Origin: Cephalotus follicularis
Taxonomy: Eukaryota > Streptophyta > Magnoliopsida > Oxalidales > Cephalotaceae
Direction: 5' to 3'
DNA: 64,000 bases
Assembly: GCA_001972305.1 (NCBI GenBank)
Contig: BDDD01000174.1
Span: 368,331 to 432,330 of the forward strand
Part shown: in pieces, positions 1-64,000 of the stretch
Numbering within the stretch: position 1 is the first letter of the stretch
How the letters are laid out: each line of letters starts with the position of its first letter
Notes under the pieces: model-generated
What the model saw: only the letters and a program-made list of their open reading frames with translations
Databases searched by the model: none
What the model was told of the DNA's origin: nothing
Program-made: the position numbers and the translations under genes

Positions 1-559
1 AAATGAAATTATCTCTCTGGTATGCTCTCGTGCAAGAGCTAGAGACAAAGGGTGGTGAGAAGTGAATCGCTTCGTGAAAATTTATAACATACAGAAACGT
101 TTGAAACAAAATGAAACATATGTACGAAAAAAAAAGGCTATCATGTTATTTACTTATCTTGATTGATTGGCTTCATTTAACTGCTATATGTTGCACAAGA
201 ATTTATTGTTCTCGTTTTATCTTGGTAGGTTTTCTTTTTTCTTTTTGATAAAATATAGTGTTTCCTTTGTTATGTATATATTTTTCAAACAATATTTGCC
301 TTAATGCTGTTGTGATAAACTTTTTTATACTCACAAATATTTTATCGATCTATAATTTATAGTTAATAAATCTAATCGTTGGATTTTAAGATATATCTAT
401 GTAGATTATATATGTTAAATTTAAAATATATTAAATATCTTTAATTATTATATTTACACAATAATTTTTAATCATTATATGAATATCTAAGAATAAAATA
501 AAATATTTATAGATATCTAACTGATTTAAAAATTTGTATAAATAATTTATATTGATAGT

Positions 560-752
560 AGGGACGGCAATTTTCCTTGCTGCGCTCCCCTCGCTTCCTT
601 CCGCTTCAAATGGGGTAGAGAATCTCCGCTCCGTTTAAGGATTGGAGTAGGGGTGGGGGAAAAATATGCCCCACAAGTGGGGGTGGGGAGGGAGCAAAGC
701 AAGTGTTTTCCACGCTTCTCTCCGCCCTGTCCCGCTTCACCCCGCTTCGCCT
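560..752. repeat. GC-rich low-complexity island 1
   Basis: A sharply bounded G/C-rich block inside very AT-rich DNA. Its first half is G-rich on the plus strand (runs such as GGGGTGGGGGA) and its second half is C-rich (CCGCCCTGTCCCGCTTCACC), so it could fold back on itself. It resembles the degenerate GGGGCGGGGA-type blocks found scattered in plant genomes. No coding signal. Confidence 0.5.
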
Positions 753-984
753 TTATATATTTTATTACATATATAATATATCAATAAATGAATTTCTCAA
801 AATATTATTGTTATATTATATCTAAGATTTATTGTAATATGTATTTATGTATAACAAATACATATAATCTTTTTTTTCTTAAAATTTAAGCATATTAATA
901 TGTGAGTGTTTAAAAATAAAAGAAACTACTAGTCATTTAGTTGTGTTTAGCTTATACATCCATGAGATTAGGGATGTCGATGAT

Positions 985-1170
985 GTAGATCGAAACAGAT
1001 TTTGTCATCCCCAGTCCCGTCCCTGCCCCAACCCCCGTCAAAGAAATGGCTTCCCGCCTCTGCCCCGCCCCATCCCGTCATGGAGAAAAGAAACTTCGTC
1101 CCGTCCCCGCTCCGCTCTTTGGTGAGGTGGGAACAAAGATTGCAAAATCCGTTCCGATTCACCACGTTGT
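985..1170. repeat. GC-rich low-complexity island 2
   Basis: Second G/C-rich block, about 230 bp after the first. It is C-rich on the plus strand (CCCCGCCCCATCCCGTC) and ends in a short GGTGAGGTGGGAAC stretch. It shares the CCCCGCTCCG-type vocabulary of island 1, so the two may derive from one repeat family. No coding signal. Confidence 0.45.
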
Positions 1171-1673
1171 CATCCATAATTAATATAATTTGAAATCTAA
1201 TCATTACATTTATTAAATATGAATCATTAAAAAAATGAAATAGGGGGAATTCAGCGAGTATTATTTTCAATTTTTTTTCCAAAAATTCGCATTAATTAAG
1301 ATAACTGTTGTTGAATTTGTTAATTGGTTAAGGAGATATAAATGACATAATGTGTGACGTAACTAATCAACTTTCTTCCAACATTCTCCTGTTTTGATAG
1401 AGTCAGATCGGCGAGATTTTAGCTAAGTTGTCCATCAACAACTTTCTTTCAACATTTTAAATATCCATTTATATAAAATTCACTGAGCAACCCCCGGATT
1501 AATTAGTTTTCACGTTAAGCAACTAACCTATCAGTGGGAACAGAGACGGATATAATTCACCCGACTTCAACGCCTATTTTTAGGTAAGCAGTAGCATCTT
1601 AAAAAGTCCAAAAAAAGGAAAAAAATTTCAACCCAAATGAATCTACAACAACTCGATATGAGTTGTAAATAAA

Positions 1674-1680
1674 TATAAAT
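1674..1680 (+). promoter_or_regulatory. TATA-like box of the PLR gene
   Basis: TATAAAT lies 55 bp upstream of the PLR start codon. An (AG)n tract (1721-1734) runs directly into the ATG. The spacing would give a short leader of roughly 25-30 nt. The surroundings are AT-rich and other TATA-like strings exist nearby, so the assignment is tentative. Confidence 0.35.
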
Positions 1681-1734
1681 ATTCTCTTATAGTATTACTA
1701 AACTCACATTAAAAGTGATCAGAGAGAGAGAGAG

Positions 1735-2064
1735 ATGGAGAAAAGCAAAGTCTTGATTATAGGGGGTACTGGATACTTGGGGAAGAGATTGGTGAAGGCA
1801 AGTTTAGCTCAGGGTCACCAAACATATGTGCTTCATAGGACAGAGATCGGTGTTGATATTGAGAAAGTGCAGATGCTCTTGTCATTCAAGGAACAAGGAG
1901 CCCATCTCGTGTCGGGTTCTTTTAATGATTATCAAAGCCTTGTCAGTGCTGTCAAATTAGTTGATGTTGTTATTTGTGCAATATCTGGCGTCCACATTAG
2001 GAGCCACCAAATCTTGCTTCAGCTTAAGCTTGTTGATGCAATTAAAGAAGCTGGAAATGTTAAG
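1735..2064 (+). CDS. PLR: PLR exon 1
   Basis: Codes residues 1-110, from [16 protein letters not shown] to AIKEAGNVK. It holds the dinucleotide-binding beta-alpha-beta unit. The donor is AAG|GTACTT at 2064/2065, phase 0. Reading past the donor gives only three more codons before a TAG, which supports the splice site. Confidence 0.92.
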
Positions 2065-5000
2065 GTACTTGATTAGATTACTATATCAATTAATATCTTG
2101 TAACTCATCTTACTCGATGCCTTTAAGATTTCTAAGATTCTTTTCTTAAACCTTTCGTCTTGTTTGGTTATGCTATCATGACATAATACTCGGTTATAGA
2201 GATTTTTGCCGTCAGAGTTTGGCACTGACCCTGCAAGAATGGAGAATGCAATGGAACCTGGAAGGGTGACATTTGATGACAAAATGGTAGTAAGGAAAGC
2301 AATTCAGGATGCCAAGATTCCCTTCACATATGTTTCGGCAAACTGCTTTGCTGGCTACTTTCTTGGTGGTTTGTGTCAACCAGGTAGTATACTTCCTTCG
2401 AGGGATCATGTAGTCTTGTTGGGTGATGGCAACCAAAAAGGTACCATGAAATTTCTCTTTATGTGGTACATAATTAAATTGAATAATTGCACACTCCAAT
2501 TAATTCACTTTGTAGATTTTTTTGTAAGGGGGCACACTTGGTATGTAAGCATTTACTGTGAGATACTTTAAAGTTGCAAGGCAAATACAAATATAGAAAC
2601 GTTTGGTATGCGACAAGAAAAAGTAATCTATTAATGTCATCTTGATGGATAAGTTTTATGCCTAAAATCTCTGTTATATCATGTTGTAAAACTAGCTTCT
2701 GAAATCTCTAACAACCTGATAGTAAAGTTTAATGAAGTAATCACATGCAAAACAATAAGGATAAATCAACACAAGATTTACGTGATTCGATCAATGTGAT
2801 CTACGTATACGGGCAGAGGTGATATGGATTTTATTATATGAATTCGGATTACAATGAGTCTCTAGGCTCTCTAGGTTACTCTCTCTACGTGTCACTCACT
2901 TTTTATAGCTGCCCCCCTTTGATATATATATTAACTAGGTTACACAAAACCCTACTCAAACAGATAAGGAAAGAAAACTCAGAAATAGCAATATTTTTCC
3001 ATCGCAAGCGTCGACGGTTTTACTCAAATTGTCAACGCTTTAGTGCATAGGGTCGATGGTTTGACGCTGACTGTCAGCGCTTTATTCTAGAAGGTATTTG
3101 TCCTTCTCTGCACTTCCAAAGCGTCGACTGACACGCCCCGTTCCCGAGCACCCCCGCCCAAGGACGGTCGTGTCAGGTGGAAGGATCCCTCACCTTAATC
3201 CCTAACCAAAACCCCCAAAAGCAATGGCTAACGCTAAGGCCAAGGCAGGCATTAAAACGCGCTGCCGAGGAGAGCCGCGCTCCCCAGGCCAAACGCACCA
3301 TAAGGCATAGAAACAAGAAGTGCCTGCATGCCAGAAGAAACACACGGCAGAGAAGGGACAAGGAAGGAATGGCAAAACTGTAAATAACCCTTACATAAAA
3401 CCATTCCCAAAACTCACCGTTTAACTAAAGGAGACACACACAACAACCACTGCCCAAACGCACCGTTCCACTAAAGGAACATGCCAGGGGAGGGAGTCAG
3501 GGCAGAGAACGTAACACAACGTCTTGCCTGGGGTCCCGGGCAGGGGATGCCAACACCACCCAACACAACATGACGTATCACAAGCCAGACCTGCACCTCC
3601 ATCCTAAGACAAGCCTTCCCCAGACGAGCCATCCTCGGGCATGTCCTCATTGAACGATTAACTTCGGACATGTCCTCCCCAGGCATGTCTTCCCCGGGCA
3701 TGACCCATACAAACAAGCATATGCAGGGGCACAAGAAAACGACAACGTTTAACATAAGGCTAAGCCTAGGATCAACACAAGGGCCCGGGACAAAAGCTAA
3801 GCAAAGGACAACCACCCGAGGTCCTACCAACGCTCATCTTACACTAAGGAGACGAAATCTCAACCTGGCCAAGCACCAATGGGATCCACCAGGGCTCACC
3901 TGACAAAACATCTCAAGGGACCGAGCTGGTCCGAGGTTGGAAGGACGGACAAACCTAAGGAAAACTTTTTACTCCCACTTAACGCCTGGGAGCATGCCCA
4001 GGGACAAACACCCGGGGACGCCACCAGACCTCAGCTTAGGGTCAACCAACCCGAGCAGAAAGGTCAACCTAAGGTCTGCCTATCCCTCGAACCTTACCAC
4101 CCCCTCCCCTGGCATCTCAGAAAAGGTGTCACGCACAAAGGGCTCGGGAGAAACACTTAAGTTTCACCTGGGGAGACCTGCTCCTTTGCCCAGGGTCAAA
4201 ATACCCCCGAACTCATACGTCGTCCCTGCACCCTAAACGCTTAACATAAACAACGCCAGGGCTGGGAACACAGCTCATAACAACAAGGTATATAAAACAA
4301 GTGAATTATATACGGTCCCGGGCAAAATGCCAAGAACCCCCAACATCTAAGAAATCATATACATGTTTACAAAAAGAAGGTTTACAAGACATAGACATCA
4401 ACAAGTATATACAAAAACCCCAAGAATGTCCCCAAATGCATGAAGGTGCCCGTGGCCGAGGAGCCATCCTAAGGTACTGCGTCAGGCGTCAACCTCTTTC
4501 AACACGTTGTCCTTAGTGGATCTCAAGAACCCTGCTCCCCGCTTCCTCTGCAGACAAAATTGAGAGGGGATTAATCCAACTGACTAGTGAGTAAGATCAA
4601 GGAATATCCTGGGCAAACCCACTTCCACCGGGGTGCCAAGAGTCAAGGTGAACGTGCCCTGCCCCAACTAGGCCAAAGGACAATCCATATCCACTACTCA
4701 ACAAAACAAGGCAGGGGTGACAATATACAAAGATATCAATAAAAAGGAAAACCCGAGGAGACATCAGAGCTACCAACTCAATGACTGACCTCAAGGAAAG
4801 AAGATAAACAACAGGTTATATGTCAGAACATGCCAGGGATCCAAGGATCAACAAAAGATCAACTCTAAGGATCAACAATTATCAAGGGACTACTGGTACC
4901 GTATCAATCACAAGTACATTCCACACACGCACACGCACACATCATACTCACACACTTCCATAGCCGGAACCACCTCGGCAAGCACAAATAACAATTCCGT

Positions 5001-8000
5001 TGACGTTCCATCAACGCTATCATGGGCTACAGAACTGTACACATCCCTCATATACGCATATAGATTCCCACTTCCAGAGCTCCGCATGAACATCGGTAGA
5101 AGGGCTACGCTAGCACTCCTTCCCCGGCTATCACACGTTGGCGCACCTCACTACATGAACATCGATCGAGGGGCTACGCAAGCCCACCCTTGTCTGCAAT
5201 CACGAGCTCAGCACTACACCATATGAACATTGATCGAGGAGCTAACTCGTCAGCAATCACATAGCGTTAGTATCGTCCAAGAGGCCCGCGAATCACTGCT
5301 CAGCTCCACCCTTGACGAGATGACAGAGGAGTACATCGTCTCAGAGGTAAGTGTATCACCACTTAGACCATCTGGTGCCCGCAATCTGATGTCCGAGGAC
5401 TCCATTATGGCCTGACCAGAGAAGATAGCGGATCCATGGCTACCCCCACACATCATTCCATCATAGACCAATGAAATGAGCAGATTCGGGTATGAAACTC
5501 AGGCACAGTCACACCCAACAGTTCATCATAGATAATGGCACTGCTGAATGGAATTGGGATCGAACACCCACTCCCCCTTCAGCCACAACAAGTCTCATAC
5601 ATAACCAAGTAGCCAGTAACCAGTAACCAGTACCCGGGGACAACAACACATGATATCAAATAAAGCATAAATACTTAAACAGAAAGGGGAAACAACAAGT
5701 TCAACCCAGGCATTGAGCCTTTAGCTCAGAAACAACAGTATTCACATGCAATATCAACAAGATGACAGCAGAAGAAGTCCTAGTCAAAGATAATATCATG
5801 GAAGGACATATAAACAGTAAACTCTCAGTTATCAATTGATAGAAAGAAGAACATCCCACTCACTAGTATCAGTAGCTTCCTCAGCTAGCTCCCTTGTTGT
5901 GCGGACTTCGTGCCTAGATCTTCCTCTGCAAGATCAACACACAACAACGCTTAGCCACCATGAACAAACATCTCTGAAGTCATGCATGAACCACATACAT
6001 CCATGAAAACCAAGGCGAAGCATTTCCTCGGCCTCAAAGATCGTTCCTGCACCAACCATGCGACACACCAAACCGTACTGAGGAGGACACTCACTTGCTA
6101 GACGCGTAGACGGGTGGAAGAAAGTCTCAACCTTAAACAGTGATCAAAGCTTCAGAAGAAAGACGAAGAAGAAAGATGAAAGATGAAAGCTCACTCTCCC
6201 AAATGCTTCTTCAGGCGTGAGATGATGGATATGACGTCTGTCGAAAGCCAACTGCCAAGCTTCTTAAGCAAGCTTTGCACATATCCCAACACAAAACAAA
6301 TATCACTTATCTCTTAACCACATACAAACCATTGGGCCTTCACCAAGCTCAGGCCAAACTAACACTATCCAAGAAGAGAAGCCCAAGCCAACCACAACCA
6401 AGGAGAAAAGAAAAAAATTTCTCCCAAGCCCAAACATCAATTTGCCCAAAATTAATGTGAGTCGTTACATCCTCTCTCCCTTAAGGAATTTTGTCCTCAA
6501 AATTCCAGCTCTGGTACAGGGAACAAGTCAGGGTAATGCTCCCTCATCTGGTCCTCACGTTCCCAGGTAGGCTCTCCTGCTACATGGTTGCTCCACAAGA
6601 TCTTCCCCAAGGGAATGGTCTTGTTCCTCAACACCTGTTCTCGGCGGTCTAAGATCTGCTCTAGGGCTGCCTCATAAGCCAACACTGGTAATTCCTCCTC
6701 GGATAACACCACTGGCTCGGTCAACACATGGGAAGGATCAGCAACGTATTTCCTCGGCACAGATACGTGGAACATGTCGTGCACTCTGGCCATCGCCTCG
6801 GGCAACGCCAAACGATAAGCCACTAGTCCGATCCTTTGCACAATTTCAAAGGGACCTATGTACCTTAGGCTAAGCTTCCCACGCTTGCCAAAACGAACAA
6901 TCCCCCTTTAAGGTGATACCCTGACGAAAACCTTGTCACCTACAGAGAATTCCAAGTCCTTACGACGCTTGTCTGCGTAGCTCTTCCGCCTACTCTGGGC
7001 CGCACGTAAACGATCTCGGATCACCTTCACCTTCTCTGCTGCGTCAGGTACCAACTCTAGTCCTAACAACCGGTGTTCTCCCACCTCATTCCAACACAAA
7101 GGGGTTCGACAATGTCTGCCGTACAAAGCCTCATAAGAAGCCATACCAATGCTCGCCTGATAGCTGTTATTGTAGGCGAACTCGATCAAAGTCAAACGGT
7201 CATCCCAACTTGTTGAATTGTCAACTATTCCACACTTGGTAGCACACCTACATTGATCACCATATTCAAATGTGGCAACCCATGTGAAAGGTGTGATGAT
7301 TTTTAAATACAATAAAATCAATGCATTCAAACCATGTGAGCTTTTGGATGCCATGAAGGTTGAATGTAGTCAAACATAGAATTCCATTTGGAATTCTATT
7401 GCTCTTATTTTAATGTTTTACTTATACTATAAATATGTGCTCTTTGTAAGGAAATAGATAAGGAAGTAAGAGTTTTTCTCCATTAACACTTTTTTCATCC
7501 CTCCAATTCTCTCATTCTTTTTCTCAAATTATTTCTTCTATGCAATTTTCTAATTCATTTTTCTCTCTTAAATTTCTTTCCGCATGAAATACTAAATTAT
7601 CTTTATGCTAATGCACCAATATATCCAACAACTGGTATCAGAGCACTAGTAGATCTCGACGGCACAATTACCGGCACAATTTTAGCACTATTTCGGCACC
7701 ACCGCGGCACTACTCCGGCAATACTCCAATCTTTCCGCTATGGCTTCTTCGACCTCAGCAAACGCGATACCCGTCTTCTCCGGCGAAAATTTTGATTTTT
7801 GGAGCATAAAAATCAAAACCATTTTACGAGCCTACGATTTGTGGGAAGTAGTGGAAAACGGCATTCCAAAAGTCGCGGCTCCGTTAAAAGAAAAAACAGA
7901 AGCTGAAGAAAGCACAACCACTACTACCACAAAATCCGAAAGCTCACCGACAACAGTCCCAATGAAGGAATGGCAGAAAAAAGATGCAGACGCACTCGCC

Positions 8001-11000
8001 AAAATTCATCTAGCTGTGTCGGATTCCATTTTTCCGAGAATCATGAATTCTACATCGGCAAAAGAAGCATGGGACACGTTGCAAGACGAGTTCAAAGGCA
8101 CCGTTAAAATTCGGGCTATCAAACTTCAAACTCTTCGAAGAGACTTTGAAAATCTTCGAATGATAGAATGAGAGACTATCAAAGATTTCTCTTCTAGAGC
8201 AATTGAAGTTGTCAACCAAATGAAGTCCTACGGCAGCAACATCACGAATCAACGGGTAATTGAGAAATTTTTAATTTCCCTCACCGAAAAATTTGATTCT
8301 GTGGTAAATATCATCGAAGAGACTAGAAATCTTTCTGAACTCTCCGTCACCGAGCTTGTCGGTTCTCTACAAGCTCACGAACAAAGAATCTCCAGGAGGA
8401 CAGAAGTTTCCATCGAAGGTGCTTTTCAATCAAAGCACAAAAATAAATTTCAACCGAAAGGTGGAAAATCTCAACGGAGACAAGGCAACTCCAAAGAAGG
8501 CGAGAACAAGGGCAAATTTCCTCCGTGCGGCATTTGCCAAAAGTCCAGCCATCAAGAAAAGGATTGTTGGCAAAAAGGGAAACCCCGGTGTAAAAACTGT
8601 AAGCAGTTTGGTCACACCAACCAAACCTGCAGACTCAAGCAACAACAGCAAGCTGGCGTTTCCGAAACTCAAGAAGCTGAAAATCAAATTTTCTATGCCT
8701 GTCATTCAGCGACGGCAAAGAAAGATGATGTCTGGCTAATTGATAGCGGCTGCACTAACCACATGGCGAAGAACCCAACTTTTTTCACTCAAATAGATAC
8801 GACCATCAAAGTTCCTATCCAGATGGGCGATGGAGGTTCGGTTCAATCCGAAGGGAAAGGCACGGTAGCTATCCAGACGAAGACGGGGACGAGGTTCATC
8901 AATGATCTTTATGTTCCAGATCTAAGTCAAAATCTGCTAAGTGTGCCCCAAATGTTAACGAATAATTACTCTTTATTATTTGAAGGCAGCACTTGTGCAA
9001 TTTTTGATGCTCAGAAGAATGAGATAGCGCGTGTCAACATGCAGAACAAGACATTCCCTATTAAGTGGAACTACGTCACTGAAAGTTTACTGGTGTCACA
9101 GGATGGAGTAGATAGTTTACTTTGGCACAAAAGATTTGGGCACTGCAACATTCAAAGTCTGAAGCTGCTTTCCCAAAAAACCATGGTGAAAAATCTACCC
9201 ACCATCAGTGATCTCAAAGGAGTGTGTGAAGGATGTCAACTCGGCAAGATGCACAGACAACCGTTTCCAAGCGGCGAAGCATGGTGTGCCTCACAGAAAC
9301 TTCAACTAGTACACACCGACATCTGCGGTCCAACGAGAACTCCATCATTGGACAACAGCAGATATTTCATCCTCTTCATTGATGATTATAACCGCATGGC
9401 ATGGGTATATTTTCTGAAAGAAAAATCTGCGGTCTTTCGAACTTTTCAGAAGTTCAAAAAGCTCGTGCAAAATCAAAGTGGCTGTCAGATTCAGACACTT
9501 CGTAGCGACAACGGCACCGAATACACCTCAGCCGAATTCAAAAAATTCTGTGAAGATGAAGGTGTAGAGCGCCAACTCACTGTCGTGTACACACCGCAGC
9601 AGAACGGTGTTTCAGAAAGGAAGAACAGAACTGTCATGGATATGACGAGATCCATGATAAAAGACAAGGGCATGCCGAACAAATTTTGGGCTGAAGCGGT
9701 TTACACCGCTATTTATATGTTGAATTGTCAACTATTCCACACTTGGTAGCACACCTACATTGATCACCATATTCAAATGTGGCAACCCATGTGAAAGGTG
9801 TGATGATTTTTAAATACAATAAAATCAATGCATTCAAACCATGTGAGCTTTTGGATGCCATGAAGGTTGAATGTAGTCAAACATAGAATTCCATTTGGAA
9901 TTCTATTGCTCTTATTTTAATGTTTTACTTATACTATAAATATGTGCTCTTTGTAAGGAAATAGATAAGGAAGTAAGAGTTTTTCTCCATTAACACTTTT
10001 TTCATCCCTCCAATTCTCTCATTCTTTTTCTCAAATTATTTCTTCTATGCAATTTTCTAATTCATTTTTCTCTCTTAAATTTCTTTCCGCATGAAATACT
10101 AAATTAGCTTTATGCTAATGCACCAATATATCCAACACAACTTCCTCGGAAATGCATGACACAGGCTCTCAACATGTCCTCAAGAATATGGATAGCACGC
10201 TCAGACTGCCCATCGGTCTGAGGATGGTACGAGGTACTGAGTCGCAACTCTGTACCCAACGTCCTCTGCAAGCTCCGCTAGAATTTTGATGTAAACCTCG
10301 GTTTTCTATCCGAAACTATGCTGCTGGGGATCCCACGTAACCTGATCACACCGTTCACATACAACCGAGCTAACTTGTCCAAACTGAAGTCCCTTCCTTA
10401 TAGGTATGAAGTGAGCAGACTTGGTCAGACGATCGATAATCACCCATATTGCATCATGCTTACTCCTCGTTCAAGGAAAACTGGTGACAAAGTCCATCGA
10501 TATGTTGTCCCATTTTCATACTGGAATAGGAGGCGGTTGAAGAAGACCTGAAGGCTTCTGTCGCTCAGCCTTCACCTGCTGGCACGTCAAGCACTTTGCC
10601 ACGAACCTGGCAATCTCACGCTTCATACCCCACCACCAAAAAGACTGCCTTAGGTCATGATACATCTTGGTACTTCTAGGATGCATTGACTAAGGAGAAC
10701 GATGAGCTTCTTCTAGGATCTCTTGCTTGATCGTCTCGACATGTGGTACACATATCCTTTTCCCAAACATCAGAGCACCATCACCCCTGATGTGGAAGTC
10801 AGTCCGAGAACCCTCTCTGACCTGTTTCAACAACTTAACCAACCTCCAGTCCTTCTCTTGTGCTCCCCGAATCTGTTCTTCCCAAACAAACCTCACTCGC
10901 AGGGAAGCCAACATCGCTCCACTGTCCCTGGCAAACAGCTCTGCCCTCAAAGATCTCAACTGTTCCAACATCTTCAAGTAAACCAACCGTACATGAGCCC

Positions 11001-14000
11001 AAAAACACAACATTGTCCAACCAAAATTCACACTTATTGAGCTTAGCATACAACTCATGGTTTCTCAAGGTCTGCAAAACAATCGTCAGGTGTTCCTCGT
11101 GCTCAGCCATACTCCGCGAGTATACTATCACGTCGTCTATGAACACCACCACAAAGGTGTCCAAGAAGGGTTGGAACACTTGATTCATCAAATCCATGAA
11201 AATGGCTGGTGCATTGGTTAAACCAAACGGCATAACCGAGAACTCATAGCGTCTATAACAAGATCTAAAGGCTGTCTTCGGAACATCCTCTTCCTTCACC
11301 TTCAACTGGTGATATACAGATCGAAGATCTATCTTAGAGAACACACATGCGTCACGTAACTGATCAAACAAGTCATCTATCCTTGGCAACGGGTACCTGT
11401 TACGCACAGTGACCTTGTTGAGTTGCCTATAGTCGATACACAAGCGCATAGCTCCATCCTTCTTCTTCACAAACAGGACTGAGGCACCCCATGGAGAACT
11501 ACTAGGTCGGATAAATCCTTTATCCAACAAGTCCTCCAACTGTACCTTTAGCTCTTTCAACTCTACAAGTGCCATACGGTAAGAAGCAAGGGATATAGGA
11601 GCCGCACCAGGGATCAACTCAATCTCAAAGTCTATTTCCCTGTCCGGAGGAGGACCTGGTAACTCATCGGGGAAGACATCGGGAAACTCACAAACCACAG
11701 GTATGTCCCATACCTCTGGCTTAGACATCCGAGTATCCACCACATGAGCTAAGAATCCTTGCGCACTTTTACCAAAGCCTTACATGCAACCATAGCCGAG
11801 ATCAACTTCAGAGGTGTCGAGCGCTGCTCGCAAATTAACTCCATGCCTGACTCGTCGAGCAAGCAAAAGGAAACAACTTTACGCGAACAATCGACCACTG
11901 CTCGGTGCCTTACCAGCCAATCCATGCCCAGGATGGCATCAAAGTCCTCAATCTTGAAGGGGAAAAGGTCGGCTACAAAACTCCGTTCCTTGATCACAAC
12001 ATCACAACCTCTGTAGACTCGTTCAACACGGTAACTCTGGCCCGTAGGAACAGATACAACGATCTCTTCGTCCAAGGAACTTAACACTCCACATGAATGT
12101 ATGCAAAATGCATGCGCAACAAAAGATAAAGAGGCTCCCGTGTCAAACAAAACTGTGGCATCTCTGCCGAAGATAGGAGCCTTACCTATGGCCAGGTCTG
12201 CGGATCCGAGAGCATCTTCTCTGTTAAGAGCATAGACTCTAGCTGTTGCCGCTGGTCTACCCTGCTGACGACTTCCACTAGCCTTGGATGATCCCACTTG
12301 CGAAGACATTGATCCACCTCTGGCTCTCGCATGTTGTCTATTAGAAGCAGTTGATCCATGTGTCGTCGAAGTCTGCTGAGCTTGTGGACAATTCATCTTG
12401 ATGTGCCCAACTTGGCCACACTGGAAACATTCACGGGTATCTGCCTTGCAGTTGCCAAAGCGGAAGCGACCACACTTCTGGCACTTGGGAGGCTGTTGAG
12501 AAACTGATGAACTCGGGTGCCTACTCTGCTGCGCACCACTGGCTGTAGGACTCATCTGCTGCGAAGAAAACATCCCCTGGCCATCAGGCCTGGCCTGTCC
12601 CCGGTTTCCACCATCAGCTTGCTTGGGGGAAAACCGTCTCCTTCGTTTCCCTTATCCTCGGGAGCAACCCTCCCTTTGAGGAGCCTGCTGTCCATCTCTC
12701 TTCTGTCCCTTTTCCTGGCTATTCCTCTGCTCCGTAATACTTTGCTCAACCCTCTTGCAAGATTCCACCTAATCTCTAAAGATAGTCTAGTTGGTTACTG
12801 CCACAGTATGTCTCACCTCGAGATTCAACCCATCCAAGAATTTCTCACACCTCTCCTCTTGGTTTGCAACCAAAGCCGGAACAAAATGAGACAACTCCAT
12901 AAAGCGGTATTCATACTGGTTCATGCAGAAACTCTCTCATCTTCCCCTTCACGAAGGTAGCCGGGAAGAAGTACTGACGAAACTATCGCTTGAAAACATC
13001 CCAAGTGATCATAGCAACGTCGGTATGCCTAGCTTGCAGAGCTTCCAACCATCGAAGGGCATTCTTCTTGACTAAGAAGACGGCAAGTCCAACGTGTGAG
13101 TCGTCGGAAACCCCCGTCTGTACAAAGATCATCTCAAGATGATTCAACCATGCCTCTGCATCCGTTGGATCATCCGTTCCCTCAAAGGTTGCAGCACCTA
13201 AACGTTGCAAACGTTCATCCGGTAAAGCTTGAGGTCGAGAACCACTCAAAGCTTGTGCTATCATCGTAGCAAACTACATCCACTCTGCTTGAATACCAGT
13301 ACCAATCGTAGGAGGTACTTGAGCTGCTGACTGCGCTGCCGGGACCTTATCTACCACAGCCGGTCCAGTCTCATGTTCAACCATCCCAGGGTTAACCTGC
13401 ACACCAGGTTTAACATGAGGCAGTTCTTGATCCACATGTGGTGGGGAGGTCTCTCTTCCTCTACCCCGACCACGTTCTCTGGTTGGGGAGACCGCTCGTC
13501 CCCTACCCAAGCCACTTTCTCGAGTCTGACGCAGACGCACCATCTACCTTCACATGCAAGGTTAGGGCATCACTAACATGTATATTACATGAAATGCATG
13601 CATTTCATACCCCCCAAAAGTCTCCAAAGAAACACAAGGAAACTAAACCGGTCTCTCTAATACAAAAAAGCTGACACACCCCGTTCCCGAGCACCCCTGC
13701 CTGAGAACGGTAGTGCCATGTGGAAGGATCCCCCACCTGAATCCCTAACCAAAACCCCCAAAAGCAAAGGCTAACGCTAAGGCCAGGGCAGACGTTAAAA
13801 TGCGCTGCTGAGGAGAGCTCGCTCCCCAGGCCAAACGTACCATAAGGCAAAGAAACAAGAAATGCCCGCATGCCAGAAGAAACACACGGCAGAGAAGGGA
13901 CAAGGAATGAATGGCAAAACTGTAAATAACCCTTACATAAAACCATTCCCAAAACTCACCGTTTAACTAAAGGGGACACACACAACAACCACTGCCCAAA

Positions 14001-17000
14001 TGCACCGTTCCACTAAAGGAAAATGCCATAGGGGGGAGCCAGGGCAGAGAACGTAACACAACGTCTTGCCTGGGGTCCCGGGCAGGGGATGCCAACTCCA
14101 CCCAACACAACATGACGTATCACAAGTCAGGCCTGCACCTCCATCCTAAGACATGCCTTCCTCGGACGAGCCATCTTCGGGCATGTCCTCATTGGACGAC
14201 TAACTTCGGACATGTCCTCCTCGGGCATGTCCTCCCCGGGCATGACCCATACATTCAAGGATATGCCTGGGTACAAGAAAACAACAACGTTTAACATAAG
14301 GCTAAGCCTAGGATCAACACAAGGCCCAGGGACAAAATCCAAGCAAAGAACAACCACATGAGGTCCCACCAACGCTCATCTTACACTAAGGAGACAGAAT
14401 CTCACCCCGGGCAAGCACACATGGGATCTACCAGGGCTCACCTGATAAAACATCTCCAGGGACTGAGCTGGTCCGAGGTTGGGAGGACGGGCAAAACTAA
14501 GGAAAACCTCTTACTCCCACTTAATGCCTGAGAGCATGCCCGGGGACACCACCAGACCTCAGCTTAGGGTCAACCAACCCGAGCAGAAAGGTCAACCTAA
14601 GGTCTGCCCATCCCTCGAACCTTACCACCCCTTCCCCTGGCATCTCAGCAGAGGTGCCACGCACAAAGGACCTGGGGAGAAACACTTAAGTTTCACCAAG
14701 GTCAGGGCTGGGGAGAACTGCTCCTCTGCCTAGGGTCAAAAAACCCCCCGAACTCATACGTTGTCCCTGCACCCTAAACGCTTAACATAAACAACACCAG
14801 GGCTGGGAAAACAGCTCATAACAACAACGTATATAAAACAAGTGAATTATATACGGTCCCGGGCAAAATGCCAAGGACCCCCAACATCTAAGAAATCATA
14901 TACATTTTTACAAAAAGAAGGTTTACATGACATAGACATCAACAAGTCTATACAAAAACCCCAAGAATGTCTCCAAATGCATGAAGGTGCCCGTGGCCGA
15001 GGAGCCATCCTAAGGTGTTGCGTCAGGCGTCTAACTCTTTCAACACGCTGTCCTTAGTAGATCTCAAGAACCCTGCTGCCCCGCTTCCTCTGCACACAAA
15101 ACTGAGAGGGGATTAGTCCAACTGACTAGTGAGTAAGATCAAGGAATATCCTGGGCAAACCCACTTCCACCAGGGTGCCAAGAGTCAAGGTGAACGTGCC
15201 CTGCCCCAACTGGGCCAAAGGACAACCCATATTTACTACTCAACAAAACTAGGCAAAGGTGAAAATATACAAGGATATCAATAAAAAGGAAAACCCGAGT
15301 TGACGTCAGAGCTACCAACTCAATGACTGACCTCAAGGAAAGAAGATAAACAACAGGTTATATGTCAGAACATGCCAAGGATCCAAGGATCAACAAAAGA
15401 TCAACTCTAAGGATCAACAATTATCAAGGGACTACTGGTACTATATCAATCATAAGCACATTCCACACACGCACATGCACATATCATACTCACACACTTC
15501 CATAGCCGGAACCACCTTGGAAAGCACAAATAAAAACTCCGTTGACGTTCCATCAACGCGGTCATGGGCTACATGACAGTACACATCCCTCATATACGGA
15601 TATAGATACCCACTTCCATAGCTCCGCATGAACTTTGGTAGAAGGGCTACGCAGTACTCCTTCCCCGGTAATCACACGTTGGCGCACCTCACTACATGAA
15701 CATCGATCGAGGGGCTACGCAAGCCCACCCCCGTCGGCAATCACGAGCTCAGCACTACACCATATGGACATCGATCGAGGAGCTAACTTTTTGGCAATCA
15801 CATAGCGTTAGTATCGTCCAAGGGGCCCGCGAATCACCGCTCAGCTCCTCCCTTGACGAGATGACAGAGGAGAACATCAACTCAGAGGTAAGTGTATCAC
15901 CACTTAGACCATTTCGTGCCTGCAATCTCATGCCCGAGGACTCCATTATGGCCTGACCAGAGAAGATAGCGGATCCACGGCTGCCCCCACACATCATTCC
16001 ATCATAGACCAATGAAATGAGCATATTCGGGTATGGAACCCAGGCATAGTCACATCCAACAGTTTATCATAGACAATGGCACTGCTGAATGGAATTGGGA
16101 TCGAACGCCCACTCCTCCATCAGCCACAACAAGTCTCATACATAACCAAGTAGCCAATAACCAGTAACCAGTACCCGAGGACAACAACACATGATATCAA
16201 ATAAAGCATAAATACTTAAACAGAAAGGGGAAACAACAAGTTCAACCCAGGCATTGAGCCCTCAGCTCGGAAACAAATGTATTCACATGCAATATCAACA
16301 AGATGACAAGAGAAGAAGTCATAGTCAAAGATAATATCATGGAAGGACATATAAACAGTAAACTCTCAGTAATCAATTGATAGAAAGAAGAACATCCCAG
16401 GCACTAGTATCAGTAGCTTCCTCAGCTAGCTCCCTTGTTGTGCGGACTCCGTACCTAGATCTTCCTCTGCAAGACCAACACACAACAGCGCTTAGCCACC
16501 ATGAACAAACATCTCTGAAGTCATGCATGAACCACATACATCCATGAAAACCAAGGCGAAGCTCTTCCTCGGCCTCAAAGATCTTGCCTGCACCAACCAT
16601 GCGATGCACCAAAACGTACTGAGGAGGACACTCACCAGCTAGACGTGTAGACGGGTGGAAGAAAGTCCCAACCTCAAACATTGATCAAAGCTTCAGAAGA
16701 AAGACGAAGAAGAAAGAAGAAAGATGAAAGCTCACTCTCCCAAATGCTTCTTCAGGCGTGAGATGATGGATATGTCGTCTGCCGAAAGCCAACTGCCAAG
16801 CTTCTTAAGCAAGCTTTGCACATATCCCAACACAAAACAAATATCTCTTATCTCTTAACCACATACAAATCATTGGGCTCCACCAAGCCCCGGCCAAACT
16901 AACACTATCCAATAAGAGAAGCCCAAGCCAACCACAACCAAGGAGAAAAGAAAAAAATTCCCCCCAAGCCCAAACATCAATTTACCCAAAATTAATGCGG

Positions 17001-20000
17001 GCCGTTACATCAACTGTTTTCTCCTTCATCTTCAAAGCGTCAGCGGTTTCAACTAAAGCGTCAGCGGTTTGAGCAGAAATTTCAAGGTATAATTCAACAA
17101 ATCTCCACATTGCCTTGAATTTCCATCTTCACATCAACTACTCCATAACCCTCATCTCTGTCATCCCATGAGATTATCAACAGCATCCAATTAAGTTCAA
17201 GCAAAGCTTGAACTTCTCTTCAGGAACTGGTTTAGTCAACATATCAGCTGGATTCTCGGCTGTGGTTATCTTCTGAACAACAATTTCACCCCCTTCGATA
17301 ACATCCTGAATAAAGTGATATCGGAAAATAATGTGTTTGGTTCTCTCATGAAACATCTAATTCTTACTCAAATGGATGACACTTTGGCTATCACAATACA
17401 CCGTCGACACCTACTGTATCAAACCAAGACTGCCAACCAAACCACGCAACCAGATAGATTCTTTCACTACCTCAGTCAATGCCATGTATTCTGCCTCCGT
17501 CGTAGACAAGGCCACTGTTGGTTGCAAAGTTGCCTTCTAACTAACTGCACAGCCTGATAAAGTAAACACATATCTAGTAAGTGATCTTCGCTTATCCATG
17601 TATCCCGCATAATCAGAATACGAGTAGCCCACAACATCCATACTAGCAACTCCACCGCTGTCATAAACTAAGCCAACATCTGTAAAATCTCTCAAATACC
17701 TCATTATCCATTTCACAGCATCCTAGTGAGCTTCACCTGGATTAACCATATACCTGCTAACCACACTCACAGCATGTGAAATATCTGGTCTAGTGCACAC
17801 CATGGCATACATCAGACTGCCAACCGCATTAGCATATGGAACACGAGACATGTGCTCCCCCTCACTCTCAATCTTCGGCAACAATGAATCTGACAATTTG
17901 AAATGTACAATCAACGGAGTACTTATTGGTTTAGACTTTTCCATTTCAAACCTCTCAAGCACTTTCTCGATATACTTTTCTTGAGATACATATAACCGTT
18001 TAGCTTGACGATCCTTTTGAATCTCCATACCCAATATCCTCTTGGCTGCACCCAAATCCTTCATTTCAAATTCACTACTTAACTGAGCCTTCAATCTGTT
18101 GATCTCGAATTTATCCTTCAACGCAATCAACACCTCATCAACATATAACAACAGATACACAAAAGAACCATCCAGGAGTTTCTTCAAGTAGACACGGCTA
18201 TCATACTCACATCGACAATAACTGTTCTTGATCATAAAAGTATCAAACATTTTATACCACTGTCTAGGAGATTGCTTCAATCCATACAAAGATTTCTTTA
18301 GTAGGCACACATGATCTTCTTTTCCCGAAAAATGATAACCCTCTGGCTGGGACATTTAAATCTCTTCATCTAACTCACCATGTAAGAATGTTGTCTTAAC
18401 ATCTAATTGCTCAAGTTCCAAGTCTTGAGAAGCATCCATAGCGAGTAACACGCGTATTGAGCTATGCTTTATGAAAGTCCACTCCCTCCTTCTGAGTAAA
18501 ACCCTTAGCTACTAACCGTACCTTGAACCTTCTTGCCTCAACCCCCGGTATACATTTTTCTTGAAGATCCACTTACAGCCTACAACCCGTTTCCCCTTAG
18601 GCAGCTTTACTAACTCCCAGGTCTTGTTCTTTTCAAGAGACTGACTTTTTTCATTCATGAAAATTACCCATTCCGCTGATTCTTTGCTTTTCACTGCTTC
18701 CTTGTAAGTGATCGGCTCTTCTCCTTCAACACTTTCAGCGACTGATAAAGCAAAGGCTACCGTGTCCGCATGACTGTATCTCAGTGGTGGTCTAATCTGC
18801 CTACTCTCTCTGCCTATAGCAATATTGTACTGTTGTTCCTAAACTGTCCCATCTTCATCCTGATCTTGCATTTCAGTTTGAGTTGACTAACTAGAAGATG
18901 CTTCATCTTCCCTTCTCGGAGCTTCTAGACTAAGCTCCACCTGTTTCTCTACACCAAGGTCTTTCTCACCATTCTCAACAGACTTTTCCTTCTGGTTGAC
19001 CATAGCAGACTCATCAAATGTCATATCTCTACTAATAAGAAATTTTGGTGACTTGGGATTTTCAATGCACCACAACCGATGCCCTTTCACCACATCTGCA
19101 TACCCTAGAAATATGCACTTCTTTGCCCTCGGCTCAAGTTTACCATCATTCACGTGAGTGTAAGTAGGACAACCAAATACTTTCAAACCAGAATAATCAC
19201 TCGCGGTACCTGACCATACCTCCCGTGGAGTCTGTAATTCAATGGTTGTTGATGGAGACCTATTTACCAGTAAAGCTGCTGTATGAACTGCCTCAGCCCA
19301 ATACTTCTTAAAGAGACAAGTATTAGAAAGCATGCAACGAGCTTTTTCTAATAACGTTCTATTCACCCGTTTCGCAACTCCATTCCGTTGTGGTGTTTTT
19401 CGTACAGTGTGGTGTCTCACTATACCTTCATCCTTGCAGAACTTGTCAAATTCCCCCGATCAGTACTCCAAACCATTGTCAGTTCGTAGAGTCTTGACCA
19501 CTCTTCCTGTTTTCTTCTCTACCATGGTTTTCCACTGCTTGAACTTGACAAATACCTCATTTTTACTCTTCAGAAAATATGTCCAGACCTTTCTAGAGTA
19601 GTCATCAATCAAGGTCATCAAATACCGGCTTCCTCCAAGTGACACCTGTGAAGAGGGACCCCAAATATCAGAATGAATATAATCCAAAATACCCTTGGTC
19701 TTTTGAATGGCTGTACTGAATTTCACCCTACACTGTTTTCCATACACACAATGCTCACAGAAATCTAGTTTCCTTGACTTCACTCCAGCTAGCAAACTAT
19801 TCTTAGACAGAATTTGCTACCCTCTCTCACTCATATGCCCCAGACGCATATGCCAAAGTCGAGTAGTATCTGCATCTTTATCCCGTGATCAAGAAGCAAT
19901 TGCTGCAGTACCCATCACGGTATTCCCTTGCAGCTGATATAAGCCATCGATCTTCTTTCCCTTCATAATTACCAGTGCACCCCTAAGTACTTTGATTATC

Positions 20001-22658
20001 CCATTCTCCCCGGTAAACTTGCAACCATGAGAATCTAGAACCCCCAAGGAAATCAGGTTTTTCTTCAGCTCCGAAACATGCCAAGCTTCCAAAGTTCTAA
20101 TCACACCGTCAAACATCTTGATCTGAACTTTCCCACATCCAAAAAGTTCCCCAACAGAACCTTCCCCTCCTTGACGTCATAGGTGGTGAACCAATCCCTG
20201 TTAGGTGTCATGTGAAAAGAACATCCCGAATCAAGAATCCAACTACTGGTGTTATTTACGCAAACAAACAGAACTAAATATGCATCAGCCTCATCCGAAC
20301 TTTCATTCACTACACCTGCATTAGCTTCGACTGTATTCCCCTTAACTATTCCCTTTCCTTTGTATCTCGGACAATCAACTTTACAATGCCCAGTTTCATT
20401 ACAAATAAAAAATCGAGAATTCTTAGCTCTCGACTTAGATCGTGACTTACCTCTTTTACCCGATCCTATCTCTCTGTTCCTGCCTCTAGCCACCAAGCCT
20501 TCTGCCTGATTTTCTCCCATATTTTCTGACACCCTTTTCTTCAACTCCCTAGACTGCAATGCATCCTTAACATCATTTACATCAATGGAGTCTCTACAAT
20601 ATAACATGGTATCCACAAAGTGATCATATGAGGATGGCAACGAACACAGCAAGATTAAGGCTTGATCTTCATCATCAATTTTAATATTTGTATTTTTCAA
20701 ATCATGAATAACCTTATTAAAATTGTCAATATGCTCTTTTACGAACATACCTTCCTTCATTCGAAGAGTATACAGGCGTTGTTTGAGATACAACCTGTTT
20801 GTGAGTGACTTGGTCATGTAGCGACTCTCCAGTTTATTCCATAACCCAATCGCCGTAGTCTCGTCCAAAAATTCCCGGAGAACGTCTTCCTCCAAACACA
20901 GCTGAATCGATGTATGTGCCATGTTTAGGATCCTCTTCTTCTCCGCCTGAGACATATCCTCAGGTAAACCTTCTTCACCATCTGTTGCCCCCCAAACTTC
21001 TTATTGTATTAGCAATGCCCGCATCTTAACACGCCACATACTGAAATCGCATGTTCCATCAAATTTCGCAATATCGAACTTGGTTGACATCTTGAATTCT
21101 GAAGCAAGAACATGTCTCTGATACCACTTGTTGAAAAACTAGCTTCAGAAATCTCTAACAACCTAATAGCAAAATTTAATCAAGCAACCACAAGCAAAGC
21201 AATTAGGATAAATCGACACAAGATTTACGTGGTTCGATCAATGTGATCTACGTATACGGGCAAAGGTGATATGGATTTTATTATGTGAATTCGGATTACA
21301 ATAAGTCTCTAGGCTCTCTAGGTTACTCTCTCTATGTGTCACTCACTTTTTACAGCCGCCCCCCTTTTGATATATATATTAGCTAGGTTACACAAAACCC
21401 TACTCAAATAGATAAGGGAAGAAAACTCAGAAATAGCAATATTTTTCCATCGCAAGCGTCGACGGTTTTATTCAAACTGTCGACGCTTTAGTGCATAGCG
21501 TTGACGGTTTGACGCCGACTGTCAGTGCTTTATTCCAGAGGGTATTTGTCCTTCTCTGCACTTCCAAAGCGTCGACTGTTTTCTCCTTCATCTTCAAAGC
21601 ATCGGCAGTTTCAACTAAAGCGTCATCGGTTTCGATCAAAGCGTCGGTGCTTTAAGCAGAAATTTCAAGCCATAATTCAACATATCAAAATATCTGTAAT
21701 TGCAAATGTGTCAGATAGGATAAATACCAAAAGAGGTATAACTATAGTGCAAAAACATTATTTGAAAAATGGGCTACTTAACCTAATATGTCATACCTTA
21801 GGATATGGAATTCTTTTGTTATATATAACACCAAAGTCCACAGTCATATGAAATTATGAATGGTTTTAAATCCAAGTATTGAATATTATGAAATTTGTAT
21901 TGTTTTTTCTATTTTGATAAATAAATAAAGTATAATTAGCTCCATGCAATTCCTTAATGTCTACAATATTGCACCATATGTTCAGTTATTGTAATGTGTT
22001 ATGCTATATAACCTTTAAATATTTTGTTTTTTCCCTTCATATTGGAGAGCCATATTGATGTATATACATGTCTCGATTTAACAGCTATCTACGTAGATGA
22101 AGATGATATAGCCACCTATACTATAAAAACGATAGATGACCCTCGAACTCTCAACAGGACATTGTATATTCGTCCATTCAAAAACATCTTATCACAGAGA
22201 GAAGTTGTTCGGATTTGGGAAAAATTGATCGGCAGTGACTTGAATAAGTCTTCCCTACCCAAAGAAGAGTTCCTAGCCTCCATGAAAGGTGAGTGAGACA
22301 TTAATTAGATCACTAAGTAGAAAGTATGATTATTCAGCGATGATATCATAACTTTTAATTAAAAATTTTTCTTTAGTTTTTAATAATAAGAAAGTTCTAT
22401 AAAATATTACAATTAAGTTACCAAAGCACAGTCCAATAATTGGAAATTTGTTTGTGAATGGTCTAATCAACTTTTATTTGTTGTTTTGCAAAAGGACAAA
22501 GTTATGAAGAGCAAGTTGGCCTAACACATTACTATCACGTTTGCTATGAGGGATGCCTTACAAATTTTGAAATCGGAAATGATGGAGGAGAAGCTACTGC
22601 ACTTTATCCAGATTTTCAATACACCACCGTCCATGAGTACCTGAAACGCTATTTGTAA
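1735..22658 (+). CDS. PLR: Pinoresinol-lariciresinol reductase (PLR), 4 exons, giant intron 2
   Basis: NADPH-dependent reductase of the NmrA/isoflavone-reductase-like family (PIP group). It is expected to reduce pinoresinol to lariciresinol and on to secoisolariciresinol in the cytosolic lignan pathway. Exons 1735-2064, 2200-2440, 22085-22288 and 22495-22658 join with GT..AG borders and matching phases into 939 nt, that is 312 residues plus TAA. PLRs are usually about 312 residues. The N-terminal NADPH loop GGTGYLG is at residues 10-16. The catalytic lysine of the family falls at residue 138 in [29 protein letters not shown] and the C-terminal VHEYLKRYL are family hallmarks. No stop or frameshift is seen. 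Intron 2 (2441-22084) carries three nested retrotransposons, nearly all in native non-coding intron. Related enzymes (isoflavone reductase, phenylcoumaran benzylic ether reductase) share the fold, but the '[20 protein letters not shown]' segment favours PLR. Stereospecificity cannot be read from the sequence. Confidence 0.9.
2200..2440 (+). CDS. PLR: PLR exon 2
   Basis: The acceptor TTATAG precedes 2200. The exon codes [13 protein letters not shown] through LLGDGNQK, including catalytic Lys138. It ends one base into the next codon before GTACCA at 2441. Intron 1 is 135 bp. Reading through 2441 leaves the family sequence at once. Confidence 0.92.
2682..3128 (-). repeat. T1 left LTR, part 1
   Basis: Starts TGTTGTAAAACTAGC and matches 21129 onward. 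It is cut at ..GCGTCGAC by the insertion of T2. Its last 120 bp hold degenerate GCGTCGACGG-type units. Confidence 0.9.
3129..6469 (-). repeat. T2 left LTR (3' LTR in element orientation), 3341 bp
   Basis: Starts TGACACGCCCCGTTCC and ends ..GTCGTTACA. It matches 13672-17009 along its whole length. The adjoining TCCTCTCTCCC (6470-6480) is, on the minus strand, the polypurine tract. Several short frames inside have counterparts in the other LTR but no protein-family features, and are not called as genes. Confidence 0.9.
6497..7210 (-). pseudogene. T2 integrase C-terminal part and chromodomain
   Basis: Continues the integrase interrupted by T3: [19 protein letters not shown], then [14 protein letters not shown] and a [19 protein letters not shown] tether. 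It ends in the chromodomain-type segment [16 protein letters not shown] stop and frameshift near 6905 divide it. This part ends just before the polypurine tract and left LTR. Confidence 0.85.
7211..7630 (+). repeat. T3 5' LTR, 420 bp
   Basis: TGTTGAATTGTC..ATATCCAACA. It carries a TATA-like ACTATAAATATG near 7427. Followed at once by the PBS. Confidence 0.95.
7633..7644 (+). other. T3 primer binding site (tRNA-Met type)
   Basis: TGGTATCAGAGC, two bases after the 5' LTR, is a perfect plant copia PBS. Confidence 0.9.
7740..8171 (+). pseudogene. T3 gag, N-terminal part, in-frame stop
   Basis: Starts [20 protein letters not shown], the usual copia gag opening ([17 protein letters not shown]). 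It runs 143 codons to an in-frame TGA at 8169-8171. The same frame stays open beyond it ([20 protein letters not shown]), so one point mutation, or read-through, separates the two halves. The gene is otherwise undamaged, consistent with its youth. Confidence 0.88.
8172..9749 (+). pseudogene. T3 gag C-terminus, protease and integrase core, truncated at LTR
   Basis: One continuous frame in phase with the upstream gag. In order: two CCHC knuckles ([28 protein letters not shown]), protease [12 protein letters not shown], the GAG-pre-integrase HHCC region ([23 protein letters not shown]), then the integrase core with [17 protein letters not shown] and [11 protein letters not shown], that is the D, D, E positions. 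It stops at AIYMLN, where the 3' LTR begins. The last ten residues are LTR-encoded. RT and RNase H are absent. Confidence 0.92.
9718..10137 (+). repeat. T3 3' LTR, 420 bp
   Basis: Same termini and length as the 5' LTR, with one mismatch seen. It joins directly to integrase coding sequence at 9717/9718. Confidence 0.95.
10143..10996 (-). pseudogene. T2 integrase, N-terminal part
   Basis: After the deletion junction the frame reads [14 protein letters not shown] and [20 protein letters not shown], the linker before the HHCC zinc-binding domain. It then passes into core-domain remnants with stops down to 10143, where T3 interrupts. The gene resumes at 7205. Confidence 0.75.
10997..11743 (-). 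pseudogene. T2 reverse transcriptase, RNase H deleted
   Basis: Open from 11743. Typical chromovirus RT with [46 protein letters not shown] and the active-site region [13 protein letters not shown]. At about 10997, just after NVVFLG, the reading passes straight into the linker preceding integrase. The end of RT and all of RNase H (several hundred bp) are therefore missing. The out-of-frame tail of the frame to 10835 is noise. Confidence 0.85.
11749..13543 (-). pseudogene. T2 gag and protease (degraded)
   Basis: Gag begins near 13543 ([16 protein letters not shown]), has an in-frame TAG before 13264, and continues through [21 protein letters not shown] and [10 protein letters not shown] to further stops near 12960. 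The open block 12573-11749 has a Cys-rich knuckle region ([26 protein letters not shown]) and the aspartic protease motif [13 protein letters not shown], followed by [11 protein letters not shown] one-base frameshift near 11760 separates it from RT. Confidence 0.85.
13672..17009 (-). repeat. T2 right LTR (5' LTR in element orientation), 3338 bp
   Basis: Starts TGACACACCCCGTTCC and ends ..GCCGTTACA. Just inside (about 13650-13667) the minus strand reads TTGTATTAGAGAG, a decayed version of the tRNA-Met PBS TTGGTATCAGAGC. Confidence 0.9.
17015..17099 (-). repeat. T1 left LTR, part 2
   Basis: Resumes TGTTTTCTCCTTCATC exactly where part 1 stopped, judged against the intact right LTR at about 21577. 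It ends ..ATAATTCAACA. Together the two parts make 532 bp, against 554 bp for the right LTR, which has an extra GCGTC unit. Confidence 0.9.
17185..18720 (-). pseudogene. T1 reverse transcriptase / RNase H (degraded)
   Basis: The RT N-terminus is at 18694-18512 ([20 protein letters not shown]). The main RT block is 18355-17723 ([20 protein letters not shown]). The catalytic YVDD motif reads YVDE, so the active site is altered. RNase H pieces follow to about 17185 with several stops, including TTEAEYMAL near 17480. The right boundary is approximate. Confidence 0.8.
18887..20116 (-). pseudogene. T1 GAG-pre-integrase and integrase (degraded)
   Basis: Open blocks 20116-19889, 19795-19460 and 19420-18887, separated by stops or frameshifts. 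Visible are the HHCC-region remnant (CEHCVYGKQ), the core motifs IHSDIWGP and LRTDNGLEY, a shifted [19 protein letters not shown] carrying the usual Glu-helix region in altered form, and the copia-type C-terminal [11 protein letters not shown]. An interrupted polyprotein with no intact frame. Confidence 0.85.
20101..21090 (-). pseudogene. T1 gag and start of protease (degraded)
   Basis: The frame begins with ATG at 21090 ([12 protein letters not shown]). It meets an in-frame TAA at 21001-21003, then runs open from 20955 to 20101. The copia gag domain (about [20 protein letters not shown] to [11 protein letters not shown]) is followed by a CCHC knuckle whose first Cys is lost ([14 protein letters not shown]) and the protease motif [10 protein letters not shown]. 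The frame is lost after LLGN. Non-functional. Confidence 0.85.
21115..21126 (-). other. T1 primer binding site (initiator tRNA-Met type)
   Basis: The minus strand reads TGGTATCAGAGA two bases inside the right LTR, the usual plant copia PBS complementary to initiator tRNA-Met. Confidence 0.8.
21129..21682 (-). repeat. T1 right LTR (5' LTR in element orientation)
   Basis: Starts TGTTGAAAAACTAGC and ends ..ATAATTCAACA, followed by the TATCA duplication. It contains a run of GCGTCGACGG / GCGTCGGTGC units at about 21458-21650. Confidence 0.9.
22085..22288 (+). CDS. PLR: PLR exon 3
   Basis: The acceptor TTAACAG ends at 22084. The split Ala codon (G + CT) restores [14 protein letters not shown] exactly in phase with exon 2, 19.6 kb upstream. 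The exon runs through [17 protein letters not shown] to EEFLASMK. The donor is a consensus GTGAGT at 22289, with one base of the next codon kept in the exon. Confidence 0.92.
22495..22658 (+). CDS. PLR: PLR exon 4 (C-terminus)
   Basis: The acceptor GCAAAAG ends at 22494. The split Gly codon is followed by [19 protein letters not shown], then the [10 protein letters not shown] terminus and TAA at 22656-22658. Intron 3 is 206 bp. Length and ending match the family C-terminus. Confidence 0.92.
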
Positions 22659-23765
22659 TATTGTAGTAAGGGAAAACACTCAACCTTCTTAAGAAGTACT
22701 GTAAAATTTGTTGGAGTACTAGCGAGAAGAAGCTACTTCTTTGTCTTTCATTTCATAATAACATCAATAAAATGTAATTGCTTCAACAATCAAATGTTTG
22801 AATATTCCATAAAATAGTTACTTGAGCATGTGTAATGTTTGATCGTTATTTCTTCTTTTTTCTTTAAAAAATAATGGGTTACACAACAACACAACAATGG
22901 GTAACCATCTTATTCCTTAAATACTCTCGATATCAATGTGTTGACGCAAAGAACCGGTTCTTCGATTAACACAACAATAAATGATTTTAAGATGGTTTTT
23001 CTTGACTTACAAGACAATTGAAAAACAAAAAAGTGACTGAAGGTAGACTTTGGGAACATCCTCTAATGCTTAAGTCAGTATAGATAGTATTCCTCAATAA
23101 TTAAGGGTTTCGAACCTGGTTCTTGTCTTTTGATGATGTATTTATATTGGAAGAAGTAGGGTTATCATAGGGATTTGATATTATCTTTACTTCTAGAAGG
23201 GATCCCTTTGATTCTTAACGTTATTAGTGTATTTGATCAAACTAGGATTCTCTTCATTAATGCTGATCTTTTCACGTAGCGCGTTCTGATTAGCTGGATA
23301 TTTTTACCCGTATCATATGCTCCCTTACTTTCTAGACTCCTAAGTTCTTGGGTCAGAGGTGGAAAGTATATCACAGGTGTGGAAGTAGTTGTAATGATCC
23401 TCTATTGGATATGTTTGAATAGTCACCCTTACTCATATTTTGTAGGAACATATTGGACAAACTTGTCGAGACCTGCTTTGACAAGATCTTCAATTCCCTT
23501 TATACAAAATTAAGTAGGTAGAATTAGTCATTAAACTTCATTTGGCAGCGCAGACCTGTGCTTGTTAAAGTAGATTTCACCTTGTGTAAGTGGAAAAAAA
23601 AAAAAACAGAGCTTATGTAAAATCCTTGGTCTGCCCATTTCATTGCTCTTGTGTTTTTCTTATCTTTTTTGGTAAAGATGACTGGTCTGCTCTCTTCTTT
23701 TCTTTGGTAGAGATGACTGGTCTAATCTATTCTATTATTCGGTGAGTTAAATATAAGGGACGCAC
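22659..23765. other. PLR 3' flank, no gene seen
   Basis: AT-rich 3' UTR and intergenic DNA. Apart from the AATAAA at 22766 I see no coding frame, repeat family or RNA gene. Confidence 0.6.
22766..22771 (+). terminator. PLR poly(A) signal
   Basis: A canonical AATAAA hexamer lies 108 bp after the PLR stop codon, followed by AATGTAATTG, a typical plant 3'-end context. Confidence 0.55.
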
Positions 23766-25312
23766 TATAACACCCCCGATTTGGAACCGGAATCACTCCT
23801 GATTCGGGATCGGTGTGTCACACAAAACTAACTTACAGAATCATGTCAAAATATCTTAATCTTTATTCAAATCATCTTCTAAAATTCTAAACTACAAATA
23901 TGATCCTTAACATAATTTCAAAATGTTGTTCATAACACCGGTAACATATGAGCATAAACAACTATTATTCAGTTGACAGAATCAAACTCCTAAGTGTTTA
24001 AATCAACTTAAACTCCAAGTTCCATAACCATAACATTACTAAAAGAAACCAAATTCTAAAATGTCCTCAAACCAAAGTGTTTCTCTCATCATACTTGCCC
24101 TAGATGCTCCTGACAACTTGCCGCATGGAAAACAAAAACGCGACAGAGCAAACCTCAGTACGGATATAGAATCACAAAACAGTTTACGAACAATATAGTT
24201 TACGAAACAAAACAAAACAGTTTACAAAACAGAACAGTTTCCGAAACAAATCAAAACAGTTACGAAACAAAACAAAACAAAACAGTTTCTGAAAAGTACG
24301 AAACAAAACATATTCAGAACAAAACAAAATAAAACAATACGAATCTTTTACGAAAATAGAATAATTCATAAATGAACTAGATTTATACAATTTAAATGGC
24401 ATTCATGTAAAACATATATATATATATTATATATATATGCAAGGAGTTTGCAAATCCCACATGCTCCGACGGAACGACATGTACGGCACTACACAATAAA
24501 TTCCCATAATATAACATAACATATATCCTAGGGTCAACATATGCGCCTCTATTCCGAAGGGGATCCAAATCCTATGCAGAAGATATAAAAAAACATAGAG
24601 AGACGTCGTAGACTAATCACACTGCTACGGATAGTGTCATGTCCCCGTGCTAGGCCTACGACATGCATATGGTACCCCTATAGGTGGTTCAGATATATTC
24701 CCAGTATTTCAAAAATAATGACTTTATCAAAAATCATTTCAAAATAACAATTGAAAATAAAATAACATACTTTTATAATCAAAAGTCATGCTCATTTTAT
24801 TCCAAAATATTGTTTTACTATGAAAACAATTCAAATCATAAACGGTTTTGCAAAAATTTTCCGAACATATCCGAAATCATTTCTATATCCATAAATTATC
24901 AACATACCTTCGAAAGTCATGCTCATTTTAAAAATATCAACATACTTTCTTAATTGAAAGCCATGCTCATTTGATTTCACAAATAATTAAAAAGAGTACA
25001 TAAAATCTGCATTTTATTCATAAAATCAGAGATATTCAACGTAATAAAACTGAATTTATTCAATTAAAACCGAAAGAGATATCCAAAAACGAAAAATCCA
25101 TACAAAAAGCAAAATCGAATTCATTTCCATAAAAACTGAAGAATCCATACTAAAAAAACAAAACTGGATTCATTTCATTAAAAACCAAAAGAAAAGTTCA
25201 AGAACAAAGAATAATTTCGTACTAAAAGCAAAACTGATTTCATTTAAACAAAACTAAAGAAGAAGTCCAAAGACGAAGAATAAATCCGCACGTTAAAAAC
25301 ACAGATGTGATT
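23766..25312 (-). repeat. Degraded gypsy-type LTR fragment (C-left)
   Basis: Begins TATAACACCCCCGATTTGG, which resembles the outer end of chromovirus LTRs in this window (T(G)TAACACCCC). It is non-coding and AT-rich, with a simple repeat of CGAAACAAAACA-type units (24177-24340). It is cut at 25312 by the start of element A's LTR. It may be the left end of the same LTR whose right end is at 37276-37536. That link is an inference. Confidence 0.4.
24177..24340. repeat. Simple repeat, (cgaaacaaaacaaaacagttta)-like
   Basis: About seven irregular copies of a 20-25-bp A/C-rich unit (ACGAAACAAAACAAAACAGT). Short frames across it read as Phe/Leu-rich noise. Confidence 0.7.
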
Positions 25313-27874
25313 TGTCACACCCCATTTTCCGTTAAGACAACATATATGGTGATATCAGTTATAATATAATAATCCAACATTCAACATTTAAACAATTTCA
25401 TTAACATAAGCGGACGCATTCTATTGCCGGATTATAAAATTATCCGCACGCAGCCCATACCACGTGCTTATACAATACCAACAATTATCCTTTTACATAT
25501 TGAAAATGTAAAACAACAACAACAACGGAGTATGATCGTTCATTTCAATACAAAACATAGTGAATAACAACCTTAACAAAATAGAAGCTCTCCAATAAAG
25601 CTTCAGCAACACTTCCCCGAAAGCCTTCACTTAATCTGAAATTGTAGGGGGTTAGCCGTTGTCCTCACTTGGCTAAGAAGGAATAAAGCATGAAAAAGAA
25701 TATATAAATGTAACATGCATGTCAATTATTTTGAAATAGCACATATATAAGTATTTCAATATATATAAGCAATCATGCCAAGTGTCCATAGACAGTACAA
25801 TTCAAGAATACCGCACATGGGTAAAATCAATCAATACAGTGGTTTGGGTGTCACATGTCACTAACTCCTAGCACCAACTGTGCACCACCTAACTATCACC
25901 CTACACTACGAAGATGATAGATCAGGTCAATTCTGCCGATATTTAGGGGGCAAGTAACAATCAGAATCTGCATTGCAGATAAGTATGGTGGAATCTCTAG
26001 CCAACTCCTGGCACATAGGACCACCCCGTAGCCAATGATGTCTCCTATCACTCGACTAACGGAAATAACATAGACAGACAATTCAATCAATTCAATAGCA
26101 ATGTTACATATTTTTATAATATGCAATATAGTAGTTATTTTCTTTTGAAATCCTTTAACAATTCAGTAACCGTACCTCTCATTGGAGGAAACGGTATTCA
26201 GTACAGTAGTTGTGTCTCTCATAGGAGGAAAATCAGTAAATCGATTAATAATAAGTTTTCATTTAGAAAACCACAATAATAAAACCCATTTTGTGCTTAT
26301 AACACTAGTTGGTTTAATCATTAATATTAAGTGTAACATTAGTATTTATGAACACTTAATAGCTATACTGTATCTATAACATCATTTTTAAACAGCAGCG
26401 GAACAATCACAAGTCAAGGGTTCAACAAGATATTAGTGTACCCTAGTCAGTCTTGCACAACTCTCCCTAGGAGTTTATAAGTTGTTTGCTTTCAAACTAA
26501 AACTACATAAGTCCATGATTGACTGTTACGGTCATCCCATATGGAGGCCTGTGTAATTTTACACAATTTAAAGCCTAACAGCAGCTAATTATCAGCAATT
26601 TGTTACTTAACAGTTGGTTGTTTCTAAGAATAGCCGGCTGTTTTCATTAGGCAGTCGACTGTTTGTCCTTAACAGTCGACTGTTTGCATTGAGCAGTCGA
26701 CTGTTGGGTTTAAACAGTCGGCTGTTTTTGTCCAGAATCGTCAGACAGTAATTTAAATAAACAGAGTAAGCATGTTCACCATCAAAATTCCAATCAATCA
26801 GTAACATGCAATCATACAGAAATCATCCAAGCATGATATACATATCATATCTTATAAAACATGTCAAAACCCCAACCTCAATTGCTATCGCAGAATCAAA
26901 TTGAGTTGATTCCTCTCTTTGAGTTCGAAGTCCCAACTCCACACAAACTTTCCAATTTCAGCAGGTTAATCTATACCATTGCATGTTTGTATGCATATAC
27001 ATTAAAACCAGTAAGTTGTTTTGTTTATCTAATCATGATAACAACTATAATCCAACCAGTAGCTTAGTGAAATCTCTTTACTCTAGTTCCACATTTAACC
27101 AACTTTCATTCCCATTCTAATTCCAGGGTTATAGTTCCAAAGTTATGTTTAACAGTGGATACATATAGCTAACATCAGTTTTTGATTCACTAACAACCTT
27201 AATATCAGTAATAACTCGAGATGGTGACTTACCAGGACGATTTAAAGCTTCACTCTCCCTTTGCAACTCCAACTATCAACATGCAAGCTCCAACAATTCT
27301 CTCATTCGATTTTCTCTCCTCAGTGTTTCCTAACACTCAAATCAAGCTCTTCACAACTGATATATAGAAGGCTTAAGGCTTAAGAATTCGACAGATTCCA
27401 TAACTACAAACCCAGCATTTACTTCCTCTCTCTCTCACATGCATGTTCCTCACTTTTTCTTCTTTCAATTTTTGTCTTGCAGGTTGCAGGCCTGCAGGTG
27501 GAATAGAGCACATGCAAGGCACCACCCTTGCATGTTAAGGCAGCTAGTGACACGTATCTCTCATGCATGATACGGTTAAAATACCTGTCATCATCTGCCC
27601 TGCCCTGTTTCACGCCATGCACAGACACCTGTCTGAGCCAGACCAGTCGACTGTTGCCCTATGACAGTCAACTGTCACTCCCTGAATCAAAACAATCGGC
27701 TATTACCCTGTGACAGTCGGCTATTTGAGGCTGGTTTTGGTTACTTAAGCTTATTCCTTCAATTAAAACCATAGTCACAAATCATATAACAAATGGACAT
27801 TGAAATTCAATGTAAGTGCATATTTTATTCATCAAGAGTACAATATACACGAATTGTAAATTGCGGTCATTACA
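25313..27874 (-). repeat. Element A 3' LTR, 2562 bp
   Basis: TGTCACACCCCATTTTCC..TTGCGGTCATTACA. The adjoining TTCCCCCCACC (27875-27885) is the polypurine tract on the minus strand. It contains two clusters of CAGTCGACTG-type palindromes. Confidence 0.88.
26600..26740. repeat. CAGTCGACTG palindrome cluster in LTR A
   Basis: Perfect CAGTCGACTG at 26652, 26673 and 26694. The spacing is 21 bp each time. Diverged flanking copies (CCGGCTG, CAGTCGGCTG) occur. Further copies occur at about 27645-27725 in the same LTR. Confidence 0.85.
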
Positions 27875-27915
27875 TTCCCCCCACCTTAAAGAAAATTCGT
27901 TCCCGAATTTAACTT

Positions 27916-29200
27916 TTACATTCCAAACAAGTGAGGGAACGTTTCCATCATATCAGCTTCACGTTCCCAGGTTGCCTCGCCGACCCCGTGAAACCGCCAC
28001 AATACCTTTACCATAGGAATGGTCTTATTCCTCAGTACTTTCTCCATTCGGTCCACAATCCTCGTCAGCCTCTCTTCATCAGATAAGTTATCACTGATGA
28101 ATCGAGGGTCGTAGCTCAATATGTGAGATGGGTCAGGTACGTATTTCCGTAACATGGAAACGTGAAACACGTTATGAACATTCGACAAACTGGGCGGTAG
28201 TACAATCTGATATGCCACTTCCCCCACTCTCTCCAGTATCTCATAAGGTCCAATATACCTTGGAGCCAACTTCCCCATGAGGCCAAAACGGTGTATCCCT
28301 TTCGAAGGCGAGATCTTTAGGAAAACACGATCCCCCTTCTCACACTCTAGCTTTCTCCTTTTTACATTGGCGTAACTCTTTTGCCGACTCTGTGCAGCTA
28401 GCAGTCTCTTCCTGATCATTTCCACTTTGTCAGTAGTCTCTTGTACTAAGCCCGGTCCCAACACTTATCTCTCACCTACCTTGTCCTAGCAAATAGGCGA
28501 TATGCACTTTCTCCCATACAATGCTTCATAGGGAGCCATTCCAATGCTGGTGTGAAAGCTATTGTTGTAAGAGAACTCAATCAGTGACAGGTGATCCCCC
28601 CAACTCCCAGCGAAATCAATCATACAAGCCTGTAGCATATCTTCAAGGGTCTGAATGGTACGCTCGGACTATCCGTCGGTCTGTGGGTGGAACGCGGTAC
28701 TGAAGTTCAAGGCTGTTTCCATTGCTGCTTGGAACTTTTCCAGAACCTTGAAGTGAATCTAGCGTCAAGGTCACAAACAATACTGACCGGCACTCCATGC
28801 AATCTCACTATCTTCTGGATATACAATCAAGCCAACTTCTCGATAGAATACGTCATGTTCATTGGAAGAAAGTGAGCAGACTTAGTGAGTCTGTCCACTA
28901 CAACCCATACTGCTTCATGCTGATTTCGTGACCTCGGTAACCCCGACACAAAGTCCATGGTCACATGCTCCCATTTCCACTCAACCACTGGTAACGATTG
29001 TAGCAGTCCCGTAGGTTTCTGATGTTCAGCCTTCACTCTCTGATAGGTCAAACATCTTGCTACATATTTCGCAATCTCTCTTTTCATACCACTCCACCAA
29101 TAGTTGTTTTTCAAGTCATGCCACATGTTGGAACTTCCTGGGTGAACACTATATTTTGACTTGTGGGCTTGCTGCAGTAGCTCATACCTGATGCTCTCGT
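27916..29200 (-). pseudogene. Element A integrase and chromodomain (degraded)
   Basis: Block 29126-28827 holds the zinc-binding part and start of the core ([51 protein letters not shown]). The core then continues with several stops. Block 28464-27916 holds the tether (GPYEILERVGEVAYQIVLPP) and chromodomain (VLWRFHGVGEATWERE). The polypurine tract follows. Not translatable as one protein. Confidence 0.85.
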
Positions 29201-29222
29201 CATCCGGAACACATATCCTTCC

Positions 29223-30516
29223 TCAGAACCTCAATATACCATCATTATGGATGGAGAATTCAGAATCAGTGTCTAGGTTCTCACGAATACTCCATAACTC
29301 AGTGTCACTGTACTGAGCAGTCAAAATACGCTCCAAAAGTTCCGGTTGTGCTCTAGGATTTGCCACAATAACTCCTCGGGAAACCATGAAAGGATTCCAT
29401 CTTTGAAATTCCTCCAATAGCTTCCACTGCAAAACCATGGCTCCAGCAATCATTGCCTTGCGACGCAGCGCATCCGCCACTGCATTCGCCTTTCCTGGGT
29501 GGTATTGAATGTTGCAGTTATAGTCATTAAAGAACTCCACCCATCGTCTCTGCCTCATGTTGAGCTCCTTCTGGGAAAACAAATACTTTAAACTTCTATG
29601 GTCAGTGAAGATCTCAAATTGGGCACCATAGAGGTAATGTCTCCATTTCTGCAAAGCGAAAACTATGGCCGCCAACTCAAGATCATGTACGGGATAATTT
29701 TCTTTGTACGAATTTAACTTTCTCGATGCGTATGCAATCACCCTACCATGTTGTATCAGAAGCATCAGTATACACGGTAAAACCCTCATTACCCTCTGGT
29801 AATGCCAACACTGGAGCCGAAATCAACCGACCCTTCAACTCTTGGAAACTTTCCTCACAAGAGTCGTCCCACACAAAACTTGACTTCTTCTAAGTCAACT
29901 ATGTCAATGGTGTAGAAAGCTTTGAAAACCCCTTGATGAATCTTCGGTAGTAGCCAGCCAATCCCAAGAAGCTATGAACCTCAGTAACGCTCCTCGGTTG
30001 GGGCCAATCAACAATACTATCTATCTTCGAAGGATCCACCGACAATCCTTCGCTTGACACAATGTGACCTAGGAAAGTCACATTATCCAGCGAAAACTCG
30101 CACTTGCTGAATTTGGCGAATAACTGTTCTTTCCGCAATGTCTGCAATACGATCCTTAAATGCTGTATGTGTTCCTCAATGCTCCTCGAATAAATCAGGA
30201 TGTTGTCTAAGAATATAACGACAAACTGGTCAAGATAGGGCTGGAACACTCTGTTTATCAAACACATAAAGGCTGTAGGAGCATTTGTCAAACCAAATGA
30301 CAATATCAGAAATTCGTAATGCTCATATCTGGTTCGAAATGCGGTCGTCTCCACATCACCTTCCCAGATTCTCAACTGATGATAACCTGTTCTCAGGTCA
30401 AGTTTGGAGAATACAATAGAGCCTTGCAATTGGTCGAACAACTCCTCGATATGTGGCAGAGAATACTTGTTCTTCACGGTTACCTGATTTAGCAGCCTGT
30501 AATTGATGCATGTCAT
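29223..30516 (-). pseudogene. Element A RT and RNase H (truncated, mutated)
   Basis: RT block 30516-29899 starts inside the palm ([16 protein letters not shown]). It shows [13 protein letters not shown] and [11 protein letters not shown], but the catalytic F-D-D reads FLDNILIYS. RNase H block 29789-29223 has [20 protein letters not shown] and [19 protein letters not shown]. The two are separated by a frameshift near 29800-29890. Everything upstream of the palm is missing. Confidence 0.85.
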
Positions 30517-30940
30517 TTCATATTAATTTTCATGCATATTTACATTTATAGATTCAATTGCATGCTTTATCTTCCTACTTAGCCAAGTGAGGACAATGGC
30601 TAACCCCCTAAAATTTCAGATTAAGTGAAGGCATTCGGGGAGCTGCAGCTAAAGTGTGGAAAGCTTCTTTCTATCTTAAGGTTGTTATATTTATGATGTA
30701 CTGTATTTGTAACGAACGGTTCATACCCCGTTACTGTTGTACTTTCCTTATGTATAAGGATATTGTTGGTTTGTACTCGCACGTAGTATGGGCTGCGTGC
30801 CGATGACTTATGTTTTATAATCCAGATATGAATGCTTCCGCTTATTTATGAAATGTTTAATGAAATTCTGGATTATATGTATTTCTGATATCACCATATA
30901 TGCTTGTCTCCCAATTGTAATGGAAAGGCGGGGTGTGACA
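30517..30940 (+). repeat. Inverted partial LTR (A family) at the broken end of element A
   Basis: Ends ..GGCGGGGTGTGACA. It is the reverse-complement relative of about 25313-25730 (shared landmarks: ATATGGTGATATCA, GCACGCAGCCCATAC, GGTTAGCC[G/A]TTGTCCTCACTTGGC read on one strand). It is therefore the terminal 0.42 kb of a related LTR in the opposite orientation to A's own LTR. It is fused to RT coding at 30516/30517 and to element B at 30940/30941. Confidence 0.8.
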
Positions 30941-32298
30941 AAACTACCCAGTGCACGACTTGGAGTTGACAGCCATTATCTTTGCTCTTGGAAAATGGCA
31001 CCACTACCTTTATGGGACCAAGTTTATAGTTTTTATAGATCATAAGAGTTTGAGATATCTCTTTTCACACAAGGAATTGACATGAGGCAGAGAAGGTGGT
31101 TTGAACTTCTTAATGACTATGATTGTGACATTGAATATCATCTGGGGAAGGCAAATGTTGTTGCGGATGCCTTGAGTTGCAAGCTGTCTTGTATGACTCT
31201 TTCCTATATACAGATGTAACCGATGTTGCTTGACCAGATCAGAGATGCTCAAATTGTGGACATGAAACTGCAGAAAGTGGCTACTGCTATTTATAGGGGG
31301 ATGAAACCCGATTTCTCTCTATCTTCAGATGGATTATTGAGGTACAGAAACAGGATTTGCATTCCAGCCAATAGCGAGTTGAAGGAGGAGCTTCTTTCTC
31401 AAGCTCATAAATCTCGTCTCTCTATCCATCCGGGGAGTACGAAGATGTATCATGAACTAAAACTTAACTATTGGTGGTTTGGCATGAAGAGAGAGATCGC
31501 AGAGTTCATATCGAGATGCCTTACTTGTCAGCAAGTTAAGGTAGAGCACTAGAGACCGGTGGGTTTACTTCAGCCTCTGCTCATCCCAGAGTGGAAATGG
31601 GAGCACATCACCGTGGATTTCGTGTCCGGTTTACCTCTGACACGCGACAAACATGATGCTATATGGGTTGTGGTTAATCGACTTACGAAGTCGGCCCATT
31701 TCCTACCGATACGGATGACTTATTATAGAGAAAAGTTATCCAAGTTGTTCATAAAGGAGATTGTTAAAGCACATGGAGCTTCTCTTAGCATTGTTTCAGA
31801 TCCAAACTCTCGCTTTACTTCCGGGTTTTTGAGGAAGTTACAGGCAGCTATGGGTACAGAATTGAGCTTCAGCACCGCTTTTCATCCCCAGTCAGATGGT
31901 TTATTTGAAAGGACCATTCAGACTTTGGAAGACGTGCTTCGAGCATGTGTTCTCGACTTTGGAGGTTATTGGGATGACTACTTGCATTTGATTGAATTCT
32001 CGTATAACAATAGTTATCACAAGAGCATTCAGATGGCTCCTTACGAGGCCCTTTATGGAAGGAAGTGTCGATCACCAGTTTGTTGGGATCAGGTCAGCAA
32101 AAGAAGCATTTTGGGGCCAGAGATAGTACAGTTTACATCAGAGAAAGTGAAATTGATTAAACACCGACTGATAGTGGCCCAGAGTAGACAGAAAAGCTAT
32201 GCGGATAGTCATCGCAAAAGTTTGGAGTTTAGTGTTGGTGACAATGTTTTCCTCAAAGTGTCGCCCACTAAAGGAGTCATGAGATTCTGGAAGGAAGG
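30941..32298 (+). pseudogene. Element B RNase H (partial) and integrase
   Basis: The RNase H remnant covers 30941-31220 ([18 protein letters not shown] with shifts). The integrase linker and zinc-binding region is at 31223-31552 ([28 protein letters not shown]). A single in-frame TAG at 31550-31552 follows. The core is at 31559-32298 with [24 protein letters not shown] and [14 protein letters not shown]. The first core Asp motif is intact. IVSDPNSRFTS carries the second. It is broken at 32298 by the solo LTR. Confidence 0.85.
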
Positions 32299-34344
32299 TG
32301 TCACACCCCGCTTGCATTAACAACATACAACATGGCAAATTAACAGATATCCAGCTTATACCGAGAACGATAAAATTTAAAATTTTTAAACAGACATCAT
32401 CTTGCGGAAGCATTTATATATAAGCTGAAAACAAACAGAACCATGCGTCCCATACCGCATGATTCCCACCATAACCTTATCATAACATGTTAAAAAGCCC
32501 ACAAGCGGAGCATGATCCAAGGTTGATACAACAAAAATAGCAAAACATTAGTACATAACCCAAGGTACAACATGTTCGCTACAAAGCTTAACAAAGCACT
32601 TAAAACATAAAACTCCGTCGCATCACTGTACAACACAACCATGCTCGGCGACATCCCAAAACGCAGCATCAATCTGCAACAGTAGGGGGTTAGCCTTTGT
32701 CCTCACTCGGCCAAAGTCATAAGAACAACACAATATCAATAAAACCAAAGTATGAAAGCAGCATGATGCAGTACATACTATATCTCGATGCATATATATA
32801 TATAGATATGCCTATGCCAAATACACGATGTCACGATATCACCGAAGCCACGGTGTCACAATATCACAATATCACAGTGCACAGTCTCAAACAAGTCCAA
32901 AGGACTGCACAATACACGGTTCACGATGGGTACGAAGAGCGTCGCCAACTCCTGGCCCCAACGTCGTACATCCCGTCATCGGCCCCGACTCCGGACGGCA
33001 CGAAGCATGTCACAATGCAGTGAGTCACCCAGCCAACTCCTGGCCCCTGAGTCGACCCGGCCACTAGTCATCGCTGGCATCTCCGCCACGCAACTAGTAC
33101 GGCCACAATCACAATCACAATCAGCAATCACAGTCAAACTCAATCACAAACACAGTCATCTAGATGCTCAAAACAGTTTTCCAAGTAGTTTATAAAATAA
33201 AATACCTGAAAACAAACTCATTTTCACGATGTCACGGTTCACGGTTCTCGAAATCACAAAACTCAGTTCACGGTGTTTTTGGAAGTCATTTTCACGGTTC
33301 GAAAGTATATATTTCTCAAAACATATAATCTCGTATAAAGTAATGATTTTTCATTAACTACAATGCACTTCCAGAAATATGTTATAACAATTCAAACTCA
33401 ATGATCACGATAGCCACTCGACAGTCGGCTGCCATCCCTGACAGTCGGCTGTCCACACCCCCACAGTCGGCTGTCGACCTACGACAGTCGGCTACACAAC
33501 TCCTGCACACATTTTTGGGAAACGAAAGGGGGCAGTCGACTGGCCTCACCAGACAGTCGGCTGGACCCCAAAGCAGTCGACTGCTCAAGGTCGGCAGTCG
33601 GCTGGATTCTGCAGCAGATGTAAAAACCAGCTGTTAAAACAGCCACCAACACACACCCAACAAACCCCAAAATGACATATTTATGCACATACACGTTCCA
33701 CACTCACAATATAACATAAACATGCATTTTATTTCATCAAAAACATTTGCAATTGAAATTGTGTTGAAAAAGTGACTTCCCCCTACCTTAGAACTCCAAG
33801 TTAGGAGTTGCAATCCACCTCTTTAAGCTTAAATCCGAAGCTCTTGCAACCCCAACACGATCAACCACCTTCAACAAGCCAAAACTCCCACTGCCAAGCC
33901 TCCAAACTTTCGGTTTCAACACAAACCTCACAAAGCCTCAACACACGCACACACTTTCACTTCAAACTCTCTTGAATAACAAGAAATGACGGAGAAAGAA
34001 GAGAGAAGCATGTGTTTTAAGGAGAGGAATCCCGGCCCCTCCTCTGCCAGAAGCCAAAATAACAAAACACTCTCCCATTTCTCATTTAAGGCAGAAAACA
34101 CGTGGGCTGTCTGGCGCATGACAGTCGAATGCCTCGCTTGGCAGTCGGCTGTTTCTGCCGACACTCATACCAGTCGGCTGCCACCTCACGGCAGTCGGCT
34201 GCCCCTGCACAAAAACACACATCATCACACTTTCTTGCAACATTTCAACACGGGAAAGAGGGAAAACACGATTCTCATTAACACAAGGTGTAAAATTACA
34301 TTAGGAAGCAATATTACACATAAATGAAAATCCCGGGCGTTACA
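32299..34344 (-). repeat. Solo LTR (2046 bp) inside element B integrase
   Basis: TGTCACACCCCGCTTGC..CGGGCGTTACA, flanked by perfect 5-bp duplications GAAGG (32294-32298, 34345-34349). Removing it with one duplication rejoins the integrase frame of B (..MRFWKEG / KLSHHFIGPFE). Orientation is assigned by similarity of its TGTCACACCCC end to LTR A. No internal region is present, as expected after LTR-LTR recombination. Confidence 0.92.
33418..33610. repeat. CAGTCGGCTG / CAGTCGACTG cluster in the solo LTR
   Basis: About eight copies of a 10-12-bp unit, including the perfect 12-bp palindrome GCAGTCGACTGC (33573-33584). A second cluster lies at 34118-34202. Confidence 0.85.
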
Positions 34345-34349
34345 GAAGG

Positions 34350-34704
34350 TAAGCTTTCTCATCATTTTATCGGACCGTTCGAGATATTGGATCGGATTGG
34401 CCAACTTGCCTATAGGCTTGCCTTGCCTCCAGCATTGTCGGGAGTTTATGATGTGTTCCATGTTTCTCAGTTGAGGAGATATGTTTGAGATCCCTCACAC
34501 ATTATCGAGTATGGTCAAATTCAGCTGGAACCTGACTTGTCCTTTTCTGAGACTCCTATACAGATTATTGACAGACAGATCAGTATTTTGAGGAACAAGA
34601 CCATCCCTTTGGTTAGTTTTCTATGGCAGTTTCACGGTTCATCGGAGCGCACTTGGGAGCGCGAGGACGAGATGAGAGAGAGATATCCCTTCCTGTTTGA
34701 TTGA
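34350..34704 (+). pseudogene. Element B integrase tail and chromodomain
   Basis: Resumes after the solo LTR: HHFIGPFEILDRIGQLAYRL, VYDVFHVSQLRRYV, an in-frame TGA near 34487, then RNKTIPLVSFLWQFHGSSE, TWEREDEMRERYPFLFD and TGA at 34702-34704. The W..E/TWERE pattern is the chromodomain-like tail of this clade. It is followed within 60 bp by the polypurine tract and LTR. Confidence 0.85.
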
Positions 34705-34757
34705 TCGATCGACTGACTGTTGAATCTGGGGACCATATTCTTTTAAGGAGGGGAGAA

Positions 34758-37275
34758 TGTAACGCCCCAAATTCTTTTTTGTACTGTTCATGCATACCTT
34801 GTACTATATCGTACCGTATTGAATTGTATTGAACCGAATTGTACTGTATTGACTTCTACTGGACCGTATTGTATTGTATCGGCATGAAATAAATATGTAC
34901 CTATCGGTTATAGTATGGAACGTATGCATGTATAGTCAGGATTTTGGACTAAGTATTGGAGAGATAAGGAAATTTATATAAGTCAATTTCCTCCCCCTTT
35001 TCTCTCATTTTCCCCACCATCTCCCTCTCTCTACCTTCCTCCTCCTCTCTCTTAGCTAGACAACCTCCATCCTTCATTTAGCAACTTTGGTTTGGCTTCT
35101 TCCATTAACAAAGATAGCTTTTGCAAGTGGTAGCATACCAATTGAACAAGAAAAGAGAGTGAACTCTTGGGAATTTTCGGCTTTGATCGATCATTGTTCA
35201 ATTGTTAAAGCTGCTATTATAGGTAGGACTTCTTACTTGAATTACCTATAGTTTGTATTGATTGATTGATTGAATTGTATGATTGAATGAATGTATTGAG
35301 TGAATTGTAGGTTTTAAGGTTTTATTAAATCCTTGACCTAATTGATGCAGAGAATGATAGAAATTGTAAATTGAATGTCGTAACTTGTTTTACTAACCTC
35401 AAATGATTAATTTTAACACTTGGTTTTCAAAGAATGGGTTTTAATGGGTTTTTGACTTGAGATTTGGCTACTTTTCTGCATAAAAATAAAACCCTGCCTA
35501 GCAAAGACATCTATCCCTAGCCCATGGACATCGATGTCTTTTGCTTGAAATGCAGCATCCTTGTTTTTTGTAGCAAAGATATCGATGTCTTTCAAAGACA
35601 TTGACGTCTTTGCCCGGGATTTCTCCTTTTTGAAGAAGACATTGATGTCGAGCATCGATGCGTATTTATAGGTTATTTTTAACGAAACAAGTCGACGCCT
35701 TTTCCCAACGACATCAACGTCTTTAAGCCAAATCTTTATTCAAATAGAGAAAGACATCGATGTCTTTCAAAGACATCGATGTCCTTCTATAGTTTTAAAG
35801 AATTGCCTGAAACGCGTCGATGTCTTTCACCAAAGACATCGACGCCTACAGTGTAGAATGAAATTTTAACTGTTTTAAAAGCTGGTTTTCAACTCCTTTT
35901 CACATTGCTTTTTGACCGAAGCCTCACTTGAGGTATTCAAGCTTTTGAAACACAGTTTTCTACGGTTTTCAAAGATTGGATTGATAGAGTGACGAAGTGA
36001 GCCATATGCGACGATCCAGTGACTTTCATCAACCGGATAGACATTCCTTTCTATCTCATTTATTCAATTGTCACCGTCTATTTTCTATCTCATTGATTCG
36101 ATTTTCACCGTATATTGGCTACTGATTGATTGATTGATTGATTGAGCCATAAGTGTTGTAAGTCTAAGTTCGGAACGTTGGACGCTCATTCCCATTTATC
36201 CATTAGACATCACCACTTATCGGTATTGTACTGACAGATTGATTGATTATATTGTATGGATCCTATAGAGTGACCTTATGACCCGCATCGGCATGTTAGG
36301 TTGTCGACTTTGTCCACCTATTTCGTCGATCGCGTCATTTATTGTATTGATCTAGTGACGAGCAGTACTGTTACTGATTGACGATTGATGCTTCCGGAGG
36401 GTTGTAGTTCCCTAATGGTATAGTAGCTCCCCCATGGTTGTCGCTCATCGATACTGTATTGACCCAGCCATAGGCTAGAAGACCTATGAGTCCGAAACCT
36501 AATCAGTTTGAGGGTAGATCTCCCACCCTTTTCGAAGGACTACCTTCCGTGGGATTGATCATTGCTACTGATTAACACTGTACTGACCGAGGTCGCATGC
36601 TCTATAGGATATCATTGATTGATTAGGTGTTTGATGCACCACCACTGGGTGTCTGCCATTGTATTGATTGATATAGATCCTATCCATATGCTCTGTTATG
36701 GGCCAGTGACATACATATAGTAGACCGCCAACTGTATTCATGCATTTACCATATCATACATTGATATTGTACACTGCACATTTATATTGCATAAACTATC
36801 ACCGATATTGCACATTGTACATGTATACATGTTGTGTGGGGTTCTGCTTAGCCTTGTGGCTAACCCCATCCCTCGGGGTGGGGCGGTGTTATACTTTTAT
36901 GTGCGGCATTGGTAGGGCAGCAGGTAGCAGCGGACAGAAAGATTGAAGTTTCGGTGCGACCGCATGATCGTTCGGATGAGACAGAGCCGTCTTACAGATT
37001 GTACTGATGAGACTGAAGACTAGTGCTGTATGGAAATGTATCAGAATGAAATGACTGACATAGTATTGTAACTGGATAAGTGTTGTATTATAATGACTGG
37101 TACTGTACCGTTTTGTATCGCATGAATGATTACTTGTATTGTATCTTCCGCATCAGACATGTATTGAAAAGTTTTAAGTTTTTCCGCATTTTTATATTGA
37201 TAGTCCTGACCACTATATTGTATATTGGATTGAGAGTAATGTCGCGTGTCCGCTCTGCGGGCGCGAGGTGTTACA
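34758..37275 (+). repeat. Element B 3' LTR, 2518 bp
   Basis: TGTAACGCCCCAAATTC..GCGCGAGGTGTTACA, directly after the polypurine tract. A TATA-like TTTATATAAG lies near 34973. A dense palindrome array is at 35500-35860. The rest is rich in ATTGATTG-type low-complexity stretches. No second LTR copy is in the window to compare with. Confidence 0.88.
35500..35860. repeat. GACATCGATGTC palindrome array in LTR B
   Basis: About ten units of the form AAAGACATCGATGTCTTTC, some converted to GTCGACG or ATTGACG. AAAGACATCGATGTCTTT at 35750-35767 is an 18-bp perfect palindrome, followed after one base by another GACATCGATGTC. Confidence 0.88.
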
Positions 37276-37536
37276 GTTGTGGGCGTCGACGCTTTAAGCA
37301 CAAAGAGTCAATTCTTTGAGGTTGGCATCGACGGTTTGGCGCCATTTGCAGTTTCTTTAAACTCTATTTATCCAACTTCCAGTTTAGTTCAATTCGGTCC
37401 AATTTCTTTTCAATTAAGTCCTCAAATAATCCAATAATTACAATCAACATAACAATTGAACATTCAATTTCAATTTAATGTGTAATTTATTCATCAATTA
37501 TACAACATACATTAATTCAAATTTGCGGTTATTACA
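37276..37536 (-). repeat. LTR end fragment (C-right)
   Basis: Ends ..TTTGCGGTTATTACA and resembles the end of LTR A (27790-27874) in the stretch from CATTCAATTTC to the terminus. It contains GCGTCGACGC (37283-37292) and a CATCGACGG unit. It may be the other end of C-left, with A and B in between. Confidence 0.6.
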
Positions 37537-38721
37537 GTATTGTAAGTGGGGATTGTAAGTGGTAATTTTTCGTCAACTCTGGCCCCCATTTCCTCTTCTG
37601 CTTCTTCCCTTGAGCACTTCTTGGTTGCTCTTCCTTATCCTGATTACCAGACCATGAGGTCTTCTCCATTCTAGCCACTAGAGCGTCCTCTGGATTTACA
37701 TACTTTTTTTTATCTTCTAAGGAGGTTTGCCATATCTAGAGCAGACTTCTTCATCAGGGAGAGAGTGAAAGTCGAGTTGTCTTTCAACCCACTGTTCAAG
37801 GCTGCCAGAGCAAAAGAAGGTTCCAAATCCTTTACCATCATAGATTCCTTGTTGAATCGAGTCAGGTAGTCTCTGAGGAATTCATTTTTTTCTTGCACCA
37901 CGTTGATCAGATGATTTGAATTCTTTCTCTGGGTTGTGCTATTAAGGAATTTGGTGACAAACATCTCGCTAAATTGCTAGAAGATTTCCACTGACTTGGG
38001 GGCAACGTTGCGTACCACATCTGAGTTGCACCTGTGGAGTACCGGCATGATCTGAGTGTAGTACCTCACATGTTGTATTGGGTCAGAGGACCCGTCATAT
38101 TCTCTAAGTGTTGGGAGTCTGAACCCTCTCGGTATAGGCTCCCTTAGTATCTCTGAAACAGAGGAGTGCAATTTAGATTCCACACCTCTGACAGATACCC
38201 CTTCCTCTACTCGGCTCCTTTGAGCCTTTTCTCCATCTCAGCAAACTTCCTATTCATGGCCTGCTCGATGTCTTCCTGGTCCCTAGACTTGCTACAGACC
38301 AGGGATAGCCCTCCGGTTGTTCTGACTGAGTAGTCTGACCTACTCCTCTGCCGTGATTCAATCCTCTAAGATGAGTAGGAACGTGCACGGGGCTCCTCTT
38401 CATCTGCGTAGGAGTCTGAGTAGTCTTCCTCCATTGGATGTTGCTCTGGTAGGTCCTTTTGAGGATCATAATTATAATCCCTTGTACTGGAGGATTTTTC
38501 TCTCATACAGGCGATCAGAAAGTGTGTTACAAATGTGTCCACGACACAATAATTCATCATCCTCAAGTTTTATCTTCTGGATTCTAACTTGTTCAACTGC
38601 ATATGCACTAGGCTCCTCTCCATCTGCAGTGGGTTGTGGATCATCTATTGGCATCAGATTAGGATCCAGAATTTAGGAAATTTTTAGTACGGTAAGAAAA
38701 AACATCATCTTGTCTTGCCAT
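37537..38721 (-). pseudogene. Tat-type gypsy gag remnant
   Basis: Minus-strand blocks: a possible start ATG at 38721 (MARQDDVFSYRTK), a charged N-terminal region, then 38183-37977 (IPRGFRLPTLREYDGSSDPI) and 37964-37710 (FLRDYLTRFNKESMMVKDL, ALNSGLKDN), the retrotransposon gag domain. It continues past a stop into KYVNPEDALVARMEKT. That last part aligns with YVNAEEEMLARKQKTPW of the Tat element at 52.8 kb, so both belong to one lineage. Frameshifts and stops abound, and no pol follows. Confidence 0.75.
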
Positions 38722-41700
38722 GGAGAAATAAAACAAAATTATAAAAATTAAACACAATAATTAAAATATAACCTAATTTAATTCATGCTAAGCACGTGGT
38801 TAATTTACGCAAAAGTTGAGCTCAACCCGCACGTGATTCCCATGTGACCGCACCCAATTCCTCTCTTTATTATCAAACTAAATAGTATCTCATATAAAGG
38901 TATATATATTGAAATAAAGTGAATTGTCTTTCCAACGTGGGATTGAGATTCTTTTTTGTTTGGTTTTAAAACAAACTCTAACAGTAGGTTATCTCACCAG
39001 AGTCCAAGAACCCGTAATGTGTCATAGATCAAAATATTTAAGTAGTAGTCGACTCCTATTGTGTGAAAGTTGACTATTTGTAGGCCTTAATTTCGGTGAC
39101 AAGATAACTTTAAGTCCTAATCTCTATGGCAGTAGGAGGTATCTCTAATGAACAATCGATCTTTAGAATTATATAAAGATCATTTGGGAAAGCTTCAAAA
39201 CAGAAAAGTGTCAAAGCTTCAATTTAATTTGATCATTATTTAAAATTCAAGAGCGAACCACTAAACCACAAACTCACTTTTATATTCTTAGTTTGATGAG
39301 TGTGTTGAGGTTCCAACATTTCAGCATATTAAGATATAGAATTTCGGTTGAGAGTTGAACAACTTTTAATATCTCTTATTAGATTTCATTAACGTATGTA
39401 GAATCATTGCGTGCAAAGAACGTATTTATTAAGACCAATTCTAACTGGTGACTACATAATAGTATCATTAATTGAGCAGGCAATTTATAATATTATCACT
39501 CGAAAAAACAATTGAGCAATAATGTTTGCCTTTTTAGGGGATCAAATGACCAAATTTAACAGGACATACATGTATGGTAGCTTTTGACTAATATGTTGGA
39601 CAATTATAAACAAAGAGAAAAAGAAGTTTTAAATTATGGATTCATGTTTACAATACAGTAATCATGTATCACTTTTGGCCTGTTTATAAAGTAATATGGA
39701 ATTGTCGAAACTATAAACACAAGAGTAGTCATATATAGTTAAATGCCTGGTAAAAATCTGCATGGTGATATATCAGAACACAGCCAAGTGAATTATTTAG
39801 TTATGAGGTCTGATGTTTCCTATCGATTGCAACTGCAAAAACACTGAATTGAATAGGGACGGAATCACTGAAAAATGGCACCAATTAATGGGGCATGCAA
39901 TTAGCTGGATACTGACACCATTTATTTTCGTATCTATGTAGTAGGAGTACCATTTTTCACCATATATATGACATTTAAGTAAACTATGGCCCTAGATGGA
40001 GACAGGTAAAATGCAGAAGCACGCAAGTTTCACGTTGAGGATCGATATTGGCGCAAAGAAATTTTGATAAAAAGCTTGAAACTGAATTGACATAATTAAT
40101 TAGATATTACCAGCTTTTTCAATCCAATTTTTCGACATGGTAGTATATATAAATTCCTCTAAAAAGAAGGAAAAAAGATTTTTTCCTTGAGAACCTAGTA
40201 ATTAATTTGAATTCAAATCAGTTTATGAACATATCATATCATAGACCCTAAACCTCAGAATGTAAGTACAACCCATATTAGAAAAAAAACAAAATATCAT
40301 TTAATGACCTCAAATTACCATCAATAGATTTGAACCTCTTGAATTTTTTTTTTTAAAAAAAAACCGCTTGTTATTCATATAAGGGTTTTGGACCATCCTG
40401 AGGATTAGCATCCTTAAATAACGACCAAATAATTGAACAGAGAAACATCAAAGGCTAATGTTGAAGTTGACGATAATCGAAGGGTTCATTAATTATAATG
40501 CAGAAGCCCATTGTATTGTATGATTGGGTGAAATGGACCACCTACCAGCTACCACATTACATAGAGATAAGGACCGCCGGGGATCCATCACCATCGTGTA
40601 ATTAATTAAAGGACTACCATCAGTTTTGTATAGGCACATTGTCTGGCTGGTGTGGTATGTCAACTATTGATGGATAAGTAATTTCAATTTTATACATATA
40701 CACAGAGAGTCAGTATCTGTTTATAAATTTTTTACTGTCATTCTTTTTTATATACGTATAAGATGGATAAATTATAATTTGTTACTAAATTTTTTAGTTT
40801 ATCATCTTATCTCACATCTTTATGCACTAATATTAAATAGTATAAAATAAGATGATGATAACGATAATTTATTCTGACTCATGTATATATAGGAATATCT
40901 ATTATGGGGTAATACTGTCCCAACATAGGTGTGGTGTTACTTAATTACTATATTTATAAATATTATTTTTTAAATTTAACCAATAAATGTATTATTCTAT
41001 TAATATAGGTTACTCATGCAAATTTTAAGCCAATTAGATATTTGTTGATATTATATTGAATAGAATAATACTTTATTATTTATAATTAAATTATAAAATA
41101 GTTACTTTTTTTATCTGAAAATAAAATAATTAAGAATATTTAATTGACTTGAAATTTACATGTATAATCTAGACAAACAAATCATCAAATTTATCGATTA
41201 AATTTGAAAAATATTATTTATATTTACCAAAATAAGAGTGACACTGTATTTAAATCATATGTAATATCACAGATATTATATATATTCTACTAATGCGAAT
41301 GAATTCTAAGTACTTATTTAATAAAACTTATATACTACTCATATCAAAATTCACATTACATAATGCTGGTCTAAATACTATTTTTTCAATGTCTTACGCG
41401 CTGTGTTGGGTATTATGGATTTTGGAGGAGTGAAAAAAAAGTGAGAAAGGATTTTTTTTGTTTAGTGAAACAGATTTTTGGAGGGATAGAAAATTAGGAG
41501 AGATTCATGGGTCTACCATTTTGCAACCTGTCCAGATTGGAGAGATTTTAGGCGGATAGAAAACTTATTTTAATTTTTTTTACTTTTTTATCATCTCTAT
41601 TAAAAAAATCTGATAAAAAATTATTAAAAGTTTCTATTATTTAATTATTAAAATTTTTTATTCTTTATAACTTTCTATCCTCATTATTTTTTATCTTATT

Positions 41701-42051
41701 TATCAAAAATAAGAGTGGCATAGTTGATTTTATCAATTATTATGCAAAGACAACGTATATGTTAGAAATCAATATCATAGAAGAACGGAAAAAGCATGTA
41801 CATCGCTAGTTATCATTAGTATTTTAAAAAAAGTGTTTAGGTAATTTGTCATTTGATGATGAATTTTTTAGTTTGTTATGTAATCTTACATCATTTAATA
41901 TCACTTAATGAAGTGCCCTAATTTCAAAAGTCAAATTATTACTTACCATTACGTCTTCAAAAAATCCAAATTTAGGTTTCATTTATTTCCTTTTCTCTAA
42001 TGACACTCTTCAATAACTTCGAGCATTCCTGTTAACGAGGGTGATCAACTA
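38722..42051. other. AT-rich gene-free stretch
   Basis: About 3.3 kb of A+T-rich DNA with poly-A/T runs. I found no frame over about 60 codons with family features, no terminal repeats I could pair, and no RNA gene. The first few hundred bases may be the untranslated leader or LTR of the Tat gag remnant to the left, but no LTR end was identified. Confidence 0.6.
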
Positions 42052-42059
42052 ATAAGTTA

Positions 42060-42906
42060 CATGGTTGTCAGGATCGCGATCCGGATCGTAGGATCGTACT
42101 GCCCTAAATCATTCAAACGATTCGGATCGCATACTTAATCGTAAATATGGTAGAATCATTGTGTAATTGGGTGGGATCGTTGTAGGATCGGGTGAAATCG
42201 TAAACACGTTACAAAATATGAAATTGGGTTGTTTGGGCTGGTTATTTTTATTTGTTGGGCCTTAAATACTTACATGAAAATTTTTATTTCTTTAATTTAT
42301 GTTCTACCAGGGATTTTGAGCTTTAGGATGTGGAGATTGATGAAGTTGATGAAAATGCTACCAATGTGCCATTTAATCATTCAAGATATGTAGATCTAGA
42401 TATGAATGATTTTGGTATGGGTGATAAAGAGGACAATGATGAAGAATATACTGATGATGATATTGATGCTGATATCAATGAACATAATATTGTTGGGGAT
42501 GACTTGGATGAGTATACTGGCTCTCGCAAAATTACTGATGAATGATAAGTGGTGGTGATATTTGGCAACTAAGTATTGATATTGTGATAATTATATTTAA
42601 CATGATGTATTAGTAATTTATAAACTTTTTATAGTACACTTGAAAAAACCTTGATTAGACATATATTTGGTATCAAGTACTTTAACTTTTTTTGTGGTGT
42701 TTAATTAAAATGGTTTGTTATGAAGTTGATTGAGTTTTAGTTATTTCTTTTAGTTATTTTTTTATGTTTAATTTGTGTTCATATATGTTTAATTGCACTA
42801 TTGTGAGTTTTTTTTACCTAGAATCTTCCTATTCCCGATCCGATCCTACGATACCAATCCTACCCCCTTATCGATCTTAGGTGGGATCCCAATCCTGACA
42901 ACCTTG
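42060..42906. mobile_element. Non-autonomous hAT-like DNA transposon, 847 bp
   Basis: Terminal inverted repeats CATGGTTGTCAGGATCGCGA (left) and, reversed, CAAGGTTGTCAGGATTGGGA (right). They sit between an 8-bp target duplication ATAAGTTA (42052-42059) and ATAAGTTG (42907-42914). CA..TG ends and an 8-bp duplication fit the hAT superfamily. Subterminal GGATCG motifs are repeated in both orientations. A 71-codon acidic frame (42330-42545: MNDFGMGDKEDNDEEYTDDD) may be the leftover C-terminal tail of a transposase. No catalytic domain remains. Confidence 0.8.
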
Positions 42907-43110
42907 ATAAGTTGATTCTTCTTCGATATTTCTTTATCATTTTCTTATTAAATAAAAAACGGCAAAACAAAATATATGCATCTCTTATCATTCTCACGAT
43001 ACAGTTGGAATTCTAAAATTTTATGATCAAGGTTTGGTAGAAGAGAAATTTGGAATGTGTTGATACAGAAATCATTCTCTCAACAGTATCCTACGTGGAG
43101 GACTTTTATT

Positions 43111-43960
43111 TGTTAAGAGAAACGCTAGTCACTGATGCCTTGAGGAAGATTTTGATCTCGGACACCTGCATAAGGTAACAACAATGGTGGAAAGTCCAGG
43201 AGGTTGTACTCCCGGGGACACTCCGACGCTCAAGTTAGACAAGGTGCAGATGAAATAAGGTGCTATGTAATGCAAAAATGGCTGACCTTTGTTCAGTCTG
43301 TTGAACTTGTATTTATAGTGGAGTTTAGTTACTGATTGAGTGTGTAATTCGGATGTGATCGTTATCCCCTAGGGATATACCGAAGATCTCGGCCATTCCC
43401 CTTGATCTCCGCCTATAATGTCGCTGTTTTCCTTTGTTGGTAGTTGATTATGACTGTATCTCTTCATTTGGATAAGTATAAATCCCAAGGAATCTGGTGA
43501 AGTTAATCCCCTTATCCCGTAGATAAGGTTGATGTCCTCCGTTTGCAAGACTGTAGAGGAAACTGATATGATTCTGTTGCAGAGGTCATGCTCTTCTTTA
43601 GTCCGAGGACAAAAGTAGTTTTAATATGTCCGAGGAGGAGCTTGATAGTTTCTGTGTAGTGAAGGGAATGTCTCATGTCCTGTGTCTGGTAGATACTTTG
43701 GGCTGAGGTAGTCCTCGGCCCCTACACCCTGGATGTGGACTTCTGCCACTAAGTCCGAGGAGTATCCTCGGACTTGATGTCTCATTGTGCTCTTTTCAAA
43801 AAATAATGATCCTCGGCTCCAGATCCGAGAATGACGTTCTTTGCCATGTGTGTGCTCCTCGGCACGACTTGCTGATAAGCTTCTAATCCCTTATGGACAG
43901 CTGGTCATGTCTGCTGTGGACACGTGTCCTTCTTAATATAAACATATTTTTCCTCCATCA
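43111..43960 (-). repeat. Tat element 3' LTR, 850 bp
   Basis: Plus-strand ends are TGTTAAGAGAAACGC and ..TCCTCCATCA. The adjoining TATGCCCCCC (43961-43970) is the polypurine tract on the minus strand. The minus strand carries CTATAAATAC (about 43309-43320), a good TATA box for gag-pol transcription, and the TTGAGCGTCGGAGTG stretch common in Tat LTRs downstream of it. Confidence 0.8.
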
Positions 43961-44387
43961 TATGCCCCCCTGATCCTTGTTCTCTGACCTTGGTCAGAGG
44001 AGGAGGATCAGAGTTGAGAGTCGTGGCCCGGGCAATACTCCTTGGCAATACTTCCTGGTGGCTCTCCCTTGCCTAAACGGGCTGAGGCTGAGAATGTTGC
44101 CTTTGTTGCTCCTCTGACATATAGTCTGGTCTGCTTGAACCGAGGAATAAAGCCTGCCGTTTGGTCTGCCATCAATCTTGTCAACAGGCCTCGAGTAGTG
44201 AACCGTTATCATTATCCTTTAAGTTGTGTATTGAGTACGCTTCACACGTGGCGCGCATAGAACAACTCCCACCTCTGCCTTTTCGTTTCCCGTGCCTGTC
44301 CCCTTATTTCTCGCGCTTGATGTGACGATCGGTTTCTCCACCGTTGGATCTATGCGAGATGGAGGGCCAGGATCCGAGGAAGGGGTC

Positions 44388-44394
44388 TATAAAA
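44388..44394 (+). promoter_or_regulatory. TATA box of the antisense ORF
   Basis: TCTATAAAAGC on the plus strand, 200 bp upstream of the antisense ORF's ATG (44595), outside the LTR. Its position and strand suit a promoter of its own for the additional ORF. Confidence 0.5.
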
Positions 44395-44594
44395 GCTTCT
44401 GTTTTCCCCACAGCACAACTTTTGCTTCTTCAATCTTCTAAACTCACAGTGTTTTTGAGAGCTCAAATCTGCAGTGTCTTCAGTTCCTTTCTCTCAAACC
44501 TTCGAATCAAAATCTTTGGTAAGTTCCTACCACTTTTTGCTTTCCCCGATCATTTTCTTCTTTTGTGGTTTCTTCTTCATCATCTTTTATTTTC

Positions 44595-47065
44595 ATGGCT
44601 AGTCAAGAACTGTCCCCTGGGTCTTCTTCTTCTTCTTCTTCTTCTTCTCCCCTGTCTGTTGAGCCTTTGGCCATGGTGGTTCCCACCGCTGAAAGGCCAT
44701 TTGGTACTGAGGGTTCTTCGGGGGCTGCAGTGGGTGACCCTGATGCACCCACTGTAGGGGCCAATCCCCCCTCAGATGACTGTGTCTTTGGTGTAAGTGT
44801 CCTCAGCGAAGATGAGGTAAAGGGACTTTCTAGAAAATACAACTTCCCTCGTGGGTTGATCTATTATCTTCCCAAAGATCCTCGGATTGTCACCATGACC
44901 CGAGAAGGTCTCTTTGTAGTCTTCGAAGGGGCTCTTCCCCATGGTCTGAGGGTCCCTGTCCCTTCCTTTGCTATCTCGGTCTTAGTTAGCTTCAGTCTTC
45001 ATCCTTCTCTCCTTCAACCTTAGTCTTGGGGCTTCATGATAGGATTCCTTGTCAGGTGCATAGACTCCGAGGTTAAAGCCACTGTGAATCTCTTCAAAGA
45101 GTTTCACGTCATCTCGTCCACCTCCAAAACGATCGGGTATTTTTTCAAGTCCCGTTCTGGGGTGAAAAAACGTCTTCTCAACCCTACCCAATCTATAAAA
45201 AATTGGAGGAAGAAATACTTTTTAATAAAGAACTTTGAAGGTTTTACCCCCTCTCCCTGGTGTAGCTCCTTGGATGTTAAATCTCAGAACAAAAAATCTC
45301 GCCTGACCTCGGCTGAGAAGATAGGCCTTAGTAAACTCCTGGCCCTTGAGCCAGAGGATGTAAACTCCACCATTACTGAGGATCGTCTGGTCCAGGCAGG
45401 ACTGAATGTGATCCTTGAACAGGAATCCTCCTCGGACGGATCCGAGGAGGATGTATCAGAGGGAGAGGGAGAGGGAGATAGTCCTCTGCCCCCAATGTCG
45501 GAACAAACTTGTACAAAACCTTTGTCTCCTTTTGTTAATGCTATCTCCACTAACTTTTGCATTTTTTGATCCCTGACTCTAACTCTCATGTCTTCTTTCT
45601 TCTTTCAGCAATGCCTCCTCACCGAGATCTCTCTGCCATCATCAGGGCCACTGATCAGAGGAAGGCCCCTGCACCTACTGGGCCAAAGCCTAAGGTAAAA
45701 ACTCCTGCGGCCGAGGGGTCAAGGCTGCAGACCAAAACTCCTCCTCCTCCTACTGCTAGAGTGCCTGCTGCCACCGCTGAGAAGAGGAAGGAGATAGGCA
45801 AAAGGGCAGCTGACAAGGCCCCCTCCTCTGAACACGCTCCTCTGACAAAGAGGAGTAGAAAGGGGAAAGCTGTGGAGGGAACCGAGAAGGTGCGTGAGGT
45901 CGAGGACGTTGCCGCCCTCTGATCCAGCTCCCAGGACCCAATCCTGGTTCCACCAACTCAGACGGTGGACGAGCTGCTTAACAAGTTTGAGGTCATGGAC
46001 TGCGACCGCTTGAATCTGAATGGTCCTGGAGTCCCTCAAGCACTTAGTCGGCTGGTCTTCTTTCCCCAGGAGATGGAGGCAAGGCAGAGGTGGTCCAACG
46101 AGGAGTTGGTGACCCACTGTCTGAGGAGCCATTTGAGGGTAAATGATCTCTTCCTCAGTCGCTTTGGTTTTTCTTGTACTTTAGTTCTTCATAATGTCTA
46201 ACATATTTTGCTTCTCTGACAATCTCTGAACAACACTCAACTGCTGGTGGACAACTTCTCGGCAGTGATAGCCAGGGACAGAGAGCTGAGGTCGAGCATG
46301 GCCATCTTGGAAGAAACTGCTCGTTCGGCCCAAGCTCAACTGAATGAGGTTCTGAAGGTTCAGGAGTCCTTGGCCGAGGAGAAGAAGCAAGCGGTTGAGG
46401 ACTTTGAGGAGATGAAGGCCAAGAAGGAGAGGCTGGAGGCCAAGCTGAAACGGGCCGAGGATAAAATCGATGATCTGACAGTCTGGCTCGAGCGGCAGCA
46501 GAGGAAAGAGTAGGAGCAGCTGAGGAAAGAACAACACCAGGTCGTGGCCGACTTCAAGAACTCTGAAGAGTTGAAGGAGCTGATAAGGTCCTCCGTGGAG
46601 AAGTTCAAGAGCTCGGCAGAGTTCGATGAAGCAGTGTTCTTAGAAGCGGCCGAGTACTTTCGCCGGGGCTTCTATGCATGCAGGAATTGGGTCTCTTCTC
46701 TGCAGCCCGAGTTCTCACTGGATGAAGTGGTGTATTGCCCCTCTGCTGATGCATTTGACTTCTACCCAGAGGGGATTGATGCAGTGGAGGAGAAGGTCCG
46801 TTAGAGGTTGGCGGACGAGGCCTCGCCTGCCTTGGTGGATGTTCCGGATACTCCCACTTCTCCTAGCTTGGTCATTCTTGCTGAGGATCCTGCTACCTCC
46901 TCGGACCCTGCAATAGACTCCCCAACTCTTCATTCTTCTCCTGCTCCAGAGGACCCCTTTGCTGGCTTGGGAGATCCTCCTCTTCCTTCTGTTGCGGCCT
47001 TTTTTGCTCCTCCACCTCCTCCTGAAGATCCTCCAGCAGAGCACGAGGATGCTCCTCAGACTTAG
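44595..47065 (+). pseudogene. Antisense additional ORF of the Tat element (Transposase_28-like, coiled coil), decayed
   Basis: Plus-strand reading, opposite to gag-pol. MASQELSPGSS and a Ser run precede the conserved part (LSEDEVKGLSRKYNFPRGL, FHPSLLQP-like, MIGFLVRCIDSEV, IKNWRKKYFLIKNF), the 'putative gypsy type transposon' region of plant Tat elements. After a probable intron (acceptor TTCTTTCAG near 45608) come a basic, Pro/Lys-rich linker, a helical coiled-coil stretch (46247-46513: ETARSAQAQLNEVLKVQESL) and a Pro/Asp-rich tail (PPPPEDPPAEHED). In-frame TAGs at 45021, 46511 and 46802 disable it. Known antisense ORFs of this lineage have unknown function. Confidence 0.75.
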
Positions 47066-47124
47066 TTTTTATTTTTTGCCTTGTAATAGTTTTTTGTCTT
47101 TCACTTGTAATCTCTTGGATTATC

Positions 47125-47130
47125 AATAAA
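47125..47130 (+). terminator. Poly(A) signal of the antisense ORF
   Basis: AATAAA 60 bp after the stop of the antisense ORF, within TTATCAATAAAAGAAC. With the TATA box at 44388 it frames a plus-strand transcription unit. Confidence 0.5.
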
Positions 47131-48363
47131 AGAACTTCTTTCTTCATTCTCTGGTCTCAGCTTTAAATTTTTTCTTCTATGTGTTGTGGTTGATCTTTGC
47201 ATACTCGTACTTAATAACAATTCCCTTAGGAACTTTGTCTTCAATGTGATCTCTGACAAGTGAACACTTAACTTCAAAAAAGCTTAAGTGACTTAGCAAA
47301 AATATAAGTACAAGGAGCTTTGCCTTCTCGGACGTCGTCTTCAATTAATTCCTTGCGAGCTTGAACTTTGAGTGTATATATGTGTTGACAATTCCCTTAG
47401 GAATTTTATCTTTGTTTTGACCTCGGACTTCTTGCACAAGTGGGCAACTAACTCCAAAAAGGCTTAAGTAACTTGACAAAAGCATAAGTAAAAATGGGCA
47501 TTGCCTTCTCGAACTTTATCTTTAATTGTTCCTTAGAACTTTTAACTTTGCTCAAATCACTAACCTTTCGTGAGCGAGGTCACACAAGCTTGATAGTCCC
47601 CGTAGGACCCTTTACTCTTGAGAGTGCTTTAGTGTGACAGTAACTGAGTCTTCAAAATCTTTATACTCATAATTTGAGTTATTGGTCTGCTCGGACAAGT
47701 TCTCATGGGTTTGCCGAGGAGAGTATCGTCTGACCTAAGAGTTTTTAGGACAGGCCGGCTGAGCTTTCAGTCCACTTGGAGACACTTGTATTAAAGTGCT
47801 CAGTCCGACGAGCTTGATCGTTGCGAGTTCTCATGGATTCGCCTTTCAAGTCACGACTTTAGGTCTGATTGGACAAGTTCTCATGGTGTTGTCAACAAGT
47901 GTTTGCTCCCTTAGGAGTCTTAGTGCTTCCTTGGAAGTCTTTGTTGATAAATATAGGTGCTCCTTGGAAGGAGTCTTTTGCATGCTCCTCGGAAGGAGGC
48001 TTTTGCATGCTCCTCGGAAGGAGGCTTTTGCATGCTCCTCGGAAGGAGGCTTTTGATGTGTGCATCCGTGGATGCTCTTGAACTCCTGTTTGGCTGGTCT
48101 GTCTGAGACCTCGGCTTGTGTTGATTCTCTTTCTTGAGGATTAGCCTCCGTAAGGCTTAGGAAGCTTTAGACCTAGGTGCCCCCTTGGGGGCATGGTCCG
48201 AGATGCTTAGATTAAGACTGAGGGAGCTGATCGGGGGCTGTTCAGAGGTTTGAGGACATGAACATTGGACCTCCGGTCCCTTGCAAACTTGGAACTATAA
48301 TGTTGTACACAAATCTTGGATAAAACTTGAAAAACTTCAAACTTTATTGAAAATTTCTTACGA
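47131..48363. repeat. Tat spacer with imperfect about 172-bp subrepeats
   Basis: Non-coding spacer between the antisense ORF and the end of pol. The block CAATTCCCTTAGGAACTTTG..AAAGCTTAAGTGACTT at about 47217 recurs at about 47389 and more weakly near 47512. It also holds the 25-bp array listed next. Tat elements are known for hypervariable tandem repeats in this region. Confidence 0.7.
47959..48058. repeat. 25-bp tandem repeat, 4 copies
   Basis: Four consecutive 25-bp units GCTCCTCGGAAGGAGGCTTT(TGCAT) starting at 47959, 47984, 48009 and 48034. Units 2 and 3 are identical. The first has two changes. Each unit contains the near-palindrome CTCCTCGGAAGGAG. Confidence 0.92.
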
Positions 48364-49400
48364 TTATTGATAGTATTTCCTTAGATGCTCGGCATTCCAA
48401 GCTCTGGCAATCTCCCTACCCCCCAAAGTTTCAAGTTTGAATGTTCCTGGGCGGAGGACCCATTTGATCTTGTATGGGCCTTCCCAGGCAGAGGCTAGCT
48501 TTCCTCTTGTACCAGTAGGATCTGCAACTGCTGAGTTGCGTAGGACTAGATCTCCTTGCCTTAGTGGTCTTGGGCTTACTCTTTTGTTGTAGTAACGACT
48601 TACCCTCTCTTGGTAGGCTGCCACTCTGATCACGGCCTTATCTCTGAGTTCTTCCACTAGGTTGAGGAGGCTCCTCAGCCCTTCTTCATTATTGTCTTCA
48701 GTGAAGTGTACAACTCTTGGTGATTGTACTCCAACCTCCACTCGTATCACGACCTCTGCTCCAAAACATAAACTGTATGGGGATTCTCCAGTGGTAGTCC
48801 GAGGAGTGGTTCTATATGCCCATAGCACACTTGGTAGTTCCTCTGTCCACCTTCCCTTGCTGTCTTTGAGGCACTTTTTCATGCCCGAGATGATTTCCCT
48901 ATTGATCACCTCGGCTTGGCCATTACTTTGAGGGTAGGCTACTGAGGCAAGCCTATGCTCTATCCTCTATTCTCTGCAAAAGTCCCGGAAGGATTGGCAA
49001 TCGAACTGCTTACCATTATCAGTGATAATCGTCCTCGGAACTCCAAATCTGCACATTATTGACTTCCACACAAAACTCTCTGTGTTCTCCTCTGTTATTG
49101 TAGCCAGAGGTTCTGCTTCCACCCACTTAGTGAATTAATCAACCGCTACAATGAGAAACTTTCTCTGACCTGTTGCCATAGGTAGTGGTCCGACGAAGTC
49201 CATTCCCCACTGTGCGAAGGGCCACGGGGCCGTAATTGATATCAGAGGTTGAGAAGGCCTCCTGCTTATATTGGCGTTCCTCTGACACTTGTCACACTTC
49301 CTCACTAAGTTTATAGCATCTTGATGCATGGTCGGCCAGTAGTAACCTTGCCTTAACAGCTTGTGAGATAAAGTCCTGCCCCCAGTGTGGTTTCCACAAA
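48364..49400 (-). pseudogene. Tat integrase (degraded)
   Basis: The zinc-binding end is HEGICGNHTGGRTLSHKLLR with CDKCQRNA at about 49400-49280, followed by WGMDFVGPLP. An in-frame TAA is at 49135-49137 and a TAG at 48967-48969. Block 48909-48364 carries the Glu region (INREIISGMKKCLKDSKGRW) and the C-terminal GPYKIKWVLRPGTFKLETL ending in LRKYYQ. There is no chromodomain, as expected for Tat. Confidence 0.85.
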
Positions 49401-50115
49401 TTCCCTCATGAACTTCCCTTAGAGCATAATCGGTCTCTGAGGGGTTTAAGCACCTCAGCCAAGGAAATGAGAAAGACCTTTTGTAGAGGATCCCATCTCG
49501 GAATTGGAACCTGTTTGCTCTGTAAACTAGCTTCCTCGCCTCTGCGGGGTCCTCGGGTAGGATCCCGTCCCTTAGCCAATTAATGAAGGGAGTCATCCAA
49601 CTTTGCTCCTGTGGGACATCTATGTCCATTACCTCTGCTTGAGAGATTGTGGGACGCTCCAGGTAGTCAACCAGCACTGTTTGATTTTTCTCCAACTCCT
49701 CTGCTGTTGCTAGCTTTGATAATTGGTCTGCTCTGACGTTCTCGGCTCTGGGTACTTCAACAATTCTCAAAACTTCGAAGGTTGACTTCATGCCCTGAAA
49801 ATGGGATAAGTACTTCATCATGAGGTCTTCTCTGGCCTCATACTCCCCATTTTCCAAACCAACCACTAGCTGAGAATCCCTTGAGGCTTCAATCCTCTGC
49901 ACCTCCAAGTGCTTTGCAATTGTCAGCCCAGCTATCAGAGCCTCCCACTCAGCTTCATTATTTGTGGCTTTGAACTTAAACCTCAGAGCATACTCCAAGA
50001 TCCACCCATCTGGACTTGTCAATAATAACCCTGCCCCACTGCCAGTGAGGCACGAGGATCCATCCACTGATAACTTCCACATCCCCTTCTCGGTCTCGGA
50101 AGGGTTCTCCTCCAT
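49401..50115 (-). pseudogene. Tat additional (archaeal-type) RNase H
   Basis: The open block downstream of the usual RNase H reads MWKLSVDGSSCLTGSGAGLL, NNEAEWEALIAGLTIAKHL, SRDSQLVVGLENGEY and ENVRADQLSKLA. The D-E-D-D positions of an RNase H1 fold of archaeal type are visible. Tat/Ogre elements are known to carry such a second RNase H. The domain itself has no stop. It is followed by the linker to integrase. Confidence 0.8.
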
Positions 50116-51630
50116 ACACTCCGTAGGTATATTATCTCCAACAAAGTCGGCCAGTACCTATGATTTGATTGCTGGTCTGGCTTCGAACTTCACATCATAC
50201 TCGCCTAGTTCGACTGGCCACTTGACTAACCTGCCCGAGGTGTCAGGCTTGGCAAGGACTTGTTTAAGTGGTTTGTCAGTTAGAACCTTGATTGTATGGG
50301 CTTGAAAATATGGCCTCAATTTCCAGGCCGAGATGATCAAAGCATAAGCAAACTTCTCCACCTCTGTGTACCTTCCCTCGGCATCGTTCAAAGCCTTGCT
50401 CACATAATACACTGGCCTTTGAACTTTTTCCTCTTCTCTAACTAACACTGCACTCACTGCGCCCGAGGTGGCCGCAAGGTACAAATACAGGTCTTCTCCA
50501 TCCTTTGGTTTAGAAATCAGGGGAGGAGAAGCCAAGTATTCCTTTAACTTGTCAAAGGCTGCTTGACAGTCGTCGGACCATGAGAATTCCTTGGGATCTC
50601 TAAGTATTTTGACAAAGGGAAGGCACTTCTCTGCAGACTTAGATACAAACCTACTCAGGGCTGCAATCTTCCCATTTAATCTCTGCACATCCCTGATGGT
50701 TTGAGGTGGCTTCATGTTTTATATTGCCGAGATCTTCTCTGGGTTGGCTTCTATTCCTCTGCTAGAGACCATGAATCCGAGGAACTTTCCTGAGGTGACC
50801 CCAAATGTACACTTGGAAGGATTGAGCTTCATATTGTACCTCCTCAATACTTCAAATGTCTCCTCCAAGTCTTTTACATGAGGGCTCCTGGCTGGAGTCT
50901 TGACGAGCATGTCGTCTATGTACACTTCCATGTTCTTCCCAATATGAGGTTCGAAAATCTTGTTCACCAGACGCTGGTAGGTGGCCCTTGCATTCTTCAA
51001 GCCAAAGGGCATAACCTTGTAACAATACATTCCTCGGTCAGTTATGAATGTTGTCTTGTCCTCGTCAGGCCTGTACATGGGGATTTGATTGTACCCTGAA
51101 TAAGCATCCAAGAAGCTTAATAGTCTGTAACCCGAGGTTGCGTCTACCAGTTGGTCAATCTTTGGGAGAGGGAAGTTATCCTTTGGGCAGGCTTTGTTGA
51201 GGTCTGTGAAGTCTATGCACATCCTCTATTTTCCATTGGCTTTTTTGACCAACACCGGATTTGCTAGCCACTCTGAGTAGTGCACTTCTCGGATAAAGCC
51301 TGCCTGCAACAACTTGCTTACCTCATCGGCTATTGCTTGCTGCCTCTCAGGGGAAAAGTTCCTCTTCTTTTTCCTGATAGGAGGTCTGGCTGGATCCACA
51401 CTTAGCTTGTGAACCATTACATCTGGACTGATGCCAGGGACCTCCTCTGCCGACCATGCGAAAACATCCTTGTTATCTCGGAGGAATGTTATTAACTCCT
51501 CCTTCTCCACCTCTCCAAGTTGTGAGCCAACTTGGAGTACTCTCTCATTATTTCCCTCTTCTATGGGCACTTGAAGGACATCCTCAACAGGCTGTGGACG
51601 CTCTGGTTTTACATCACCTCTGAGCTCCAC
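50116..51630 (-). pseudogene. Tat reverse transcriptase and RNase H (degraded)
   Basis: Block 51630-51226 holds the RT N-terminus (NPVLVKKANGK) ending in a TAG where Trp is usual. Block 51222-50719 has MCIDFTDLNKACPKDNFPL, the VMPFGLKNARATYQRLVN region and active-site VYIDDMLVKT. Block 50715-50158 has the thumb and RNase H (AALSRFVSKSAEKCLPF, PVYYVSKALNDAE). Stops at the block borders are single substitutions, so the reading is otherwise continuous. Confidence 0.85.
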
Positions 51631-51666
51631 GTTTGCTATGGGGAGAACCTTGCCCTTCCCCTTGTC

Positions 51667-52815
51667 CTAGATGGCAGTTTTATAACAACGCCTTGCCACC
51701 TCTTGATCTCCTCTGACTTCCCCCACGCCAAACCTTGTGGGAAACTTCATCAACAAGTGTCTCGTGGACACTATAGCCTCCAACAAGTTCAAACCTGGCC
51801 GCCCCACTATAGCATTGTATGGGCTTGGGGTGTCCACTACCAGGAACGTCATCTCTACTTGAGTTTGACGTGGGGCCGTGCCTGCAACCACGGAAAGGTT
51901 GATAGATCCTAGAGGAAGGATCGTCTCACCTGTAAAACCAACCAGTGGGGTTTTAACTGGCTTCAGCTGGTCGGTCGGGGTCCTCAACTGATCAAATGCA
52001 TGCTTGTACAGGATATCGGCCGAGCTGCCACTATCTATAAGAATTCTCTTCATGGTACAGAGTTCCACCAGAAGAGTTACCATCACTGGATCATCGTGAG
52101 GAAGACGTACTCCCTCATAGTTCGCCTCCGAGAAGGTTATCGCCTCCTCGACTTTTTCAGTTCTGAGCCTTTTGCTATGAGGGACTTGTTGCACAGCGAG
52201 GGACTGTCTCCCATAGGCCTTTCTTGCGTATGAATGGTCGCCCCCTGACGCGACCCCACCAGAGATGGTGTGGATGACACCTCTGGGTTGCTGCTGTTGT
52301 TGCTCCTCCTGCTGCCGAGGAGCCTCTTCTCTTCTCTGCTCTCTTCTTCCTTGCGGAGCATCTCTGTCCACATACTTGCGCAGGTGTCCCTTTCTGATCA
52401 GATCCTCAATCTGATTTTTTAATTGCCTGCACTCCTCTGTATCATGACCGTGGTCACGATGATACCGGCAGTACTTTTCCACACTTCTGTTCTCTGCCGG
52501 GGTCCTCAGCTTCTCAGGCCACTGGAAAGGGACCTTATCCTGCTCCACAGCTAGTGTCTTTGTACGTGTGTCTAGGAGGGGAGCAAAGGTGTTGTAAAAT
52601 GGTATTGGTGCTCCACCCCTGGATGTGCCCTCTTGTCTGGAGAGCTTATGCCTGAGGTCTCCCTTGGACAGGTCTGACCTCTCCTTCCTCTTCTCTCTTT
52701 TCTCGGGAGCATTTCGTGAATGCTCCCTTCTCTTCTCCTGTTGGCCAGTCCAGGGTGTCTTTTGTTTCCTGGCCAACATTTCTTCCTCGGCATTGACATA
52801 TCTCTCTGCCCTTTT
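51667..52815 (-). pseudogene. Tat gag C-terminus and protease
   Basis: Begins at the broken end with AERYVNAEEEMLARKQKTPW, then a long Arg/Glu/Lys-rich stretch and the knuckle-like YCRYHRDHGHDTEEC. A Gln run and the protease follow (RILIDSGSSADILYKHAF, YNAIVGRPGLNLLEAIVS). Open to its stop at 51667. The upstream gag domain is missing because of the junction with the Athila element. Confidence 0.85.
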
Positions 52816-53301
52816 CAACTAGCATCCGCTTTGCATGAAAGAGAAAAAGGAAAAATGCCCTCACAACCTGACGCGAATCCTAGGACTGTCTTAAACCATT
52901 CCGCTCAATTCCAACAACCTGTTAATCCGCAAAATTCAGCTTCCTCCTCTGGTGCATCAAAATAAGTTTTTGCCCTAAGGAGTGGAAATGAATACCATCC
53001 AGCGGATCAAACAGAGAACGTGAGCGAGCAAATGGAGGAATCATTGGCGCAAGAAAATTTTCAAGAACCATTGGCTGACCCATCCGTACAACCAATGCAA
53101 TTGAATGCGCACGATGATTTGAGGAAGGAAGAAGAGGACGAAAAGAAGAAACAACCGGTCGAGGAGCCAAAACGTTCATTTGACCCACCAGCTCCCTTTC
53201 CAAAAAGATTGAGAAATAAGAAAGCCCCAGTAATGGAAAAGATCATTGAAACATTTAAGCAAGTCCAAATCAACATTACATTGCTTGAAGCCATTGAATA
53301 G
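52815..53301 (+). pseudogene. Athila gag C-terminus
   Basis: Reads HEREKGKMPSQPDANPR, an in-frame TAA at 52963-52965, FALRSGNEYHPA (the LRSG signature of Athila gag), a Glu/Lys-rich stretch, PPAPFPKRLRNKK, and an in-frame TAG at 53299-53301, continuing as VPFYAKVLKDLC into the protease block. Both stops are in frame with the flanking coding sequence. Confidence 0.8.
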
Positions 53302-54096
53302 GTGCCCTTTTACGCAAAAGTCCTAAAGGACTTATGCACGAAAAAGAGGATCCTTCAGTCCCCGAAAAAGGCTTTCTTGGCAGCCAACATTAGTGCATTG
53401 TTTTCGCAACCACCGATGCGAAAGTATAAAGACCCTGGCTGCCCGACAATCTCTTGTGTTATTGGAAACACGAAAATTAAGCATGCCTTGCTCGATTTAG
53501 GAGCGAGTGTGAACTTGTTGCCGTCATCGGTTTATGAGAAGCTTGGATTAGGAGATTTAAGACCAACCACGATGACATTGCAATTAGCAGATAGGTTTGT
53601 GAAGGTACCACGAGGAAAAATTGAGGATGTGTTGATAAAGGTTGGAGAATTTTTCTTCCCTGTCGACTTCGTCGTCTTAGACACCCAGCCTGTTACAAAC
53701 TTAAATGATCAAATTCCGGTAATCCTTGGTAGACCTTTCCTGGCTACAAGTAATGCGTTAATCAATTGCCGAAATGGTCTGATAATATTAAGTTTCGGAA
53801 ATACTTCCGTGGATTTTAATGTTTTTAGATTGGGTAAGCATTCCGCTGATTTTGATGATTTGAACGCAATCCATGCATTTCCCGATTATATTGATACACA
53901 CTTCGACATTGATTTTGATGGAAGTTTTAATGATTGTATGCGGGATTTAGAGGATGTCGATGGAGGTGATTTCGTTGAACTGTTTAGTATGCAGCCATTA
54001 GAGCCAGTGGGACCCTTGTCCACATCCTTGCCTAAACCATCAATTGAGGAGCCTCCGAAACTTGAACTTAAAGAATTGCCCTCTACATTGAAATAA
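53302..54096 (+). pseudogene. Athila protease region
   Basis: An open 264-codon block: FYAKVLKDLCTKKR, GCPTISCVIGNTKIKHALLD, the protease motif LLDLGASVNLLPSSVYEKLG, and VILGRPFLATSNALINCRNG, typical of Athila. It ends in an acidic linker. The next few hundred residues (linker plus RT fingers) are absent, with RT coding resuming at about 54108. Confidence 0.85.
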
Positions 54097-54099
54097 AGT

Positions 54100-54875
54100 T
54101 GAATACAACAACCTGGAAGGACCATTTTCCACTTCCATTTATCGATCAAATGCTTGATAGGTTAGCTGGTCATGAGTACTATTGTTTTCTCGATGGGTAC
54201 TCCAGATACAATCAAATTCCCATCGCTCGGCAAGACCAAGAGAAAACCACATTCACATGCCATTTCGGAACATTTGCTTACCGACGCATGCCGTTTGGTC
54301 TTTGCAATGCTCCCGCCACCTTCCAAAGGTGCATGATGAGTATTTTCTCTGACATGGTGGAAGACTTCCTTGAAGTGTTTATGGATGACTTTTTTGTACA
54401 TGGTTCCTCCTTTTCTCAATGCCTTCATCACCTAAAATTAGTACTCGAAAGAAGTCGAGAGAAGAATTTAGTGCTTAATTGGGAAAAGTGCAATTTCATG
54501 GTGAAGAAGGGGATTGTTCTTGGACATATAGTGTCAAAAGAAGGAATTCAAGTAGATAAAGCAAAAATTGAAGTCATCAAGCATTTGCCTCCACCTCGTA
54601 ATGTGAAACATATCCGAGCATTCCTCGGACATGTTGGTTTTCATCGAAGGTTCATCAAGGACTTTAGCAAGGTCACACGTCCCTTGACTTCGCTCCTTGC
54701 GAAGGATCAAGATTTTGTTTTCTCTGATGAGTGCCTTGTAGCATTTGACCGCTTAAAGAAGGAGCTCACTTCCGCTCCTATCATTCAGGCACCCATTTGG
54801 ACTGAGCCTTTTGAGATCATGTGCGACGCTTCCGAAAAATGCCACTGGAGCTGTTATCGGACAAAGAATGAATAA
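54100..54875 (+). pseudogene. Athila reverse transcriptase, N-terminally deleted
   Basis: Starts within RT at WKDHFPLPFIDQMLDRLAGH. It keeps FLDGYSRYNQIPIA, the RRMPFGLCNAPATFQRCM motif, active-site VFMDDFFVHG and the thumb GFHRRFIKDFSKVTRPL. The segment normally preceding it (WRVCIDYRKLN-type) is gone. A frameshift at about 54828-54845, in the CDAS motif, moves the reading into the RNase H-integrase block. Confidence 0.85.
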
Positions 54876-56463
54876 ACTACCTCACGTCATTTATTATGCT
54901 AGTAGGACCCTTTCCAATGCGCAATTGAATTACACGACGACTGAGAAGGAATTTTTAGATTCGGTCTTTGCTCTTGAGAAATTTCATTCATATCTTTTAG
55001 GATCACATGTCATCGTGTATACCGATCATGCTGCAATTCGGCATCTCATGAGTAAAAAAGATGCAAAAGCACGTCTTATCCGGTGGGTTCTACTCCTTCA
55101 AGAGTTTGACGTTGAAATTCGAGACAAGGAAGGAACTGAGTATTTGGTAGCCGACCATCTATCTCGACTTCATAATCCACCCGAGATCCATGGTCTGATT
55201 AATGACAGTTTTCCTGATGAGCACATTCTGTGCGTTGAGAGGGAACCATGGTATGCGGACATAGTGAATTATCTTGTTACGGGAAGTGTACCCTTGGAAT
55301 GGTCTGCTCAAGTAAGGCATAGGTTTCTGTCGCAAGTTAAACATTATTATTGGGATGATCCTTATCTTTTTAAAGCATGTCCGGATTGGATTTTGCGACG
55401 ATGTGTTCCTGATCATGAGCATCGCTCAATTTTATCTTTTTGTCATGATCAAGCATGTGGTGGACATTTCGGCCCGACCAAGACAGCGGCTAAGGTCTTA
55501 CAATGTGGTTTTTATTGGCCGACGATATTTAAAGATGCATTTCAGTACTGTAAGGCTTGTGCTTCGTGTCAAGCTTTAGGCCGTGTGACGAAACGAAATA
55601 TGATGCCTTTGACACCGATTTTGACAGTCGAGATCTTTGATGTATGGGGTATTGATTTTATGGGTCCGTTTCCCAATTCGTTTGGGAACTTATACATCCT
55701 TCTAGCTGTTGATTATGTTTCAAAGTGGATTGAGGTGATTCCTTGTCGAACAAATGACAACTCCGTAGTTGTTAAATTTCTCAAGGGGCATATTTTTTCT
55801 CGTTTTGGCACCCCACGTGCAATTATCAGTGATAGAGGTACTCATTTTTGTAATCGTTCTTTTGAAGCACTGATGGAAAGATATGGGATCACTCACAAAC
55901 TCGCCACACCGTATCATCCCCAAACAAGTGGGCAAGTTGAGGTATCTAATCGCGAAATCAAGCAAATTCTCGAAAAAACAGTTAACCCTAATAGAAAGGA
56001 TTGGTCCACGCGACTTGTGGATGCTTTATGGGCTTATCGAACCGCTTTCAAAACTGATCTTGGTCATTCTCCTTACCGTCTTGTGTACGGTAAAGCTTGT
56101 CATCTTCCGGTGGAGTTAGAACATCGAGCCTATTGGGCCATTAAGCGTTTAAATTTTGATCGTTCCATCGCGGGTAGTCATCGCGCGCTTCAGTTATCCG
56201 AGTTAGAAGAAATTCGAAATGACGCGTATGACAATGCAAAGATTTCCAAAGAAAAGACCAAGGCTTTTCATGATGCGCGGATTCTACGAAAAAGTTTTGA
56301 AGTAGGAGACAAGGTTCTTTTATATAATTCACGTTTACATTTGTTTCCTGGAAAATTGAGGTCTCGTTGGGATGGTCCGTATATTGTTAAAAATGTTTTC
56401 TCACATGGTGTTTTTGAGATATGTAAGCCAGGTACTGAAGATGTGTTCAAAGTAAATGGGTAA
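54811..56463 (+). pseudogene. Athila RNase H and integrase
   Basis: The longest open frame in the window (550 codons). RNase [52 protein letters not shown]. Integrase: [31 protein letters not shown], then core motifs [23 protein letters not shown] and [20 protein letters not shown] (the D, D, E positions are all present). The C-terminus is [15 protein letters not shown]. It ends in TAA after VFKVNG. No envelope-like frame follows before the polypurine tracts. Confidence 0.88.
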
Positions 56464-56648
56464 CGATTGAAAAAAAATTTAGAGCTTCCAGCTGCGCCGC
56501 TGAAAGAGGCCATGGACTTGCATGAGCCTCTTTATGAGCCTCAATGATCATATCCGGTAAACCCTACCCGTTTGTTCTTTATTTTATTGCATTGTTTCTT
56601 ATATTGGTGTTCTTGCATTTTTCTTTTCTTTTGTTTGTTTTTAGTACA

Positions 56649-56685
56649 TTGAGGACAATGCAAGATTTAAGTATGGGGGGGGGGG
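56649..56685 (+). other. Athila polypurine-like tract 1
   Basis: TTGAGGACAATGCAAGATTT followed by AAGTATG and a run of G (11 G's in all). It is nearly the same as the tract at 57017-57045. Confidence 0.7.
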
Positions 56686-57016
56686 TGTTAGACCGAAGTT
56701 TATTTTAATTTTCAAAGTAGGAATAAGTGTTGATATGCTTAGAGATAATAGAAAAATAGTATAGATACATTTTACCTGTTTTCAAAGTTTTAATGAACTG
56801 AATTTTGTGTGTTTATTCACTTGGAAAACACTCACGAGACAAAACTCGTCCACTAGGGCCACCTAGGGGTTTAACGGCTTGTTGCATAAGCTAAATGCAA
56901 TCGTGATTCCTACGAAAGTGAGTTAGATTTTTTATTTATGTTTTTGTGTGTGCATTTTGTTTTTGTTTTTGTGTTTGCATGTGTTTTCTGATTTCTAGCT
57001 TTCTATTTTGTTTGCT

Positions 57017-57045
57017 TGAGGACAAGCAAAGCTTAAGTATGGGGG
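57017..57045 (+). other. Athila polypurine tract 2 (adjacent to LTR)
   Basis: TTGAGGACAAGCAAAGCTTA followed by AGTATGGGGG, immediately before the LTR. It lies 368 bp downstream of tract 1, with the same wording. Confidence 0.7.
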
Positions 57046-58494
57046 TATTTGCTTAGCATAAAAATGTGTTGTTTTTAATGCGTTATCTGTGATATTTTTA
57101 TGCTTGGAAGAGACTACTTTGGTTGTGTTATATTGATTTTAAGGTACAAGTGTTAAATCACCAAAGTGCAAGAATACTACCCAAAAGTGTCTAAATTGGA
57201 GCTTGAAAGAGTACAGATTGAAGAATGGACAAAATCTGCAGAAAACAGACTAAAAGCGTCGATGTCTTTCATTCAAGTCGATGTCTTTTCTGGGTTTACA
57301 ACAAAGAAGTCGACGTCTTTGTAAAGAAGTCGACGTTTTTTCTAGAAAATGCATGAATCTTCAAAGAGCTATGAAAAAGAAGTCGACGTCTTTTACAAAC
57401 ACGTCGACGCCTTTCATAAGGATCGACGTCTTTCAACATACACATCGATGTCTTTGAGCAAAATTGACCTGTAACTTTTGGACCAAAAGAAGTTGACGTC
57501 TTTAGACAAAGGAGTCGACGCCTTTCACTCGCATCTCAGCAAATCGCGACTTTTAGCCAAAGAAGTCGACGCCTTTACAAAGAAGTCGACGTCTTCCTCT
57601 ACAGCAGAAATAGAAAGTTTAGATTTTTGCCATATTTTGTAACTAGGATTACTTTTATTCCGTTTTTGATCAATTTTGTAGTATAAAAACAATGTTATTT
57701 CGGCAGAATACAGAAGTAGAGTAGTAGAGAGGTTGTAGAACCCTAATTTTTCTTTCATCAATTTAGTTTACTTTCACAATGTTTAGGAGCTAAACCTTTT
57801 GAAGGTTTTAGGGAAGAACAAGCCTAGATTGTTATTGTTTCAATTCCATCAATAAAATCCTTGAATATTTGATTTGTTCTTCAATATTTCTGCCTTCACA
57901 CACACTTTGTCTGTCTGATTAAAATTCACAAACATCTTTTCAGTGAAGCTTAAAGATTGGTGAATAAATGGTGCTTAATTCAACGGAGTCTACTCATACG
58001 ATTTGTCGCAATGAACACACTTTGTATATACCTAGTATGACTACTCATACGTCTTGCCGCCACATTTGTCGTACTTCGTATAGACCTAGCATGTCTACTC
58101 ATACATCTTGTCATCACCGCCGCACTCCGTATAGACCTAGCTCTCGTTGTTTATCAAGGTATGATCGTTCAACTTCATGGAATTGTTCAATACAATCTAT
58201 GATGAGTTTCTATACCCTAAAACTGTTTCTTTATTATATATTCTCTTTACTTTTATTCATTGCATGCTTTATTTCTTAGTATTTCAAATTCAACCTTTTT
58301 AATTATTGAAGTTTTAATTTCTTGTTTTGATTATTTATTTTATTTTGCATAATTAGGAGTAGTTTTTAATAGTTGGTCTCAAATTTGGTATACTTCGCCT
58401 AGGTTGGATAAATTACAACTAGTTTACGTTTCCCTGCGTTCGACCCGTTATTGCATGATCCGTGCACTTGCGGCTATAAATTTTAAAAACATCA
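57046..58494 (+). repeat. Athila 3' LTR, about 1.45 kb
   Basis: Starts at or near TATTTGCTTAGCATAAAAAT, right after the G-tract. TATA-like TAGTATAAAAACAA is at about 57679. It ends near the TGCGTTCGACCCGTTATTGC.. and GTGCACTTGCGGCTATAAAT landmarks common at Athila LTR 3' ends. Boundaries are good to about 10 bp because no second LTR is present. Confidence 0.7.
57247..57598. repeat. AAGTCGACGTCTTT array in Athila LTR
   Basis: About twelve irregularly spaced units of the form AAGTCGACG(T/C)CTTT, with variants AAGTCGATGTCTTT, AAGTTGACGTCTTT and ACATCGATGTCTTT. It lies upstream of the LTR's TATA-like box, so probably in U3. Confidence 0.9.
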
Positions 58495-60439
58495 TATTCT
58501 TTTTAACAGTGAACACCATACACCACATTTTTTCTCAACAATTCTAGTTCATTCCATGCTTAGCATTTTATTATATCATCCATATAAGAGAAAACGACAT
58601 CTCTTAATTTTCTCTTGGCCGAACCATTCCTGTCCGACAAGCTCTCCACTTTCTTCAAAAATTCTTCAAGGAAACAAGCTGGAAGTGATTCCTCTTTCAT
58701 TATCCTACCATATTCTAGTAATTTCCATAACTTTCTTCCATCATAAGTTGAGATTTTATTAAGATGTTGATGTTATATGTTAAAGTGTTGAGGTGATGGA
58801 CTATATCGTATAACAGATGATAATTAGACTAGAATTGGAGCAAATTATCATAGATTAATCATCATTCCTATTACTTAAGTTTTTGGTTTCCTATAGGTAA
58901 AGTAGAATTTATATTTTTTTTATGGTTTTAAAGATGATTAAGGTGTAAGTGAGTTGAAAAATTGCATGAATTACTTACTAATTTTATTCCCCTAAAAAAT
59001 TTGGGTTCATATGTGGTTAGTAGGAGGTGACATTCTTCCAGTTTTTTTTTTAAGATGTCTTCATTGAATTAAGGATGTAATATGGTGATTAGTAAGTTGA
59101 TAATCATCTAATGGTGATGGACTTAGCAATTGAAGTAAATTCAATCCTTCTGTGTACAAAGATTTTGGGTTCTTTGATGAGTAAGGAGGACTTGATATTG
59201 CTTAGGGTTTAAGGGAAGACGTAATGGTAAAATTAAAGTAAAAATAAAAATAACATAGTTGAATCTCTAATTTATGTTCCTAAAATTTCGGCCTCCATGT
59301 AAGGTGATCAAAGGGTTGATTAATTCTCTTTTTTAATGATGATAGACAGTGATTAGTATGTTAAATGACAATAATATATGTTGGATGTAACAATATAGGA
59401 CCATTTGATCATTCAATCTTTCCCTTAACTTTCGGCCTTGCATGTATTATGGGCAATTGAAGTTGTCCTAATGTGAATAAGGAAGTATAGTAGCATGTTA
59501 AATGATATTTAGTAATGGTGGAGGCACTTGATTAAATGATTACGTAATTATATGAAAATGTTGTTAATTGAGTATATATGGAATGGTGTATTGATGTAAA
59601 TCAATTATAAGGGGTAAATATATGATCATGAGAGCAATAAGTGTAATTATGAGGTTATGTAAGTGGTATAATGCGTTTACCAGCTGAAAAGTGTTAATTT
59701 GGGGAATATAGCTTTACATAGCTCATAAGTGCATTGCATGTATCCCTTTTGCATAAACATTAGGAATGTGTTATTGAAACTATAATGTGATGGCATTGTA
59801 GACGTGGATCCTGTATCTGATCCGGAGCATCCAGGGGTTAGTCCGCAATAGTTGATTTCAGTAAATCTGTGAGTGGCACATTCCCTTCCTCTACTCTATT
59901 ATCTTTGAGATTCTTGAATCATTTGTGCCCTTTTTTATTCATGATATGTGATAGTTCGATCAGGATTTGAATCCTGCATGTGGTTATCTTGATTATATTT
60001 CATGATTGTGATATGGTTGGCGAGCATATGAGTGCTCAGGCTCTAAGAGACAATGTCATCTTTCCATTTTGTGTATCATCGTGATTTGTGATATAGAGCC
60101 TAGTATATCGATGCCGGTACCCTTATGATGTTGCTTACATGTACACCCATCGAAAAGGGTGGGGTACGTACCACTTACATGTACACCCATCGTGAGGGGT
60201 GGGGTACGTGCCACGTACATGCATGCCTTGGTGGTTGTGGGTTGCGTTCCACTTACCATAGGCACTCTGCACCGGTGTATGAACCCTACTATTTTTTTTG
60301 TAAAAATTTTAGAGTTACTTTTTACCTTTAGCATTAGAGAAATTTGAAGATTCTCAAGTAAATGTTTTAAATCAGATTTTATGTACAGCACGATCATATC
60401 TGACAGGAGTTTTGGGCCATGTCGAGTCCGGTCGTGTCA
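58495..60439 (+). repeat. LTR 3' portion of a gypsy chromovirus-like element (F)
   Basis: Non-coding. It ends ..GAGTCCGGTCGTGTCA, directly followed by a PBS-like sequence, so this is the inner end of a 5' LTR in plus orientation. The start is unresolved where the Athila element ends. It may belong to the same family as LTR D, of which only the first 1.55 kb is seen before the window ends. Confidence 0.5.
60133..60232. repeat. about 40-bp tandem repeat, 2.5 copies
   Basis: ACTTACATGTACACCCATCG followed by a GGGTGGGGTACGT[A/G]CCACTTACAT linker, repeated twice and partly a third time. It lies within LTR F. Confidence 0.75.
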
Positions 60440-60440
60440 A

Positions 60441-60455
60441 TTTGGTATCAAAAGG
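60441..60455 (+). other. Decayed primer binding site
   Basis: TTTGGTATCAAAAGG, two bases after the LTR end, resembles TTTGGTATCAGAGC of tRNA-Met-primed plant gypsy elements. Confidence 0.6.
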
Positions 60456-60544
60456 TTTTTGATTCTGTAAACTTATATTTTTGAAGTGTATCTCATGGAT
60501 TTTCAAGGTTTCTTTAAAAGTTAAAAAACCTCCACGTGGCTAAC

Positions 60545-61206
60545 TGTAATGTCTCGAATTACCATTCAATGTATTATTGTAATTCCGTTGTAATTTTATG
60601 ATGAATTAATGAAGATTATGGATTTCCAATTTGTAATGTTAAATTTTGAGTGAAAAGAGCTAAGGATTGTTGTGGTGAGTTGAAAATAATGAAAAAGACG
60701 TTTGAGCGTCGACGCCAAGGTATAGCGCCGACGCCAAGAAGTAGAACGCTACGCTTAAGGCTTCTTGCCTTAAGGAGTTGACGCCAAGAGATAGCGTCGA
60801 CGCCAAGGAATAGAGTATCACGCTTAAGGTTCCTTGCCTTAAGGCATTGACGCCAAGAGATAGCATCGACGCCCATCGTTTGTGAACTAAAGACACATAC
60901 GTGGTACGTCGACGTGCAACTCAATCTTGAAGAGCAATGCGTTAACAGGATTCATGGAACCTGTTAGCTCTAAGGAGGATAGTCAACGTGTCGACACGTA
61001 TCGTAGTACGTTGACGCCTAAACGTGACAACAGACAAGTTAAGGCACCGGTAGAAGATGCGTTAAGGACAGGTGTCACCTACTGGTCTGGCGTCTTGTCA
61101 CGCTAGAGATAGCGTGTTATACATGGTGCCAGTTCCCCATGCCTGCAACTGCAGAAAGTGGGAAAGAGGGAGAGGCATTTGCGTGTGTCAGGCGGGCAAA
61201 GTGAGA

Positions 61207-61252
<46 letters not shown>

Positions 61253-61320
61253 GCGGTTTCCCCATAAAGCACGCTTCTCTTCTTTGTCTTCAACCTGCGC
61301 CTGAGAAAGAGAAAGAAAAC
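60545..61320 (+). repeat. LTR D, first copy (5' 776 bp only)
   Basis: Aligns with 62448 to about 63195. It ends after GCGCCTGAGAAAGAGAAAG(AAAAC), where integrase sequence begins. It carries GCGTCGACGCCAAG units (60706 on) and an (AG)n tract (61206-61252) that is much longer than in the second copy. Confidence 0.85.
61206..61252. repeat. (AG)n microsatellite in LTR D copy 1
   Basis: About 20 AG units with one AC interruption. The matching site in copy 2 (about 63107-63122) has only a few units. Confidence 0.9.
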
Positions 61321-61321
61321 A

Positions 61322-62403
61322 ATTGGTAACATTTAGTCTTTGAGATCAGCCAACATTGCTTGATGAGATTAAAAATGCTCAGATTCATGATCCTGAATTG
61401 CAAAAAATTTGAGAGAGTGTGGGATCGAGACCTGATTTTCAGATGCATTCTAATGGTATACTGAGATTTCGAGGACAGGTTTGTCTTCCTAGTGATGATG
61501 GATTGAAGAGTGAGATACTTTATGAGGCTCATGAATCTCAGTACAATATTCATCCTGGTAGTACAAAGATGTATCGGGATATGAAGGGGAATTATTGCTG
61601 GTCCATCTTAAAGCGCGAGATCGCTGAGTATGTCTCTAGGTGTTTGACTTGTCAGGGCAGGGTTATTGCAGTCATTGCCAGTAGCAGAGTGGAAATGGGA
61701 AGACATAACTATGGATTTCATTTTAGGTTTTCTATTGACTCGAAATCGTCGTAATGTTGTGTGGGTTATCATTGATAGACTCACGAAGTCCGCTCACTTT
61801 TTGCCTACACATGTTACCGATTCAGCGAGCAAGTTGGCCCGGCTGTATATAAAAGAAATTGTGAGACTGCATAGTGTTCCTGTGAGTATTGTGTGTGATC
61901 GAGATTCGATTTTTACTTCCAATTTCTGGAAGAGATTCCAGACAGCTTTTGGGACAAAGTTGAATTTTAGCACAGCTTTCATCCACAGACAGACGGACAG
62001 TCCGAGCGTACTATCCAGACTTTGGAAGATATGCTCCAAGCTTGTGTGATTGATTTTACTGGTACTTGGGAGGATCATATTCCCTGCATAGAGTTTTGGT
62101 ACAATAATAGTTATCATTCGAGCATTGGTATGGCTCCATACGAAGCTCTTTACGGATGGAAAGGTAGATCACCTATATTTTGGGATGAAGTTGGTGAACT
62201 ACCGATACTTGGATCAGATCATGTCGAGGAGACTACAGAGAAAGTCAAAGGGATTAAAGAGAGATTGCGTGTAGCTCAGAGTCAGAAAAAGAGCTATGTC
62301 GATGGTGTGAAGAGGAGATCTTTGACTTTTGATGTCGGAGATCACGTATTTCTCAAATGTTAAAAATTTGAGCATTCGTGAGCATTACCCTCTTTTGTTC
62401 TAG
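61322..62403 (+). pseudogene. Element D integrase fragment
   Basis: The linker and zinc-binding region (HDPELQKI, then a TGA; GSRPDFQMHSNGILRFRGQV, YVSRCLTCQ) is followed by a core in shifted blocks ([48 protein letters not shown]) up to FDVGDHVFLKC and a TAA near 62363. Directly after, REHYPLLF with TAG (62377-62403) is the last piece of the chromodomain end. The tether and most of the chromodomain are therefore deleted. Several frameshifts are present. Confidence 0.8.
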
Positions 62404-62447
62404 AAATGTTAAAAGTTCAAGATCGAATTTCTTTGGGGAAGGGAGAT

Positions 62448-64000
62448 TGTAATGTACTGAATCACCATTCAATGTATTATTGTAATTCCGTTGTAATTTT
62501 ATGATCAATTAATGAAGATTATCGGTTTCCAGTTTGTAATGTAGAATTTTGAGTGAAAAGAACTAAGGATTGTTGTGGTGAGTTGAAAATAAGGAAAAAG
62601 ACGCTTGAGCATCGACACCAAGAGATAGCGTCAACGCCAAGAACTAGAACGCCATGCTTAAGGCTTCTTGCCTTTAGGTGTTCACGCTAAGAGATAGTGT
62701 CGACACCAAGTAATAGAGTATCACGTTTAAGGCTCCTTGCCTTAAGGCGTTGACACCAAGAGAAAGCGTCGACGCCCATCGTTTGTGAACTAAAGACACA
62801 TACACGGTACATCGACGCGCTTCAGTCTTGAAGAGCAATGCGTTAACATGGTTCGTGGAACCTGTTAGCGTTGAGGAGGATAGTCAATGCGTTGATGCAT
62901 ATCCTAGTACGTTGACGCCTAAACGTGACAACAGATAAGTTAAGGCACCGACAGAAGACGCGCTAAGGATAGATGTCACCCACTAGTCGGGCGCCTTGTC
63001 ATTCTAGAGGTAGCGTGTTAAACATGGAACCAGTTCCCCATGCCTACAACTGCAGAAAGTGGGAAAGAGTGAGAGGCATGTGCGTGTGTCAGGCAGGCAG
63101 AGTGAGAAGAGAGAGTGAGAGATATGGTTTCCCCATAAAGCACGCTTCTCTTCTTTGTCTTCAACCTGCGCCTGAGAAAGAGAAAGAAAACAAAGGGAAA
63201 CAGGAGAGGAAAGGAGAAAGAGAGAACCACATTTCTCCATACTTGAACCAGAGATAGAGGAGTGGAAGCTCGGTCTAGGAATGGAGTCGAGCTGGATTTG
63301 GAGTTTCTATACAAGACTTGGAAGCTCATAGGCGCTTCGGGTCTGTGATCTTGAATAGGTGGACAACGATTCCTAACTTATATGAGGTAGGGATTATATA
63401 ACTACATTTTGACCTTAATTATAATGGATGCATGAATGGTTGATTGTGATTTGAGCATGTGAGTTTCCATTAATGGATGAACTGTTATTCATGTCTGACT
63501 TGAGAATGGAAATGGATTGAGTTTCATGTGTTGTTATGCTCGGTTTCACTGGTTTAAGCCATTGTTGTGCTTTGAAATGAAGAAGACGATGTCTGGTTTC
63601 ACTGGACCGTCGACGCTTAGAGGAAAAGAGTCGACGCCTTGGACTGTTATGCGAGGAAATGGATGTTTGGTTCATTGAACAGTTGACGTTTAGAGAAAAA
63701 GCGTTGACACCTTGGCCTGTAATGTGAGGAGGAAGATGCTTTAAGCGTCAACGCCAAGAGGTAAACGTTGAAGCCTAAGGTTCCTACCTTAAAGCATCGA
63801 CGCCCAAAGAGATGAACGTTGATGCCTAGAAGGTTTGTCATAAACGTTGTTCTCCATAAACGTTGACGCCTAGAGGGTATGTGCTGATGTCTAAGAGGAC
63901 TGTCATGCACGTTGACGTCTAGAGGTCATATGTTGACTGCCATGCACGTCGATGCCTAGAGAGTACACATTGACGCCAAAAGGGTCTGTTTTTATTTTGA
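62448..64000 (+). repeat. LTR D, second copy (3' LTR), incomplete at window end
   Basis: Starts TGTAATGTACTGAATCACC after the polypurine tract and continues to the last base. Two palindrome-rich stretches (about 62610-62920 and 63598-63990) lie in it. Frames inside (for example 62973-63257) have counterparts in copy 1 but are low-complexity Arg/Glu and not called. Confidence 0.82.
63598..63990. repeat. GTCGACGCC / GTTGACGCC array in LTR D
   Basis: About fourteen units such as GAGTCGACGCCTTGG, GCGTCAACGCCAAGAGG, ACGTTGACGCCTAGAGG and CGTCGATGCCTAGAG, spaced 20-40 bp. The central CG is often replaced by TG or CA, as expected from deamination of methylated CpG. Confidence 0.88.

Follow-up and report, generated by a model that had tools for sequence, protein, structure and literature searches.

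The closest known counterpart of the arrays described here is found, in the reports as far as consulted, in the RM boxes of Sirevirus LTRs, which are palindromic, are present in many copies per LTR and precede the TATA box (Bousios et al. 2010, PMC2829016). The consulted part of that study gives the motifs CGGTCGACCG for a grape element and ACAATCGATTGT for tobacco Tnd-1, both TCGA-centred, and a CGG-CCG signature for all but Tnd-1; RM boxes were Sirevirus-specific among the Ty1/copia elements compared, a comparison without gypsy elements. Furthermore, palindrome clusters are located in the LTR cis-region of maize Sireviruses (Bousios et al. 2016, as cited in PMC5311732 and PMC10760457), and one of these palindromes is also the commonest motif of the structured regions of maize Helitrons (PMC5311732, PMC10760457). 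According to the excerpts available, VANC target motifs of VANDAL elements form dense arrays of short motifs in noncoding TE DNA, with family dialects and one motif recurring in an unrelated element (PMC5735166, PMC10398659), and sites of REM transcription factors, featuring the motif TTTTGCTTATNTTTTGCTTAT, recruit Pol IV (PMC12270911).

Palindromic arrays were analyzed in a window of Cephalotus follicularis DNA, i.e., the whole stretch of 64,000 nucleotides, and in a sample of 25 further 10-kb stretches of the same genome. Like the Sirevirus RM boxes, they are palindromic and present in many copies per LTR; unlike these, they are also borne by gypsy elements (A, D and L025). The CGG-CCG signature of most RM boxes is missing, as in Tnd-1, the commonest arms around TCGA being CAG..CTG and GCG..CGC, and the step is a rigid 21 bp, whereas the consulted part of the RM-box report gives no spacing (PMC2829016). 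The sharing with maize Helitrons represents a precedent for one palindrome in unrelated elements, although the maize Sirevirus core CACCGGACNNNGTCCGGTG differs from the core found here and is, in the cited excerpts, read through RNA structure. With VANC arrays, the present ones share the dense short motif, the location in noncoding TE DNA, the dialects and the occurrence in unrelated elements. VANC arrays differ in belonging to DNA transposons, in their single orientation, in their origin from tandem repeats and in having a known protein (PMC5735166, PMC10398659), whereas the arrays studied here did not originate from tandem repetition, as their spacers differ and have random centres. For REM sites, a host factor reading a DNA motif sets methylation, as might analogously apply here; by motif reading, neither their motif nor the CLSY3-site type TTTTGCTTAT resembles RTCGAY. 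Among the titles and abstract openings searched, no earlier report of these arrays or of GTCGAC as a binding motif was found. The joint occurrence in copia and gypsy elements, the rigid spacing and the dialects are new.

Based on counts against dinucleotide-shuffled DNA, a check akin to one proposed with the original prediction, GTCGAC is strongly enriched in the window (34 sites versus a mean of 5.9 and a maximum of 11 in 100 shuffles), and seven GTCGAC pairs at 19-22 bp were detected versus none in the shuffles. It was the top palindromic hexamer of the window under a Markov-2 expectation (34 versus 5.9) and ranked second, behind TATATA, under Markov-1. The 11 intervals originally predicted, amounting to 2,496 bp or 3.9% of the window (with the lone site at 37283 counted as a 26-bp interval), contain 28 of the 34 sites. 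In the sample, 165 sites were counted versus 20.3-20.4 expected and a maximum of 33 in 100 shuffles; this excess resides wholly in clusters, isolated sites numbering 25 versus 19.9 expected. When 2,080 hexamers were ranked by over-representation in the 25 stretches, the first three places went to CGTCGA (z 32.8), CGACGC (z 32.7) and GTCGAC (z 31.2). CGTCGA and CGACGC both overlap the array unit. Extrapolation from the sample yields about 1.1 million GTCGAC sites genome-wide, a number inflated, as are all genome counts given here, by shared descent inside arrays and families. Chance was rejected as the source of the motif, since shuffle and Markov expectations were far exceeded, and the claim that unrelated LTRs share a palindromic core is upheld. 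The proposed joint core GTCGAC/ATCGAT was retained for its first member: ATCGAT showed a weaker excess in the window (26 versus 13.7 expected), with six of 26 sites inside the predicted intervals, five of these in B, and is a minor dialect and not an equal partner.

Features of the window are summarized in Table 1. Assignment of T1 to copia was confirmed by a Retrotran_gag_2 match (gag at 20101-21000) and a PBS-like site at 21117 adjoining the LTR; its LTR pair (2682-3130 and 21129-21578) is 92.7% identical. Gypsy domains of A were located at 27916-30522 and gypsy pol domains of the 57-kb element at 53302-56463, RT preceding integrase in both cases. Element D, featuring an LTR repeat at 60545-61221 and 62448-63122 (88.3%), carries an H2C2 integrase domain, which we take to be gypsy-type, and its rve match falls below the cut-off. 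No chromodomain match was obtained in the ORFs scanned. The LTR start of B was inferred near 34758 from a PPT-like tract and TG. Arrays were placed in LTRs for T1, A, D, L007, L009 (first), L011 and L025, and the second L009 LTR pair contained no motif. The array bearers comprise one proven copia LTR, that of T1, and several gypsy LTRs. As predicted, arrays are absent from T2, GTCGAC being found in neither of its LTRs (7211-7630 and 9718-10137), and the estimate of about 12 units for the 57-kb element was fair. The array claimed at 34118-34202 exists as variant units lacking the GTCGAC core, that claimed for C-right shrank to one unit, and the longest perfect palindrome in B, given as 18 bp, measures 20 bp (at 35749).

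Table 1. Palindrome arrays and related features of the 64-kb window.
Feature	Position	Strand	Content
Palindrome array, left (3') LTR of copia T1	3003..3128	-	2 GTCGAC, 3 RTCGAY
Palindrome array, right (5') LTR of copia T1	21458..21660	-	3 GTCGAC, with decayed units reaching about 21660; sense-upstream of TATA-like sites
Array of gypsy element A	26600..26740	-	five relaxed units, exact 21-bp steps, dialect CAGTCGACTG
Second, decayed array near start of same LTR of A	27640..27725	-	GTCGAC at 27646 plus GCCGAC and near-units; LTR start preceded by PPT-like tract
Array, mainly of the CAGTCGGCTG variant, in element labelled solo LTR	33418..33610	.	3 GTCGAC and 7 GTCGGC/GCCGAC
Variant array	34118..34202	.	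4 GTCGGC/GCCGAC, no GTCGAC
Array of B, dialect AAAGACATCGATGTCTTT	35500..35860	+	5 ATCGAT, 1 GTCGAC, 8 RTCGAY
Single GCGTCGACGC unit	37283..37292	.	one unit
Array 3' of gypsy pol, 57-kb element (originally called Athila), dialect AAAGAAGTCGACGTCTTT	57247..57598	+	11 RTCGAY in all, among them 7 GTCGAC and 1 ATCGAT; tract present, array precedes TATA-like site at 57682
First array of D, left LTR	60706..61020	+	4 GTCGAC
First array of D, right LTR	62610..62920	+	2 GTCGAC, 4 RTCGAY
Second array of D, further along right LTR	63598..63990	+	2 GTCGAC, 4 RTCGAY
T2 copia left LTR, motif-free contrast	7211..7630	+	no GTCGAC; 99.8% identical to 9718-10137

The arrays had been described as loose, which does not hold, since a 21-bp step is dominant genome-wide. 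GTCGAC pairs at 21 bp number 105,145. Spacings of 16, 26 and 28 bp yield 68, 582 and 12,877 pairs, respectively, where density alone predicts about 758 pairs at any one spacing; pairs at 21 bp are 181 times commoner than those at 26 bp. Pairs less than 19 bp apart were not found in the window and the sample. Within one array, spacers differ at no fewer than 4 of 15 positions, and their centres are approximately random, bases 6-8 from the core carrying 0.00-0.05 bit among the 100 GTCGAC pairs listed. Tandem copying of one 21-bp unit was rejected on these grounds. Moreover, the arms are symmetric: they match at +-4 in 72% versus 39% if independent, and mixed-arm units reach only 0.27 of expectation genome-wide. 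Three dialects, namely CAGTCGACTG, AAGCGTCGACGCTT and AAAGAC[A/G]TCGA[C/T]GTCTTT, stay symmetric though their letters differ; array arms change in concert.

Neighbouring units might also act as RNA, forming hairpins for small RNAs, dimerisation or packaging. In eight arrays, the RNA folds far more stably than its shuffled versions (z -2.4 to -7.2), the mean folding z in 16 arrays is -4.8 on the plus and -4.0 on the minus strand versus -0.47 in 60 background windows, and LTR palindrome clusters of maize Sireviruses are, in the excerpts consulted, reported small-RNA hotspots (PMC5311732, PMC10760457). This explanation is nevertheless unlikely, since a hairpin loop of 10 or 15 bases should do equally well, yet the 21-bp step prevails so clearly over 26 bp, and since the GTCGGC variant, whose G-U pair can form on just one of the two strands, is not oriented uniformly relative to the sense strand: GTCGGC is on the sense strand in T1, L007 and L025 (five in all), and GCCGAC in the first L009, L011 and A (12 in all). 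Furthermore, the L026 array shows hardly any folding (z -0.1 and -2.7). Hairpins are expected to form in the RNA as well, but they leave the spacing unexplained; as the sole selected feature they were rejected on account of the spacing counts and of the variant's lack of a common strand.

In total, 33 arrays were called, of which one, L005 7721-7812, was dropped; its centre is CCCGG, and it contains no GTCGAC. The arrays represent 18 sets that share no match of at least 100 bp (1e-10) in the region up to 250 bp from the array; one element type accounts for both set 0 and set 1, as two of its arrays. Descent of all arrays from a single array-bearing LTR would fit the common core and LTR location, but is scarcely credible given that copia T1 and gypsy A, D and L025 all bear them and that the sets lack long matches, even though sets 0 and 1 belong to one element type and the CAGTCGACTG sets hint at kinship. 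One ancestral LTR was rejected based on the copia and gypsy domains and these 18 sets, in agreement with the original view that common descent is implausible. Between sets, 41 of 1,564 spacer comparisons (L016 array omitted) differ at no more than 4 of 15 bases, versus about 0.9% for resampled ones. Of these 41, 38 fall among CAGTCGACTG sets, including 23 between sets 1 and 4. These matches would suit a spread of arrays by sequence exchange (template switching, recombination) without shared function, which is very unlikely as a general explanation, since exchange would copy spacers, whereas spacers are mostly unrelated despite a constant 21-bp step, the three dialects are symmetric with different letters, and sites outlast their flanks. 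Because of the 38 matches, shared ancestry or exchange adds to convergence among CAGTCGACTG sets. Hence, from the proposed convergence on a host factor, a dimeric factor remains the leading candidate in view of the 21-bp spacing, and convergence alone does not suffice for the CAGTCGACTG sets.

For 60 of 129 sites, versus 26.6 expected, each of two diverged copies had kept the site intact, as determined from 33 alignments that overlap one another, omitting L017 (satellite), alignments below 150 bp or above 92% identity and those with fewer than two sites. Persistence was uneven, with 3 of 21 sites for L009 versus L024 (4.9 expected), 1 of 5 for D (1.8 expected) and none for L018 versus L026 (0/4) and L018 versus L024 (0/3).

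Judged from these sequence features, the arrays probably represent palindromic sites for one or more homodimeric DNA-binding factors, two turns apart, that set the transcriptional state of the LTR. Each site would span about 18 bp, consisting of the core RTCGAY, variable symmetric arms and A/T-rich ends, and the reader would be one homodimeric factor, or a few related factors whose different arm preferences correspond to the dialects. It may belong to the DREB/CBF-type factors, whose sites we take to be RYCGAC. Neighbouring dimers, placed 21 bp and thus two helical turns apart, would occupy the same DNA face, and cooperative binding of adjacent dimers is probable. The 28-bp step does not equal a whole number of helical turns and counts against a two-turn model. 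Because the arrays lie in LTRs, the factor would most likely set the element's transcriptional state, as activator or silencing partner. An array upstream of a TATA-like site was observed in T1, L007, the first L009, L011, L025, A and the 57-kb element (TATA-like site at 57682), TATA[AT]A being frequent by chance, at 1.87/kb; B, the second D array and the L009 array 7278-7398 do not fit this order, which is weak evidence for a transcriptional role.

Alternatively, an anti-silencing protein of the VANC type, encoded by one element and exploited in trans by others, could be the reader. In the excerpts consulted, the arrayed short motifs to which VANC proteins bind lie in noncoding TE DNA, VANC6 motifs also occurring in an unrelated element (PMC5735166, PMC10398659), and several array dialects would suit several VANC-like proteins. 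Among 40 ORFs close to arrays, Pfam scanning revealed no VANC-like candidate gene, and VANC motifs are described in those excerpts as one-orientation and non-palindromic (PMC5735166), so that this origin appears rather unlikely.

So far, the sources consulted report palindromic control arrays of plant LTRs from a single copia lineage; the present ones, with a common core and a common 21-bp step, recur in both copia and gypsy LTRs. To judge from the motifs, the arrays look like a docking site common to unrelated retrotransposons for a putative paired protein. Tentatively, one dimeric protein, either of the host or of one element and used by others, together with a few paralogues that differ in arm preference, may assemble along LTRs in two-turn steps, and much of the copia and gypsy community of this genome may depend on it or be policed by it, to an extent that would place its site first in the hexamer ranking for 1.6 Gb of DNA. 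If one factor reads the arrays, it alone could switch many retrotransposon families of a genome, or silence them, together.

In the window, GTCGAC occurs 34 times; 100 dinucleotide shuffles, a control of the kind proposed in the original prediction, average 5.9 occurrences and never exceed 11. Palindrome arrays had been predicted at 11 intervals covering 3.9% of the window, and 28 of the 34 sites fall there, bearing the arrays out with corrections (see table). GTCGAC stands as core; ATCGAT, named as its equal, is a minor variant found mostly in element B. For the genome-wide view, 25 stretches of 10 kb (L005-L029; places chosen blind to content; 237,990 non-N bases) were sampled. GTCGAC was counted 165 times in them, versus a mean of 20.3 and a maximum of 33 in 100 shuffles. 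When 2,080 strand-free hexamers were ranked by over-representation, the top three were CGTCGA (216 observed, 30.9 expected), CGACGC (156, 17.1) and GTCGAC (165, 20.4), each part of the array unit. At least one GTCGAC was present in 21 of the 25 stretches, and a pair 19-22 bp apart in 11; isolated sites were close to chance (25 vs 19.9). GACGTC was over-represented too in the pooled stretches (71 vs 20.4), partly via the third arm variant described below. In the whole genome, GCAGTCGACTGC was matched 15,868 times, AGTCGACT 339,984 times and CGTCGACG 223,473 times, versus 36, 23,357 and 8,375 for the respective reversed patterns. Since the reversed core CAGCTG lacks CpG and the genome is CpG-poor, this control does not flatter the result.

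Spacing of the units is highly constrained. In window and sample, no GTCGAC pairs less than 19 bp apart were found; the commonest distances were 21 bp (28 pairs), 42 bp (13) and 20 bp (11), with additional groups at about 49, 63 and 70 bp. Whole-genome counts were 68 pairs at 16 bp, 105,145 at 21 bp, 582 at 26 bp and 12,877 at 28 bp. If sites were placed independently at their density in the sample, each spacing should show about 758 pairs; a spacing of 16 bp is thus depleted and one of 21 bp strongly preferred, with 28 bp as a lesser second step. Among the matches listed, many 28-bp spacers have inner letters in common (ACACG or CACGTG, for example), whereas 21-bp spacers are free; a second site may lie between the palindromes of 28-bp pairs. 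ATCGAT pairs at 21 bp number 2,092 genome-wide (control 441), many of those listed having one spacer type in common.

In 100 of the 105,145 21-bp pairs, from one contig (81 distinct strand-free), information falls from 0.88, 0.41, 0.27, 0.33 and 0.29 bit at bases 1-5 from the core to 0.02, 0.05 and 0.00 bit at bases 6-8. These free centres, together with differences of at least 4/15 bases between 21-bp spacers inside one array, rule out the array as a copied unit. Across 199 sites, the arms match at +-4 in 72% (39% if independent), at +-5 in 50% (31%) and at +-9 in 27% (26%). In the sample, TCGA alone among 16 palindromic four-base centres showed palindromy across many positions. Three arm variants ("dialects") recur, CAGTCGACTG, AAGCGTCGACGCTT and AAAGAC[A/G]TCGA[C/T]GTCTTT, and hybrids are present in L022. 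Mixed A/C arms occur 83,196 times genome-wide versus 312,830 expected (ratio 0.27), a deficit that is inflated by shared descent.

The arrays combine rigid two-turn spacing and symmetric arms with unconstrained spacer sequence and a lack of pairs below 19 bp, as dimers of a candidate factor packed along one DNA face would require. Alternatively, neighbouring units may form hairpins feeding small RNAs; predicted hairpins are strong, and a small-RNA role is reported for maize Sireviruses, as cited in the available text of PMC5311732 and PMC10760457, but hairpins leave unexplained why pairs at 21 bp outnumber those at 26 bp 181-fold. On sequence evidence, the candidate dimeric factor could act in activation, silencing or counter-silencing.

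Of 33 arrays called in window and sample, one was dropped; the 32 kept form 18 sets with no 100-bp match around the array between sets, sets 0 and 1 being two arrays of a single element type, about 1.1 kb apart. As predicted, separate lineages bear them: copia (T1, in both LTRs) and gypsy (A, D, the 57-kb element and L025). L005 was assigned to gypsy by proximity to gypsy reverse transcriptase and integrase. In ten repeat pairs examined, GTCGAC lay inside the aligned repeats in five (L007, first L009, L011, D, T1) and was absent from the second L009 pair and, as foreseen, from T2; the L013 and L019 pairs, partial or N-broken, were uninformative. In L025, a PBS-like site and a polypurine tract point to a 5' LTR of some 2.8 kb that contains the array. 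Read in sense orientation, a TATA-like site follows the array in T1, L007 (strand not firm), L011, L025, A, the 57-kb element and the first array of D, such sites occurring at 1.87 per kb anyway. The first L009 array is likewise followed by such a site, with one variant unit just past it; B and the second D array do not fit this order.

Coordinates of individual features in the window and the sampled stretches
Location	Position	Strand	Feature
Window	7211-10137		T2, small copia element without motif; recent, because LTRs are 99.8% identical
Window	34118-34202		Solo-LTR interval predicted as array; variant GTCGGC present, the only form there
Window	37283		Predicted as array; one unit there
L005	7721-7812		Near-palindromes centred on CCCGG (three, spaced 44-47 bp); no GTCGAC
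L007; L009	7100-8131; 5501-6046	-; +	ORFs matching transposon families PF20167, PF04195 (plant; function unclear)
L009	7278-7398		Array past PBS-like site
L017	2033-4752; 7729-10000		Long tandem array (satellite), steps of about 163 bp
L024	405-526; 1647-1766		Arrays upstream of ORFs for copia gag and RT; not placed within LTRs

In 33 overlapping alignments, the L017 satellite left out, GTCGAC was intact in both diverged copies at 60 of 129 sites, versus 26.6 expected from flanking identity and despite the CpG in the core. Counter-cases were L009 vs L024 (3/21, 4.9 expected), D (1/5, 1.8), L018 vs L024 (0/3, 1.2), L018 vs L026 (0/4, 0.3) and several more copy pairs in which 0/2 sites persist.

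The original prediction had offered convergence or sequence exchange as candidates. Between sets, 41 of 1,564 spacer comparisons differ by at most 4/15 bases (2.6%; resampled spacers give about 0.9%). Of the 41, 38 fall among the CAGTCGACTG sets 0, 1, 4 and 12, including 23 between sets 1 and 4. This excess argues that exchange or older common ancestry contributes to the CAGTCGACTG sets, the test being weak for most others, which gave one to four spacers each.

The published literature was searched and no report of the present arrays was found. Targets of VANC, the anti-silencing protein of VANDAL elements, indicate in the available portions of PMC5735166 and PMC10398659 that such motifs are able to serve anti-silencing and that a motif can be shared with an unrelated element. 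The nearest published counterpart is the Sirevirus RM box, a repeated LTR motif which, in the accessible text of PMC2829016, is palindromic, precedes the TATA box, has a TCGA centre in grape and tobacco as in the present arrays, and is described as confined to Sireviruses and lacking in the other copia elements compared. Since the arrays differ from it, as defined there, in two defining points, bearer and CGG-CCG signature, they are classed here as a novel form of palindrome array in LTRs rather than as RM boxes proper.
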